The position numbers and the translations under genes were made by a program. Positions 1 to 64,000 of a DNA stretch of 64,000 nt are shown here, piece by piece. The notes under the pieces were generated by a model. That model saw only the letters and a list, made by a program, of their open reading frames with translations. It had not been told where the DNA came from and did no database searches. Every line of letters starts with the position of its first letter. Positions within the stretch are counted from its first letter, which is position 1. This stretch comes from Phycomyces nitens (taxonomy: Eukaryota > Mucoromycota > Mucoromycetes > Mucorales > Phycomycetaceae): assembly GCA_022702545.1 (NCBI GenBank), contig JAHRBC010000002.1:7564001-7628000 (forward strand), read 5' to 3'.

Positions 1-116
1 CCGTATCCCCATCTTCCGATGATAGTGCTCGAGGACGATCACAAAGCCAGGAGGGGGGTAATGTCAGAGTTGACATAGCGAATAATAACCCAGATAATCA
101 GGTACCCAATCGGTAA
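1..116 (+). pseudogene. 3' fragment of Ty3/gypsy pol (older copy)
   Basis: The first 61 bases match positions 5428-5488 of the complete gypsy element downstream with one visible difference, so the window opens inside the pol tail of a second copy. As in the complete copy, the frame runs through the purine-rich tract into the LTR and stops at 114-116 (TAA). Everything upstream lies outside the window, so whether that copy's polymerase is intact cannot be judged. Confidence 0.85.
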
Positions 117-437
117 TGCTTTTAACATATGTCTTCAAGGTTATACCGATTGGTTCCCCTTTTTGTAAAACCAAGACATATTCTCATCGCCTCTCATAAA
201 GAGATAACCAATGTGTCTTGAGTAAAAAGTAATTAGTTTAGATAGTTTCACTTATAAAATCTGTATAAATACTACAACGATTTGTATCAATAAAAAAGGC
301 ATTCAATTCTCTATATTCCTATTTATCCTAAACGTCCTAGTTGGTGGTGATCTATTGCAAAAACTCATCTAAGTCAAGCATTAGCAAGATACACCCAGTC
401 GAGACTTGACAACGATTCCCAGTGGGTTTGACCAATA
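62..437 (+). repeat. LTR of older gypsy copy, left segment
   Basis: It starts TGTCAGAGTTGACA directly after a G-rich polypurine tract and is about 97% identical to the 347-bp LTRs of the young copy over their whole length. It then continues about 26 bases further (412-437). The tail resembles the end of the solo LTR at 30334-30709 (shared cttgac..gat.cccagtgg). The young element is inserted at 438, so the rest of this LTR should be 5840-5886. The extended length is inference; the homology is visible. Confidence 0.65.
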
Positions 438-784
438 TGTCAGAGTTGACATAGCGAATAATAACCCAGATAATCAGGTACCCAATCGGTAATGCTTTTA
501 ACATATGTCCTCAATGTTATACCAATTGGTTCCCCTTTTTGTAAAACCAAGACATATTCTCATCGCCTCTCATAAAGAGATAACCAATGTGTCTTGAGTA
601 AAGAGTAATTAGTTTAGATAGTTTCACTCATAAAATCTGTATAAATACTACAACGATTTGTAACAATAAAAAGCATTCAATTCTCTATATTCCTATTTAT
701 CCTAAACGTCCTAGTTGGTGGTGATCTATTGCAAAACTTATCTAAGTCAAGCATTAGCAAGATACACCCAGTCGAGACTTGACA
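438..784 (+). repeat. 5' LTR of gypsy element
   Basis: Starts TGTCA and ends TGACA. It holds a TATA box (TATAAATA, 640-647) and a downstream AATAAA (666-671), the expected promoter and polyadenylation layout. Confidence 0.93.
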
Positions 785-800
785 ATTGGTAGCTGAATGA
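785..800 (+). other. Probable primer binding site
   Basis: Immediately after the LTR, TGGTAGCTGAATGA (787-800) begins with TGG, the complement of a tRNA CCA end, where gypsy elements place the minus-strand primer site. The priming tRNA was not identified. The site overlaps the gag start codon at 797. Confidence 0.5.
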
Positions 801-2220
801 ACAATTCCTCCAACCATACTGTTATCCCGTTTGATTTACTCAAGAAATTCGAAATCGAAGAGAAAGTCCTTGCACTTCTCCCTGCCCATCTGAAAGAAGG
901 TTTTTCTGCCTCCCGCTGTGTTCCTGTTGTCCCTGCCGAACAACGCCTGGAATTGACCCCATCCCAAGAATCAGCCTTTGATATACACGCCCGCGCTACT
1001 GCTACTCGTTGGATTAGGCGCGCCGATCCCAATTTGATTTCCCTTGAAACATCCCCACAACACGCACCCACTCCTATGCTTCCCCCTGGTACACCCGAGA
1101 ACCCCATCGGTTCCACTGATATGGCTGCTATGATCGAAGCCATGACTCTGGCTTTCCAAAAAGCCATGACCACCAAGGCCCCTGTCCGCCGTGCCAAGGA
1201 GCCTGAGGTTTACACCGGTGAGCGTTCTGCCACCGCCATCGATGGCTGGCTTCGTTCCATTGAACGCTATGCTGCCATTACGTCTCTCCCCGATGCCCAA
1301 TGGACCACATATGCTGTTACCTTGCTTCGTGGTCGTGCTGACACTTGGTGGCGTCGCATCAAAGACTCTGACTACACCACCGAGTCTTGGGCCACGTTTA
1401 AAGAACGTCTCAACCGTGAATTCCGCCCTGTCCAGTCTGCACGCCAAGCCCGTGCCCGTATGGCCGCCCTGCGCCAGACCTCGTCTGTGGAGGTTTTTGT
1501 CGATGCCTTCTATGACATCAAGTTGGAGATCCCCGGAATGACTGATGATGAAGCTGTCGACCGTTTTACCAACGGTCTTCGCAATGATGTTCGTTCCCAC
1601 GTGGTCACCAAGGACCCTTTTGACCTTGAAGATGCTGTCCGTGCTGCCTTAGCCTTTGACAGTGCCCGCCGCCCCGCCCAATCTGCTCCTCGCATGGTCG
1701 TTCCCGACTACTCGCGCAACGATGGTCCCACACCAATGGACCTCGATGCTATGGAGGGAGGGGGTTTGGTAGATCAAACTACCAACCCCGCTCGTCGCAA
1801 CGCAATGGTCAAAGCTCCTCACAGGGTTCCAGCCAAGGAGACCGCAAGTGTTTTTGGTGTGGCAAGTCAGGCCATATCCGCCGTAACTGCCGAGAGCGCA
1901 TATCTGCCTTCCGCCGTCTAGACGAGGACCGCATGCGTAGCATGAACCGCAACAGTCCCGAGCAGTTGCAATACCATGACGAACATCAAGAATCTAGGGA
2001 TGTAATTAATAACAAAGTAGATGTAAACTATAAAGAACATGTTAATAAAGATCTTCCTTCCCAGTATACTATTGTCCCCGAGGTGGTAACCAAGAGCAAT
2101 GTTGAGAATAGTGAAATTGATAGCCAAGACTTGGTACACCTAGACCAGTTAAATGCTTCAATTAGCACAGACCTCCCCTGTACAAAGCCGTTAGCCATGA
2201 AAGAACCCTACAAGTCCTGA
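797..2220 (+). CDS. gag: gypsy gag (capsid-nucleocapsid), read in two frames
   Basis: Structural protein of the retrotransposon particle. From 797 an open frame of 374 codons (to 1921) encodes the capsid part, with the tryptophan-rich retrotransposon-gag region near residues 140-230 (DTWWRRI, TFKERLNREFRP). The nucleocapsid is not in that frame: a G/R/S/Q-rich stretch and the knuckle CFWCGKSGHIRRNC (from 1849) lie in the -1 frame, which stays open to 2220. The switch must fall near the G-rich run at 1750-1770. It is either a one-base deletion or a -1 frameshift site. A second -1 change is needed to reach pol. Because the LTRs look identical, both shifts are either very recent damage or part of expression; I cannot tell which. 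Confidence 0.8.
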
Positions 2221-5200
2221 TTGACAGTGGCGCAAGCGCCAATTATGTGACACCAGAGACAGCTGAACTGGCCGAAACGGTAATCCCAGTCCAAGGCCGT
2301 GAAGTAGAAACCGCCAATGGACATCGCACCCGCATTAGCCGTAAGGTCATCATGTCAATCTCCCTTAACGGTTATCAAGATACCGTAGAGGCCTTTGTTT
2401 TTCCCATGAAGTTTGACATGATCCTTGGCCGTACTTGGTTACAGCAAGCTAAGCCTGTTCCAGATTGGAACACCGACAGTTGGACACTGAGACAAGCGGA
2501 TAAGACTTTTTCCTTGATGCCGCACACCACACAGACCACTCCCTCGTGCTTGAATTATCTGATATCGCACAAGCAAGCAAGCAAGTTGACAGGAAAAGAT
2601 GGTACTGATAGCTTCTTGCTATACATGAAAGAAGACGTGGAGAAGGTGTTTGCCGAAGCTGGTTGGGAAAACCTGGTGCAAGAGTTCCCCGATGTGTTTA
2701 AAGACGAGTTGCCTGGCCTGCCTCCCAATCGTAACGTAAGACATGTCATTGACACGGAAGGCGCCAGACCAATCAACAGGCCGCCATTTAAGATGAGTCC
2801 TCTGGAGCTGGACGAGCTGAAGCGTCAGCTGAAAGAGTTACTCGACCTGAAGTTGATCCGACCAAGTGCTTCTCCCTGGGGTGCCCCAGTACTGTTTGTA
2901 AAGAAGAAGGACGGTGCAATGCACATGTGCATCGACTACCGCGCGCTCAACAAGTTGACAGTCCGCAACAACCACCCTCTTCCCCGAATCGACGAATGCC
3001 TGGAGTGCCTACGTGGTTCCACCCACTTCACAAGTCTTGACCTCAAGAGCGGGTACCACCAAGTGCGCATCCAACCATCTGATGTTCCGAAAACGGCATT
3101 CAATACCCGTTATGGTCAGTACGAGTTTCTGGTTCTCCCTTTTGGCTTGACCAATTCACCGCCCACGTTCCAAAGTCTGATGAACCGAGTACTCGGTGAT
3201 TGCCTGGATGACTTTGCTTTGGTCTACTTGGATGACATCCTCATCTTCAGTAAGACAGAGTCTGATCACAAGCAACACGTCTGCCATGTCCTGAAGCTAC
3301 TCCAAGAAGCGAAACTAGTCGCCAACCTCAAGAAATGCGAGTTCAATAAGAAGGAATTGATCTTTGTGGGTTTCCAGATCTCCGCCCAGGGAATCCTTCC
3401 TGCCCCCCACAAGGTCAAAGCAGTGAAAGACTGGCCTGTGCCCACCAATGTGCAAGAAGTCCGCCAGTTCTGTGGTTTGGCCCAACACTACCGCCGATTC
3501 ATCCCAGGTTATGCGAGCATGGTGTCACCGCTGACCGACCTTACCAAGGGCACTGGCGCCAAGCGAAGATCAATTGTCTGGACGAAAGAATGCCAGGACA
3601 GCTTTGAGCTGATTAAGGAGAAGCTGATTTCCCCACCAGTCCTGCAGGCGCCCGACGTGCACAGGCCGTACAAGATCGAAACAGATGCATCCGACTTTGG
3701 TGTAGGCGCCGTTTTACTGCAAGAAGGTGATGATGGTTCATGGCACCCGTTGGCATTCGAATCCAAGAAGTTCTCCAGAGCAGAGCGATCCTATCCGGCT
3801 CAGGAGCGCGAACTTCTTGGCATTATACATGCACTTCGGACCTGGAGATGTCTGATTGATGGCCGCCTGTATACTGTATTCTCGGATCACCTGCCATTGA
3901 AGTATTTCCGTGCACAGATCACACCGACACCACGCCTCGTTCGTTGGATTGCCGAGCTTGAGCTGTACGCCCCAGATATACAATACAAGCCCGGTAAAGA
4001 AAACGATGTGCCCGATGCTTTGTCCCGCTGTGGTGGTCCAGAAAGTAACTGTGATCCTGAGTCCCTGGAACCCGAGTACTTATACGCCACGCCGCTTACC
4101 CATGCCTCAGATTGGCCGTCATTTTATGCCTTTAGACCCGAGCTAGTCCCTCAAGAAGCTCGTGGTATCGTTGAGAAGAACCGCGCCCAATTTGTTGTCC
4201 GCAGTGGCAAGGTGTTCCGTAAGGTGAAGATCAATGAGACGGAGTCGAAAGATGTGCCTTTCCTCCCTTTTGCCCGCCGAGCCGATACAATCCAGAATTA
4301 CCACAATGGATTTGGCCACTCAGGATTCACAACAATGGTCGATCTCTTCAAGTCCCGTCACTGGTGGCCAACCATGCATACAGATATCAAGGAATGGCTG
4401 AGCACTTGTCCAGAATGCCAGCTGAACGCAAGAAAAGATGGTAATCACCATGATGAGATGCATCCCCTGAAGGTCCCTGGTGCATTCCAGCGTTGGCACC
4501 TCGATTTTGTTGGCCGACTCCCCACCACGCAAAAAGGCAATCGTTGGTTGCTAGTCGCAGTAGACTACACAACGAATTGGCCAATTGCACGCGCTGTACC
4601 GGTGGCATCCGCTGAAGCTGTGGCCGACTTCATCCATGAAGAGATTGTGATGCGTTTTGGTTGTCCTGCCGAAATTTTGACCGACCGTGGTGCAAATTTC
4701 ACCAGTAAGCTTGTTGCCTCTTACCTCGCCCGCCTAAAAGTGACCCACCGCCTGACCTCTGCTTTTCATCCAAGAACCAATGGAAAATGCGAGCGTCTAA
4801 ATGGTACCATTAAGCAAATGATCCGCAAGTACACTAATGGTGCCATCCATCGCTGGGACATGTTCATACCCGCTGCTATTTGGGCCTGCCGCATCCGCAC
4901 TCATGCCACCACTGGGTTTAGCCCCTTTTTCCTGACTTATGGCCGTAATCCTGTCCTGCCTGGTGACACCATGGAACCTTATATCGACAAAGCCGTTTCC
5001 GAAGACCCGCGTGATTTTGCCGAGGCTCGAGCTCAAGAACTGGAAAAACTTGATGATGCTCGCCTTGCTGCAGAACTCCGGTTGTCTCTCGCCAGTGACA
5101 AGGACAAGGTGCGATGGGACGCAGCCATGAAAGCCATTTCTTTTGAGCTAGGTGACCATGTTAAGCTCACTCACGAAGGTCGTTTTGGTTTGGAACCCAA

Positions 5201-5543
5201 GTTCAAGGGTCCATTCATCATAGTCAACAAGAACACGGAGTATGGTACCTACAAGTTGGAAACTCTTAGTGGTGAGCCTCTCGCGTCCTGGGTTCATGTT
5301 GACCGCCTCTATCCCGTTCGCGGTGATGTCTCTGACACACCCTGGTATGACCCCACTGCTTCTCGTGCCGCTTGGCGTGCTGCTATGCGCCTCACCAATT
5401 CTGATGTCCCCAACGATGCTGTCGATCCTGTATCCCCATCTTCCGATGATAGTGCTCGAGGACGATCACAAAGCCAGGAGGGGGGTAATGTCAGAGTTGA
5501 CATAGCGAATAATAACCCAGATAATCAGGTACCCAATCGGTAA
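2166..5543 (+). CDS. pol: gypsy pol: protease, RT, RNase H, integrase
   Basis: Polyprotein that copies and integrates the element. The frame opens after a stop at 2163 and overlaps the gag frame until 2220. Visible in order: aspartic protease LIDSGASANYV (about 2217-2249), reverse transcriptase with YLDD (about 3225), RNase H ETDASDFGVGAVLL (about 3680), integrase zinc-binding HH-CC region (about 4300-4420), integrase core with DFVGR, TDRGANF and NGKCERLNG, and a C-terminal GPY/F-like module ending in WVHVDRLYPV. There is no ATG near the protease, so it is probably made by frameshift from gag. The last 17 codons and the stop (5489-5543) lie inside the 3' LTR. No internal stop is seen. Confidence 0.93.
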   Translation, partial: HRPPLYKAVSHERTLQVLIDSGASANYVTPETAELAETVIPVQGREVETANGHRTRISRKVIMSISLNGYQDTVEAFVFPMKFDMILGRTWLQQAKPVPDWNTDSWTLRQADKTFSLMPHTTQTTPSCLNYLISHKQASKLTGKDGTDSFLLYMKEDVEKVFAEAGWENLVQEFPDVFKDELPGLPPNRNVRHVIDTEGARPINRPPFKMSPLELDELKRQLKELLDLKLIRPSASPWGAPVLFVKKKDGAMHMCIDYRALNKLTVRNNHPLPRIDECLECLRGSTHFTSLDLKSGYHQVRIQPSDVPKTAFNTRYGQYEFLVLPFGLTNSPPTFQSLMNRVLGDCLDDFALVYLDDILIFSKTESDHKQHVCHVLKLLQEAKLVANLKKCEFNKKELIFVGFQISAQGILPAPHKVKAVKDWPVPTNVQEVRQFCGLAQHYRRFIPGYASMVSPLTDLTKGTGAKRRSIVWTKECQDSFELIKEKLISPPVLQAPDVHRPYKIETDASDFGVGAVLLQEGDDGSWHPLAFESKKFSRAERSYPAQERELLGIIHALRTWRCLIDGRLYTVFSDHLPLKYFRAQITPTPRLVRWIAELELYAPDIQYKPGKENDVPDALSRCGGPESNCDPESLEPEYLYATPLTHASDWPSFYAFRPELVPQEARGIVEKNRAQFVVRSGKVFRKVKINETESKDVPFLPFARRADTIQNYHNGFGHSGFTTMVDLFKSRHWWPTMHTDIKEWLSTCPECQLNARKDGNHHDEMHPLKVPGAFQRWHLDFVGRLPTTQKGNRWLLVAVDYTTNWPIARAVPVASAEAVADFIHEEIVMRFGCPAEILTDRGANFTSKLVASYLARLKVTHRLTSAFHPRTNGKCERLNGTIKQMIRKYTNGAIHRWDMFIPAAIWACRIRTHATTGFSPFFLTYGRNPVLPGDTMEPYIDKAVSEDPRDFAEARAQELEKLDDARLAAELRLSLASDKDKVRWDAAMKAISFELGDHVKLTHEGRFGLEPKFKGPFIIVNKNTEYGTYKLETLSGEPLASWVHVDRLYPVRGDVSDTPWYDPTASRAAWRAAMRLTNSDVPNDAVDPVSPSSDDSARGRSQSQEGGNVRVDIANNNPDNQVPNR
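5473..5488 (+). other. Polypurine tract
   Basis: AGCCAGGAGGGGGGTAA-like purine run directly before the 3' LTR, the usual plus-strand primer. The same tract precedes the LTR at 62. Confidence 0.75.
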
Positions 5544-5835
5544 TGCTTTTAACATATGTCCTCAATGTTATACCAATTGGTTCCCCTTTTTGTAAAACCA
5601 AGACATATTCTCATCGCCTCTCATAAAGAGATAACCAATGTGTCTTGAGTAAAGAGTAATTAGTTTAGATAGTTTCACTCATAAAATCTGTATAAATACT
5701 ACAACGATTTGTAACAATAAAAAGCATTCAATTCTCTATATTCCTATTTATCCTAAACGTCCTAGTTGGTGGTGATCTATTGCAAAACTTATCTAAGTCA
5801 AGCATTAGCAAGATACACCCAGTCGAGACTTGACA
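5489..5835 (+). repeat. 3' LTR of gypsy element
   Basis: I see no difference from 438-784 on reading. It contains the last codons of pol and the same TATA box (about 5691-5698). Confidence 0.93.
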
Positions 5836-5839
5836 AATA

Positions 5840-5886
5840 TTGGCTGTGTTATAGCATTGGAAGAACAACCCAGATCAGGAACGACA
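5840..5886 (+). repeat. Right segment of older gypsy LTR
   Basis: It follows the AATA duplication and ends CCAGATCAGGAACGACA. This resembles the 3' end of the solo LTR at 30334-30709 (ccagatcgatacctgaca read on the minus strand). It is therefore probably the displaced end of the LTR that starts at 62. Confidence 0.45.
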
Positions 5887-5924
5887 AAAATAAAAATAAT
5901 AGTTATACTAAAGTATAAGCTAAT

Positions 5925-5998
5925 TGCCCACTACAGGGGTCGAACCTGTGGCCTTGGCGTTATTAGCACCACGCTCTAACCAACTGAGCTAAGCGGGC
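5925..5998 (-). tRNA. tRNA-Ile (anticodon AAT)
   Basis: Read on the minus strand from 5998, the sequence folds as a full cloverleaf. The acceptor stem is GCCCGCT/AGTGGGC with one G-U pair and discriminator A at 5925. The D arm has the A box TTAGCTCAGTTGG, the anticodon stem-loop is TGGTG-CTAATAA-CGCCA, and the T arm has the B box GGTTCGAACC. The loop gives anticodon AAT, read as IAU for isoleucine. There is no intron, and CCA is not encoded, as expected in eukaryotes. Its first 15 nt are repeated four more times to the right, at LINE junctions. It is the landing site for LINE and LTR elements on its 5' side, and a gypsy insertion lies close on its 3' side. Confidence 0.96.
5984..5998 (+). repeat. 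15-mer junction repeat, copy 1 (inside the intact tRNA)
   Basis: CTGAGCTAAGCGGGC, the complement of tRNA nt 1-15. Other copies are at 18240, 30811, 31820 and 33374. It is the apparent LINE target-site duplication. Confidence 0.93.
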
Positions 5999-6008
5999 AC
6001 TGCTCTTT

Positions 6009-6761
6009 TGACACGTGTGTTGTGGGCAGGTTAGGTTTCGACCATAAAGCCGGACCAAGGGCCCGGACATAGACATAGGAGGTGTCGGAGGCCGGGCTAG
6101 CCCGAGTAAGAAGTCCGAGCCGAGTGAGTTGGGCAGGTTTCCGGTGAGGTGACGTTGGCAGGGCAATCCCCGAGTTTCTATATTTTTCTTTCTTCCTAGT
6201 CTTTTCCCGTTTTTTATTTTATTACATTTATTTATTTCCTTTTTTATATTATTTCCTTTTCTATTTCTTTTGTGAATCCTTGACACCTTCTTGCAGGATT
6301 GTACCATTTAACACCTCTTTAAACAATTGTCTTTGTACAATGTACTTCTTCCATTTTTACCTTTATTATTTTTACAATATTTTTATACTATACTTTATCA
6401 CACTGGTCTAGAATTGCATCATTTTATTCACTTATTTCTTTATTCTTCGTTTTACATTGACTGCGATGGCACAATTCCATCCAGTTATTTTATTATTTTT
6501 GGTTATTCTTTTTCGATTCTGAATGTCTATAAAAGACATTCAGTTTTCAATCAATAAAACATATCTTTCGTTGGGTTTAATACTGGTTCTATTTTATTTT
6601 ATTTGTACTTTTCAATCTCTGAAGAGCAGTGATATTTTGCCCGGTTACATTTTGGGAATATACTGTTGAGTTTTGTTAGTCATTTTCTTTATCTATATTA
6701 TTGTTTTACTATTTGCCGTCATTCGTCACTATACACAACCGTATACACACATCACGCGTCA
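6009..6761 (+). repeat. Solo LTR-like element M1 (753 bp)
   Basis: Starts TGACACG, ends CACGCGTCA, and has the 4-bp duplication CTTT at 6005-6008 and 6762-6765. It holds a GTGACGT motif near 6149, a TATA box TATAAAAG (6528-6535) and CAATCAATAAA just downstream. It starts 10 bp from the tRNA 5' end. It shares only ends and promoter layout with M2-M5. There are no internal genes, so I call it a solo LTR. Confidence 0.85.
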
Positions 6762-6766
6762 CTTTC

Positions 6767-7750
6767 TGACACGGTGTGTTGTGGTGTTGTCGGCCTCAGT
6801 CGCAACCCGATTTTTGGGCTGTTTTGGGTAGCCAAGGTCACTGACGGTGCAGGTAGTCGTGACGTGGTCCTCAATTTATTTCATTTGCCGACGGTGGGCG
6901 AAGACCTTTGCACCTTTTCCCTTTGACATTTTTTTCTTGTCTCTCAATTTTTCTAATTTTTCCTTAACAAAACCTTTTCCCCTTTCTTTCGATTTCCACT
7001 CACACTAAAATTTAGTGTTGTGTTTTGTTGTACACTTCTTTAACAATTTTAGTAAAAAATCTCTCGTTAGTCAAGTCTACAAATCTCCCAACAATTTTCT
7101 CATTTATTTAGTTTTATTATTATTTTTATTTTTATTGATTCTATTCTATCCAATATTCTGTCAACTCTTCCGTATGTTATTTTATGATTTCATACAACAT
7201 CTTTCTATTATTTTATCGTATATTATTTTATCCAACAATTAGTATAAATATCTCAAAATCAAACACTCAATAAACAATGTCGAATTCTGATACAAGTTTC
7301 TTCTCTGACAAAGTTGTCTGAATCCTTATTCTTTCTTGTGAATTTCTTCCGTTATATTTTGTTTCTTACCAAGTCTTCGTGGAAGATTGGTTGTTCTTTA
7401 TATTTTTATTTGTATTAGTCAAGTCTTCTTGGAAGATTGACTACCCCCTTTTTTTATTATTCTCATTTGTATCCCTGTGCTGTATTTTGTTATTGATTCA
7501 CCTGTGGTGAAGTTAATATCATATATTTGTATCCATCCTATTTGTATCCCCTTTTTGCTCTCACTTTTGTGAAAGCATTTCTTATTCCTGTCCTTGTAGT
7601 CACTTTGGTAACAAAGCGACTATCTTATTTGCACCCGTTTCCTCCTTTTCGAACCTATTCTTCCTCCATTCCGGATTTCGATCCATATTACTACCCGTAC
7701 CTTTCTTTTCTCGTCCACCTCCTACATACAACAAAGTACCACACGCGTCA
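6767..7750 (+). repeat. Solo LTR-like element M2 (984 bp)
   Basis: TGACACGG...ACACGCGTCA with duplication TTTC at 6763-6766 and 7751-7754. Close relative of M5 (31845-32825). TATA box at 7243-7250 and AATAAA about 20 nt later. Downstream lie two hairpins with nearly the same loop but different stems (7368-7391, 7417-7442). Confidence 0.87.
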
Positions 7751-8374
7751 TTTCACTTTAACATTTATTTTGACCGGTTGGCAATTTTTATTATTGCCGC
7801 ATCCATTCAAAATCGATATCCATCCATCCAAACAACACTCTAAAACGACGCATCCATTGACGAAATCATTGCATCCATTGTCCATCAACCCCCAACTGCA
7901 TCCATCCATCTCTCAGGTACCTCAGAAAATTTTTTCAGAGCTTTCAGACAACTTTTTGTTTTCGCAATCTCCAATGTCAACATCGTTGCCCCCATCTGCA
8001 TTGCAGGGATTACCTGATGCACTTGCTGCATTCCTGAGCAACATGCATGTTCAATTCACTGAACTCCAGAGCCGAACTGCCCAGTTGGAGACTCTTACTG
8101 CTGCCAATGCCCGATTGACCTCAGAATTAGAGAATGCCAAGACGATGATTGCCGATCTCCAAGCTGAGAATGCAATGTTGGCTGGAAAAAATTTTCCTGC
8201 CATTTCGAACCCCGCCGGCGCGCCTCAGGCATCTCCTTATTTTCTATCGTCTGATGTTTAAATTTGGAGGAATAGTGGCTTTTTCAGTGAAGGCTTGGCT
8301 GAGTTACTAGTTATTTTCTCTTGATTTCTTTTTATTTTTTTCTTTCTCGAATTCTTTATTAAAAATATTCAAAA

Positions 8375-11300
8375 ATGTCCAACAACACTATTATCTATAA
8401 CATTTCGAACATCCAAAATGCTTTGATCAACTCATCAATTGAAGGCATTAAAATGCTTCCTTTGAATACAACAATCTCAGTAAAAGCCAGTGAATGGGAG
8501 CAGTGCCTTGGCCGCATGAATGCACTCTGCTCAACAAAGTGGACAGTAAATAGAAAACTTCAGGATCAAAGTTTAGTCTTTGGAGAGACTAGACAATGTC
8601 ATCGTTCTGGAAAATATCAGTCTAAGCGTCAAATCCGTCTTGCGCAAAAGGACTCAAAGAGATGTGGGTGTACTGCTGCTTTGAAAATCAAGCAGTATAA
8701 TGGCACCTCGATTGTTACCTTTTGCATGACAAAAGATCATATCAATCATGTTCCTGGAGAGCGCCAGGAAATCAGAACTTTGCCTTTGCCCTCTGAGGCA
8801 ATCAAGATCATCGAGGATCAGCTGAGAAGTGGAAGCAGTTGTAGAAACACAAGGATATCTACTCTTAGACAAATTGAAAACTGGGGTGTGGGTATCAGAA
8901 AGCCCAATTATGAAGAGATTTACAATAGAATGAAGAAGGTTTGTTGGCAGTGATGTAAAGAAAAAGAGATTGAATTTAATAGTATGATACAAAATATAGA
9001 TGGAAACATTGTTATATATGTTTAACTCAAATGAGAAGACATCTTTGTCAATCTGGTTGAACGAAAAGCTGGCATCCCAGAATTATTCAATCTTTATTGG
9101 AAATCTCTTGGCATACTCAAACAACCAAGATCTCTTTGCATTTGGATTCCAGTCGCCAACACAAGTACCACTATGGCGGAAGGACCGGTAGCTGTGCCGA
9201 AAACGGTAGCATAACTACCGTTTTTTATGATTTTTGAGCACTTTATCTCCGCAGATTGTGGTTGAAAGGTAATGTCATCGATGCCGATTCATAAAAGTCG
9301 CATGGAATGTCTTTTCATCAGGCAATGAGGTAGTTGTAGTACCATAGAAAGGGCTCGTAAGTTTTTAGGCAACGTTATTTATTGAAATGAGCATTTTATT
9401 TGGTGTTAACGATGTTGCGCATTTTTGAGAAAAATAATTTTTCGCCTGTGTGAACAAAACGGTAGTTATGCTACCGTTTTTTGAAACAATTTTTTTGTTT
9501 TTGACATTATTAGCCATTTTATTTTATTTTATTTGGTATTGATATTTATAAAGAAAGAAAAAAGAAAAAGAAAATTTTTATAAAGTGGCAAGATTACCCC
9601 TGGTCACATGCAGATTGTCATTAAACACATAATATGATGCAATGATAAAGAACTGATTACTACTCGGAGGGTACTGGATGAGCCCAACTTGATGCTGAAT
9701 GTCATCCACATTAACAGCATATTTTGGCTGGGTTGTTTGTCCAGTTGAGCTGTGTGACCGCCGTATTACGATTGGCACAGATGAGTCATGGGCTGCTGTA
9801 CCATGCTCTTTCATCACTTCAACGAATGCCAGAAAGTGCGGTGTGCCATCAACCTCTTTATGCTCAAAATAAAATTCCACGGTGCCAACAAACCAGCTTT
9901 GAATAGTTATATTGCGACGGCTAGATAAAAATATAAAAAATGCGAGTGATCTCTATTTTGTATTTTGACTAATACCAATACTCACTTTCTGTATGGACAG
10001 GTGAACATCACATGATGATTGCCACGTCTGGTCTCGTTTTTTATTCTTTGGTACATACATGAAGAATGTACGGTTGAATTTTTCCAAAGACGAGAAGCAA
10101 CAACAATCGTCGGGTCATCAAGTTCAATACTGTCCATACCACTGTTTCGCACATAGTACTTTGCCAAAGTATTCTTGACAACAGGGCTGCTGACACCTTC
10201 CAAGTCATCATCATTCAAACTGGCATGTCAGTTGAATGGCTCCCATAGCTGGGCAGCACTTACACCATCTGGAAGATCTAAGAAACTTGCTTCATTATAT
10301 GTGGACGGCTGACTTGTACTAGGATAATTCTGAGAGCTGTTTGCTGAACTGACAAAGCTATGAACAGCAAAGCGCTCAACAAGCAAACTGGCATTTCTAC
10401 CGCCCTTCAAGTTTGACGTGATAAGCTTGGAGTATACTCTAATTACTTTTTCCATGGGTAGGTAAGAGATTATTTGACTAATAATAGCAACAGCAGCAAA
10501 GACACTTCTTGGTCAATGATGACAAAATCAACGTACCTGTCATCAATGATTGTGGCCAGTGAGGCACGGCTAGGACAATAGCACTCCACATTTACAAGTG
10601 CAAAAGAATGTGGTGTGCCAAGAATCTTCTTCAAGACACCTTTAAGAGTGCAAACCAGACTTGTAAGAGAAAAATAGCAGAGAACAGCCAGGCAAGTTTA
10701 TTAATTAACAAACATTTGAATATACATTATAATTAATACAATATTTTTATTATGTTATAGCAGGAAAGAGCAAGCAGTTCTTTTCTTTCGGAAGATGAGG
10801 TATTTCAAACGGATGACGAGGCTGAATCCCCAATCATGACAGATGTACTATAAGTTAGAGCTTTTTGTTGCTCATCTATTCTCAATTTAATATTAATATA
10901 ATATTTCTACTGTTTGATATAGGTTTACACCACTAGGAATGAGCAATGAGCCTTCATCTAAGAGAAACAGACTAAGTCTTTAATATTCTTTAGGCTGCTC
11001 TTATTGGTTCTCTCATATTTTTAGTATATGTTTTAGCGCACTTTTTCTTTTCCTCTTTTCCTTTAGCTGTTTTATCTTTGCTTTGGTCCTCTCCTTTGAA
11101 ATAAAATCGAATAACTCTCCATCACGTAAGATTGCCACCTTAATAAATGCCCGATTGGCATCTTGTATACCACATCTTCAGCTCTGTTGTTTTTAATCTA
11201 GGAATGAAACACACATCTCGCCCTTTTTCAAGCACCAAAAAAATGAATTTTTTTATAGCTGTATTACGCCGAGGTTAGTTTATATTTCTTTTCTTTTCTT

Positions 11301-13848
11301 TGCTCTACTTTTTGAAATAAAACTAAATGACCCTCCCTTATGTAAGGTTGTCAATTACATAAACATCCGATTGGAATCTTGTATACCACATCTTCAGCTC
11401 TGCTATCTTTAATCAAGGAATGAAACACTCATCTCATAATTTTTCAGACACTAAAAAAGGTGAAAATTTTTTACAGCTATATTACACTAAAGTTTGTCAT
11501 TCCCCACCTCCCCACCTGGGAATCTCTGTAGAATATGCATATTGTTTTCTTAATGATGTACTCATTCTGCCAACTACCATTATATTCGAATTAGTTTTAA
11601 ATCTTATGAGCTGACTTTACAGCAATATATTTTCTATGGTAAGAATATTATAATATGTTTACACTCTTTAATTAATCATATTGCGCATTCTCTATTCTCC
11701 TTCTACTGCATCTAGTATTTACATCTGTATGTTTCATATAGTGGCATTAATTCAAGAGATGCTTGGTATACCGATTAACAAGCACAATATATACTGGTAT
11801 GCTATCCAAAACAATATGCTTGGTTTATTTGATCGCTTCATTCTCTGACCACAATATCTTTATAGCAATTGATGAAGACCAAAGGCCTTCCAAGTCATGA
11901 CAGTGATTCACAACAAGATGCTCGGCACGCTGATTAACAAGCACAATATATACTGGTATGCTACCCAAAACGATATATTCGGTTTATTTGATTGCTTCAT
12001 TCTCTGACCACAATATTTTTATAGCAATCGATGAAGACCAAAGGCCATCCAAGTCATAACAACATGTTGTTGGCATCGTGTATAGATTGAGTAAAAGGTT
12101 TGTACCATATACGCTTTATAATATTAAATAGTATTTGCTTTTGGTATGTTTCTATATTATTATTATATATATTTTAATATTATTTGAAATAAATCGAAAT
12201 TATAATAAAAAATAAACCATTATTTCAAATAAATGGCAGTAAAAAAAGAATGGGTGCTAGTATATAAAGTAATATAAAAGAGAGGCTATAGTATATAAAG
12301 AAACGATTTTGGTTGGATAAAAAAACGGTAGCTGTGCCTATTCCTGCCTCATAACTACCCTTTTTTTTCGCACTAAAAAAACGGTAACAGCTACCGAAAT
12401 CGCCTTATACAGAGTCTTTACTACCGTTTTTTTTGGTGGGAAAAAACGGTAGTAATGCTACCAAAACGGTAGTTAGCTACCGTTTTTTCCGCCGTAGTGT
12501 ACAAATCATGAGTTTATCTCAATCATTTTGCTTGGATGCCACCCACGGAGTTTCCTGTAGAAGTACGGAGGTTATGTACTCCTTGGTTACCAAACACCCT
12601 GAAACCGGAAAAGGTTATCCTGTTGCATTTATTATCACAAATGATCAAAGTGTTGGTCCCATCAACCAATGGCTTGTATATCTTCGCCAAACCAACCCCT
12701 TCAATCCATTGGCAATCACGATTGACTGTTGTATTGCCGAAGCCAATGCAATCACCTCTGCATTACCACAAACATCGATTCACTACTGTGAATTTCATGT
12801 CCTTCGTGCTTGGCAACATAACCTTGACAGTAAAGTCAAGCTAGATGGATCATTTACAACGCAACAGCTGGCAGAGTATAAGCAAAGCCTGAAGAACAGT
12901 TTGAAAAGTATTCTTGTTGAGTCAAATGAAGCAATCTTCATAACAAAAATTGGAGACTTTAAAAGAATGATCCAAGATCAACCTGAATTTCTAAGATATT
13001 TCGAGAGAAAATGGATAGGAAGCGAAAATATATTGAGAAGATGGGGACGTCCTTTTGTTCAGCAGCACCACCAAAGATACTTGACAAACAGCTACATTGA
13101 ATCATGGCACAACCAACTGAAAGTCATTTATTTCAATCGTGCAAGAATCAGAAGATTGGACCGTCTTGTCTTTATCCTGACCAACGATGTTGAGTTCTAC
13201 TATGAACAAGAGGTTGAAAGACTTAATTTCAGCAATGGAAGAATGGGTCCTGTTGAAAACGAGCTTTCAAGAAACTCCTTTGCTGCCTCCCAAATCCAAG
13301 AGGACATACTCCCTTCTATGATCATTAACCCTTTGGGTGAGATTAGTAATAGTATGGATGACTCTCATGGTGAGTGGCAAATCAAGTCTTTTTCAACAGA
13401 AAATCAATGGTATACTGTCATGATTGAACATGGGTTGATCCAAAAGTGTTCTTGCCCCAGTTTCCACCGTCGCCAACTGCCATGTAAGCATATGTACCTG
13501 CTCAAGCAATACAGTAAAGCAAATTTGGTATATCATGAGCAGCAAGACCATGCACACATGCAGTTGCAACAATCAGCCCAGAGTGTCAGAAATGAAGCTT
13601 TAGTGGATAACAATGTTGAGCAAAGAAATGGATTGCAAGATCCTAGCTTAGTAATCCAAAGTATTATGGCCAATGCAACAACATTGTATCATCAGAGAGA
13701 AGATTTGGAGAGATTGAGGAGCATTCCAGGTGTGGATATTTCTAAGTTAGAGATGGTAGACAGGTTACTGTTTGATGCATTAAAGCATGTTGATGACTTG
13801 AAGAATGAAAACTCTCTTCATTTCCAAAATATAAATACTCAACGTTAA
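8375..13848 (+). CDS. MULE transposase (FAR1-type finger, MULE core, SWIM)
   Basis: Cut-and-paste transposase. Exons are 8375-8938 and 9000 onward, with a GT-AG intron at 8939-8999. The second exon is interrupted at 9168 by CACTA A and resumes at 12503. With A and one TAC removed the frame is open for 692 codons. N-terminal residues about 60-130 carry a WRKY-GCM1/FAR1-like finger (CHRSG...CGC...HINH). The core has LDATHGV (first catalytic Asp), ITIDCC and the FHVLRAWQ segment. A SWIM finger CSCPSFHRRQLPCKH lies near 13449-13494. The gene was intact when A landed; it is now interrupted and unlikely to be expressed whole. Confidence 0.9.
9169..12499 (-). mobile_element. CACTA element A (3.33 kb, degenerate)
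   Basis: Ends CACTATGGCGGAA / TTCCGCCGTAGTG with 3-bp duplication TAC (9166-9168, 12500-12502), the CACTA hallmark. Alternating subterminal repeats of AAAACGGTAG occur within about 200 bp of the ends. It is the same family as B and C in reverse orientation, with size 3331 bp against about 3335. The inside holds only decayed tnp2-like reading frames at 9578-10455. From 10470 to 12300 I see AT-rich sequence with an imperfect internal duplication (about 11755-12060) and no gene. Confidence 0.92.
9578..10455 (-). pseudogene. tnp2-like C-terminal remnant in CACTA A
   Basis: Three minus-strand frames, 10455-10228, 10218-9982 and 9880-9578, are the same peptides found in B and C. The first two are separated by one in-frame TGA. 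The last two are separated by a GT-AG intron (about 9981 to 9916). The last block, beginning VGTVEFYFEH and containing HQVGLIQYP, has the arrangement of the tnp2 tail. No N-terminal catalytic region is present. The stop is shared by all copies, so it predates the spread of the family. Assignment to tnp2 rests on resemblance and on the element ends. Confidence 0.55.
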
Positions 13849-14640
13849 TAAAAATCAATCTTTTTCATAATAGGTTTTGTAACAAAAAGTATTTAAAAAA
13901 TGTAAATAGATCACACTACAAGAATTTGTAAAAGTAAAAGCTGTCACAAGTTCCTGTTATTCCTCCAAATTTAAACATCAGATGATAGAAAATAAGGAGA
14001 TGCCGCCTCAGCCCCCTCTGCAAAATAAAGAGCCAGGCACTGAAGCTTCAACTTGGGCTCAAACAGTGAGTTCTAACCGCCCTGCCAAGCAAAGACTTGC
14101 TCCTTCTGCCCACCGAGTAGCTGCTTCTACTTGTATGTTTGTCCTTCCTTCTGGTCCTACTGGATATAAGTATGTGTACATTCCACGTTCTCGCCGCCTT
14201 ACCCATCGGGAAGTCCGCCAATCTCTCAGAACCCTTGGTGTGGAATCCTCGCGCCTTTTGGACATTACTTTTCCTGCTCGTGGTGTTGTTGGCATCCTTG
14301 TATACCTCCAGTATCTCTCTGAGTTCCAAGCCCAGTTGTCTTCTGCCTCTATCAAGTGGTTAGATGACTTTGATCCCCTGGATCCAAGTCATATTGCTGA
14401 TCCCAAATATGCTGGGTTGTCAATTCATGACCGTGCTCATACTGCTGCCCAGCTTCATCATAACCGCTGTCTCCATGCTCTCAAGTACTTGCGTCCCCAT
14501 GTTGCTATCCCAGTTGCCCACTTTTTCTGTAATGAAGGGTGGATTGCTCCTGAAGATGTCCCCACCCGTGTTGCTCCTGGTTCTGGCTTGCTGGACAACT
14601 CCCTCAAAAGATCTCACAGTGGTTCTGTTAGCATATCTGA

Positions 14641-17600
14641 ATGAGTGACATCTCATTAGGACTTTGGAATGCTAATGGGCTTCAACACCATGCTATTCAT
14701 GATGTTCTTCAACACTGTCAGTCCTTACATATGCTTTTTATTACAGAAACTTGGCTTCTCTCTCCTTCTCTCATTCCTACTTCCTGGTCTCAAATCCATC
14801 TTTATGGTTCTCTAGTTGCTGGCTCATATCGTGGTTCCATGGGAGTCTCAGTTCTCATCTCCCCTTCCTGTCCTTACCCAGTTACCCAAGCCCCTATGCC
14901 CTCCAAATATGCCCTTGCTGTCAAAATTGGCTCACTCCGTATTATATGCCTATACCTCCCCCCCACTATGTCTACACCTGATGCTCTTGCCATTCTATCC
15001 TCCCTTCCTTTGACACATGATACTATTATCTGTGGTGATCTGAATGCACGCTTGGGTTCTCTCACAGGTGACTATGCAACCAATTCACGTGGTCTTGCCT
15101 TATGCCAATGGATTGAAGAGTGCCAGCTTCATGTTGTCAATGGTGACCTGGCTCCTTCTATCCCCACTTACCTCTCCTTCCGCCTCAATGTTGAAATCAG
15201 CAGCATTGTTGACCTATTCTTGACCAATATGACCCTCCAAAACGCCTCTCTTGATATCCACATTGACCTCTCCCTTAACTCTGACCACCGCCTACTATGC
15301 CTCTCTTTCCAATATGATTTTGACTCCCCTCCCCCTCCTCTCCACCCCCTTGAGGCAAATATGGAACCTCTCACGCCTCCAAGAACCTGATGTCAGCCAA
15401 CTCTATGCCAATACTTTTATGACCATGTCTACTGACTTCAAGCACACTCTCCTTACACTCACTCAAGACCCTCCAACTACCTGTCCTCCAATTGATCTCC
15501 TCACTGATCAGTTCAATTCTCTCCTTTATGACTCCCTGACCAGTTCAGTTGGCAAGCGTCCCTCACGTCCTAAGCACTGGAAAGCCTTCTGGAACCCCTC
15601 CTTGCAACAAGCTGCTGACCATCGCAATTTCTGTTATAAGAAGTGGCGGTGTGCCAGTGGTATTGACAAGATCCCTTGGTGGGATAAGCACACTAAGGCC
15701 CAGACTGAATTTCGCTCCCAAGTCCAAACTGCCAAACGTCAATCCTGGCATGCCTTTTGCAGATCAATGGAACGTGATTTTGCCAAGGCCACATCAAAGA
15801 TCAAGCAACTGAAACGTAGGCGCCAACCCCAGCACGTTTTCCAACATGATGATGGTGCAGCCCATGCAGCTTCTACCATGTGTGACCACCTTGCCTCTGT
15901 CTATAGTGGACATCTTCTTCCTGTTTCGCGCCCACCCCCTCCTTCATCCTCTACTGCTCTGCCTTTTGCCTCTGCTGACTCCCCACTTGATTCTTCAATG
16001 GTGGAGGGATGCATGCGATTCAGGCCTAACCGCAAAGCCCCTGGTCCAGATCATATACGTGCTGAAATGCTTAAGCCCCTTCGTCCCCACATTGCCCCTA
16101 TCCTTGCACTCCTTTTCACCCTATGCTGGCAATGGTCCTATGTCCCTCTCCTTTGGCGTCAAGCCCAGGTGTTCCCTATCTACAAAAAGGGAGATCCTAC
16201 TCAGGCTGCCAACTATAGGCCAATTTCACTCACTTCTGTCCTAAGAAAACTGCTTGAAATGTGCCTCTCTCCCCTCCTACACCAGTTCTCTCCCCCTCTT
16301 GATGTTGCCCAGGGTGGATTTCGCCCTAGACGTGGTGCAATGGATCAAGCTCTCTGCCTTCATGACCTTATGAAAGCTTATTTCCACCGTCATAACCATT
16401 ACCCAGTTGTTGCTTTTCTGGATATCAAAGCTGCTTATGACACTGTAGATCGACGTGTCATCTGGGATGCTCTGGCCAAACGATCCACTCCCCCTGCTCT
16501 TCTTGGTCTTCTGGTCAACCTCTTTGACAATGTCTCCATTTCTGTTCTCCTTGGAAACTTCTCTTCACACTCCTTTGCCCCTGTTACCGGTGTTCTCCAG
16601 GGTTCAGTTCTCAGCCCCCATCTGTACTCCATCTATGTCAACTCCTTACCTCCTCTCCTGCGCACAGTTGCCTCCCCCCTCTCCTCCACCTATGTCCCCT
16701 CCAAGTCCCCCTCCTCCTTGGAGTCTTACCAGTCCCTCCTTGGCCCACCTGGTGCCAATGGTTTTGACCATCCTGTTGCCCCCACCCCCATAAACTCGCT
16801 CCTTTTTGCTGACGATGTAGCAATCTTTGGTTCTGCTGCTAATGTCCAGAGTATGCTCAACCTTGCTGCCCAACATTCATATGCACTTGGCTATCGTTGG
16901 AGTTCCTCAAAATGTGCCATCCTTTACCCTCCTTCCCGTTCTCTTCGCCATCCCAATCTCTCTCTGTATGGTGAGTTACTCCCTGCAGTAGATGAGTTCA
17001 CCTACCTTGGTATGCCCTTTTGTAATAAGGGTATTTTTGGCCCCTCTATTGTCACACATCGCTGTTCTGGAACGTTGGCTACCATGGCTACCCTCAATGC
17101 TGTTGGGGCCTGCAGATCTGGCTTTTCCCTCCTTTTGAGCTCAAGACTCTATCGCACTTTTGTTCGCCCCAAATTTGAGTATGGCCTTGCTATCTCACGT
17201 CTATTACAAAAGGATCTTACCCAGCTTGAAAAGATCCAGGACAAATGCTTGCGCAGGATAGTTGGTGGGCATGCTACTTCCTCAACAGCTGTCTTCAAAC
17301 ACATATGTAACCTACCCTCCATGTGATTTTGTGCTGATATCCTCATCACCAAGTTCTGTATCCGTGCTCATTACCTTCCTTCTGGCTGTTTATTGTCTCT
17401 CCTTCATCTTCACCATCCCCAATCCTCATCTCTCGCCTCCCTTTGTCAGAACCCACTGCTTCTCAGCATCCCACTTGATCTGAATGTTCATTCTGCCAAT
17501 GCCTTGTCACGCCACTTTGAGTCTTTTAGACAACAAAAGTTTGACCAATTCAGGGGGTCCACAAGCCAAATCCTGCTCCTTGCCTGCCGCCCTCTTCTGG

Positions 17601-17959
17601 AAGTGGATCCTGTGTTGTTTCTGCCTGCAACTTGCATTGAACGTGGCCGTTTAGTTTGTTGGAGAATGGGCTGGCTTCCTGGTAAGCCTAGAGAGTACAC
17701 TTGCCAACAGGACCATACTTCAAGACGCCATCTCCAAACCTGCACTGCCATTCCTTCTCACCTCCTTGCCATTCTTCCTCCTCCTCCCACTCCTGATATC
17801 AACACCATTGACTATGCCCTCACTTCCCTGCCTACCACTGCTACCACACGCCCCTCCTACTGGACTGCCCTCCTTACCATCCTCTGGCATATTGACATCC
17901 TCTGTAACCCAGATGGAGACTATGCCCATGAGACTGATCATGGCCTTTCTTGGCATTAG
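14641..17959 (+). pseudogene. LINE-A ORF2 (AP endonuclease, reverse transcriptase)
   Basis: Nicks target DNA and primes reverse transcription. The start at 14641 overlaps the ORF1 stop. The endonuclease is at 14641-15340, with LWNANGL, FITETWLL, CGDLNARLG and SDHRLL. The RT is at about 15900-17100, with FLDIKAAYDTVDRR, GVLQGSVLSP and FADDVAIFG. The tail has an HTSRRHLQTC finger remnant that lost one cysteine relative to LINE-B (CPCGTDHTSRRHLAEC). A one-base shift in the C-rich run near 15330-15350 separates endonuclease from RT. A TGA at 17324-17326 replaces an arginine codon of LINE-B. No RNase H is seen. Total 3.3 kb, full length for this family. Confidence 0.92.
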
Positions 17960-18239
17960 TTTAGCTAGATTTCTTTTCTTTCTTTCCACTCTTTCTGAAA
18001 TGTTTCTTGTTCTGTAAATCTGTCTCCTCCCTTTCACTGTTACACCTTTTTACACAGCTGCAAAGTGGAGAGCAGGTTCAGGCTTTTAGCTTAGTATGAT
18101 TTGTTTCCCTTCTCCCCCTCTACTTTTTTTGTCTTTGTGATTTCCTTAGACTTTTTTGTTCCTCTCTTTTGCACCTGGGATGCTATATGATCTATAGATC
18201 GCCAGCATTATATCCCTATAATAAAAAATAATCTTTAAT
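17960..18239 (+). other. LINE-A 3' UTR
   Basis: Shared with units 2-4. It ends in a hairpin-like tgatctatagatcgccagca segment and ataaaaaataatctttaat, directly joined to the 15-mer. It is the probable 3' recognition end for reverse transcription. Confidence 0.7.
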
Positions 18240-18254
18240 CTGAGCTAAGCGGGC
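18240..18254 (+). repeat. 15-mer tRNA-derived junction repeat, copy 2
   Basis: CTGAGCTAAGCGGGC between LINE units 1 and 2. The rest of the tRNA is absent here, as expected for a target duplication. Confidence 0.93.
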
Positions 18255-18264
18255 ATACTCTTTC

Positions 18265-19456
18265 TGACACGGGTGTCGTAGGGTTTCCAGCTTCGCCCAC
18301 TTCTCTCCATTTCACGTGACTTTTCCAAGGTCTTCCCTGCTAGAAAGCGTGACGTAGCATCCTGATCAACTTGGCAACGTCACCTTTCTCCATTTGCAAG
18401 TCACCTTATTTCTCATATCTCCCTTTTCTCCGCACTTCTTTGATTTTCCATATTTGTCACCCTCGCTCTCATTTCAAACCCCTCCTATCCATTTTCATAT
18501 TTATCCATTGTACACTATTTTTGTCATCTATCTTCCCTTCCCTTCTCCCCACGTTGCTGTCTGTGTGCACTTATCTTTCTCTTCATGTTATCTACCTCTT
18601 TACACCCTCTCACACATCGGCACTTCATTTTATTCATACCCCTTCATATCTCTGTCCCTTCTCTCTCACTGCTCACTTTATCATATTACTGTTATCCATA
18701 TCTTCATACTTCATATTTACATTGTCTTTGCACATTTTCATATCTCATTTTGTCTTATCATATTTGTCCTCCATTTTTATATTATCACCTTCACTGTATA
18801 TCCCATTTTCTCATACTATCATATCTTATTTTGTCTTATCATCTCATACCTCTCCCCCCAAAGTCATTATTATCCTTATCCATTATCTCATATACTGTTC
18901 TATTTTTCATTCACACACCCAATTCCTATATTTTATTATTAATCAATTCACCATTTATCACTAAGTAACATTTTATGAAGTCTATATAAGAGACCAAAAT
19001 TTCAATCAATAAACATTATCAGTTACCTCTCTCTTAATTTCCGTCCCTGAACTAGTGAATTGTCTTGTATAGAAATTCCTAGTCATACCTGTGCCAAGAT
19101 TGATTTTTCTTTTCATCCAATTCCCTTTTCCGTCCAAATCTGTATCTTCCCAGTACCTTGCTGTCAACTTTAGTAATTGTCCTGAGTGAAATTATCTAGT
19201 TCCCCTCTCCTATTATATCTCTTCCTCCCTGTTTCCATTGCTGTCAAGAATATATTCAACTGTCCCAAGCGAAGTTATATATCTCTATCCATATTTTCAC
19301 CTTTTCTTTCTCTTGTCCGTTTCTTGCTGTCCAATTTCGGTTTCTACCCCCGTTATTGTCTATCTCTATCACACCATCGTTATTGTCAACGAGTGGTATT
19401 TAATTTATTATATTTTCTGACTCGTTTTCACATCACAACAAACTCACCACGCGTCA
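18265..19456 (+). repeat. Solo LTR-like element M3 (1192 bp)
   Basis: TGACACGG...CACGCGTCA with duplication TTTC (18261-18264, 19457-19460), starting 10 bp after the 15-mer. GTGACGT at 18349-18355, TATA box TATATAAG at 18983-18990, CAATCAATAAA downstream. Three leader hairpins: 19051-19078, 19174-19194 and 19258-19276. Long open frames at 18371-18968 are low-complexity and are not genes. Confidence 0.86.
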
Positions 19457-19674
19457 TTTCCCTTATAGGATATTTTTCCCCAAAAAATTTCCTTTTTTAG
19501 TAATTTTTTGCTGATACCTATCTACCCATAGCAACATTGAACATCCCCAAGCATCCATTGTCTAAGACGTCGCATCCAACAGCCATAACACCATCCTCAA
19601 CACGCTTACCCATCATAGCACCCACTGACCAAGTCTCAGAACGATCGAACAACTTTTTTCCGTTGAGATTACTG

Positions 19675-20559
19675 ATGTCAACATCATTGCCCCCATCTCT
19701 CATGCAGGGAATGCCAAGTGATCTCATGGCATACCTTGCTGATCTTGCCAAGAAGGTCGATGCCCTCACTGCTGCCAGTGCCCACTGGGAAGCCGTTGCG
19801 GCCAAAAACGTCCGGTTGACAGAAGAACTTGCTGAGACCAAGTTGCAGCTTGCCAAAGTTTTGGGCAAACAAAACTCTTCCCCCCAGGGTCCAGCCCCTG
19901 TTGTTTCACTCTCCGCCCCTGTCCCCACACCCAGTTCCCAGGAACCAGGGTTAGAAGCCTCCACCTGGGCTGTAAAGGCCAGCGTCCACCACCCTCCCCC
20001 CACCCGCAAGAGTCCCTCTCCTCGTCAAGTTGCCGCCTCCCAGCGAGTATTCACTGCCCCCTCTGGCCCCAACGGATATGAATACATTTATATCCCATGT
20101 TCCCGCCGCCTCACCCATAGGGAAGTGCGCAGTTCCCTCAGAACCCTTGGCGTTGACACAGCTCGTCTTCTGGACATCAACTTCCCTGCTCGTGGCGTTG
20201 TGGGTATCCTTGTCCACCTCCAGTTCGCCTCTGACTTCAAGACACAGCTTGAAAAAGCTGGTGTCGAACTCATCTTGGATTTCGATCCTTTGGACCCCCA
20301 GCACTTGGCTGACCCTAAGTTTAGGGATATGTCAATTGACGACCGTGCTGACCAGGCCATGGAAATCCAGCACGATAGGTGCATCCAAGCCCTTAAGTTC
20401 CTGCGCCCCCATGTTGCCATACCTGTGGCCCATTACTTTGTTGAAGCAGGCTGGATCTGTAACGACGAAGTGCCCACTCATACAGCTTTGGAGGGTGATG
20501 CTGAATCAGCCTTCAAAAGAAAATGTAGCCTTGCTCCCAGCGACCATATGGAAGAATGA
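19675..20559 (+). CDS. LINE-B ORF1
   Basis: Intact 294-codon ORF1. The start is at 19675, because MSTSLPPS matches the other copies; a longer frame from 19537 has no support. Residues about 20-65 look like a coiled coil (LADLAKKVDALTAAS, ELAETKLQLAKVLG). The central block YEYIYIPCSRRLTHREVRSS and VVGILVHLQ is shared with LINE-A and may be an RNA-binding fold. It presumably coats LINE RNA. The stop overlaps the ORF2 ATG in the sequence aATGAg, the same arrangement as LINE-A, which suggests coupled reinitiation. Confidence 0.87.
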   Translation: MSTSLPPSLMQGMPSDLMAYLADLAKKVDALTAASAHWEAVAAKNVRLTEELAETKLQLAKVLGKQNSSPQGPAPVVSLSAPVPTPSSQEPGLEASTWAVKASVHHPPPTRKSPSPRQVAASQRVFTAPSGPNGYEYIYIPCSRRLTHREVRSSLRTLGVDTARLLDINFPARGVVGILVHLQFASDFKTQLEKAGVELILDFDPLDPQHLADPKFRDMSIDDRADQAMEIQHDRCIQALKFLRPHVAIPVAHYFVEAGWICNDEVPTHTALEGDAESAFKRKCSLAPSDHMEE

Positions 20560-21715
20560 GTGAGATCTCATTTGGACTATGGAATGCAAACGGTCTTCAA
20601 CCCCATGCTATTAACGACGTGCTCAACCACTGTCAGTCCCTACATATGCTCTTCATCACAGAAACATGGCTCCTATCACCTGCGCGTATACCCACATCAT
20701 GGTCCCAAATTCATTTGTACGGATCCCCTGTTGCTGGGAACTACCGTGGGTTGATGGGAGTTTCATTGTTAATCTCCCCCTCCTGCCCTTATCCCGTCAC
20801 CCAAATCCCTATGCCCAAAAATTATGCCCTCGCCGTCAAGATTGGCACCCTTTGACTGGTTTGCCTATACCTGCCATCAAACATGCCCACTGCCGATGCC
20901 CTTTCCGTCCTCTCAGCCATTCCTTTAACTGATGACACCATTATATGTGGCAACCTCAACGCCAGACTGGGTTCTCTCACTGGTGATTATGCCACCAATT
21001 CCCGCGGCCTAGCCCTCTGTGAGTGGCTAGAAGAATGCTCCCTTACTGTCCTTAACGGCTCCCTCTCTCCATGCACCCCCACCTACATTTCCTTCCGCCG
21101 TGATGTTGAAATCAGCAGCATCATTGACCTCTTCATCACCAACACCAACCTCACCAACCCCTCCCTCCACATTGCCACTGAACTCTCCTTGGGCTCTGAC
21201 CACCGCCTCCTCTCCCTTTCCTTTACCTATGCCCTCCAACCCACCCCTCCCCCTTCCCTTCCCATTCGACGCCTCTGGAACCCATCCCATCTCAAGGAAC
21301 CAGAGTGTTTAGACTTATATACCTCCACCCTCATCACCAATTCTGCCCCCCTCCGTTCCACTCTGCAAGAAATTGTAGAAAATCCGCCCTCCTCTCCTCC
21401 CCCCATTGATGCCCTCACTAACGATTTCAACTCACTCATTTATGACTCTCTTAGTAGCTCAATAGGTAACCGCCACTGGAAAAACCCCTCGATTTCACCT
21501 AGTATAAATGGTGCAGATGGGTACTAGAAACATAGAGCTTTTTTTCATCTCAGACATTATTTTTTTTAAAAATAAAAAGTATAATTTTGATGCATCCTAT
21601 TGGTTCGGGCAAAGGATCAAAGAACAATAGCCTTTTTCTTGTCTATAAAATGACAGCAAATAAAAATATGTAGCACTTGTTTCCTTTTTTATCTCACAAT
21701 CAAATAATATAAACT

Positions 21716-24700
21716 ATGTCTTCTATTTCCGCACAAAACACTACTGCCTGTTACTGCAACAAATGCAGCAATAACCAGCAAGGATTCACTATTGTATCCA
21801 AGCGCACTTACCAACGCCATAGTAAGAGAGCAAGAACTGAAGAAACCGGCGAATTTGAGAGCAGTATGTATACTAGTGTTAATTTTCATTTACTGCGCAA
21901 TAATAACTTGTATTTTTCAATTGAACTCAGGCACACAAAGTGATATGATGGATTTGGACGTTGAGGGTAAAATATATTTATTTGAAAACCAGTGCAGAGT
22001 AATAAACTAATCTAACCCATATTTGCAGCAATGCCGATTATTGAATCCGAATCCGTGGCAGTTGACAGTCAGCCCAGCTTACCTTTTGGGGATTATGACC
22101 AAATGGTTGATGCCAATCAACTTGACAATGAGGTCAATGGCGATGGTGCCGAAATCACCAACGACTCTGACAATGACAGTGATGATGAAGCCGATGTCGA
22201 GGAGATTGAGGTCGAGGAGTTTGATAGTGAAGGTCAGTATTGAATAGCTATAATACAAAAGCAAGCAAAAATTGAGTGTTAATAATTTTCCTTTTTAAAT
22301 AATAGACCCTTTTGCTACTCCTGGTATGCCCGAAAACCCAGTGCACAGAGCAATTGCCATTTTCGTTGTTCTGTTTGCATCCCGTTATGTGGTCGATAAG
22401 GGTGCTGTTGTCTTGATTGAGTTCATCAACAAACTCTTGACGATTTACGGACAGGACTTCCAATTGCCCTCAAGCCTTTCTGGTCTCCAAAGCATGACGG
22501 GTTTCACTGCCTTGACCAAGGGTGTAAAGAGATTCGTTGTGTGCCAGGATTGCCACACGGTGTATGAGGAAGCTGGGTCTGCTCCACTTCGGTGCGATTC
22601 TGCTAAGCTCGGTTCCCAATCTGTATGTGGTTGTCAATTGATGAAGCAATCGTCATCTGGTGCTTTGGTTGCCAAGAGATCGTACGTCTATCAGTCCGTC
22701 AAGCAGGCGTTGAGAGTCCTTTTCCTCCGCCCGGATTTTGAGACCAAGATTCGTCACTGGAACCAGGAGCTAAAAGTTGTAGACACCATGTGCGATATCT
22801 ACGATGGTGCAATGTGGAAGGGTCTCCAGGACATGGGTGGTGTTTCGTTCGTTGCAGATCCACGTTCTTTGATGCTGACACTGAACATTGACTGGTTCCA
22901 GCCCTTTGATGGAATCAGCTATTCTTGTGGTGCCATCTATCTTGTAATCAATAATTTGCCTAGGGAGGAAAGGTTCAAGGCCGAAAATACTATTCTCGTC
23001 GGTCTGATGCCTGGACCCAAGGAGCCAAAGACAGATGAGATCAACAGTTATCTCAAGCCATTGGTCGATGAACTGGAGCAGTTGTTTGTTGGAATAAGGA
23101 TCCCAACCTTTGAGTGCCCGTCTGGTGTCAATGTCCGTGGTGCATTGTTGATGGTGGCGTGCGATATCCCAGCTGCAAGGAAGACGAGTGGGTTTACGGC
23201 ACACAACAGCACCAATGCATGCTACAAGTGCAATCGTCAGTTCTCTCGTTTGGAGGGGTCAAACCAGGTGGATTTCCGTGGATTTGACTATTCACAATGG
23301 TCTCTTCGGACATCAGTTGACAACAGACACCATGCAACACTTTGGAAAGATGCCCAGACGATTTCCGAAAGGCATGGACTTGAAGTTGAGAATGGTGTAC
23401 GATGGTCAGAGCTTCACCGCCTCCAGTATCTTGATCTTGTCCGCGCAACTGTGGTGGACCCCATGCACAACCTCTTCCTGGGAACCGCCAAGAGAATGGT
23501 TGAAAACTGGATCTCTGGTGGTGATTTGTCCAATGACGATCTTCTTGTGATGCAGGAGATAGCAGACACCATGGAGCTGCCAAGTGATTACAGTTCACTA
23601 AAGACAAAGATTGCCAGGGGATTTCCATTCATGAAAGCAGACGAGTGGAAATCTTGGGTGCTGGTATATTTGCCTGTTGCGTTGAAGCCCGTTCTCCTGC
23701 GTCAAAAGTTTAACAGTTGGATGAACTTTGTGGATGCCTGCCGCCTGATTGTCAAGCCATCTGTGTCCTTCCAGGATGTTGACAATGCCCATCACCACCT
23801 TCAGCAATTCTGCCAAGAGTGCGAGCGCCTTTACCCTCCAAGTCTTCTCACCTGCAACATGCACCTGCACCTCCATCTTCATAAGACCATCAATGATTTT
23901 GGACTGGTGTACGGCTATTGGCTCTTTGGGTTTGAGAGGTACAACGGATTGCTAAAGAACGTGAGCACGAATGGAAAGAATGGGTTTGAGGCAACCTACA
24001 TGCGGAAATTTGTCCAGGACGTATTCAAGAATGATTATGTCAATGCTGTTCTACAATCTCCAAGCCAAGACATCTTCACTCCTCTCTTTTCAAACCTCCT
24101 CTCTGCCTCCACCTCTGCCTCTATCCCTACCCCCACACCCACACCCACACCAACACCAACACGACGCCCGTTCAGATTGCTGGATTTCATCGAAGCTTCA
24201 GAGAATTCTGAATTCCCAATCAAGGGTAACGAGCCTCTTCCCCCCTCTGCGTTTCCTCTGCTTCAAAAGTCTGCCACAAAAATGAGTGATATTGACTATC
24301 CTCAATTGTTGGCTTACTATGTGGATACGTATGACATTGACACCCTCCAGCATTATCAACATGCCACTTCTTCTTCGTTGTTTGTTGACAATCAGATCGT
24401 GAAGCTGAAATCGATAAATCTCCTTGGCCAAGTTTATCGTGGACACAATAGCTCTGGAAATGGTGGATCTCGTGTACAAGCTTTGTTTGGTAGCAGCACT
24501 GGTGAGAACCAGACCGCCTATACTGGGCAGATACAGTATATTTTTGTTCATCAGTTTACGCCGCCTCTCTCTGCCTCTGTCCGTTTAAATCGTCGTGGCT
24601 ATCAAAGCCAGCATGTCTTTGCCTTTGTGCGATGGAATGGTGTCTGTTATGAACGATCACGCGAAGATGAAGGTGTTGACATCTGTTTGCCCAGTTTTTC

Positions 24701-24830
24701 TCCTGCTACCAATGAGTGCATCTTGCCAGTGCATCGCCTTCTTTTGGAAGTTGCGACTGCCACACACACAAGCCGAAATGGTATAAAGAGGATGCTGGTC
24801 ATTCCTTTGCCAAAGAAACTTTGCGTGTAA
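21716..24830 (+). CDS. CACTA tnp2-family transposase (E1)
   Basis: Transposase of the element. Four exons: 21716-21863, 21931-21966, 22029-22232 and 22306-24830. All junctions are GT-AG and in phase, giving 970 aa. Exon 1 encodes a small zinc-binding motif (CYCNKC...H). Exon 3 is strongly acidic. Exon 4 carries the tnp2 core: CQDC...C zinc site, LTLNIDWFQPF, GLMPGPKEPK, ACDIPAARKTSGF with a following CYKCNRQF, DPMHNLFLGTAKRM, NMHLHLH and YGYWLFGFERYNG. Aspartates in NIDWF and CDIP are candidate catalytic residues. A TP-dipeptide repeat (about 24127-24165) links core and tail. No stop is present, so it could be active. Confidence 0.9.
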
Positions 24831-24955
24831 TAAAAAAAATAAATATCTTTTCTCTTTTATAAAGAACAAACAGAAATAGCATTGCCTTTATAAATGTCGT
24901 CAAAACGTAACGCGTGTCAAAAAAAATAGATGGAGAGATAAAAAAAATTATTTTA

Positions 24956-26144
24956 TTAAAGCCCATGTCTAAGAGCCCACTGAGCAAGACTGGGATTTAA
25001 ATTGGTCGGGACTGCCACGTCCACAGTTCTGCCATAAACCCTTGACAGCAACTGGTGAGAGTTTGCTCCAAGTTGGAGACCAATGAATCTATCAATGACT
25101 TGGATAAATCGGTTGTACTATCAATTGCACATTAGTAATCTAAAGTCATCCAAAATATTATTTATAATCAGCTCAACAACTCACTTCATCGCTTCTCCAA
25201 CTTGGGCGGACGGTCCGAATCACACGTCTTCTTCCAGTTTCGGAGACTTCGTCATCCGATTCTCCTCCGGACATTGCTTCCTTGGGGAGTGCATTGGCAC
25301 AATCCCGGCCCATCTCTTGGTTGATGGCAACCATGTTGCTGCCGTATGCCTTTGTTCGGCGCTTGTGGTTCTAATAATAACCTTGTTATTATTTTTTGGA
25401 ATAGATTTTTAATATATCAAGGATAACTTACTTCACCAGCACGTCTGGCTCTCCATGAACGTGTGTTCGTGATCTCTTTTGCAGCAGCAGAGATCTTCTC
25501 CTGTTTGCATCTGTTGATGAAGTTTTTGTGGAGCTTATCACGAAGATCCTTGGTTCTCATCCCATCACCAGCAAACTTGCGCTCCAGGACGACAAGAAGC
25601 CTGTTCACTAACTCCTTGTTTGGAGTCACATTAAAGTGAACATCCGTGTTCCACCTGGGCTTGTTAGTGTTGGCCAAGATCTCTGCTGGAGTATTTGCAT
25701 GGAAATTTGGCTCCCACAAGAACTCACGGATCTTTCTCTGATATAGTAAACAAGTTAATGAATTGATAATATAGTATAAGGTATAATGCTTACATTGACC
25801 TCCACTGATGTTTTATGGCTGGGTCCGGCCAAACCAATGGCCTCCACAACCGCAACATTGCTGGGTTCACTGGTGGCAGTGGCAGGAACCTCTTCTCCAA
25901 AATTGTCAATGGCCTTAATGGCTTCATGGGTTCCAGCAATGATGACACCAAGTCTGGCATCCATCGTTACCAGTTTGGTGTTGGAGGTCACCAACTCGCC
26001 TTCTACATTGGTGACCTTATCTTCCACTCTGGTCATGTTGTCTTGAATTCCAGAGAGCATCTCGACAATTTGCTCCATGTTGGCAGGAGTGAGAGCAGGA
26101 GCAGGAGTGGGACGAGGAGCAATCGATCTTCTTTGGTTAACCAT
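24956..26144 (-). CDS. CACTA companion gene (E1), unknown function
   Basis: I do not recognise the family. Four exons on the minus strand: 26144-25794 (351 nt), 25737-25432 (306), 25370-25185 (186) and 25117-24956 (162). All introns are phase 0 GT-AG, giving 334 aa. The start MVNQRRSIAPRP is conserved in E2 and E4. Exon 1 has a coiled-coil-like stretch (MEQIVEMLSGIQDNMTRVEDKVTNVE is the region, residues about 22-47). Exon 2 has NKPRWNTDVHFNVTPNKELV. Exon 3 ends GESDDEVSE...RPSWRSDE. It faces the tnp2 gene tail to tail, 125 bp apart. By position it could be the TnpA-like DNA-binding partner; that is inference only. Confidence 0.85.
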
Positions 26145-26256
26145 TTTCTAGAATATGGTAAAGTATATTTCGATTATAATTATTAGTTTTTGTTCAATTG
26201 AAATAAAAATAAATATAATACACATACAAAAACTGTTTTGTTGGGTGGGTGAGTAA

Positions 26257-26282
26257 GTGTGTGTGTGTGTGTGTGTGTGTGT
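26257..26282 (+). repeat. (GT)n microsatellite
   Basis: About 13 GT units upstream of the companion gene. A shorter tract sits at the same place in E4 (about 56535-56549). Confidence 0.9.
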
Positions 26283-26580
26283 AAAGGTAAGAGAGGTTGA
26301 ATATCAAAAAGGCCGTTATATATAGGCATTTTGAATGACTATAAAGATGTTCCTCTATTGTCTTGAAGCACTGAGATGCAAATCGGCCTTGATATTGTTT
26401 TTGGGCTCAATCCATCATGCTTTCCGCAGCATGCTTCAAAGGTGAAAAAAATTTCAGACTCTCTCCTTTTTTTGGTTCCCTTTATTTTTCCTTTTCCTTG
26501 CTTTTTTGATATTGGCGCCTTTCTCTGGTAAGACATTTTTTATACCTCTTTATACACACAAATTAACCTCTTTTTCATAG

Positions 26581-27090
26581 ATGTGCGCTCCCATTGCAAC
26601 TCATCCTTTCCACAATGGCCATCTAGACAAATACTCACTGGCCGCATTCACTGGTACCATCATCTTGATAAAAATTATTTTCACTTTCTCTTTTAGATTG
26701 GCCAAACAACTTATATAGGGATGCCATCGGCACCAGGTAAATTTTTTCTTTCAATCATACTTGTTCCCTCTCTGACTCTATTCCATTGTAGACTGCCCTT
26801 TCTATTCATGCCATCGGCCTCCTCCATCATTCGCAATTGTAATCATAAAGGTAATATTCTTTATAAATCTCTTTTTGCTTATCCAAAATATTATTCAGAT
26901 TATTTATTAATTATTATTATTATGTGTTTTATAGACTCACTTGGGCTTCCTTTACACACCATACCCCCTACTTTGATAACCCATTTGGCTCCTGGTATGT
27001 AAATTAAATATATCATCACTCTGTTCACCCATATTAATTTTTATTCCCTTTTTTATAGTAAAACCTGCCACACAGCCCATCCAGCCTTAA
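26581..27090 (+). pseudogene. Third CACTA gene, truncated copy (E1)
   Basis: Exons 26581-26653, 26697-26736, 26792-26850, 26935-26994 and 27059 onward match those of E4 in length (73, 40, 59, 60 nt) and in splice sites. Here the fifth exon meets TAA at 27088-27090 where E4 has TAC, so the product would be 87 aa rather than 138. The peptide starts MCAPIATHPFHNGHLDKYS and is proline-rich. A conserved upstream exon-like segment ending tttctctg/gtaag (about 26528) may be a 5' UTR exon. No family is recognised. Confidence 0.6.
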
Positions 27091-30000
27091 AATTCAAGTC
27101 CCCTTTGCGCACTCTTGCCCATCTCTTGCAATGTAAGTATCTTTTGACACACAAAAATTTTCTCTTTGTACCCCACATCATTAACACTTCTTTATCTTTT
27201 ACAGAACACTCCTGCAGCCCAAAAAATTGCTGGATATTCATATTTTTGCAGGTATTTTTTATGTAGAAAAATATTCCATCCAAATAGCAGCAAGCAACCG
27301 GGTAGAAACGGCTAGGCATAGGAATAGGCGTAATAATAGACCCTAAACCTAGAAACATTCTATTCTTTCCAATAAAAATAAAAGCGTAAACCATTACCAA
27401 TCCAATATAAACAGGAAATCAAATAATGGGTGATATATTACTGGTGAAGAAGAATAAAGAGGCTTTCAAGTGTTTGATTTGATTGGTCTTGGGTAGTAAC
27501 CACTAGTAGATACATCGAGTTTCTACAACTCGCAACATAAAGATATGTGACGTATCTGAACATTTCAACGACCACGTTGAGACGACCAAAATAGAACCGT
27601 TCTTTTAAATACTTTTTTTCATCGTTCCAAATCAGATCTATATACCGAAAGTGCTAACAGACCTCACCTGCGGCACATTTTTACATGTTTCTACTACTGC
27701 AAACCACGACACCGAGGTACCTGTGAAGCTAGCATGCCTCCTAGTTGAAAAAATATTTAAACTAGGTGAAACCCACCCCTTTTCAGTACCATAATGCCGG
27801 ATTTCTGGTACTACAAACAGCCCCTCTTTTGCAGTGATAGACAAGATCAATTGGTGGAGCCGGCACCAACGAGCACATCTGGAGTTCCGCCAAGCCATTC
27901 AGACCGCCAAATGCGCTTCCTGGCACGCCTTCTGTGAGGCTATGGAGAGAAACTTTGGCAAAGCTACCTCCAAAATCAAGCAGTTGAAGCGTCGCCGCCA
28001 ACCCCAACACACTTTCCAACATGACAATGGTCCCTCCGCAGCTGCTGAGACAATGCGCGCACACCTGTCCTCTGTCTACAGTGGTCACATCCTTCCCATC
28101 TCCCGTCCTCCTCCTCCTCCTGACACCCTCTCTCTCACCCCATTCGCCTCTGTTGACTCACCATTCGATTCATCGATGGTTGAAGAATACATGCATTGGC
28201 TCCCTACCCGAAAAGCCCCTGGCCCAGACCACATTCGCGCAGAAATGCTTAAACCCGTCCGTCGTTTTGTTGCCCCCCTCCTCTCCCTCCTCTTCACCAT
28301 CTGCTGGCAGTGGTCATACGTTCCTTCCCTCTGGCGTCAAGCCCAAGACTTCCCCATCTTCAAAAAAGGGAATCCATCCGAAGCAGCCAACTATCGACCA
28401 ATCTCCCTCACCTCAGTCGTTAGAAAGCTCTTTGAGATGTGTATTGCCCCGATCCTTCACTCCCATTCCCCTCCCCTTGACGTCTCCCAAGGTGGTTTCC
28501 GTCCTCGTCGTGGTGCCCTCGATCAAGCCCTATGCCTCCATGATCTCATGAAAGCCCACTATGCCCGTCACCACCACTACCCCGTCGTTGCCTTCCTTGA
28601 CATCAAGGCTGCCTATGATACTGTTGACCGACGGGTCATATGGCATGCTCTTGCCCAACGTCAAACCCCTCCCGCTCTTTTGGCCTTACTCGTCAACATG
28701 TTTGACGATGTGTCTATCTCTGTCCTTTTGGGCAATTTCGTCTCCTCTCCTTTCATTCCGTCAACGGGTGTGTTGCAAGGTTCTGTCCTCAGCCCCCATC
28801 TTTATTCCATTTACATCAACGCCCTGCCACCACTCCTTTGCACAGTTGCCACTCCATCCTCCGCCACTTTCCTCCCATCGCCCTCTCCCTCCTCGTTGGA
28901 TGCCTACCAGTCCCTTCTTGCTCCTTCAGGTGTGGATGGCTTTGGGCATATTCGTTCCCCCACCCCCATCAACTCTCTCCTCTTTGCTGACGACGTAGCC
29001 ATTCTTGGCAGTAAAGTCGATGTGCAACGCATGCTTGACCTCGCTGCTGAACACTCTTTTGCTCTTGGATACCGTTGGAGTTCCTCCAAGTGCGCCATCA
29101 TATGTCCTCCCACCCGTGCCCTCAACCCCACTTCCCTCTCCCTCTACAGCGAACAACTCCCCTTCGTCGAAGAGTTCATCTACCTTGGTGTCCCATTCCG
29201 TTCCAAGGGGATCTCCTCCTCATCCCTGGTCTCGCACCAAAAACCTGGCACTCTTGCCACAATGGCAACACTGAATGCAGTTGGTGCATGTTGTTCTGGC
29301 TTTTCCCTGCTGCTGAGTTCTCAGCTGTACAAGTCGTTCATTAGACCAAAGTTTGAGTACGGACTCGCCATTGCTGCCCTCATTGGGCGTGATTACAAGA
29401 ACCTGGAGAAACTGCAAGACAAGTGCTTGAGAATGATTGTGGGTGGTCACGCCACGTCATCTACAATCGTCCTCAAACACTTGTGCAACTTACCCAGTAT
29501 CCGGTTCCGTGTTGACGTTATTGTCACAAAGTTTTGCCTTTGTGCACGTTCCTTGCCTTCTGGCTGTCTCCTCTCGCTCCTTCTCCTCCACCATCCCCAG
29601 CACTCCTCCCTCAACCGCCTCCGCTCCAATGTCCTCTTCTCCAACCTTCCCCCCACCCTCCGCACCTTCTCACCCTCCCTCTTGAAAAAGCACTTTGAGT
29701 CAGTCCGTCAGATCCATTTTGGATATTTCTGCAATGAGACTGACCAAATGCTTATCAGAGCATGTCGCCCCGACCTTGGGGTTGACCCCATCCTCTTCCT
29801 CCCTGCCTCTCGTGTAGAGCGCAGCCGCCTCGTCCGATGGCGTATGGGTTGGTTGCCTGGCAGACCCAAGGAATGTCCTTGTGGTACTGACCACACCTCC
29901 CGTCGTCACTTGGCCGAGTGCCCCTCCATTCCCTCTTCCCTCTTTTCCGCACTCCCTCCTCCTTCCTCGCTCTTTGACCATCCCATTGATGCAGCCATCT

Positions 30001-30333
30001 CTTCCCTTCCCTCGTCCGCTGCCCACCCTTGCCCACCCTTTTGGATTCCGCTCCTCACGATCCTTTGGCACATAGACAAGCTGTGCAATCCTGATGGAGA
30101 GTACACCCACGAGAGGGACCATAGTGCTTTGTGGCATGCCACTTAGCCTTTTATTTTTATTTTATTTTTATCCTTTTCTAGTTCTTTTCGCGCAGGAAAA
30201 GTTGTCTATCTGTTCTCCTTCCTTCTCCCTTCCACTGTTACAAATATTATGCAGCTGCGAAGAGGAGAGTTGGGTACAGCTTTCATCCCAGTACTGTTAG
30301 CTCCCCACTTTTCCTCTCTTTTTTTTGTCTTTT

Positions 30334-30709
30334 TGTCAGGTATCGATCTGGTATTTCTTTTCTGGCACTTGTAACTAAGTCGCAGAATCAATACCACTGG
30401 GGATCGTCAAGTTCAAAGAATAGTTTTTAGGTAATAGATAGATCGCTTTTTATTGATACAAATCCTTTTACTATTTATACAAAATGTAATTAGATTTATG
30501 GCTAAATGTATAGCTACGTTAATATGTCTTAGATGGCTATTGTCCAGTAGAATATACTTAAGAGATATTCGCAATCTAAGACACTTGAGACATTTAGAAA
30601 CATATATAGGGAAACCAATTGGCAAGGTCTTGATCGTTTACCCAACAAGGTCAACCATTACTGGTTGCCTATCAAGAGCCGATTTCGGTTGCCGATGTCA
30701 ACTCTGACA
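30334..30709 (-). repeat. Solo gypsy LTR, reverse orientation (376 bp)
   Basis: On the minus strand it starts TGTCAGAGTTGACAT at 30709 and ends TGACA at 30334, flanked by TTTT on both sides (30330-30333, 30710-30713). It shares ends and the tataaatag...caataaaaag promoter block with the LTR at 438-784, but is diverged and has a longer 3' part. It interrupts the LINE-B 3' UTR; units 3 and 4 show the uninterrupted sequence. Confidence 0.85.
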
Positions 30710-30810
30710 TTTTGTCCCTAAGACTTTTTTCCTTCACCTTTCGTACTTGAGATGCTACATGATCTATAGATTGCCAGCAATATATCTCGTAATAAAAAAA
30801 TAATCTTTAA

Positions 30811-30825
30811 CCTGAGCTAAGCGGG
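30811..30825 (+). repeat. 15-mer tRNA-derived junction repeat, copy 3
   Basis: CTGAGCTAAGCGGGC between LINE units 2 and 3. Confidence 0.93.
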
Positions 30826-31819
30826 CCCTTCTGAAATGACACAGGTGTTGTAGATTTACCAGCTGCACCACAAAACTAGCAGAAATCCCGTGACGTCACT
30901 AAGGGCCCCACCAAGAAAGAGTGCTACGTCACAACTAACCGTCACTACCATCATCGGAACTTCAGCGGGACCTGAAGTTATCCCCAATTTCCGGATTTCT
31001 TGTCCAGAATATTGTCTCAATTCTTTTTCCCTTTTTATCTTTAAAGATTATTTCCCCTCACTTCGATTTACCCTGACATTTTTACCTTTACCCATTCCAT
31101 TGTTCACACTTCGATAATTCTTTCCAGCTTACCCCCCATATTTTATACTTCTTGTTCATTGACACTTTTCCGGATTTGTTCATATAATCTCTTTTATCTT
31201 TAGCTACGATTGGAATGACATTTGAATAACATAATTAGTAAGAAGAACTATTCAATAGTTTTGTATAAAAGAAGAGCAATATCTCTATCAATAAAATTCA
31301 TTCAGTTTTCCGATTATTTTCTTTTGAACCCAATTCGAGCTTGTATTATCCTGAGTGAAATACAAGGCTGTTTTCCGTTAAAGTTATAAGATCTCTGTCT
31401 CACTGTTGGTTCCATTGTCCGTTGTTTGTATATTCTGTCCGTTGCTGTCCGTTTTTCTGTCCGTTCTTATCCCGATTTCTGTCAGTTGATTGTCCCGAGT
31501 GAAATCAACTAGCCTTTAACTGTCCGTAAACCTTCTTGACCAGTTTACGCTACACAACCAAACTCAACACGCGTCAGAAATGTTTCTTGTTCTGCAATTC
31601 TGTCTCCTTCCTTTCACTGTTACACCTTTTTACACAGCTGCAAAGTGGAGAGCAGGTTCAGGCTTTTAGCTTAGTATGATTTGTTTCCTTTCTCCCCCTC
31701 TACTTTTTTTGTCTTTATGATTTCCTAAGACTTTTTTGCTCCTCTCTTTTGCACCTGGGATGCTATATGATCTATAGATCGCCAGCATTATATCCCTATA
31801 ATAAAAAATAATCTTTAAT
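30826..31819 (+). mobile_element. LINE unit 3, severely 5'-truncated, with LTR M4
   Basis: Without M4 the unit is only about 250 bp. It starts in the 3' UTR (ccttctgaaatgtttcttg, matching LINE-A at about 17990) and ends at the 15-mer. It has no coding sequence. Short 5'-truncated copies are typical of target-primed insertion. Confidence 0.85.
30836..31576 (+). repeat. Solo LTR-like element M4 (741 bp)
   Basis: TGACACAGG...CACGCGTCA with duplication GAAA (30832-30835, 31577-31580), starting 10 bp after the 15-mer. It contains a full CRE-like TGACGTCA at 30891-30898 and a TATA box TATAAAAG at 31264-31271. Two leader hairpins at 31340-31366 and 31485-31509 share the loop pattern gtccygagtga. 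Confidence 0.87.
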
Positions 31820-31834
31820 CTGAGCTAAGCGGGC
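31820..31834 (+). repeat. 15-mer tRNA-derived junction repeat, copy 4
   Basis: CTGAGCTAAGCGGGC between LINE units 3 and 4. Confidence 0.93.
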
Positions 31835-31844
31835 TCCTTGTGGT

Positions 31845-32825
31845 TGACACGGTGTGTTGTGGTGTTGTCGGCCTCAGTTGCAACCCGATTTTTGGGCCGT
31901 TTTGGGTAGCCAAGGTCACTGACGATGCAGGTAGTCATGACGTGGTCCTCAATTTATTTTATTTGCTGACGGCGGGCAAGGACCTTTGCACCTTTTCCCT
32001 TTGACATTTTTTCTTGCCTCTCAATTTTTCTAATTTTTCCTTAACAAAACCTTTTCCCCTTTCTTTCGATTTCCACTCACACTAAAATTTAGTGTTGTGT
32101 TTTGTTGTATACTTCTTTAACAATTTTGGTAAAGAATCTCTCATTAGTCAAGTCTACAAATCTCCCAACAATTTTCTCATTTATTTAGTTTTATTATTAT
32201 TTTTATTTTTATTGATCCTATTCTATTCAATCTTCTGTCAACTCTTCCGTATGTTATTTTATGATTTCATACAACATCATTCTATTACTTTATCGTATAT
32301 TATTTTATCCAACAATTAGTATAAATATCTCAAAATCAAACACTCAATAAACAATGTCGAGTTCTGATACAAGTTTCTTCTCTGACAAAGTTGTCTGAAT
32401 CCTTATTCTTTCTTGTAAATTTCTTCTGTTATATTTTGTTTCTTACCAAGTCTTCGTGGAAGATTGGTTGTTCTTTATATTTTTATTTGTATTAAGTCAA
32501 GTCTTCTTGGAAGATTGACTACCCCCTTTTTTTTATTTCTCATTTGTATCCCTGTGCTGTATTTTGTTATTAATTCACCTGTGGTGAAGTTAATATCATA
32601 TATTTGTATCTATCCTATTTGTATCCCCTTTGCTCTCACTTTTGTGAAAGCATTTCTTATTCCTGTTCTTGTAGTCACTTTGGTAACAAAGCGACTATCT
32701 TATTTGTACCCGTTTCCCCCTTTTCGAACCTATTCTTCCTCCATTCCAGATTTCGATCCATATTACTACCCGTACCTTTCTTTTCTCGTCCACCTCCTAC
32801 ACACAACAAAGTACCACACGTGTCA
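31845..32825 (+). repeat. Solo LTR-like element M5 (981 bp)
   Basis: TGACACGG...CACGTGTCA with duplication TGGT (31841-31844, 32826-32829), starting 10 bp after the 15-mer. Near-identical relative of M2. TATA box at 32320-32327. Confidence 0.88.
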
Positions 32826-33090
32826 TGGTACTGACCACACCTCCCGTCATTACTTGGCCAAGTACCTCTCTATTCCCTCTTCCCTCTTCTCCGCACTCCC
32901 TCCTCCTTCCTCGCTCTTTGGCCATCCCATTGATGCAGCCATCTCCTCCCTTCCCTCATCCACCGCCCACCCTCACCCACCCTTTTGGATTCCGCTCATC
33001 ACAATCCTTTGGCACATAGACAAGCTGTGCAATCCTGATGGAGAGTACACCCACGAGAGGGACCATAGTGCTTTGTGGCATGCCACTTAG
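32826..33090 (+). pseudogene. LINE ORF2 C-terminal fragment (unit 4)
   Basis: About 87 codons of the ORF2 tail (GTDHTSRHYLAKYL... to RDHSALWHAT) match LINE-B 29884-30146, with several changes including loss of the finger cysteine. A longer open frame reaching back to 32464 runs through LTR sequence and is accidental. No function is expected. Confidence 0.85.
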
Positions 33091-33373
33091 CCTTTTATTT
33101 TATTTTATTTTTATTTTTTTCTAGTTCTTTTTGCGCAGGAAAAGTTGTTTGTCTGTTCTCCTTCCTTCTCCCTTCCACTGTTACAAATATTATGCAGCTG
33201 CAAAGAGGAGAGTTGGGTCTAGCTTTCATCTCAGTACTGTAAGCTCTCCACTTTTCCTCTCTTTTTTTGTCTTTTGTCCCCAAGACTTTTTTTCCTTCAC
33301 CTTTTGTACTTGAGATGCTACATGATCTATAGATTGCCAGCAATATATCTCGTAATAAAAAATAATCTTTAAC

Positions 33374-33388
33374 CTGAGCTAAGCGGGC
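33374..33388 (+). repeat. 15-mer tRNA-derived junction repeat, copy 5
   Basis: CTGAGCTAAGCGGGC between LINE units 4 and 5. Confidence 0.93.
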
Positions 33389-33939
33389 ACTGCTCTTTCA
33401 CTTTAACATTTATTTTGACTGGTTGGCAATTTTTATTATTGCCGCATCTATTCAAAATCAATATCCATCCATCCAAAAAACATAATAAAATGATGCATCC
33501 ATTGTCCATCAACCCCCAGCTGCACCCATCCATCTCTCAGGTACCTCAGAAAAATTTTTCAGAGCTTTCCAACAACTTTTTGTTTTCGCGATCTCTGATG
33601 TCAACATCGTTGCCCCCATCTGCATTGCAGGGATTACCTGATGCACTTGCTGCATTCCTGAGCAACATGCATGTGCAATTCACCGAACTCCAGAGCCAGA
33701 CTGCCCAGTTGGAGACTCTTGCTGCTGCCAATGCCCGATTAACCTCGGAATTAGATGATGCCAAGAAGATAATTGCCAATCTCCAAGCTGAGAATGCAAT
33801 GTTGGCTGGAAAAAAATTTCCTGCCGTTTTAAACCCCGCCGGCGCGCCTCAGCCCCCTTTGCAAATTAAAGAGCCAAGCACTGAAGCTTCAACTTGGGCT
33901 CAAACAGTGAGTTCTAACCACCCTGTCAAACAAAGACAT
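33389..33939 (+). mobile_element. LINE unit 5 (5' end, oldest by position)
   Basis: Starts actgctctttcactttaac, the undisturbed form of the LINE-A 5' end. It continues through the 5' UTR into ORF1 until CACTA E2 begins at 33940. The remainder of this LINE lies beyond E2, outside the window. Confidence 0.85.
33598..33939 (+). pseudogene. LINE ORF1 N-terminal fragment (unit 5)
   Basis: The start MSTSLPPSALQGLPD at 33598, a coiled-coil stretch and the linker to VSSNHPVKQR closely match LINE-A ORF1. The frame is then cut by CACTA E2, and codons after about 33930 belong to E2. It shows the empty MULE site (cgcctcagccccc) that defines the MULE duplication in unit 1. Confidence 0.85.
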
Positions 33940-34183
33940 CACTGGAAAAATGGGTCTGAATACTCATGTGTGGGCAAAGCTGTCTACCTGAGGAAAATTA
34001 GGGCAAATTTGCAGCTCAACACCTTTTTTTGTGTTCTGATTAAAAACGTTCTTTTGCTTGACCCCATTGGCTTGATTAAAAAGAATAAAACAACGTTGCT
34101 TTTTTACCACTATAAAATAATAATAAATAAAGTATATGTAACACTCGTTTCCTTTTTGTTTTAACATTATAAACACAAACACA

Positions 34184-37100
34184 ATGTCATCTTCAAATAC
34201 TTTTTACAACACCAAGTGCTATTGCAATAGATGCAACAACAATGGCCAAGGCTACACATTGGTAGCAAGCTGAACTGCTCAGCGTCATAGCAAGAGAGCA
34301 AGAATTGAACAGAGCAACTCAAATGAGATTGGTATGATAATTTCAGTGTTTATTTTTATGTATTGTATAATAATTTCAGCGGTATGAAACACAGACACTC
34401 AAGCAGACATGGATATTGATATTCAATGTAAGAAAAGTTTATTTGAAAAAAAGTAGAGACTAAGAAACTATTATATTCTATAAGCGGTCATTTCTACTCA
34501 ACAGTCTGGACCCTCGGATGTATTGGACGGTCAGACCAACTCACCTTTTTGGGATGCCAATGTAATGCTGGATGAGGGCAATTCAGTTGCTAATGAGGCC
34601 AATGCCGATAGCGAACGCGATGACGAAAGCGATGATGAAGAAGATGAAGGCGAAGATGAAGTTGAGATTGAGGTTGAGGAATTCGACAGTGAAGGTGCGT
34701 GTTGCATAGCCAAAAGCAAAGAGAAAGCAGCAAAGAAAAAAGCCTGAAAAGAATTGAATATTAATTTTTTCAATTTTAAAATAGACCTTTTCCCAACCCC
34801 CAATATGCCTGAAAATCCTGTGCACAGGTTTATTGCCGTTTTTGTTGTCCTCTTTGCATCCCACTATGTGGTCAACAAGGGTGCTGTTGTCTTGATCGAG
34901 TTCATCAACACACTCTTGACGATTTACAAGCAGGATTTCCAGCTCCCATCCAGTCTTCTTGGTCTGCAAAGAATGACAGGATATTCTGCGATTTCCAACG
35001 GTATCAGGAGATTTGTAGCCTGTCCTGATTGCCACGCAGTTTATGAAGAAAACCAGTCTGTCCCCCCTCACTGTGTTTTCACGAAAGTTGGTGCACGTCT
35101 GACCTGCAACTGCAAGTTGACCAAGGTTACATCGTCTGGAGCATTGGTTCCCAAGTGCGTGTTCCAATACCAGTCATTCAAGCATGCCTTGAAAATTCTT
35201 TTCCTTTGCCCTGATTTTGAAGCAAGCATTCAACACTGGAATCAGGAGCTCAAGATCATGGATACAATGTGCGACATCTTTGACGGTGTTATGTGGAAGG
35301 AGTTGAAAGACATCAGTGGTGAATCTTTTGTTGCCCATCCTCGTTTTTTGATGTTGACGTTGAACATCGATTGGTTCCAGCCCTTTGACAGGGTCACATA
35401 CTCTTGTGGGGCCATTTACTTGGTGGTTAACAACTTGCCTCGTGAGGAGCAGTTTAAGGCAGAGAACACTATCCTTGTTGGACTCATGCCTGGGCCAAAG
35501 GAGCCAAAGTCTGAAGAGATTAACCATTATCTCAAGCCTTTGGTTGATGAGTTGGAACAACTGTACGTGGGAATGACTATCCCAACCTTTGAATGCATTT
35601 CTGGAGCAACCGTCCGTGCAGCTTTGTTCATGGTAGCATGTGACATCCCTGCAGCCAGAAAGACAAGTGGATTCACGTCCCATAACAGCACAAACGCCTG
35701 TTACAAGTGTTGTCGCAAATTTTCTCATCTTCCTGGGACAAGCAGTGTGGACTTCCGTGGGTTCAATGAGTCTGGGTGGCGTCGTCGTCGTGGTGTGGAG
35801 AACCGTTTGCATGCTGAGGTGTGGAAGAGTGCAAGTACGCCCTCAGAAAGGCATGAGTTGGAGGTCGAAAATGGTGTTCGATGGTTGCAACTCCATCGCC
35901 TTGGATACTTTGATCTAGTACGTGGAACGATCATTGATCCCATGCATAACTTATTCTTGGGTACAGCCAAGAGGATGGTTGAGACGTAGACTACTAGTGG
36001 TCTAATCACGGATAGGAAGCTGGCTTCTATGCAAGTAATGGCCGAATCAATGGTGGTGCCAACTGACTACACCATTTTGAAGACAAAGATCAGTAGAGGA
36101 TTTCCATATATGAAGGCTGATGAATGGAAATCCTGGGTGTTGGTATATTCTCCTGTGCTGCTCAGAGACGTTCTTCCTCTGGATAAGTTCAAGAATTGGA
36201 TCGACTTTGTTGATGCTTGCCGTCTCCTTGCAACACTAACAATCACGTTTGATGACCTTGACGATGCCCATGCCCATTTGGAAAGATTCTGTCAGAAATG
36301 TGAAGAATTGTATCCTGCTCCCACTCTCACCTGCAACATGCACCTGCACATCCATCTTCGCGAAACCATTTGTGATTTTGGACCTGTGTATGGTTATTGG
36401 CTGTTTGGGTTCAAGAGGTACAATGGCCTGTTGAAGAAGATTGACACCAACAGAAGAGATGGATTTGAGTCCACATTTATGAAGACTTTTGTTGAAGACA
36501 TGTACAAGGGCGACTACATACAAAAAATGCTCTCCTGTCCGAACCAAGCTTCTTTCTGTCCTCTTCTGTCAAAACTCACATCATCATCTACAACTGCCAC
36601 CTCCTCCTCTGCCCCTCTTTCACACACGCCATTTATACTTCAGCTATTTGTACGTGCATCTTTAAAGCCTGAATTTCCGATAAAGGGAAATGAGCCCCTT
36701 CCTCTCTCTGCCTTCCCTCTCTTGGTGAGAAAGCCATCTGTAATGGATGATACAGATTATCTCCAGTTGTTGGAGTACTATCGGCTATCTTATGGTATAC
36801 CAAGTCTTCAGCATTATCATCAGGCAACGTCTTCAGGTATCTTTGTTGATAATCATATCACAAAGATAAAATCTATCAATCTTCTTGGCCAGACGTATAA
36901 AGGCAAAAATGGTTCCGTAGACCATGGGTCATTCATTCAAGCACTATTCCTGGGTAGAGTTGGTGATCCTCCACGAGCATACACAGGACAAATTCAGTAC
37001 TTGTTCCTCCACAAGCTCAGTTGTTCATCAATCAGAAATAATTCCACTCATGTCTTTGCTTTCGTGAGATGGCTCATCAACATGCCAAGTAGAACATGTG

Positions 37101-37264
37101 AATACGAAGGAGTTGAGGTCTGCTCGCCAAGTTTCTCTCCAGATGATTATCATTGTATATTGCCAGTACATCGTATTCTTTTGGAAGTCGCGACTGCTGA
37201 GCTGGTGTCTGGTGTTAATGTGAAGATGCTGGTCATTCCTTTACCAAAAAAGATGTATGCTTAA
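34184..37264 (+). pseudogene. CACTA tnp2-family transposase (E2), broken
   Basis: Exons are about 34184-34331, 34395-34427, 34505-34694 and 34785-37264. Exon 1 has the CYCNRC finger but a TGA at 34271-34273, where E4 has an arginine codon. Exon 4 has TAG at 35987-35989, where E1 and E4 keep tryptophan (TGG). The exon 2/3 junction is out of phase by one base with the sites I chose. All core motifs are otherwise present (LTLNIDWFQPF, GLMPGPKEPK, DPMHNLFLGTAKRM, YGYWLFGFKRYNG). Exon 4 is 2480 nt, as in D. It is inactive as it stands. Confidence 0.88.
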
Positions 37265-37669
37265 AGCATTAATAAATAAATACTTGTTTCTTTTAAAAAG
37301 AACAAAACAAAACATTCATTGCCTTTAAACATGTCTTTGGGATTAAATACATAAGCAAGAGTAAAATAAAACAATTGTTTTTTATTTATTTTTTATTTAA
37401 TTTCTTATGACCCAAGGAGGCAGACGGGCAGCCAAGTCACCAGGGACTGCTAAGTCTCTGACTCCTTTGAGATCTCTTGACAGCATCTGATGAGCATTCA
37501 TCCCCAAGTCAAGAGAAACAAATGAGTCAACGATTTCAATAAACCGGTTGAACTAAATAGCATTTGTTAATATTTTAAAAATGATATCTTAATAAATATA
37601 TTATTATATATTGTTTACAGAATAATTTACCTCATCGCTTCTCCAGCTTGGGCGATAAATGGAGACCCG

Positions 37670-37860
37670 CACTACGGCGGAAAAAACGGTAGCTAACTAC
37701 CGTTTTGGTAGCATTACTACCGTTTTTTCCCACCAAAAAAAACGGTAGTAAAGACTCTGTATAAGGCGATTTCGGTAGCTGTTACCGTTTTTTTAGTGCG
37801 AAAAAAAAGGGTAGTTATGAGGCAAGAATAGGCACAGCTACCGTTTTTTTATCCAACCAA
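37670..37860 (+). promoter_or_regulatory. CACTA subterminal repeats (element B left end)
   Basis: Six or so copies of AAAACGGTAG or its complement CTACCGTTTT in alternating orientation within 190 bp. The same array occurs at the corresponding ends of A and C. In plant CACTA elements such arrays bind the TnpA protein; that role here is inference. Confidence 0.75.
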
Positions 37861-39361
37861 AATCGTTTCTTTATATACTATAGCCTCTCTTTTATATTAC
37901 TTTATATACTAGCACCCATTCTTTTTTTACTGCCATTTATTTGAAATAATGGTTTATTTTTTATTATAATTTCGATTTATTTCAAATAATATTAAAATAT
38001 ATATAATAATAATATAGAAACACCAAAAGCAAATACTATTTAATATTATAAAACGTATATGGTACAAACCTTTTACTCAATCTATACACGATGCCAACAA
38101 CATGTTGTTATGACTTGGATGGCCTTTGGTCTTCACCGATTGCTATAAAAATATTGTGGTCAGAGAATGAAGCAATCAAATAAACCGAATATATTGTTTT
38201 GGGTAGCATACCAGTATATATTGTGCTTGTTAATCAGCGTGCCGAGCATCTTGTTGTGAATCACTGTCATGACTTGGAAGGCCTTTGGTCTTCATCAATT
38301 GCTATAAAGATATCGTGGTCAGAGAATGAAGCGATCAAATAAACCCAGCATATTGTTTTGGATAGCATACCAGTATATATTGTGCTTGTTAATCGGTATA
38401 CCAAGCATCTCTTGAATTAATGCCACTATATGAAACGTACAGATGTAAATACTAGATGCAGTAGAAGGAGAATAGAGAATGCGCAATATGATTAATTAAA
38501 GAGTGTAAACATATTATAATATTCTTACCATAGAAAATATATTGCTGTAAAGTCAGCTCATAAGATTTAAAACTAATTCGAATATAATAGTAATTGGCAG
38601 AATGAGTACATCATTAAGAAAACAATATGCATATTCTACAGAGATTCCCAGGTGGGGAGGTGGGGAACGACAAACTTTAGTGTAATATAGCTGTAAAAAA
38701 TTTTCACCTTTTTTTAGTGTCTGAAAAATTATGAGATGAGTGTTTCATTCCTTGATTAAAGATAGCAGAGCTGAAGATGTGGTATACAAGATTCCAATCG
38801 GATGTTTATGTCATTGACAACCTTACATAAGGGAGGGTCATTTAGTTTTACTTCAAAAAAGTAGAGCAAAGAAAAGAAAAGAAATATAAACTAACCTCGG
38901 CGTAATACAGCTATAAAAATATTTCATTTTTTTTGGTGCTTGAAAAAGGGCGAGATGTGTGTTTCATTCCTAGATTAAAAACAACAGAGCTGAAGATGTG
39001 GTATACAAGATGCCAATCGGGCATTTATTAAGGTGGCAATCTTACGTGATGGAGAGTTATTCGATTTTATTTCAAAGGAGAGGACCAAAGCAAAGATAAA
39101 ACAGCTAAACACTGCAAAAATACCCCCGATTCCCATATGTGTAGTTGATACAGTTGGTATGGGATATAAAGGTCAATTTTCTAGCTCAGGCCATTTTTTG
39201 TGAGTTAAGAGAAAAAACCATATTTTTGATAGATTTTATTGGTTGTAGAGAATAGTGTAGCATGAAAAATAAATATTAAACTCAAATCATATCAAATAAA
39301 CTGTACCTGAGTATATCTTCTTTACTGTTAAACCAAAACATTTTAAATTATTTATTAAACA

Positions 39362-42300
39362 ATGGCTCCTATCCGTAAATCTACAAGAACAAAAGAATGC
39401 AGATGTTCTATTTGCAAGAACAAAGAGGGAGGATTTGATTTTCTCACAGCTCAAACATTTAAGCGTCATATGCTTAAAGAAGATGCCAAAAACAGTTTTT
39501 TTGGTGGTAGATGTAAGATATATTTTATATTTGGATTTGTAAATTATTTAATTAATAATAAATATGTTTTTGAATTAAATAGCAATGGAAATTGTTGATG
39601 ATGAAGAGCAATACTTTGAGGCCGTAGACAATGTAGAGGCCATGGATTTTGAGTCTGGTGGTAAGGATTTTTTAAAATTTTATTGTTTTTTTATTAAACC
39701 AATGTTGTTACACTTGGGCAGACTTGGAAAACGATATTGAAGGACATGAGGGGTACAAGAACCCATTAGAAACCTACCTCTTTCTGAATCTGACGCCATT
39801 TTTGGTGCAGAGGATGAATGCAGCTCGTTTGGTGACTCTGACTCTGACTCTGATAACGAAAGTGAAGATGAGATGCTTGATAATGAAGGTTTGTGTAGTA
39901 CCTGAAATGCTAATCCACCCATCTATATAGATTGTATATTAATGAGGTGTTTTGTGTTGATATTTTTCAGAATTCAACTCAGAATTGAGTTTCATTCATG
40001 GCTTTGTGGTCAAGGCTCTTGCCCTGTTCATTTCCTTTTACGTTGTCAATGAAGGCGCAATTATCTTGATTGCAATCGTAAACAAGATCTTGGATTTTTT
40101 TGGCGATTCTTTCCGAGTCCCATCAAGTGTCTCTGGTCTAAAAAGCATGGCAGGAATGGATACATTGACAAAGGGCATCAAGAAATATGTTGCATGTGGT
40201 GAATGCCACAGTATTTATGAGAACGATGGTGCACCTCTTTTCTGTACCTTTGACAAGTTTGGAAATAGCGCCTTGTGTGGCCATAGCTTGTTCAAGTCCA
40301 GTTCGTCCACAATCCCAAAGAAGTTGTATGTGTATCAGTCAATCAAACACTCTCTGCAAACTCTCTTTTCTCGGCCCGATTTCGAAACCCAAATCAACTC
40401 TTGGAATCGTGGTCCCAAAGTGGAAAAGACGATGTTTGATGTGTATGATGGTGCGATGTGGAACAGTGTTAAAGACATCAATGGCAACCTCTTTGTTGAT
40501 GACAGCCGCTCTCTAATGTTGACACTGAATATTGACTGGTTCCAGCCATTTGATGGTGTCTCATATTCGTGTGGTGCCATTTACTTGGCAGTAAACAATC
40601 TTCCTCGCGATGTCAGGTTTAAAAAGGAGAACGTCATCCTCGTTGGATTAATGCCAGGCCCCAAAGAAGCAAAGACGTCTGAAATCAATAACTATCTTAG
40701 ACCTCTTGTTGATGAATTGGAAGAACTGTACCAGGGAATTATACTCAAGACCCACCAATGTCCATCTGGTGTGAGAATCCGCGCTGCTCTCTTTGTTGTT
40801 GCTTGTGACATCCCTGCCGCAAGAAAAGTATGTGGGTTCACATCCCATACAAGCACAAACGCCTGTCATAAATGCAATCGTCAGTTCACTCGGTTAGCTG
40901 GCACAAGCTCTGTTGATTATTCTGGATTTGACTTCTCAAAGTGGCTCCTTCGCACTAGAGATGATAATCGTAAGGATGCTGAGGTCTGGAGAAATGCAGC
41001 CACTCAAACTGAGAGGCAGCGCCTTGAAGTTGCCAGTGGTGTTCGCTGGTCCGAACTGCATCGTCTCCAGTACTTTGACGTTGTCCGCTGCACGATCATC
41101 GATCCAATGCATAATCTTTTCTTAGGCACTGCCAAGAGGATGATAGAGAGATGGGTTGCAGATGGAGTAATCAACGATAAGAGTTTTGTTGCCATGCAGA
41201 AGATGGTAGAGAAGATGGTGTTGCCTGCAGACTACACAACATTAAGGACGAAGATTGGAAAGGGATTCCCCTTTATGAAAGCTGATGAGTGGAAATCGTG
41301 GTGCTTGGTGTACTCTCCCGTGGTGTTAAAAAACGTGCTGCCAATGCCAAAATTCAAGAACTGGATGTTTTTTGTCAATGCTTGCCGTTGTCTGACAAAG
41401 CCAAGTATCTCTGAGGACGATATTGAGGAAGCGCATCATAATCTAGAGCAGTTTGGTAAAGGTTGTGAGCAACTGTATGAGCCTGACCTCCTCTCTCCAA
41501 ACATGCACCTACATCTTCACCTTCGTGAAACCATTCTGGACTTTGGGCCAGTTTACAGTTACTGGCTTTTTGGTTTCGAGAGGTACAATAGTATACTCAA
41601 GAACATCAACACCAACAGGAGAAGTGGTTTTGAGGCCACGTATATGAGAAGTTTCATTGAGGATACAAGAAAGGGAGATTTTGTTCGCGGTTTCCTAGAC
41701 ACACCAAGTGGACAATACTTCTCAGACGTATTTAGCAAGTTGACCATCCATCAAGACATCACCTCAACCCACATTCCGTACCTTGATTTGTCTGCCTTCT
41801 CATTGCCAGAATTCCTTGAATTTGCAGAGAACCCATCGTTAACAGTCCACGGTAACGAGCCTTTGCCACCATCAACTCTGCCATTGAAAAAGAAACCAAT
41901 GAGCATAATGCCTAGACTGGAATACAATTGTCTAGTGGAGTATTACCAGGTTGTCCATGGGGACAAAAACATTAACAGCTGCAAAGACACCATGGCCTCG
42001 ACCGCTTTTGTCAATGACTGGATTGAAATGCTTGCGTCAATCAACATCATGGGCCAAATATTCAAAGGAAGGAGTGGTAAACGTCGAAATGGGTCATACA
42101 TCCAAGCATTATTTGTTGAGGAAAAGACCGAGGCAGTGTACGCGTATGTTGGAGAGATTCAGTATCTATTTGTTCACACATTTAGTCCTGCTGTTTCTTC
42201 TTTGCATTGTGGAAATGCCTACGACAGTCAACACACTTTTGCTTTTGTAAATTGGTTCAAGACCACATCAGACACCACCAGAGAGGCTGAAGGAATTGAG

Positions 42301-42450
42301 GTTCACAAGGATGAATTTTCGGCTCTTGACTTTCAAAGCATTCTTCCTGTCCATCGGATTCTCCTGCCTGTTGCAATTGTGGATTATAAATCTAGTAGTA
42401 ACATTAACAAAAAACTAGTTGTCCCTTTGCCTAGAAAGGTTTCTGCCTAA
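39362..42450 (+). CDS. CACTA tnp2-family transposase (D)
   Basis: Exons 39362-39512, 39583-39660, a third acidic exon within 39722-39888 whose acceptor I cannot fix, and 39971-42450. Exon 1 encodes a CRCSIC...H finger. Exon 3 ends in an acidic DSDSDSDNESEDE run. Exon 4 (2480 nt, no stop) has CGECHSIY...C, LTLNIDWFQPF, GLMPGPKEAK, ACDIPAARKVCGF, CHKCNRQF, DPMHNLFLGTAKRM and YSYWLFGFERYN. It is the most diverged of the four tnp2 genes here and the best candidate for an active one, given its perfect terminal repeats. The frame from the usual acceptor of exon 3 meets a stop, so either a later acceptor is used or there is a small indel. Confidence 0.88.
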
Positions 42451-42544
42451 ATATATTTATCTTATCTCTCTTGTTCTTAATCATAACTTCATAGTTTGTT
42501 TTGCGAATCATGTGTTTAAAAAGTAAAAAGACAAAAACAAAGAT

Positions 42545-43776
42545 TTATTCATTTTTGAATACCCAGGCAGGCAAATTCAAAGTCAGGTGACTTGGGGCAG
42601 GAATCTCCTTGATCGTTTTTTGCTGTCTGGGCATTCTTGTCTTTGTCTTTGTTGATGACCGTCTCAGGTCATCCTCTCTTGCAAGATGGTCAATGACCTC
42701 CAGAAGCCGGTTCAACTATATTAAATTTATCAGTCTTTTCTCATCAATCAGCACATCACTCTACAAAATATTAATTACCTCATCGCTTCTCCAGCTGGGA
42801 CGAGCAACACAGAGAACACGCATGCTAATACCAGGCGCAATGTCTTCCATGTCTGATTCACCATCAGACATCACATCCTTCTGGAGGACATGGAGATAGG
42901 CCATCTCATCAGGGTTTTCAGGCTTATGGCCCATCTCCTCATCGATTGCCCTCCAGTGACGTTTGTAGGCCTCCACCCTGCGCAAGTGGATCTATAAAAA
43001 TTTTCAGATTAAATTAAAAATATCAAATCGTCTTTATACTAACCTCGACAAGCCTGGTATTAGCCCGAACCTTTCTCTTCTTGGCAGAAGCTTGCTCTTC
43101 ACTCATGTTTGAAGTGAGATGGTAGTACTTGTAATTGTTTTTAATTTTTTGCACTACCATGCCAGGCCAAAAACCAGCAGCACGAGGCTGCGAGAGAATG
43201 TAGTCTCTCAAGTAGTTGATGACCCTGACATTGTCTGGGTGATTAATCTTCTTGTCCTTATTCCATTTCTGTTTGCCTTCATTCTCGGCAATCAGAGCAG
43301 GATCGTTAGACGTGAAGTTCTTCTTCCACATCTTCTCATTAATGAATTCCTAGATATAATTTATTAGAAAATATTTTTTAACAAAATAATAATAATATTC
43401 ATACCAAGACAATCGCACTCATATCACTGGTACCAAGTGAGCTGGAGGGGCCAACAGAAGGAGCCATTCCAACGGGACCAGCTTGGCCAAGAGGGAGCTG
43501 GCTCTGGACACCACTGGCATGGGCTTCCATGAACGTACTCATGGTCTGGTTGGTCTTGCCAGCGATGTCATAGACCATTCCCATTCTGGACTTGAGGAAC
43601 CTCAAGTCTTCAAGGACAGTGGCCATTTCTGTCTGTCCTTGACTACTTTCCTCACTGCGACTGGGGGCCCTTGGAAGGATTTCACGCTGGCTAATACGGC
43701 CAGCAGCAACACGGTGAATGGGAGCAGTTGGGTTTGCTCTGGCTTTGCGTCCTGAGTTTCTCTGATTTGAAGACAT
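42545..43776 (-). CDS. CACTA companion gene (D), unknown function
   Basis: Minus-strand exons 43776-43405 (372 nt), 43349-43044 (306), 42991-42779 (213) and 42715-42545 (171). All introns are phase 0 GT-AG, giving 353 aa with no stop. Exon 2 keeps the 306-nt length seen in E1, E2 and E4, although the peptide is strongly diverged (MWKKNFTSNDPALIAENEG is its start). Conserved are the MSDGESD motif and RPSWRSDE at the exon 3 end, followed by a VIDHL helix in exon 4. Exon 1 is rich in Ser, Arg and Gly. It lies tail to tail with tnp2, 95 bp apart. The family is not recognised; the conserved gene structure shows selection on the protein. Confidence 0.85.
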
Positions 43777-45885
43777 TTTCTAAATATTTTTTTTAAAATA
43801 AAATAAAATAATAAGCATAAATAAATCCATATATATTAACATATATTTCTTTGAATACATAAACATACATTATAATTTGCAGTATAAGGTATAGTGTCAA
43901 ATAAGAACAATAGTATTATATATATATATATAAAAGACTGTATTTATATCTTTAAAAAATATATCTGGAGTACAGTAAAAAAAAAGAGTCTTGGGTACAC
44001 AGTTTTCATAATCCCTTTATTCTCATAATTTATTAGGGCTTACTATAATCTAAAAATGCATATGGATTCTTTTTTCCCGATTTTCCCTTTTTCTCTCTCT
44101 TTTTACTTTTTGCTTCCTTTATACTCTCTGGTAAGTACTTGAAAATTTTTCACGCAATTAAAGATAATCTTTAACATCTTTTCAATTATCTAAAAGGTGT
44201 CCTATAGTCACTTTTATTCAAGCTTGCACAAGAAAAAGGTAAATGGGCGCACTATTTTTTATTGCTGTTGCTAATCAGTAATCTTCATCTTGTAGATTCA
44301 AAACAACTCCTTTCAATTGCAATGGCCAAAGATGACAATGATGAAGTCGAATGGACGGAATGTACTTGGTATGTTCGAATATTTTATCACTATTAATACT
44401 AATATATTCTGTCTTTACTATCAGCCTTTTTATCAAAGAAAATTGCCGCGTTTTAACAAAGACATGGAATATCCAACAAACCAGTTTGTCTTGGTAAGTA
44501 ATCAGTCATTCCTATTGCTTTTCTAACAGAAAAATATAGATATCTTTTCTATTACGCGTACACCTTTTTTGATTGTTATATCATTATCTATCTTGAGATA
44601 CTGTTTGGTATACCTGAAAATTCGGTCTCAAAGTCTTAGTTGTCTACTCTGTTTGAGCAACTACTTTTCCAGTTATTCAAGATGATAGTCAATGAATCAG
44701 TCATTCTCTCTACCCGTGTTTCAAAAGGTAAAAAAATTAGTATCAATATAGCTATAGCCATGAATCTAGACCAAATTACTAGGCTGTATATTATGAGAAA
44801 AATATTTTATCAATAAAAATCTATTCGTAAACTATTTTCCATGGCCTATTTATAAAGAAGTATAAAATAAACCCCCAATTGAAAGTGTTTAAAGTGTCAA
44901 ACGGATTAAACAACCAATAAATATACGTCCTTTAGAAAATAGGTGAATAGTTTGCAGAAAATAGTCGAAAAGTTTGCATCTTGATCTATTAAAAAATAGA
45001 TTTTTTTATTGATATTGAAAAAATAATTCATGTAACGTTTGACTAAAAAGAAATAAGATAACACTTTCAGTTATAGTTCTGTACACTCTTGAGTTTAACA
45101 AGCCTACACGTCCAAAAGCAGAGCTTTATATCCACCGAATTACTTCATTATCTTATATGTGTTGTTTTTTATATATGCAAGATAACATTTCAATTTAATT
45201 CTAGAATTTGTTTTTTATTTCACTCGGAATTTTACATACTATCACATATGGGAATCGGGGGTATTTTTGCAGTGTAAAGGAAAAGAGGAAAAAAAAAAGT
45301 GCGCTAAAACATATACTAAAAATATGAGAGAACCAATAAGAGCAGCCTAAAGAATATTAAAGACTTAGTCTGTTTCTCTTAGATGAAGGCTCATTGCTCA
45401 TTCCTAGTGGTGTAAACCTATATCAAACAGTAGAAATATTATATTAATATTAAATTGAGAATAGATGAGCAACAAAAAAGCTCTAACTTATAGTACATCT
45501 GTCATGATTGGGGATTCAGCCTCATCATCCATTTGAAATACCTCATCTTCTGAAAGAAAAGAACTGCTTGCTCTTTCCTGCTATAACATAATAAAAATAT
45601 TGTATTAATTATAATGTATATTCAAATGTTTGTTAATTAATAAACTTGCCTGGCTGTTCACTGCTATTTTTCTCTTACAAGTCTGGTTTGCACTCTTAAA
45701 GGTGTCTTGAAGAAGATTCTTGGCACACCACATTCTTTTGCACTTGTAAATGTGGAGTGCTATTGTCCTAGCCGTGCCTCACTGGCCACAATCATTGATG
45801 ACAGGTACGTTGATTTTGTCATCATTGACCAAGAAGTGTCTTTGCTGCTGTTGCTATTATTAGTCAAATAATCTCTTACCTACCC

Positions 45886-46763
45886 ATGGAAAAAGTAATT
45901 AGAGTATACTCCAAGCTTATCACATCAAACTTGAAGGGCGGTAGAAATGCCAGTTTGCTTGTTGAGCGCTTTGCTGTTCATAGCTTTGTCAGTTCAGCAA
46001 ACAGCTCTCAGAATTATCCTAGTACAAGTCAGCCGTCCACATATAATGAAGCAAGTTTCTTAGATCTTCCAGATGGTGTAAGTGCTGCCCAGCTATGGGA
46101 GCCATTCAACTGACATGCCAGCTTGAATGATGATGACTTGGAAGGTGTCAGCAGCCCTGTTGTCAAGAATACTTTGGCAAAGTACTATGTGCGAAACAGT
46201 GGTATGAACAGTATTGAACTTGATGACCCAACGATTGTTGTTGCTTCTAGTCTTTGGAAAAATTCAACCGTACATTCTTCATGTATGTACCGAAGAATAA
46301 AAAACGAGACCAGACGTGGCAATCATCATGTGATGTTTACCTGTCCGTACAGAAAGTGAGTATTGGTATTAGTCAAAATACAAAATAGAGATCACTCGCA
46401 TTTTTTATATTTTTATCTAGCCGTCGCAATATAACTATTCAAAGCTGGTTTGTTGGCACCGTGGAATTTTATTTTGAGCATAAAGAGGTTGATGGCACAC
46501 CGCACTTTCTGGCATTTGTTGAAGTGATGAAAGAGCATGGTACAGCAGCCCATGACTCATCTGTGCCAATCGTAATACGGCGGTCACACAGCTCAACTGG
46601 ACAAACAACCCAGCCAAAATATGCTGTTAATGTGGATGACATTCAGCATCAAGTTGGGCTCATCCAGTACCCTCCGAGTAGTAATCAGTTCTTTATCATT
46701 GCACCATATTACGTGTTTAATGACAATCTGTGTGTGACCATGGGGAACCTTGCCACTTTATAA
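45886..46763 (+). pseudogene. tnp2-like C-terminal remnant in CACTA B
   Basis: Frames 45886-46113, 46123-46359 and 46461-46763 are nearly identical to those in A and C. TGA at 46111-46113 separates the first two. An intron about 46358-46420 joins the second to the third in phase (GT-AG). The tail block FYFEHKEVDGTPHFLAFVEV resembles the end of tnp2 proteins. No catalytic region is present. Confidence 0.55.
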
Positions 46764-47647
46764 AAACTTTCTTTTTCTTTTTTCTTTCCTTATAAATATC
46801 AATACCAAATAAAATAAAATAAAATGGCTAATAATGTCAAAAATAAAAATTTGGTTTCAAAAAAACGGTAGCATAACTACCATTTTGTTCACACAGGCGA
46901 AAAATTATTTTTCTCAAAAATGCTCAACATCTTTAACACCAAATAAAATGCTCATTTCAATAAACAAGGTTGCCTAAAAACTTACGAGCCCTTTCTATGG
47001 TACTACAACTACCTCATTGCCTGATGAAAAGACATTCCATGCAACTTTTATGATTCGGCATCGATGACATTACCTTTCAACCACAATCTGCGGAGATAAA
47101 GTGCTCAAAAATCATAAAAAATGGTAGTTATGCTACCGTTTTCGGCACAGCTACCGGTCCTTCCGCCGTAGTGCGACGCTTGCCAAGAGTCTTTGAAGTA
47201 TCGTTGTCTGATTCTCCTTCAGACATTGCTTCTTTCTGAAGCAGACCAGAACAAACTTGCCCCATTGCCTGCTCAATGGCCTCCTTATGTTTGAGAAAGG
47301 CAGTCATGCGACGTTCGAAATGCTAACAAATATCCAACATGTATTCATTAATATTTGTCTCTAGTTTGAATAGTATACAACCTACATCTTTTTCACGGTT
47401 TGCCCTTCTCAAACGAGCGTTGGAGACTGCCTTCTTCTCAGAAGACTTTCTCTGCTCCTGACGACGGCTACAGAAGTTTCTGTAGACTTTCTCTCGAATG
47501 TCACTTCTTCTCAAGGGCAAGCCAACAAAATTTGGCCCAAGGTAAGCCAGTAGACGTTCTACCAGCTCCTTGTTGGGACTCTCGTCAAAGTGAGTATGGA
47601 CATCCCACCTTGGCTTGTTGTTATTTGCCTGGATGTCAACCAACGCC

Positions 47648-47988
47648 CACTACGGCGGAAAAAACGGTAGCTAACTACCGTTTTGGTAGCATTACTACCG
47701 TTTTTTCCCACCAAAAAAAACGGTAGTAAAGACTCTGTATAAGGCGATTTTGGTAGCTGTTACCGTTTTTTTAGTGCGAAAAAAAAGGGTAGTTATGAGG
47801 CAGGAATAGGCACAGCTACCGTTTTTTTATCCAACCAAAATCGTTTCTTTATATACTATAGCCTCTCTTTTATATTACTTTATATACTAGCACCCATTCT
47901 TTTTTTACTGCCATTTATTTGAAATAATGGTTTATTTTTTATTATAATTTCGATTTATTTCAAATAATATTAAAATATATATAATAAT
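47648..47988 (+). repeat. Tandem copy of the CACTA left terminus
   Basis: Near-identical to 47989-48329, including all subterminal repeats. It ends abruptly in ataataat, directly before the second CACTACGG. Confidence 0.93.
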
Positions 47989-50036
47989 CACTACGGCGGA
48001 AAAAACGGTAGCTAACTACCGTTTTGGTAGCATTACTACCGTTTTTTCCCACCAAAAAAAACGGTAGTAAAGACTCTGTATAAGGCGATTTCGGTAGCTG
48101 TTACCGTTTTTTTAGTGCGAAAAAAAAGGGTAGTTATGAGGCAGGAATAGGCACAACTACCGTTTTTTTATCCAACCAAAATCGTTTCTTTATATACTAT
48201 AGCCTCTCTTTTATATTACTTTATATACTAGCACCCATTCTTTTTTTACTGCCATTTATTTGAAATAATGGTTTATTTTTTATTATAATTTCGATTTATT
48301 TCAAATAATATTAAAATATATATAATAATAATATAGAAACATACCAAAAGCAAATACTATTTAATATTATAAAACGTATATGGTACAAACCTTTTACTCA
48401 ATCTATACACGATGCCAACAACATGTTGTTATGACTTGGATGGCCTTTGGTCTTCATCGATTGCTATAAAAATATTGTGGTCAGAGAATGAAGCAATCAA
48501 ATAAACCGAATATATTGTTTTGGGTAGCATACCAGTATATATTGTGCTTGTTAATCAGCGTGCCGAGCATCTTGTTGTGAATCACTGTCATGACTTGGGA
48601 GGCCTTTGGTCTTCATCAATTGCTATAAAGATATTGTGGTCAGAGAATGAAGCGATCAAATAAACCAAGCATATTGTTTTGGATAGCATACCAGTATATA
48701 TTGTGCTTGTTAATCGGTATACCAAGCATCTCTTGAATTAATGCCACTATATGAAACGTACAGATGTAAATACTAGATGCAGTAGAAGGAGAATAGAGAA
48801 TGCGCAATATGATTAATTAAAGAGTGTAAACATATTATAATATTCTTACCATAGAAAATATATTGCTGTAAAGTCAGCTCATAAGATTTAAAACTAATTC
48901 GAATATAATGGTAGTTGGCAGAATGAGTACATCATTAAGAAAACAATATGCATATTCTACAGAGATTCCCAGGTGGGGAGGTGGGGAACGACAAACTTTA
49001 GTGTAATATAGCTGTAAAAAATTTTCACCTTTTTTTAGTGTCTGAAAAATTATGAGATGAGTGTTTCATTCCTTGATTAAAGATAGCAGAGCTGAAGATG
49101 TGGTATACAAGATTCCAATCGGATGTTTATGTAATTGACAACCTTACATAAGGGAGGGTCATTTAGTTTTATTTCAAAAAAGTAGAGCAAAGAAAAGAAA
49201 AGAAATATAAACTAACCTCGGCGTAATACAGCTATAAAAAATTTCATTTTTTTTGGTGCTTGAAAAAGGGCGAGATGTGTGTTTCATTCCTAGATTAAAA
49301 ACAACAGAGCTGAAGATGTGGTATACAAGATGCCAATCGGGCATTTATTAAGGTGGCAATCTTACGTGATGGAGAGTTATTCGATTTTATTTCAAAGGAG
49401 AGGACCAAAGCAAAGATAAAACAGCTAAAGGAAAAGAGGAAAAGAAAAAGTGCGCTAAAACATATACTAAAAATATGAGAGAACCAATAAGAGCAGCCTA
49501 AAGAATATTAAAGACTTAGTCTGTTTCTCTTAGATGAAGGCTCATTGCTCATTCCTAGTGGTGTAAACCTATATCAAACAGTAGAAATATTATATTAATA
49601 TTAAATTGAGAATAGATGAGCAACAAAAAAGCTCTAACTTATAGTACATCTGTCATGATTGGGGATTCAGCCTCGTCATCCGTTTGAAATACCTCATCTT
49701 CCGAAAGAAAAGAACTGCTTGCTCTTTCCTGCTATAACATAATAAAAATATTGTATTAATTATAATGTATATTCAAATGTTTGTTAATTAATAAACTTGC
49801 CTGGCTGTTCTCTGCTATTTTTCTCTTACAAGTCTGGTTTGCACTCTTAAAGGTGTCTTGAAGAAGATTCTTGGCACACCACATTCTTTTGCACTTGTAA
49901 ATGTGGAGTGCTATTGTCCTAGCCATGCCTCACTGGCCACAATCATTGATGACAGGTACGTTGATTTTGTCATCATTGACCAAGAAGTGTCTTTGCTGCT
50001 GTTGCTATTATTAGTCAAATAATCTCTTACCTACCC

Positions 50037-50914
50037 ATGGAAAAAGTAATTAGAGTATACTCCAAGCTTATCACGTCAAACTTGAAGGGCGGTAGAAATG
50101 CCAGTTTGCTTGTTGAGCGCTTTGCTGTTCATAGCTTTGTCAGTTCAGCAAACAGCTCTCAGAATTATCCTAGTACAAGTCAGCCGTCCACATATAATGA
50201 AGCAAGTTTCTTAGATCTTCCAGATGGTGTAAGTGCTGCCCAGCTATGGGAGCCATTCAACTGACATGCCAGTTTGAATGATGATGACTTGGAAGGTGTC
50301 AGCAGCCCTGTTGTCAAGAATACTTTGGCAAAGTACTATGTGCGAAACAGTGGTATGGACAGTATTGAACTTGATGACCCGACGATTGTTGTTGCTTCTC
50401 GTCTTTGGAAAAATTCAACCGTACATTCTTCATGTATGTACCGAAGAATAAAAAACGAGACCAGACGTGGCAATCATCATGTGATGTTCACCTGTCCATA
50501 CAGAAAGTGAGTATTGGTATTAGTCAAAATACAAAATAGAGATCACTCGCATTTTTTATATTTTTATCTAGCCGTCGCAATATAACTATTCAAAGCTGGT
50601 TTGTTGGCACCGTGGAATTTTATTTTGAGCATAAAGAGGTTGATGGCACACTGCACTTTCTGGCATTCGTTGAAGTGATGAAAGAGCATGGTACAGCAGC
50701 CCATGACTCATCTGTGCCAATCGTAATACGGCGGTCACACAGCTCAACTGGACAAACAACCCAGCCAAAATATGCTGTTAATGTGGATGACATTCAGCAT
50801 CAAGTTGGGCTCATCCAGTACCCTCCGAGTAGTAATCAGTTCTTTATCATTGCATCATATTATGTGTTTAATGACAATCTGCATGTGACCAGGGGTAATC
50901 TTGCCACTTTATAA
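50037..50914 (+). pseudogene. tnp2-like C-terminal remnant in CACTA C
   Basis: Frames 50037-50264, 50274-50510 and 50612-50914, with the same TGA and the same in-phase intron as in B. The peptides differ from A and B at only a few positions, so the three elements spread recently from one already-degenerate source and must rely on a transposase supplied from elsewhere. Confidence 0.55.
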
Positions 50915-51994
50915 AAATTTTCTTTTTCTTTTTTCTTTCTTTATAAATATCAATACCAAATAAAATAAAATAAAATGGCTAATAATGTCAAAAACAAAAA
51001 AATTGTTTCAAAAAAACGGTAGCATAACTACCGTTTTGTTCACACAGGCGAAAAATTATTTTTCTCAAAAATGCGCAACATCGTTAACACCAAATAAAAT
51101 GCTCATTTCAATAAATAACGTTGCCTAAAAACTTACGAGCCCTTTCTATGGTACTACAACTACCTCATTGCCTGATGAAAAGACATTCCATGCGACTTTT
51201 ATGAATCGGCATCGATGACATTACCTTTCAACCACAATCTGCGGAGATAAAGTGCTCAAAAATCATAAAAAACGGTAGTTATGCTACCGTTTTCGGCACA
51301 GCTACCGGTCCTTCCGCCGTAGTGGCCCTTGACCTCAACTTTGGCTGCCACAAATATTCACAAATATCTTTCTGTTTGATCAAAATAAGAATTTAGTTGA
51401 TAGGATATTATATCTGGTGACACCTACAAACACACGTTTCTTTGCATCAGACATCGATTCATTTGTGGCCTCGGCAGTTGGGGCAGCAACAGAGGCAAGA
51501 ACAGGTACTGGAGCCACAATACTTGTGGCAGCAATGACAGTGAGGTTGGACTCAATAAGAGTCCCCATTCTTCTGTTCATTGTGGTCATGTCGCCTCTAA
51601 TTGAGGCAAGATCCTCTTGGAGATTCGTGATGACCATCTGCATATTGACATCATCGTCAGCAGGTCGTGGAGCAATATTCCTTCTTTGGTTTGACATTTT
51701 CTATTATAAATTATATCAAAAATACACAATATTTAATACTCGTTTACTACTTTCACTGGAAAAACTCCCAAATTTAGCATTGTATCAATGTGGCAAAAGG
51801 GTAGTGGAAATATAGAGCTTTTTTCATCTCAGATATTTTTTTTACTTCAAATAAAAAGTGTAATTCTAATCCATTCTATTGGTTCGGGCAAAAGATTAAA
51901 AAACAATAGCTTTTTTTTCATCTATAAAATGACAGCAAATTAAAATATGTAGCACTTGTTTCCTTTTTTATCTCACAATCAAATCATATAAACA

Positions 51995-54900
51995 ATGTCT
52001 TCTATTTCCGCTCTTAACAACACTGCCTGTTACTGCAACAAATGCAACAACAACCAGCAAGGATTCTCTATTGTATCCAAGCGCACTTCCCAGCGTCATG
52101 CCAAGAGAGCAAGATTTGAAGAAGTCTTGGATTTTGAAAACAGTATGTTATTTTCAATATTAATTTTATCTTTGCTGCGCAATAATAACCATTAGCCTTT
52201 AATTGAACTCAGGCACACAAAGTGCCGTGATGGACGTTGATGTTGAGGGTAAAAAATATTTATTTGAACACCAGTACAGGGCAATAAACTAATGTATTCT
52301 ATATTTGTAGCAATCCCGACCTCTCAATCCGAATCCATGGAAACGGATGGTCAGGTCAGCCTACCATTTTTGGATTCCGTCCCGATGTCTGACGATGATT
52401 CAGTTGACAATGAGGTCAATGGCGATGACGCTGAAATCACTGATGACTCTGACAATGACAGTGATGATGAACCCGATGTTGAAGAGATCGAGGTCAAGGA
52501 GTTTGATAGTGAAGGTCAGTATTGAATAGCTACAATACAAAAGCAAGCAAAGATTGAGTATTAATAATTTTCCTTTTTAAATAATAGACCCTTTTGCTAC
52601 TCCTGGTATGCCCGAAAACCCAGTGCACAGGGCAATTGCCATTTTCGTTGTTCTGTTTGCATCCCGTTATGTGGTCGATAAGGGTGCTGTTGTCTTGATT
52701 GAGTTCATCAACAAACTCTTGACGATTTACGGACAGGACTTCCAATTGCCTTCAAGCCTTTCTGGTCTCCAAAGCATGACGGGTTTCACTGCCTTGACCA
52801 AGGGTGTAAAGAGATTCGTTGTGTGCCAGGATTGCTACACGGTTTATGAGGAAGCTGGGTCTGCTCCCCTTCAGTGCAGTTCCGCCAAGCTTGGTTCCGT
52901 TTCTCCATGTGGTTGCCAATTGATGAAGCAATCATCATCTGGTGCTTTAGTCCCCAAATGTCAATACAGCTACCAGTCCGTCAAGCAGGCGTTGAGAGTC
53001 CTTTTCCTCCGCCCGGATTTCGAAAGCAAGATCAGACAATGGAACCAGGAGTTGAAGATCGTTGATACCATGTGCGACGTTTACGATGGTGCAATGTGGA
53101 AGGGGTTGAAGGACAAGAACGGCGTTCCCTTTGTTGAAGACTCTCGATCACTCATGTTGACTCTCAACATTGATTGGTTTCAGCCATTCGATGGTATCAG
53201 TCATTCCTCTGGAGCCATTTACCTGGCAATCAACAATTTGCCTCGAGAGGATAGGTTCAAGGCAGAAAACGTGATTCTTGTTGGTCTGATGCCTGGGCCA
53301 AAGGAACCAAGATCAGAGGAGATTAACAACTACCTCAAGCCCTTGGTCGACGAGTTGGAGCAGCTGTATGTTGGAATGTCTATTCCAAGTTATGAACACC
53401 CCACTGGAGTAACTGTCCGTGCTGCGCTCTTAATGGTTGCATGTGATATCCCTGCCGCCAGAAAAACCAGTGGATTCACGTCCCACAACAGTACGCATGC
53501 ATGCTACAAATGCAGCCGTAGTTTCTCTCGCTTGGAAGGCACAAGCCATGTAGACTTTCGTGGGTTCGAGTTTGCCAAGTGGAGGCTTGCAAATGGTGCT
53601 GAAAACCGGGTGCATGCTGAGGAGTGGAAGAGTGCAAGTACGCCCTCAGAAAGGCATCAGCTGGAGGTCGAAAATGGTGTTCGATAGTCGCAGTTGCATC
53701 GCCTTGGATACTTTGATCTAGTACGTGGAACGATCATTGATCCCATGCACAACATATTCCTGGGAACGGCAAAGAGGATGGTCGAGACGTGGACTGCCAG
53801 TGGTCTGATCACAGACAACAATCTTCGTGAGATGCAGATGGTGGCAGAGACCATGGTGTTGCCTGCAGATTACGCAGTGTTGAAGACGAAGATTGGGAAG
53901 GGATTTCCCCATATGAAGGCCGACGAGTGGAAATCCTGGGTGCTCGTTTACTCCCCTGCTCTGTTGAAGACTGTTCTCCCTGCTGCCAAGTTCCAGAATT
54001 GGATCAGCTTTGTCGACGCCTGCCGCCTCCTTACCAAGCCAACCATCACTTTTGACGAACTTGATGAAGCCCATAGTCACCTGGAAAAATTTGGTCAAGC
54101 CTGCGAACAACAAGACCCACACACTGTCCTCACCTGCAATATGCACCTACACCTCCATCTTCGCGAGACCATTCGTGATTTTGGACCAGTGTACGGCTAT
54201 TGGCTCTTTGGGTTTGAGAGATACAATGGGTTGTTGAAGAACATCGAGACAAACAGAAGAGACGGGTTCGAGTCAACGTTTATGAAAACATTTGTCCAGA
54301 ATTCGTACAAGGAGGACTATACAAATGCCATCCTCAAGTCTTCGATATCAGCTCCTTTCCTCCCACTCATTGCCAAGCTCTCTTCGTCCTTTGCCACCTT
54401 GTCTCCACCTGCACCTGCACCAACATGACGCCCATTCCGAATTCAAAATTTTGTGGATGCATCCCAAGATTCTGAATTCCCGATCAAGGGTAACGAGCCT
54501 CTTCCACCCTCTGCGTTTCCTCTGTTGCAAAAGTCTGCCACAAAAATGAGTGATGTTGACTATCCTCAATTGTTGGCTTACTATGTGGATACGTATGACA
54601 TTGACACCCTCCAGCATTATCAACATGCCACTTCTTCTTCGTTGTTTGTTGACAATCAGATCATAAAGCTAAAATCGATAAATCTCCTTGGCCAAGTATA
54701 TCGTGGGCACAATGGCTCTGGAAATGGTGGATCTCGTGTCCAAGCTTTGTTTGGCAACAGCACTGGTGAGAACCAGACCGCATATACTGGCAAAATACAG
54801 TATATTTTTGTCCACCAGTTCACGCCACCTCTCTCTGCCTCTGTTCATCTAAATCGCCGTGCTCATCAAAGCCAGCATGTTTTCACCTTTGTCAGATGGT

Positions 54901-55094
54901 ATGATGTGTCCTATGATCGTTCGCGTGAGGATGAAGGTGTTGACATCTGTTTGCCCGGCTTTTCTCCTGCTACCCATGAGTGCATCTTGCCAGTCCATCG
55001 CCTTCTCTTGGAAGTTGCGACTGCCACGCACACAAGCCGAAATGGTATAAAGAGGATGCTGGTCATCCCTTTGCCAAAGAAACTTTACATATAA
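51995..55094 (+). pseudogene. CACTA tnp2-family transposase (E4), two stops
   Basis: Exons 51995-52142, 52213-52248, 52311-52514 and 52588-55094, with lengths 148, 36 and 204 nt identical to E1 for the first three. The product would be about 964 aa, but TAG at 53685-53687 replaces a tryptophan codon of E1, and TGA at 54426-54428 replaces CGA. There are no indels. All tnp2 motifs are present (CYCNKC finger, acidic exon 3, LTLNIDWFQPF, GLMPGPKEPR, DPMHNIFLGTAKRM, YGYWLFGFERYNG). Both stops are single C-to-T or G-to-A changes. Confidence 0.9.
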
Positions 55095-55221
55095 TAAATA
55101 AATAAATATCTTTTCTCTTTCATAAAAAAAAACAAACAGAAATAGCATTGCCTTTATAAATGTTGTCAAAACGTAACGCGTGTCAAAAAAAATAGATGGA
55201 TAGATATAAAAAAATATTTTA

Positions 55222-56422
55222 TTAAAGCCCATGTCTAAGAGCCCACTGAGGAAGACTGGGATTAAAATTAGTCGGGACTGCCATGTCCACAGTTCTGGCA
55301 TAAACCCTTGACAACATTTGATGAGCATTTGCTCCAAGTTGGAGATCAACGAATCTGTCAACGACTTGGATGAATCGGTTAAACTATCAATTGCGCATCA
55401 GTAATCTACAGTCATTCAATATACTATTTATAATCAGCTCAACAACTCACTTCATTGCTTCTCCAACTTGGGCGAATTGTGCGAACCACACGTCTTCTTC
55501 CTGCTTCAGAGACTTCATCATCTGATTCTCCCTCGGACATTGCTCCCTTTTGGAGTGCACCTATGCAGTTCCAACCCATCTCCTGGTTGATCTCAGCCCT
55601 GTTATTGTCATATGCTGCCAAACGACAAGCATAGTTCTACAAATATTATTATTAATATGCGTTTAATGGATTTTTAATATATTGCAAACAACTTACTTCG
55701 TTTGCACGACCAGATCTTTGTGAACATCTGTTCAACGCAGCCCTCACAGCAGGAGACTCTCTCACTTTTCGGCATCTACTAATGAAATTCTTGTGGAGCC
55801 TCTCACGAAGATCCTTTTGCCTCATTCCGTCGCCAGCAAACTTACGCCCCAGGTAGACGAGCATTCGATCAACCAACTCCTTGTTGGGAGTCACGTTGAA
55901 GTGAACATCGGTGTTCCACCTGGGCTTATCGTTGTTGGCCTCTACTTCTGCTGGGACAGTTGACCGAAACTTTGGATTCCACATGAATTTGCGGATCGCA
56001 GCCTAATAATATATAAAAGTTAACAAACTGATAGTATAGTCTTTACTCTTTAGTATAATACTTACATAGACCTCTGTGGAAACTCTCTTGCTGGGGTTTG
56101 ACAAAGCAATGGGATCCGCCACAACAACATTGCTAGTTGCACTGGTGGAGGCAGCAGGAGCAACAGGAGCAGCAGGAGCAGCAGGAGCAGCAGGAGCAGC
56201 AGGAGCAGCCTCAACGAAATTATCAATGGCAGTGATAGTCTCACGGTTTCCTACAATAATGACACCAAGTCTGGAATCTATCGTTACAAGTCTGGCGTTT
56301 GATGTCACCATCTCGCTTTCCATAATGGTCATCTTGTTCTCCATGGCAACAAGCTTTTCCAATATCAGATCCATGTCAGCAGTAGCAGGACGAGGAGCAA
56401 TCGATCTTCTTTGGTTAACCAT
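55222..56422 (-). CDS. CACTA companion gene (E4), unknown function
   Basis: Minus-strand exons 56422-56066 (357 nt), 56002-55697 (306), 55636-55451 (186) and 55383-55222 (162). Introns are phase 0 GT-AG, giving 336 aa with no stop. The start MVNQRRSIAPRP is shared with E1. Exon 1 has a coiled-coil-like region followed by an Ala/Pro repeat (PAAPAAPAAP) encoded by a GCAGGAGCA tract at about 56155-56210. Exon 2 has NDKPRWNTDVHFNVTPNKE, exon 3 MSEGESDDE and RPSWRSNE. It stays open although the neighbouring transposase has two stops. It may bind element ends as TnpA does; there is no direct evidence. Confidence 0.85.
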
Positions 56423-56861
56423 TTTCTAGAATATGGTAAAGTATATTTCGATTATAATTATTAGTTTTTGTTCAATTGAAATAAAAATAAATATAATATA
56501 CATACAAAAACTGTTTGGGTGAGTGAGTAAGTAAGTGTGTGTGTGTGTGGGTTGGTGTAAAGGTAAGAGAGGTTGAATACTATCAAAAAGACCTTTATAT
56601 ATAGGCATTTTTAATGACTATAAAGATGTTCATCCATTGTCTTGAAGCACTGAGATGCAAATCGGCCTTGATATTGTTTTTGGGCTCAATCCATCACACC
56701 TTCCGCAGCATGTTTCAAAGGTGAAAAAATTTTCAGACTCTCTCCTTTTTCTTTGGTTCCCTTTATTTTTCCTTTTGTTTGCTTTTTTAATATCGGCGCC
56801 TTTCTCTGGTAAGACATTTTTTATACCTCTTTATACACACAAATTAACCTCTTTTTCATAG

Positions 56862-57596
56862 ATGTGCGCTCCCATTCCAACTCATCCTTTCCACAATGGC
56901 CATCTAGACAAATACTCACTGGCCGCATTCACTGGTCCCGTCATCATGATAAAAATTATTTTCACTTTCTCTCTTAGATTGGCCAAACAACTTATGTAAG
57001 GATGCCATCAGCACCAGGTAAAATTTTTCTTTCAATCATACTTGTTCCTTCTCTGACTCTATTCCATTGTAGACTGCCCTTTCTATTCACGCCATCGGCC
57101 TCCTCCATCATTTGTGATTGTAATCATAAAGGTAATATTCTTTATAAATCTCTTTTTACTTATCTAAAATATTATTCAGACTATTTATTAATAATTATTA
57201 TTATGTGTTTTATAGACTCACTTGGGCTTCCTTTGCACACCATGCCCCCTACTTTGATAACCCATTTGACTCCTGGTATGTAAATTAAATATATCATCAC
57301 TCTGTTCACCCATATTAATTTTTATTCCCTTTTTTATAGTAAAACCTGCCACACAGCCCATCCAGCCTTACAATTCAAGTCCCCTTTGCCCACTCTTGCC
57401 CATCTCTTGCAATGTAAGTATCTTTTGTCACACAAAAATTTCCTCTTTGTACCCCACATCATTAACACTTCTTTATCTTTTACAGAACACTCCCGCAGCC
57501 CAAAAAATCACTGGATATTCATATTTTTGCAGGTATTTTTTATGTAGAAAAATATTCCATCCAAATAGCAGCAAGCAACCGGGTAGAAACGGCTAG
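56862..57596 (+). CDS. Third CACTA gene, six small exons (E4), unknown function
   Basis: Exons 56862-56934, 56978-57017, 57073-57131, 57216-57275, 57340-57413 and 57486-57596 (73, 40, 59, 60, 74 and 111 nt; total 417). Every boundary is GT-AG, the frame stays open across all five introns, and the stop TAG is at 57594-57596, giving 138 aa. The protein starts MCAPIPTHPFHNGH, is proline-, histidine- and cysteine-rich, and ends with YFCRYFLCRKIFHPN and GRNG. The ATG sits directly after an acceptor, so an upstream non-coding exon ending at about 56810 is likely. Exon lengths are kept in E1. No family is recognised. Confidence comes from the coherent splicing, not from homology. Confidence 0.65.
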
Positions 57597-58736
57597 GCAT
57601 AGGAATAGGCGTAATAGTAGACCCTAAACCTAGAAACATTCTATTCTTTCTAATAAAAATAAAAACGTAAAACATTACCAATCAATTATAAACGGGAAAT
57701 CAAATAATGGGTGATATATTACTGGTGAAGAAGAATAAAGAAGCTTTCAATCCATTCATTTAATTGGCTTTCATGAAGAGTATGCTCAATATTTTCGACA
57801 AATACACGACCATGTATTTTCATGAATATATGATTCTCCCAATATTTCCAGGTCCATAAATACGGCACCAAAATAGAACCGTACTTTTAAATATTTCTTT
57901 TTGTTTTTCCAGATCAGATCAGTACACCGAAAGTGCTAACAGCCCTCACCTGCGGCGCATTATTTCAAAAATCCACTACTAGATAGCATGTCAACGAGAT
58001 AGCTGACAAGGTAGCTTGTCTCATAGTCGGAAAAAAAACCACCCTATGTTAAAACATCGCTTTATAGTACAGTATTGCCACTTTTACGTTATTGGAATTT
58101 CTTTATTTTTTGCAGTGTTTAAGTTTAAACATATCTTTTACTTAAAACGCACAAGAGACAGATAGATAGAAAAATTGGATTTGAGTGGGAAGAGTAAACA
58201 AGTTGGTCAAAAGGATTTAATAATATAAAATACAGATTATATCATATTATTAAGACAGAATGAAATTAGAGATCATGTGATTTACCTATTAGCTAACTCA
58301 TCACGTGATATCGTTCCCCTTTCAATACACTTGCTCTATTCTACTTATAAAACATAAGTATTTGCCTATAGTAATATATTAAAATATCGTTAATATATTG
58401 ATTTGATTAATTAATTCTTTTTAACAAAGTATTTATCTATATAATTTCCCCAAAAACATATACTTATGTGTATCAAGTAACTAAAAATTTATAAAGGTCT
58501 ATCTTAAAATCCATAGTTTTTACAAGTAACGTGACTTAGCTACTTATTAAATTTATCCAACAAAAGTGTTAACCAATAAAAAAAAAGAATCTATTTTTAA
58601 GAGTGTGACTGATTGGATAGCTGATCTTCTGGATCTCTAACTGCTGTTTCAACTCTCCAAAGTATAATAAGCTGTTTTTATATTTGCTTTGTATGTTCTT
58701 TCTTTTTCACATTTTTTTTAAAAAAATAGTATCAAC

Positions 58737-61700
58737 ATGCCTTCTACTACTACAATGAATTCTTGCCGATGTGGATCTACTACTCATCTGAGAACATCTC
58801 ATCGTGAATGTCCTCTCAATCAGTCAGGTCCTTATGAAAGGCAAGGTTATCAGTCTTGCCCAAGCTGTGGATCTCATAATCACAGGCGTTCGACACATCG
58901 CAATTGCCCCAACAATAGCAACAATCTTTCAGCTATTCATAATCAAGAAAGAACAGAAATTGGTATTTCTGCTGCTGTAGGCATTATACAGTCTGACAGA
59001 TCTATTTCTGGCAATTGTCCAAGATGTGGATCAAGCACTCATCGCCGGGCAACAAATTTGGAGTGTCCTTTTAATACAAGAAGAAACACAACCAATCAAT
59101 CTACTACAACAGTTTCTCAGTATAGAATTGCTCGCACTATTCCATTTGTTCCTGAAAATATTGTCGGGGAAAATATTTGTCAAACTGATGGTCCACTATA
59201 TCATCAGCACATATTTCCACGTATGGAAAGCAGATGTCCATTTTGTAATGCGCACATGTGGGTAGATGAGCGCTTGAAAGCAAGCAGTATCCAAAACCCG
59301 AGGTTCGGATTGTGTTGCTCCAATGGAAAGATAACACTTCCATTACCTTTTACACCTCCACAAGAGCTTTTGGATTTCGTCACCAACCATGATGCAACAA
59401 ATGAGCAATGTGTGAATTTTCATACCAATATTAGAGCATTCAACAATGCATTTGCTTTTGTGTCTATAAAGGCTAATGTTGACGAGAATTTGGCCAGTGG
59501 AAGAAATGGTGTATCAACATTTCGTGTAAATGGTACAATGTACCATAATGTTGGAGCACTTCGAGCTCAAAATGGAACCTCAGCTGGATTTTCACAGATC
59601 TATTTCAGTGATACGAATGAGCAGCTTGCGAGACGGACATCGCTTTTCTCTGGATTAAATCCTTTGACTGTAGAGACAATCCAGTCTGTCATCCAGCATG
59701 TAAATCCATATGCTCGATCCTTGATGTCTGTCGCTGAGCAGTTTCGGAACCAGCCGTTCGGTAGCCTGCAAGTGATCATAAGAGCAGCAAGAGATGCAGG
59801 ACGTCACTATGATATACAGAGCTCGCCTGAAGTAGCAGCAATGGTCATTGAAGAGAACGTTGATGGTAATGCATCTCCACACGATGTGCTGATAAGTGAT
59901 CATACAACTGGATTACGATCCATTAGCTCAATGCATCCAGGATATATACCATTACACTATGTCCTCATGTTCCCTTTTGGAGATGATGGATGGCACATGA
60001 ATCTTGCGTGCACTCCACCAAATCCTGCGATTCATGGCAGCAGACAATCCGTCCGGGTCTCGATCCTTGCCCACTGCTGTTTCCTATTAATGGTTCGTGA
60101 TGGAACATATCTTCACCACTATGGAAGATTGTTCCAGCAGTACTTGGTGGACAATTATGTACGGATTGAGACAAGTCGGCTTCTGTATCTCAGACTGAAC
60201 CAAGATGGCCTGAGAGTAGAGCTGTATAAAGGCATATCGGACAATGCCGATGATCCTCGCCAGGTTGGAAAAGCAGTAATCCTCCCATCTTCATTCACTG
60301 GAGGGCCAAGATACATGAAACAAATGCTTCAAGATGGATTGGCGCTTATAAGAACCCGTGGAGTACCAACTCTCTTCATTACTTTTACCTGTAGCCCACA
60401 GTGGCCAGAAATTGTCAGAGAACTTCATGGACAAAAGGCTCAAGACCGTCCAGAACTTTGTGTTCGCGTGTTCAATATGAAGCTGAAAGAACTCATCAAG
60501 CATATCACAAACAGCAAATGTTTTGGCGCAGTCTCTTCATATATATTAACCATTGAGTTTCAGAAGAGAGGTTTACCCCATGCTCACATGCTCTTCATTC
60601 TTGAAGAAGGTGAACGCCCACAGACACCACAAGAGTTTGATCACTTTGTTTGTGCCGAGTTGCCAAACTCTCACGAAAATCCACAGTTGTACAATACAGT
60701 TGTCAGCTCAATGATTCACGGTCCATGTGGAACATCACGCCCAAATGCACCATGCATGAAAGAAGGTCAATGCACAAAAGGCTATCCAAAGGCTTTTGTA
60801 GAGGAGACAAGAGTGAGCAAGAATGGGTACCCATTATACCGCAGACGGAACAATGGTCAATTCCATGCCTTTCACCATGGAACCTTTGTTGCCACCAACC
60901 AGCATGTAGTGCCCTACAACCCATATCTTTCACACAAGTATGCAGCACATATTAATGTCGAGATATGTTCGACTACTCGCGCCATAAAGTACCTTTGCAA
61001 GTATATCACTAAAGGATCTGACCGAGCTCAACTGGAGATTAGAGGTGAAAATGCCTCGATCACTCCAAATGACCAAATTCTCCCTCTGGCAGTTGATGAA
61101 ATAGCAGAGTATCAGAATGCAAGGTATATTGGTCCATGTGAAGCAGCATACCGCATCTTCTCTATGCCAATCCATGTCCACTTTCCCATGGTACAAAGGT
61201 TGAACATCCACCTACCTGGTGAGCAACTGGTCAACTTCCGTGAAGATATGAGTGCTGAACAGCTTCAGTTGGCAAGAGATGCAGTCTCGCAGGGAACAAT
61301 GCTGTTGGCTTTCTTTGAACTTTGTTTACAAGACCAAAATGCCTGCCAATATACATACCCCGAAATCCCAAAACACTACACATGGAGTCCTGATACCAAA
61401 ACATGGAAGCAAAGATCACGACCACCATTCAAGGATGTAGTGGCACGGATATATGCAGCAAGCCCAGCTAATATGGAATTGTTTTGTTTAAGACTTCTCT
61501 TACTCAAAATTCCTGGACCAACTAGCTTTGAGCATATCAAAAGAGTGAACGATGTTCAGTGCGAGACATTTCAAGAGGCTGCTCTTGCTCTTGGACTGCT
61601 TGCAAATGACAATGAGTGGGATTTGTGCCTCTCTGAAGCTGGCCACATGGCTTCTTCCGCTGCTGCAATAAGAGCTTTATTCTCTTACATTCTCACCAAC

Positions 61701-63437
61701 TGCTCACCTGCAGATCCTGCTTCTCTCTGGGAGAAACACAAAGATAGAATGTCTGACGATTACTTCTTTGCAATCCGCCGTTCCTTCCCCAATGTTGAAG
61801 ATGCAATTAGTGAAGAACAAGAGCAGAATGTTTTCAAGAGAGCTCTTGGAGACATCCAGACACGATTGCAAGTAACAGGGCATAATCTGTCGGAATTCCC
61901 CACTATGCCACAAATATTCATAACAGAGTTGGAAACTCTGCCATCTCTCCAAGCTCTTGAAATAGTTGAATCTAGAGGATATGACCGAGAAGATGAACAA
62001 GCAAGCCTGGATATAGCAGTTCCAATGTTAAACCTTGAGCAAAAAACGGCATATGATCAGATTGTTGAAAGCATAAGTACATCAACCAACACAAACCAGC
62101 CAAGAATTTTCTTTGTGGATGGACCTGGCGGTACTGGAAAGTCTTTGCTTTTCAAGACTCTTCTCAACTATGTCAGATCTCAGGACAAGATTGCTCTTCC
62201 TGTTGCAAGCTCCGGAATTGCTGCAATTCTTTTGCCTGGTGGAAGAACTGCTCACAGCAGATTCAAGATACCATTGAATGCAGATATAAACTCGACATGC
62301 AATATTTCACTTGGATCCTCACATGCCAATCTGTTACAAAAGACATCTCTCTTTCTCTGGGACGAGGCTGTTATGTGTAGCAAGTACAATTTTGAAGCTG
62401 TTGACAAATGTCTAAAAGACATAATGGGTGCTGTTGATCCGGCATACCAAAATATTCCATTTGGTGGCAAGGTTTTTGTCTTTGGTGGCGATTTTCGTCA
62501 AATCCTTCCCGTTGTCAGAAAAGGTACTCGGTCGGAAATCGTTGGACAGTGCCTTCACAGAGCATCATTCTGGAGTCATGTCAAAGTCTTGCATTTAACA
62601 AAGAACATGAGAATTGGGCAAAGTGAGCATCTTGGTGCAGAATTTGCTACCAAACTCTTAGAGATTGGAAATGGGCAAGGAGAGCATGAACACAGCATGT
62701 ATATCCCAGTACCATGGCGTGTGAAGTCAAAGGATTTTGAGGAGCTCATAAAAAAAGTATATCCGTACATATCTTCAGACTAAATCGATCCTATGCAGTA
62801 CAGTCACAGTGCAATTCTTGCTCCCACCAACAAGACAATTGACCAAATTAATACTGTCGCTCTTAATCTTTTCCCTGGTGATGCACAAAGATTTGATTCT
62901 TTAGACAGTGTAATGGATTCGGATAACCCAGATTCTGATAATGCCCGATATCCAATCGAGTTTCTTAACTCAATCTCTTGCAGTGGGATACCATCTCATA
63001 AGCTCAACTTGAAGATTGGTATGCCTCTTTTGATTCTGCGCAACATTGATCCAGAGGCTGGACTTTGTAATGGAACAAAGGTATTTGTGACCAGACTATC
63101 GCAGTATGTCATAGCTGTCAAAAGACTGGATCAAGGGCACAGTGGCCAAGAACATTTGATCCCACGGTTCAATATGGCAACAAATGATGGGGAGTTTCCA
63201 TTTCGTCTCTCTCGACGCCAATTCCCTGTCCGTCCAGCATTTGCCATGACTATTAATAAGGCGCAAGGTCAGACATTAAGTCATGTTGGCATATACCTTG
63301 ATCAGCCAGTATTTTCTCATGGACAACTATATGTTGCTTTATCAAGAGCCACCAATCCAACAAAAGTGCATGTTGCGATCTCAGACAACTCGGAGTATAC
63401 TGCAAATATTGTATATAAAGAAGCACTGATCAATTAA
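58737..63437 (+). pseudogene. Helitron Rep-helicase with N-terminal zinc knuckles, one stop
   Basis: Rolling-circle transposase. Residues about 8-125 carry three knuckles of the form C-x-CGS-x2-H-x7-CP. The Helitron-like N region follows. The Rep domain shows GLPHAH (metal-binding HxH, residue about 614) and KYLCKYITKG (tyrosine motif, about 749). The Pif1-type helicase has GPGGTGKS (about 1128), WDEAVM, GGDFRQILPVV and, after the break, the KAQGQTLSHVGIYL and ALSRA motifs. An in-frame TAA at 62781-62783 splits it at about codon 1349; the same frame continues to 63437. Full length would be 1566 residues. The start at 58737 follows an A-rich leader. The single stop probably inactivates it. Confidence 0.92.
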
Positions 63438-63688
63438 TCATCATATTATATACATATTATCCATTTAAATAAATCTTTATAAATATCTACTGCTATTAAA
63501 TAATATTCTTTCTATTGTACCTTTTATAATGTAATATCAGAAATAGATATATTATACATATTAATGATAAAGACATATACTGTTTGCCACCGAATTTAGC
63601 CAGTAACACTTATTTATAACAAATTAACGTTACACAATCGAGGTATATCGTAACTAACAGTAGTATTAGATACTCTTTCTTGAGCATA
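63438..63688 (+). other. AT-rich Helitron 3' region
   Basis: No gene is visible between the Rep/helicase stop and the GC-rich terminus. Confidence 0.5.
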
Positions 63689-63810
63689 GGGACGGAAGGG
63701 GCCCCCCAGGCAGGGAGGGGTTTGGGCCCCCCCCCGGAAGGGAGGGGTTTGGGCCCCCCCCGGAAGGGAGGGGTGTGGGGGACCCCCAAGGGGGGGGGGG
63801 AGCGAAGCTC
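63689..63810 (+). repeat. GC-rich tandem and palindromic repeats at the Helitron 3' end
   Basis: About three units of roughly 26-30 bp (GGAAGGGAGGGGTTTGGG followed by a C run), each able to fold on itself, then a G10 run. It contrasts sharply with the AT-rich surroundings and precedes the terminal hairpin. Confidence 0.85.
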
Positions 63811-63817
63811 GTATTAG

Positions 63818-64000
63818 TAAAGACAGCTTTATTTATAAATCCAAAAAGACTTCTTGTACACATTAATGAACGGCACCATTATTGCTTTTGGACTCTATCC
63901 ATTACACCTATTCTGTCTCTGTTTCAAATTATATATCCTTGTATTTTTTTTTCTTTTTAGCCTTTTTTCCTTTCTCTTGTTTCCTTATATCCGCGCCTAT
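63818..64000 (+). other. E2 sequence resuming after the Helitron
   Basis: gcttttggactctatccatta at 63880, followed by a T/C-rich run ending tatatccgcgcc, parallels 26390-26520 of E1 and 56680-56805 of E4, the segment upstream of the third gene. The rest of E2 lies outside the window. Confidence 0.65.

Follow-up and report, generated by a model that had tools for sequence, protein, structure and literature searches.

The window, a stretch of 64,000 nt of Phycomyces nitens (assembly GCA_022702545.1, contig JAHRBC010000002.1, positions 7,564,001-7,628,000, forward strand), contains a single detected tRNA gene, a tRNA-Ile(AAT) on the minus strand that was called by both ARAGORN (5924-5999) and Rfam (5925-5998). 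We place this intact gene at 5924-5998; ten other loci match it, being identical or having one base different. Since nucleotide 1 of the tRNA is at 5998, the 15-mer CTGAGCTAAGCGGGC at 5984-5998 is the reverse complement of tRNA nucleotides 1-15, as the original prediction stated on the basis of the DNA sequence. Five exact copies of the 15-mer are present on the plus strand of the window (5984, 18240, 30812, 31820, and 33374), a number that was reached in 0 of 100 shuffles, for which the expectation, even allowing up to two mismatches, was 0.04. The number of copies and four of the positions had been given correctly (30811 should be 30812), and, as predicted, only the leftmost copy lies within a whole tRNA. 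The related claim that the 15-mer is at every LINE 3′ junction applies to four copies, which directly adjoin a LINE 3′ end of the form AATAAAAAA(A)TAATCTTTAA[T/C], whereas the one at 5984 belongs to the tRNA gene and adjoins no such end. In the whole genome the exact 15-mer occurs in 20 places, 11 of them tRNA-Ile genes and nine following LINE 3′ ends.

Beyond the tRNA, five LINE insertions lie head to tail on the plus strand in the family order A, B, A, B, A. The head-to-tail array that had been predicted is therefore present, although LINE 5 is incomplete and the array is interrupted by five LTRs positioned some 10 bp from a 15-mer (in one case behind another LTR), a MULE-like element, a CACTA-like element and another LTR. 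LINE 1 (family A; 5999-18239) adjoins the tRNA, its bounds based on its 3′ end and on a full 5′ end like those of L009/L065 and L063, and its EN ORF (14641-15390) and RT ORF (15251-17326) are in different frames. Later insertions within it are solo LTR i (6009-6761; 10 bp from tRNA nucleotide 1, target site duplication [TSD] CTTT), solo LTR iii (6767-7750; TSD TTTC) and a MULE-like DNA transposon (8229-14003) with inverted ends, SWIM and MULE domains and the 8-bp TSD CGCCTCAG at 8221-8228 and 14004-14011. After the 15-bp duplication at 18240-18254 comes LINE 2 (family B; 18255-30811), whose full 5′ end (ATACTCTTTC...) is also found in L126 beside a tRNA-Phe gene, and which is interrupted by solo LTR ii (18265-19456; 10 bp from the 15-mer, TSD TTTC) and a CACTA-like element with Transposase_21 (21474-27798, the bounds of the repeat match). 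The next duplication (30812-30826) is followed by LINE 3 (family A; 30827-31819), which is 5′-truncated near its 3′ end, has 97% identity with LINE 1 and contains solo LTR iv (30837-31576; 10 bp from the 15-mer, TSD GAAA). LINE 4 (family B; 31835-33373), also 5′-truncated and with about 93% identity to LINE 2, lies between the duplications at 31820-31834 and 33374-33388 and contains a copy of solo LTR iii (31845-32825; 10 bp from the 15-mer, TSD TGGT). The outermost layer is the 5′ part of LINE 5 (33389-33937), which has a family A-type 5′ end and is interrupted after about 33937. Based on the alternation of two families that are about 70% alike, and on the different 5′ truncations, the layers are separate insertions.

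Judged by their coding capacity and structure, these elements are APE-type non-LTR retrotransposons (LINEs). RVT_1 matches were obtained for family A (E = 3.8e-24), family B (7.3e-22) and, in two pieces (2.2e-11 and 2.5e-08), family C, and Exo_endo_phos_2 was matched upstream of the RT in family A (5.1e-13) and in family C (2.8e-11), in the latter sharing an ORF with the first of the two RT pieces. The best solved-structure match of the RT was human L1 ORF2p, followed by R2, and the nearest named relatives were mucoralean proteins. The elements also have the TSDs, 5′ truncations, constant 3′ end and absence of LTRs of their own that are traits of APE-type LINEs; no RNase H match was found in the LINE ORFs scanned. 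TTTAA(C/T) directly abuts the tRNA 15-mer in the 41 tRNA-type 3′ ends, with no oligo(A) tail, and a stem-loop at the 3′ end is conserved, with two-sided changes in 3 of 13 pairs.

To extend these observations beyond the window, the sequence after related LINE 3′ ends was inspected genome-wide, as the original prediction had proposed, in a set of 59 ends (58 from one listing and L051, which was read by hand). In 34 of the 59 cases the LINE is followed by nucleotides 1-15 of an intact tRNA gene without any change, and in seven by this stretch with one or two changes, with nine tRNA isoacceptors targeted in all. The insertion site in tRNA-Ile was confirmed there, but it is a site in the A box (after nucleotide 15) of many tRNAs. 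Among the tRNA-type 3′ ends, those of families A and B are at Ile, Thr, or Phe tRNAs (21/21) and those of family C are at Ser or Leu tRNAs (20/20). L133, which lies at a tRNA-Thr and whose first 10 nt are C-like, is a possible exception to this class specificity, and for L032, which has an A-box-like 15-mer, a matching tRNA was not found. At all 12 family C loci in which a tRNA was seen to abut the LINE 5′ end, which is 0-13 nt from tRNA nucleotide 1, the 3′ 15-mer is that of the same isoacceptor. Of 45 tRNA genes of four kinds, a LINE or LTR was present at 35.

Two solitary family C copies have the order intact tRNA, LINE, 15-bp repeat and then unrelated flank: L092 at tRNA-Leu (TAG), a 4726-bp copy bounded by exact 15-bp repeats, and L108/L109 at tRNA-Leu (CAA), with one additional T at the 5′ junction. 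Some full-length copies (L090, L099, L100, L104, and L108) have 1-13 additional bases at that junction, which in L104 are 13 nt of tRNA-Leu between the tRNA-Ser target and the LINE, and the truncated L135, L136, and LINE 4 begin at the first base past the 15-mer. At L093, L096, L097, and L103 (the last from an off-target copy) the 5′ positions guessed from length had neither tRNA nor LINE start, probably due to nested insertions. The expectation that LINE 3′ ends would not be joined to unrelated sequence was only partly borne out, as 18 of the 59 lie elsewhere, but the nine short copies of these that could be tested all have their own 15-bp duplication (11-15 of 15 positions matching, with only 11 in L052 and L055). 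The specificity for tRNA genes is thus strong but not absolute, and the 15 bp are a target site duplication.

LTR elements were found at the same tRNA genes, 9-11 bp from tRNA nucleotide 1 in 34 of 37 cases (20 at 10 bp, eight at 11 bp and six at 9 bp, with one each at 7, 12, and 13 bp). In the window, beyond four of the five 15-mer copies, the next LINE is interrupted after 10 bp by an inserted LTR, and five window LTRs have a TSD of 4 bp; all LTRs examined were solo LTRs. The LTR insertion beyond the 15-mers had been overlooked in the original prediction. The presence of an LTR next to many of the 15-mers indicates that two classes of retrotransposon share the tRNA gene.

We consider it very probable, from sequence comparison, that these APE-type LINEs insert by target-primed reverse transcription (TPRT) inside tRNA genes and rebuild the gene via the 15-bp duplication, a reading that had been proposed for the window, is the best one, and holds for nine isoacceptors and three LINE families. 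The element would nick the A box on the tRNA-sense strand, after nucleotide 15 (...GCTCAG^ for families A and B, ...SSGAG^ for family C), which in the window is between 5983 and 5984, and the freed 3′ end would prime copying of the element RNA from its defined 3′ end, with no oligo(A) tail. The cut in the opposite strand would lie 15 nt from the nick and coincide exactly with tRNA nucleotide 1, and fill-in of both cuts would duplicate nucleotides 1-15, with one copy completing the tRNA on the LINE 5′ side and the other staying as an orphan at the LINE 3′ end. We infer both this order of nicks and the role of the endonuclease as the cutter. The tRNA gene, which the sequence shows to be intact, thereby survives together with its A box, presumably still transcribed, and repeat insertion would be possible, so that insertions stack outward with the youngest adjoining the tRNA. 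As a separate matter, LTR elements insert upstream of these tRNAs at a distance of about 10 bp, in a manner resembling Ty3 and Tj1.

How the tRNA gene is recognized is less certain. Bound RNA polymerase III factors might pick the tRNA, as they do for TRE5 of Dictyostelium and Ty3 of yeast, with the endonuclease needing only (C/G)AG^, and this is a possibility that we take seriously while leaning against it. It is consistent with the use of the same tRNA genes by the LTRs and with the off-target sites, most of which have just CTG (for A/B) or CTC (for C-type copies) in common with the tRNA sites while keeping the 15-bp spacing where tested. However, families A/B and family C divide the GCTCAG and (C/G)(C/G)GAG tRNAs between them (21/21 and 20/20) although all of these genes should bind TFIIIC/TFIIIB, which favors direct reading of the sequence, at least in part. 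It is very unlikely that the array arose from a single insertion followed by unequal recombination or local tandem duplication: near-identical family C runs exist (C5:4021776-4031240 and C4:7999823-8014024) and both units of the C5 run have the same 5′ junction, so that this run may be a product of duplication, but the units of the C4 run differ there (GGAC, GGAC, none), the window layers alternate between distinct families and differ in truncation points and LTR insertions, and solitary copies show the insertion event without an array. It is more improbable still that the 15-mer was captured once by the LINE 3′ end, has since been carried along as part of it and is uninformative on the target. 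Within the window alone the same 15-mer does follow all four LINE 3′ ends, but closely related 3′ ends bear nine different tRNA 15-mers, matched, at the 12 family C loci with an abutting tRNA, to that tRNA, and off-target copies bear unrelated 15-mers that are duplicated at their own 5′ ends, in support of the original view that the 15-mer is not part of the LINE. Site-specific recombination at a tRNA attachment site by an integrase-bearing element is hardly credible, as restored tRNA ends are a classical trait of bacterial islands but the LINE ORFs scanned contain EN and RT and, by Pfam, no recombinase, and the 5′ truncations and 3′-end-anchored off-target copies with 15-bp TSDs are signs of TPRT.

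Known elements that target multicopy genes mostly disrupt one copy or land beside it. According to the TPRT model, the Phycomyces LINEs would cut in a vital gene, but with a stagger equal to the interval from the nick to the mature 5′ end, which would repair the damage and preserve the target; such rebuilding would account for the dense retrotransposon arrays that tRNA genes can carry, and it would give a natural insertion order at each locus. The APE-type enzymes appear to use a 15-bp site found in many tRNA genes, and these enzymes are candidates for targeted insertion tools as well as a test case for sequence reading versus pol III tethering. A broader proposal, which we regard as conceivable but somewhat doubtful, is that this LINE clade targets the pol III A box itself, its sub-families being split over GCTCAG versus CCGAG/CGGAG. 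The A+T-rich, TATA-like LINE 5′ end would become the new tRNA upstream region and the tRNA antisense region would help start the LINE RNA, as L104 may suggest, with the two sharing a two-way promoter. If so, much of the tRNA repertoire would be open to the sub-families together, and a tRNA gene would be an inexhaustible landing pad with insertions laid down by age.

In the open-access literature (titles and starts of abstracts), we found no tRNA-A-box LINEs in Mucoromycota and no APE-type A-box LINE family that rebuilds the tRNA gene. The position of the Phycomyces LTRs, a few bp (mostly 9-11) upstream of the mature tRNA, resembles that described for Tj1 (5-11 bp upstream), Ty3 and DGLT-A (PMC4600332, PMC5006619), although the solo LTRs seen here have a 4-bp duplication and that of Tj1 is reported to be 5 bp. 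Some Dada DNA transposons also insert within tRNA genes at the A box, with the TSD TAGCTC (PMC3706591), but these are described as having a DDE transposase and a 6-7 bp TSD, unlike the EN-RT coding and 15-bp TSD of the Phycomyces LINEs. Dewa of zebrafish is likewise a target-specific LINE linked to a tRNA, but its target is the spacer of tRNA-Leu rather than the gene (PMC3706591).

The original prediction named the TRE elements as the known tRNA-associated LINEs. These are indeed described as lying outside the gene, but other tRNA-gene-specific LINEs are in print (PMC4640811, PMC5006619). The dictyostelid TRE5/TRE3, Dp_NLTR-A and Pp_NLTR-B are APE-type LINEs at tRNA genes, with TRE5 upstream of the tRNA in opposite orientation and Dp_NLTR-A also upstream, just 2-6 bp from the mature tRNA; the descriptions place all of them outside the gene, with the distance varying, and give TRE5-A/TRE3-A oligo(A) ends and the NLTR elements RNase H (PMC5006619, PMC5911963). 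The Phycomyces LINEs have neither the insertion at a distance outside the gene nor the oligo(A) tail of TRE elements. Their cut site lies within the gene, at one fixed base, and none of the ORFs that were scanned had an RNase H match. LINEs specific for tRNA genes are already known in RLE-type lineages, namely NeSL-1_TV (tRNA-Pro), LIN15_SM (tRNA-Arg) and LIN25_SM (tRNA-Glu), described as in or near the NeSL lineage, with an RLE endonuclease and one tRNA each (Kojima & Jurka 2015, PMC4640811). While the Phycomyces LINEs are similar to these in being non-LTR retrotransposons specific for tRNA genes, they have an APE domain, whereas the NeSL lineage has a restriction-like endonuclease without APE, and they differ further in their fungal host and in a target site, nucleotides 15^16, that is common to nine isoacceptors.

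The 15-mer occurs in five exact copies in the window, all on one strand. The first lies within an intact tRNA-Ile(AAT) gene on the minus strand (nt 1 at 5998) and is its nt 1-15, confirming the original prediction on this point. The accompanying claim, that the 15-mer marks every LINE 3' junction, held for four copies, each directly after a LINE 3' end, while the first copy is the tRNA itself. In a self-comparison of the window (C4:7564001-7628000, within a genome of 49 Mb and 11 contigs), the layers, numbered outward from the tRNA, fell into family A (LINEs 1 and 3, 97% identical) and family B (LINEs 2 and 4, about 93%); LINE 5 retains an A-type 5' end with 89% identity to LINE 1. Similarity between the two families is about 70% at the DNA level and 73% for the RT protein. 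The nearest named relatives of ORF1 are in Phycomyces nitens and P. blakesleeanus, and those of the RT in Rhizopus, Mucor and other mucoralean fungi, which makes Phycomyces or a near relative the most probable host. Local duplication does not account for the presence of two families and of different 5' truncations. Independent insertions at a single base pair explain the array, in which the families alternate, LINEs 3 and 4 are truncated at different points, and the family B sequence of LINE 4 starts immediately after a 15-mer.

When A-, B- and C-type 3' ends were used as queries, 59 distinct ends emerged, and the 15 nt downstream of every one were read (58 by script; L051 by hand, its 15 nt not being tRNA-like). 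These represent part of the genome, since one 3'-end search scored 40 of 59 candidates, and the total is therefore at least 59. The expectation that tRNA starts follow LINE 3' ends genome-wide was borne out at 41 ends, which matched nt 1-15 of an intact tRNA exactly (34) or with 1-2 mismatches (7); the other 18 adjoin other sequence. As a null, five of 42,000 15-mers from the same loci matched within two mismatches, and we take these, untraced, to be real 15-mers because the sampled loci overlap arrays. Nine tRNAs serve as targets: Ile(AAT), Thr(AGT), Thr(TGT), Phe(GAA), Ser(AGA), Ser(TGA), Ser(GCT), Leu(CAA) and Leu(TAG). All 21 A/B-type tRNA ends are at Ile, Thr or Phe genes, including loci matched to tRNA-Phe (L050), tRNA-Thr(AGT) (L035; also L038, L044 and L059) and tRNA-Thr(TGT) (L034), and all 20 C-type tRNA ends are at Ser or Leu.

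Family C provides the cleanest examples of the insertion event. At C5:5690143-5694868 (L092), a 4726-bp element has the exact first 15 nt of tRNA-Leu(TAG) on both sides, followed by unrelated flank, and the arrangement recurs at tRNA-Leu(CAA) (L108/L109, C5:5841768-5846492), where the 5' junction has a single additional T. Of 25 family C 5' ends listed at ≥95% identity, surroundings were fetched for 15 and six were unfetched. An intact tRNA abuts 12 of the 15, with 0-13 extra nt between, and at all 12 its isoacceptor is that of the 3' 15-mer (for L089 and L090 the type was assigned by eye, from tRNA bodies identical with those of L110 and L108, respectively). In the other three (L112, L114, L116) an LTR end replaces the tRNA; for two of them a tRNA-Ser(AGA) that fits the 3' 15-mer was located, at distances of 1.0 and 7.1 kb. 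Four copies (L078, L080, L081, L082) lie within arrays behind the 15-mer of another copy, L082 after an LTR end. Tandem runs of two and three LINEs of family C occur in this genome at C5:4021776-4031240 and C4:7999823-8014024, at one tRNA-Ser and one tRNA-Leu. Twelve family C copies are identical to one another over their final 100 bp and initial 167 bp, indicating that this family moved recently.

Nine short copies (about 90-350 bp) with both ends inside the fetched locus were tested, and all lie at non-tRNA sequence. Each has a direct repeat with 11-15 matches in 15 (14 or 15 in four), of which one or both copies start with YTG. In eight cases the repeat is at or within 3 nt of where the LINE match begins; in L051 it is 29 nt off. 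Off-target C-type ends start with CTC (L075, L076, L118, L119 and the more distant L087). Based on these repeats and starts, the enzyme itself seems to set both the 15-nt stagger and a (C/G)AG^ nick, and the rest would come from the A box or factors bound to it. L054, L055, L060 and part of L053 are short elements that begin at almost one point close to the 3' end of LINE B; they may be a SINE-like non-autonomous family that exploits the LINE machinery at off-target sites.

The 15-bp duplication, the rebuilt tRNA gene, the constant 3' end and, at the junctions seen, the single orientation are evident. The LINEs have EN and RT domains and a conserved 3'-end stem-loop (13 pairs, two-sided changes in 3). 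We infer that insertion would proceed by TPRT, with the tRNA-sense strand nicked first, after nt 15, and a second cut made at tRNA nt 1. Some full-length 5' junctions have extra bases: GGAC (L090, L100), G (L099) or T (L108). In L104, the tRNA-Ser target is separated from the LINE by 13 nt identical to a portion of the tRNA-Leu(TAG) 15-mer, an apparent 5' transduction, and these bases suggest that the RNA started within the tRNA next to the source copy, which may be the L092 locus. By eye, A+T-rich, TATA-like sequence lies upstream of empty tRNA genes and in the reverse complements of LINE 5' ends; our guess is that the LINE provides a functional pol III upstream region.

A LINE or LTR occupies the 5' side of 35 of 45 tRNA genes of four kinds (Ile 9/11, Phe 7/9, Thr(AGT) 8/10, Ser 11/15), with tRNA integrity judged by ARAGORN, Rfam or start pattern only, and the ten "empty" genes judged on 56-76 nt of flanking sequence (1.5 kb in the case of the two Ile genes). 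In both L135 and L136, a truncated family A LINE abuts the tRNA with no base in between. The window has five TGACAC...GTCA elements, including a tandem pair adjoining the tRNA; such an element lies between the 15-mer and the bulk of the LINE in four of five cases. We take them as solo LTRs because TATA-like and AATAAA-like motifs were seen by eye inside three kinds (i, iii and iv; the reading of ii was incomplete). The 4-bp duplications flanking the five elements are CTTT, TTTC, TTTC, GAAA and TGGT. A recognizable LTR start was present at 37 of 63 distinct 15-mer junctions in the loci fetched by that point, possibly an undercount as the script was blind to changed LTR starts. The distance from the 15-mer was 10 bp in 20, 11 bp in eight, 9 bp in six, and 7, 12 and 13 bp in one each. 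This position is unchanged even beside truncated LINEs, which indicates that the tRNA end sets it.

Other elements are also present. A Ty3/gypsy element (437-5836; gag 797-1921, pol 2247-5543) with two identical 349-bp LTRs (437-785 and 5488-5836) is a recent insertion ending 87 bp from the tRNA 3' end. An insertion within LINE 2 (30334-30716), whose right end TGTCAACTCTGACA by eye equals the start of the gypsy LTR in reverse complement, is probably a reversed solo LTR of a related family. A MULE-like element (8229-14003) has inverted ends and an 8-bp TSD, and 3.3 kb of it recurs, reversed, at 47989-51331 with 99.5% identity. CACTA-like stretches (21474-27798, 34110-37335, 39985-42450 and 51754-58079; Pfam Transposase_21 in three) share 66-81% identity where alignable. 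A 1348-aa Helitron-type protein (58737-62783) has a Helitron-like N-terminal domain and a PIF1 helicase.

The LTR position relative to the tRNA end resembles that of Tj1, which inserts 5-11 bp upstream (PMC4600332). The LINEs are of APE type. They differ from TRE elements in position and tail and fall outside the NeSL lineage, which is RLE. LINEs specific for tRNA genes are already known (PMC4640811), as is A-box insertion by the Dada DNA transposons (PMC3706591). To our reading, what is new is a fungal APE-type group, a single exact nick position over nine isoacceptors with families divided by A-box type, and a gene-restoring duplication.
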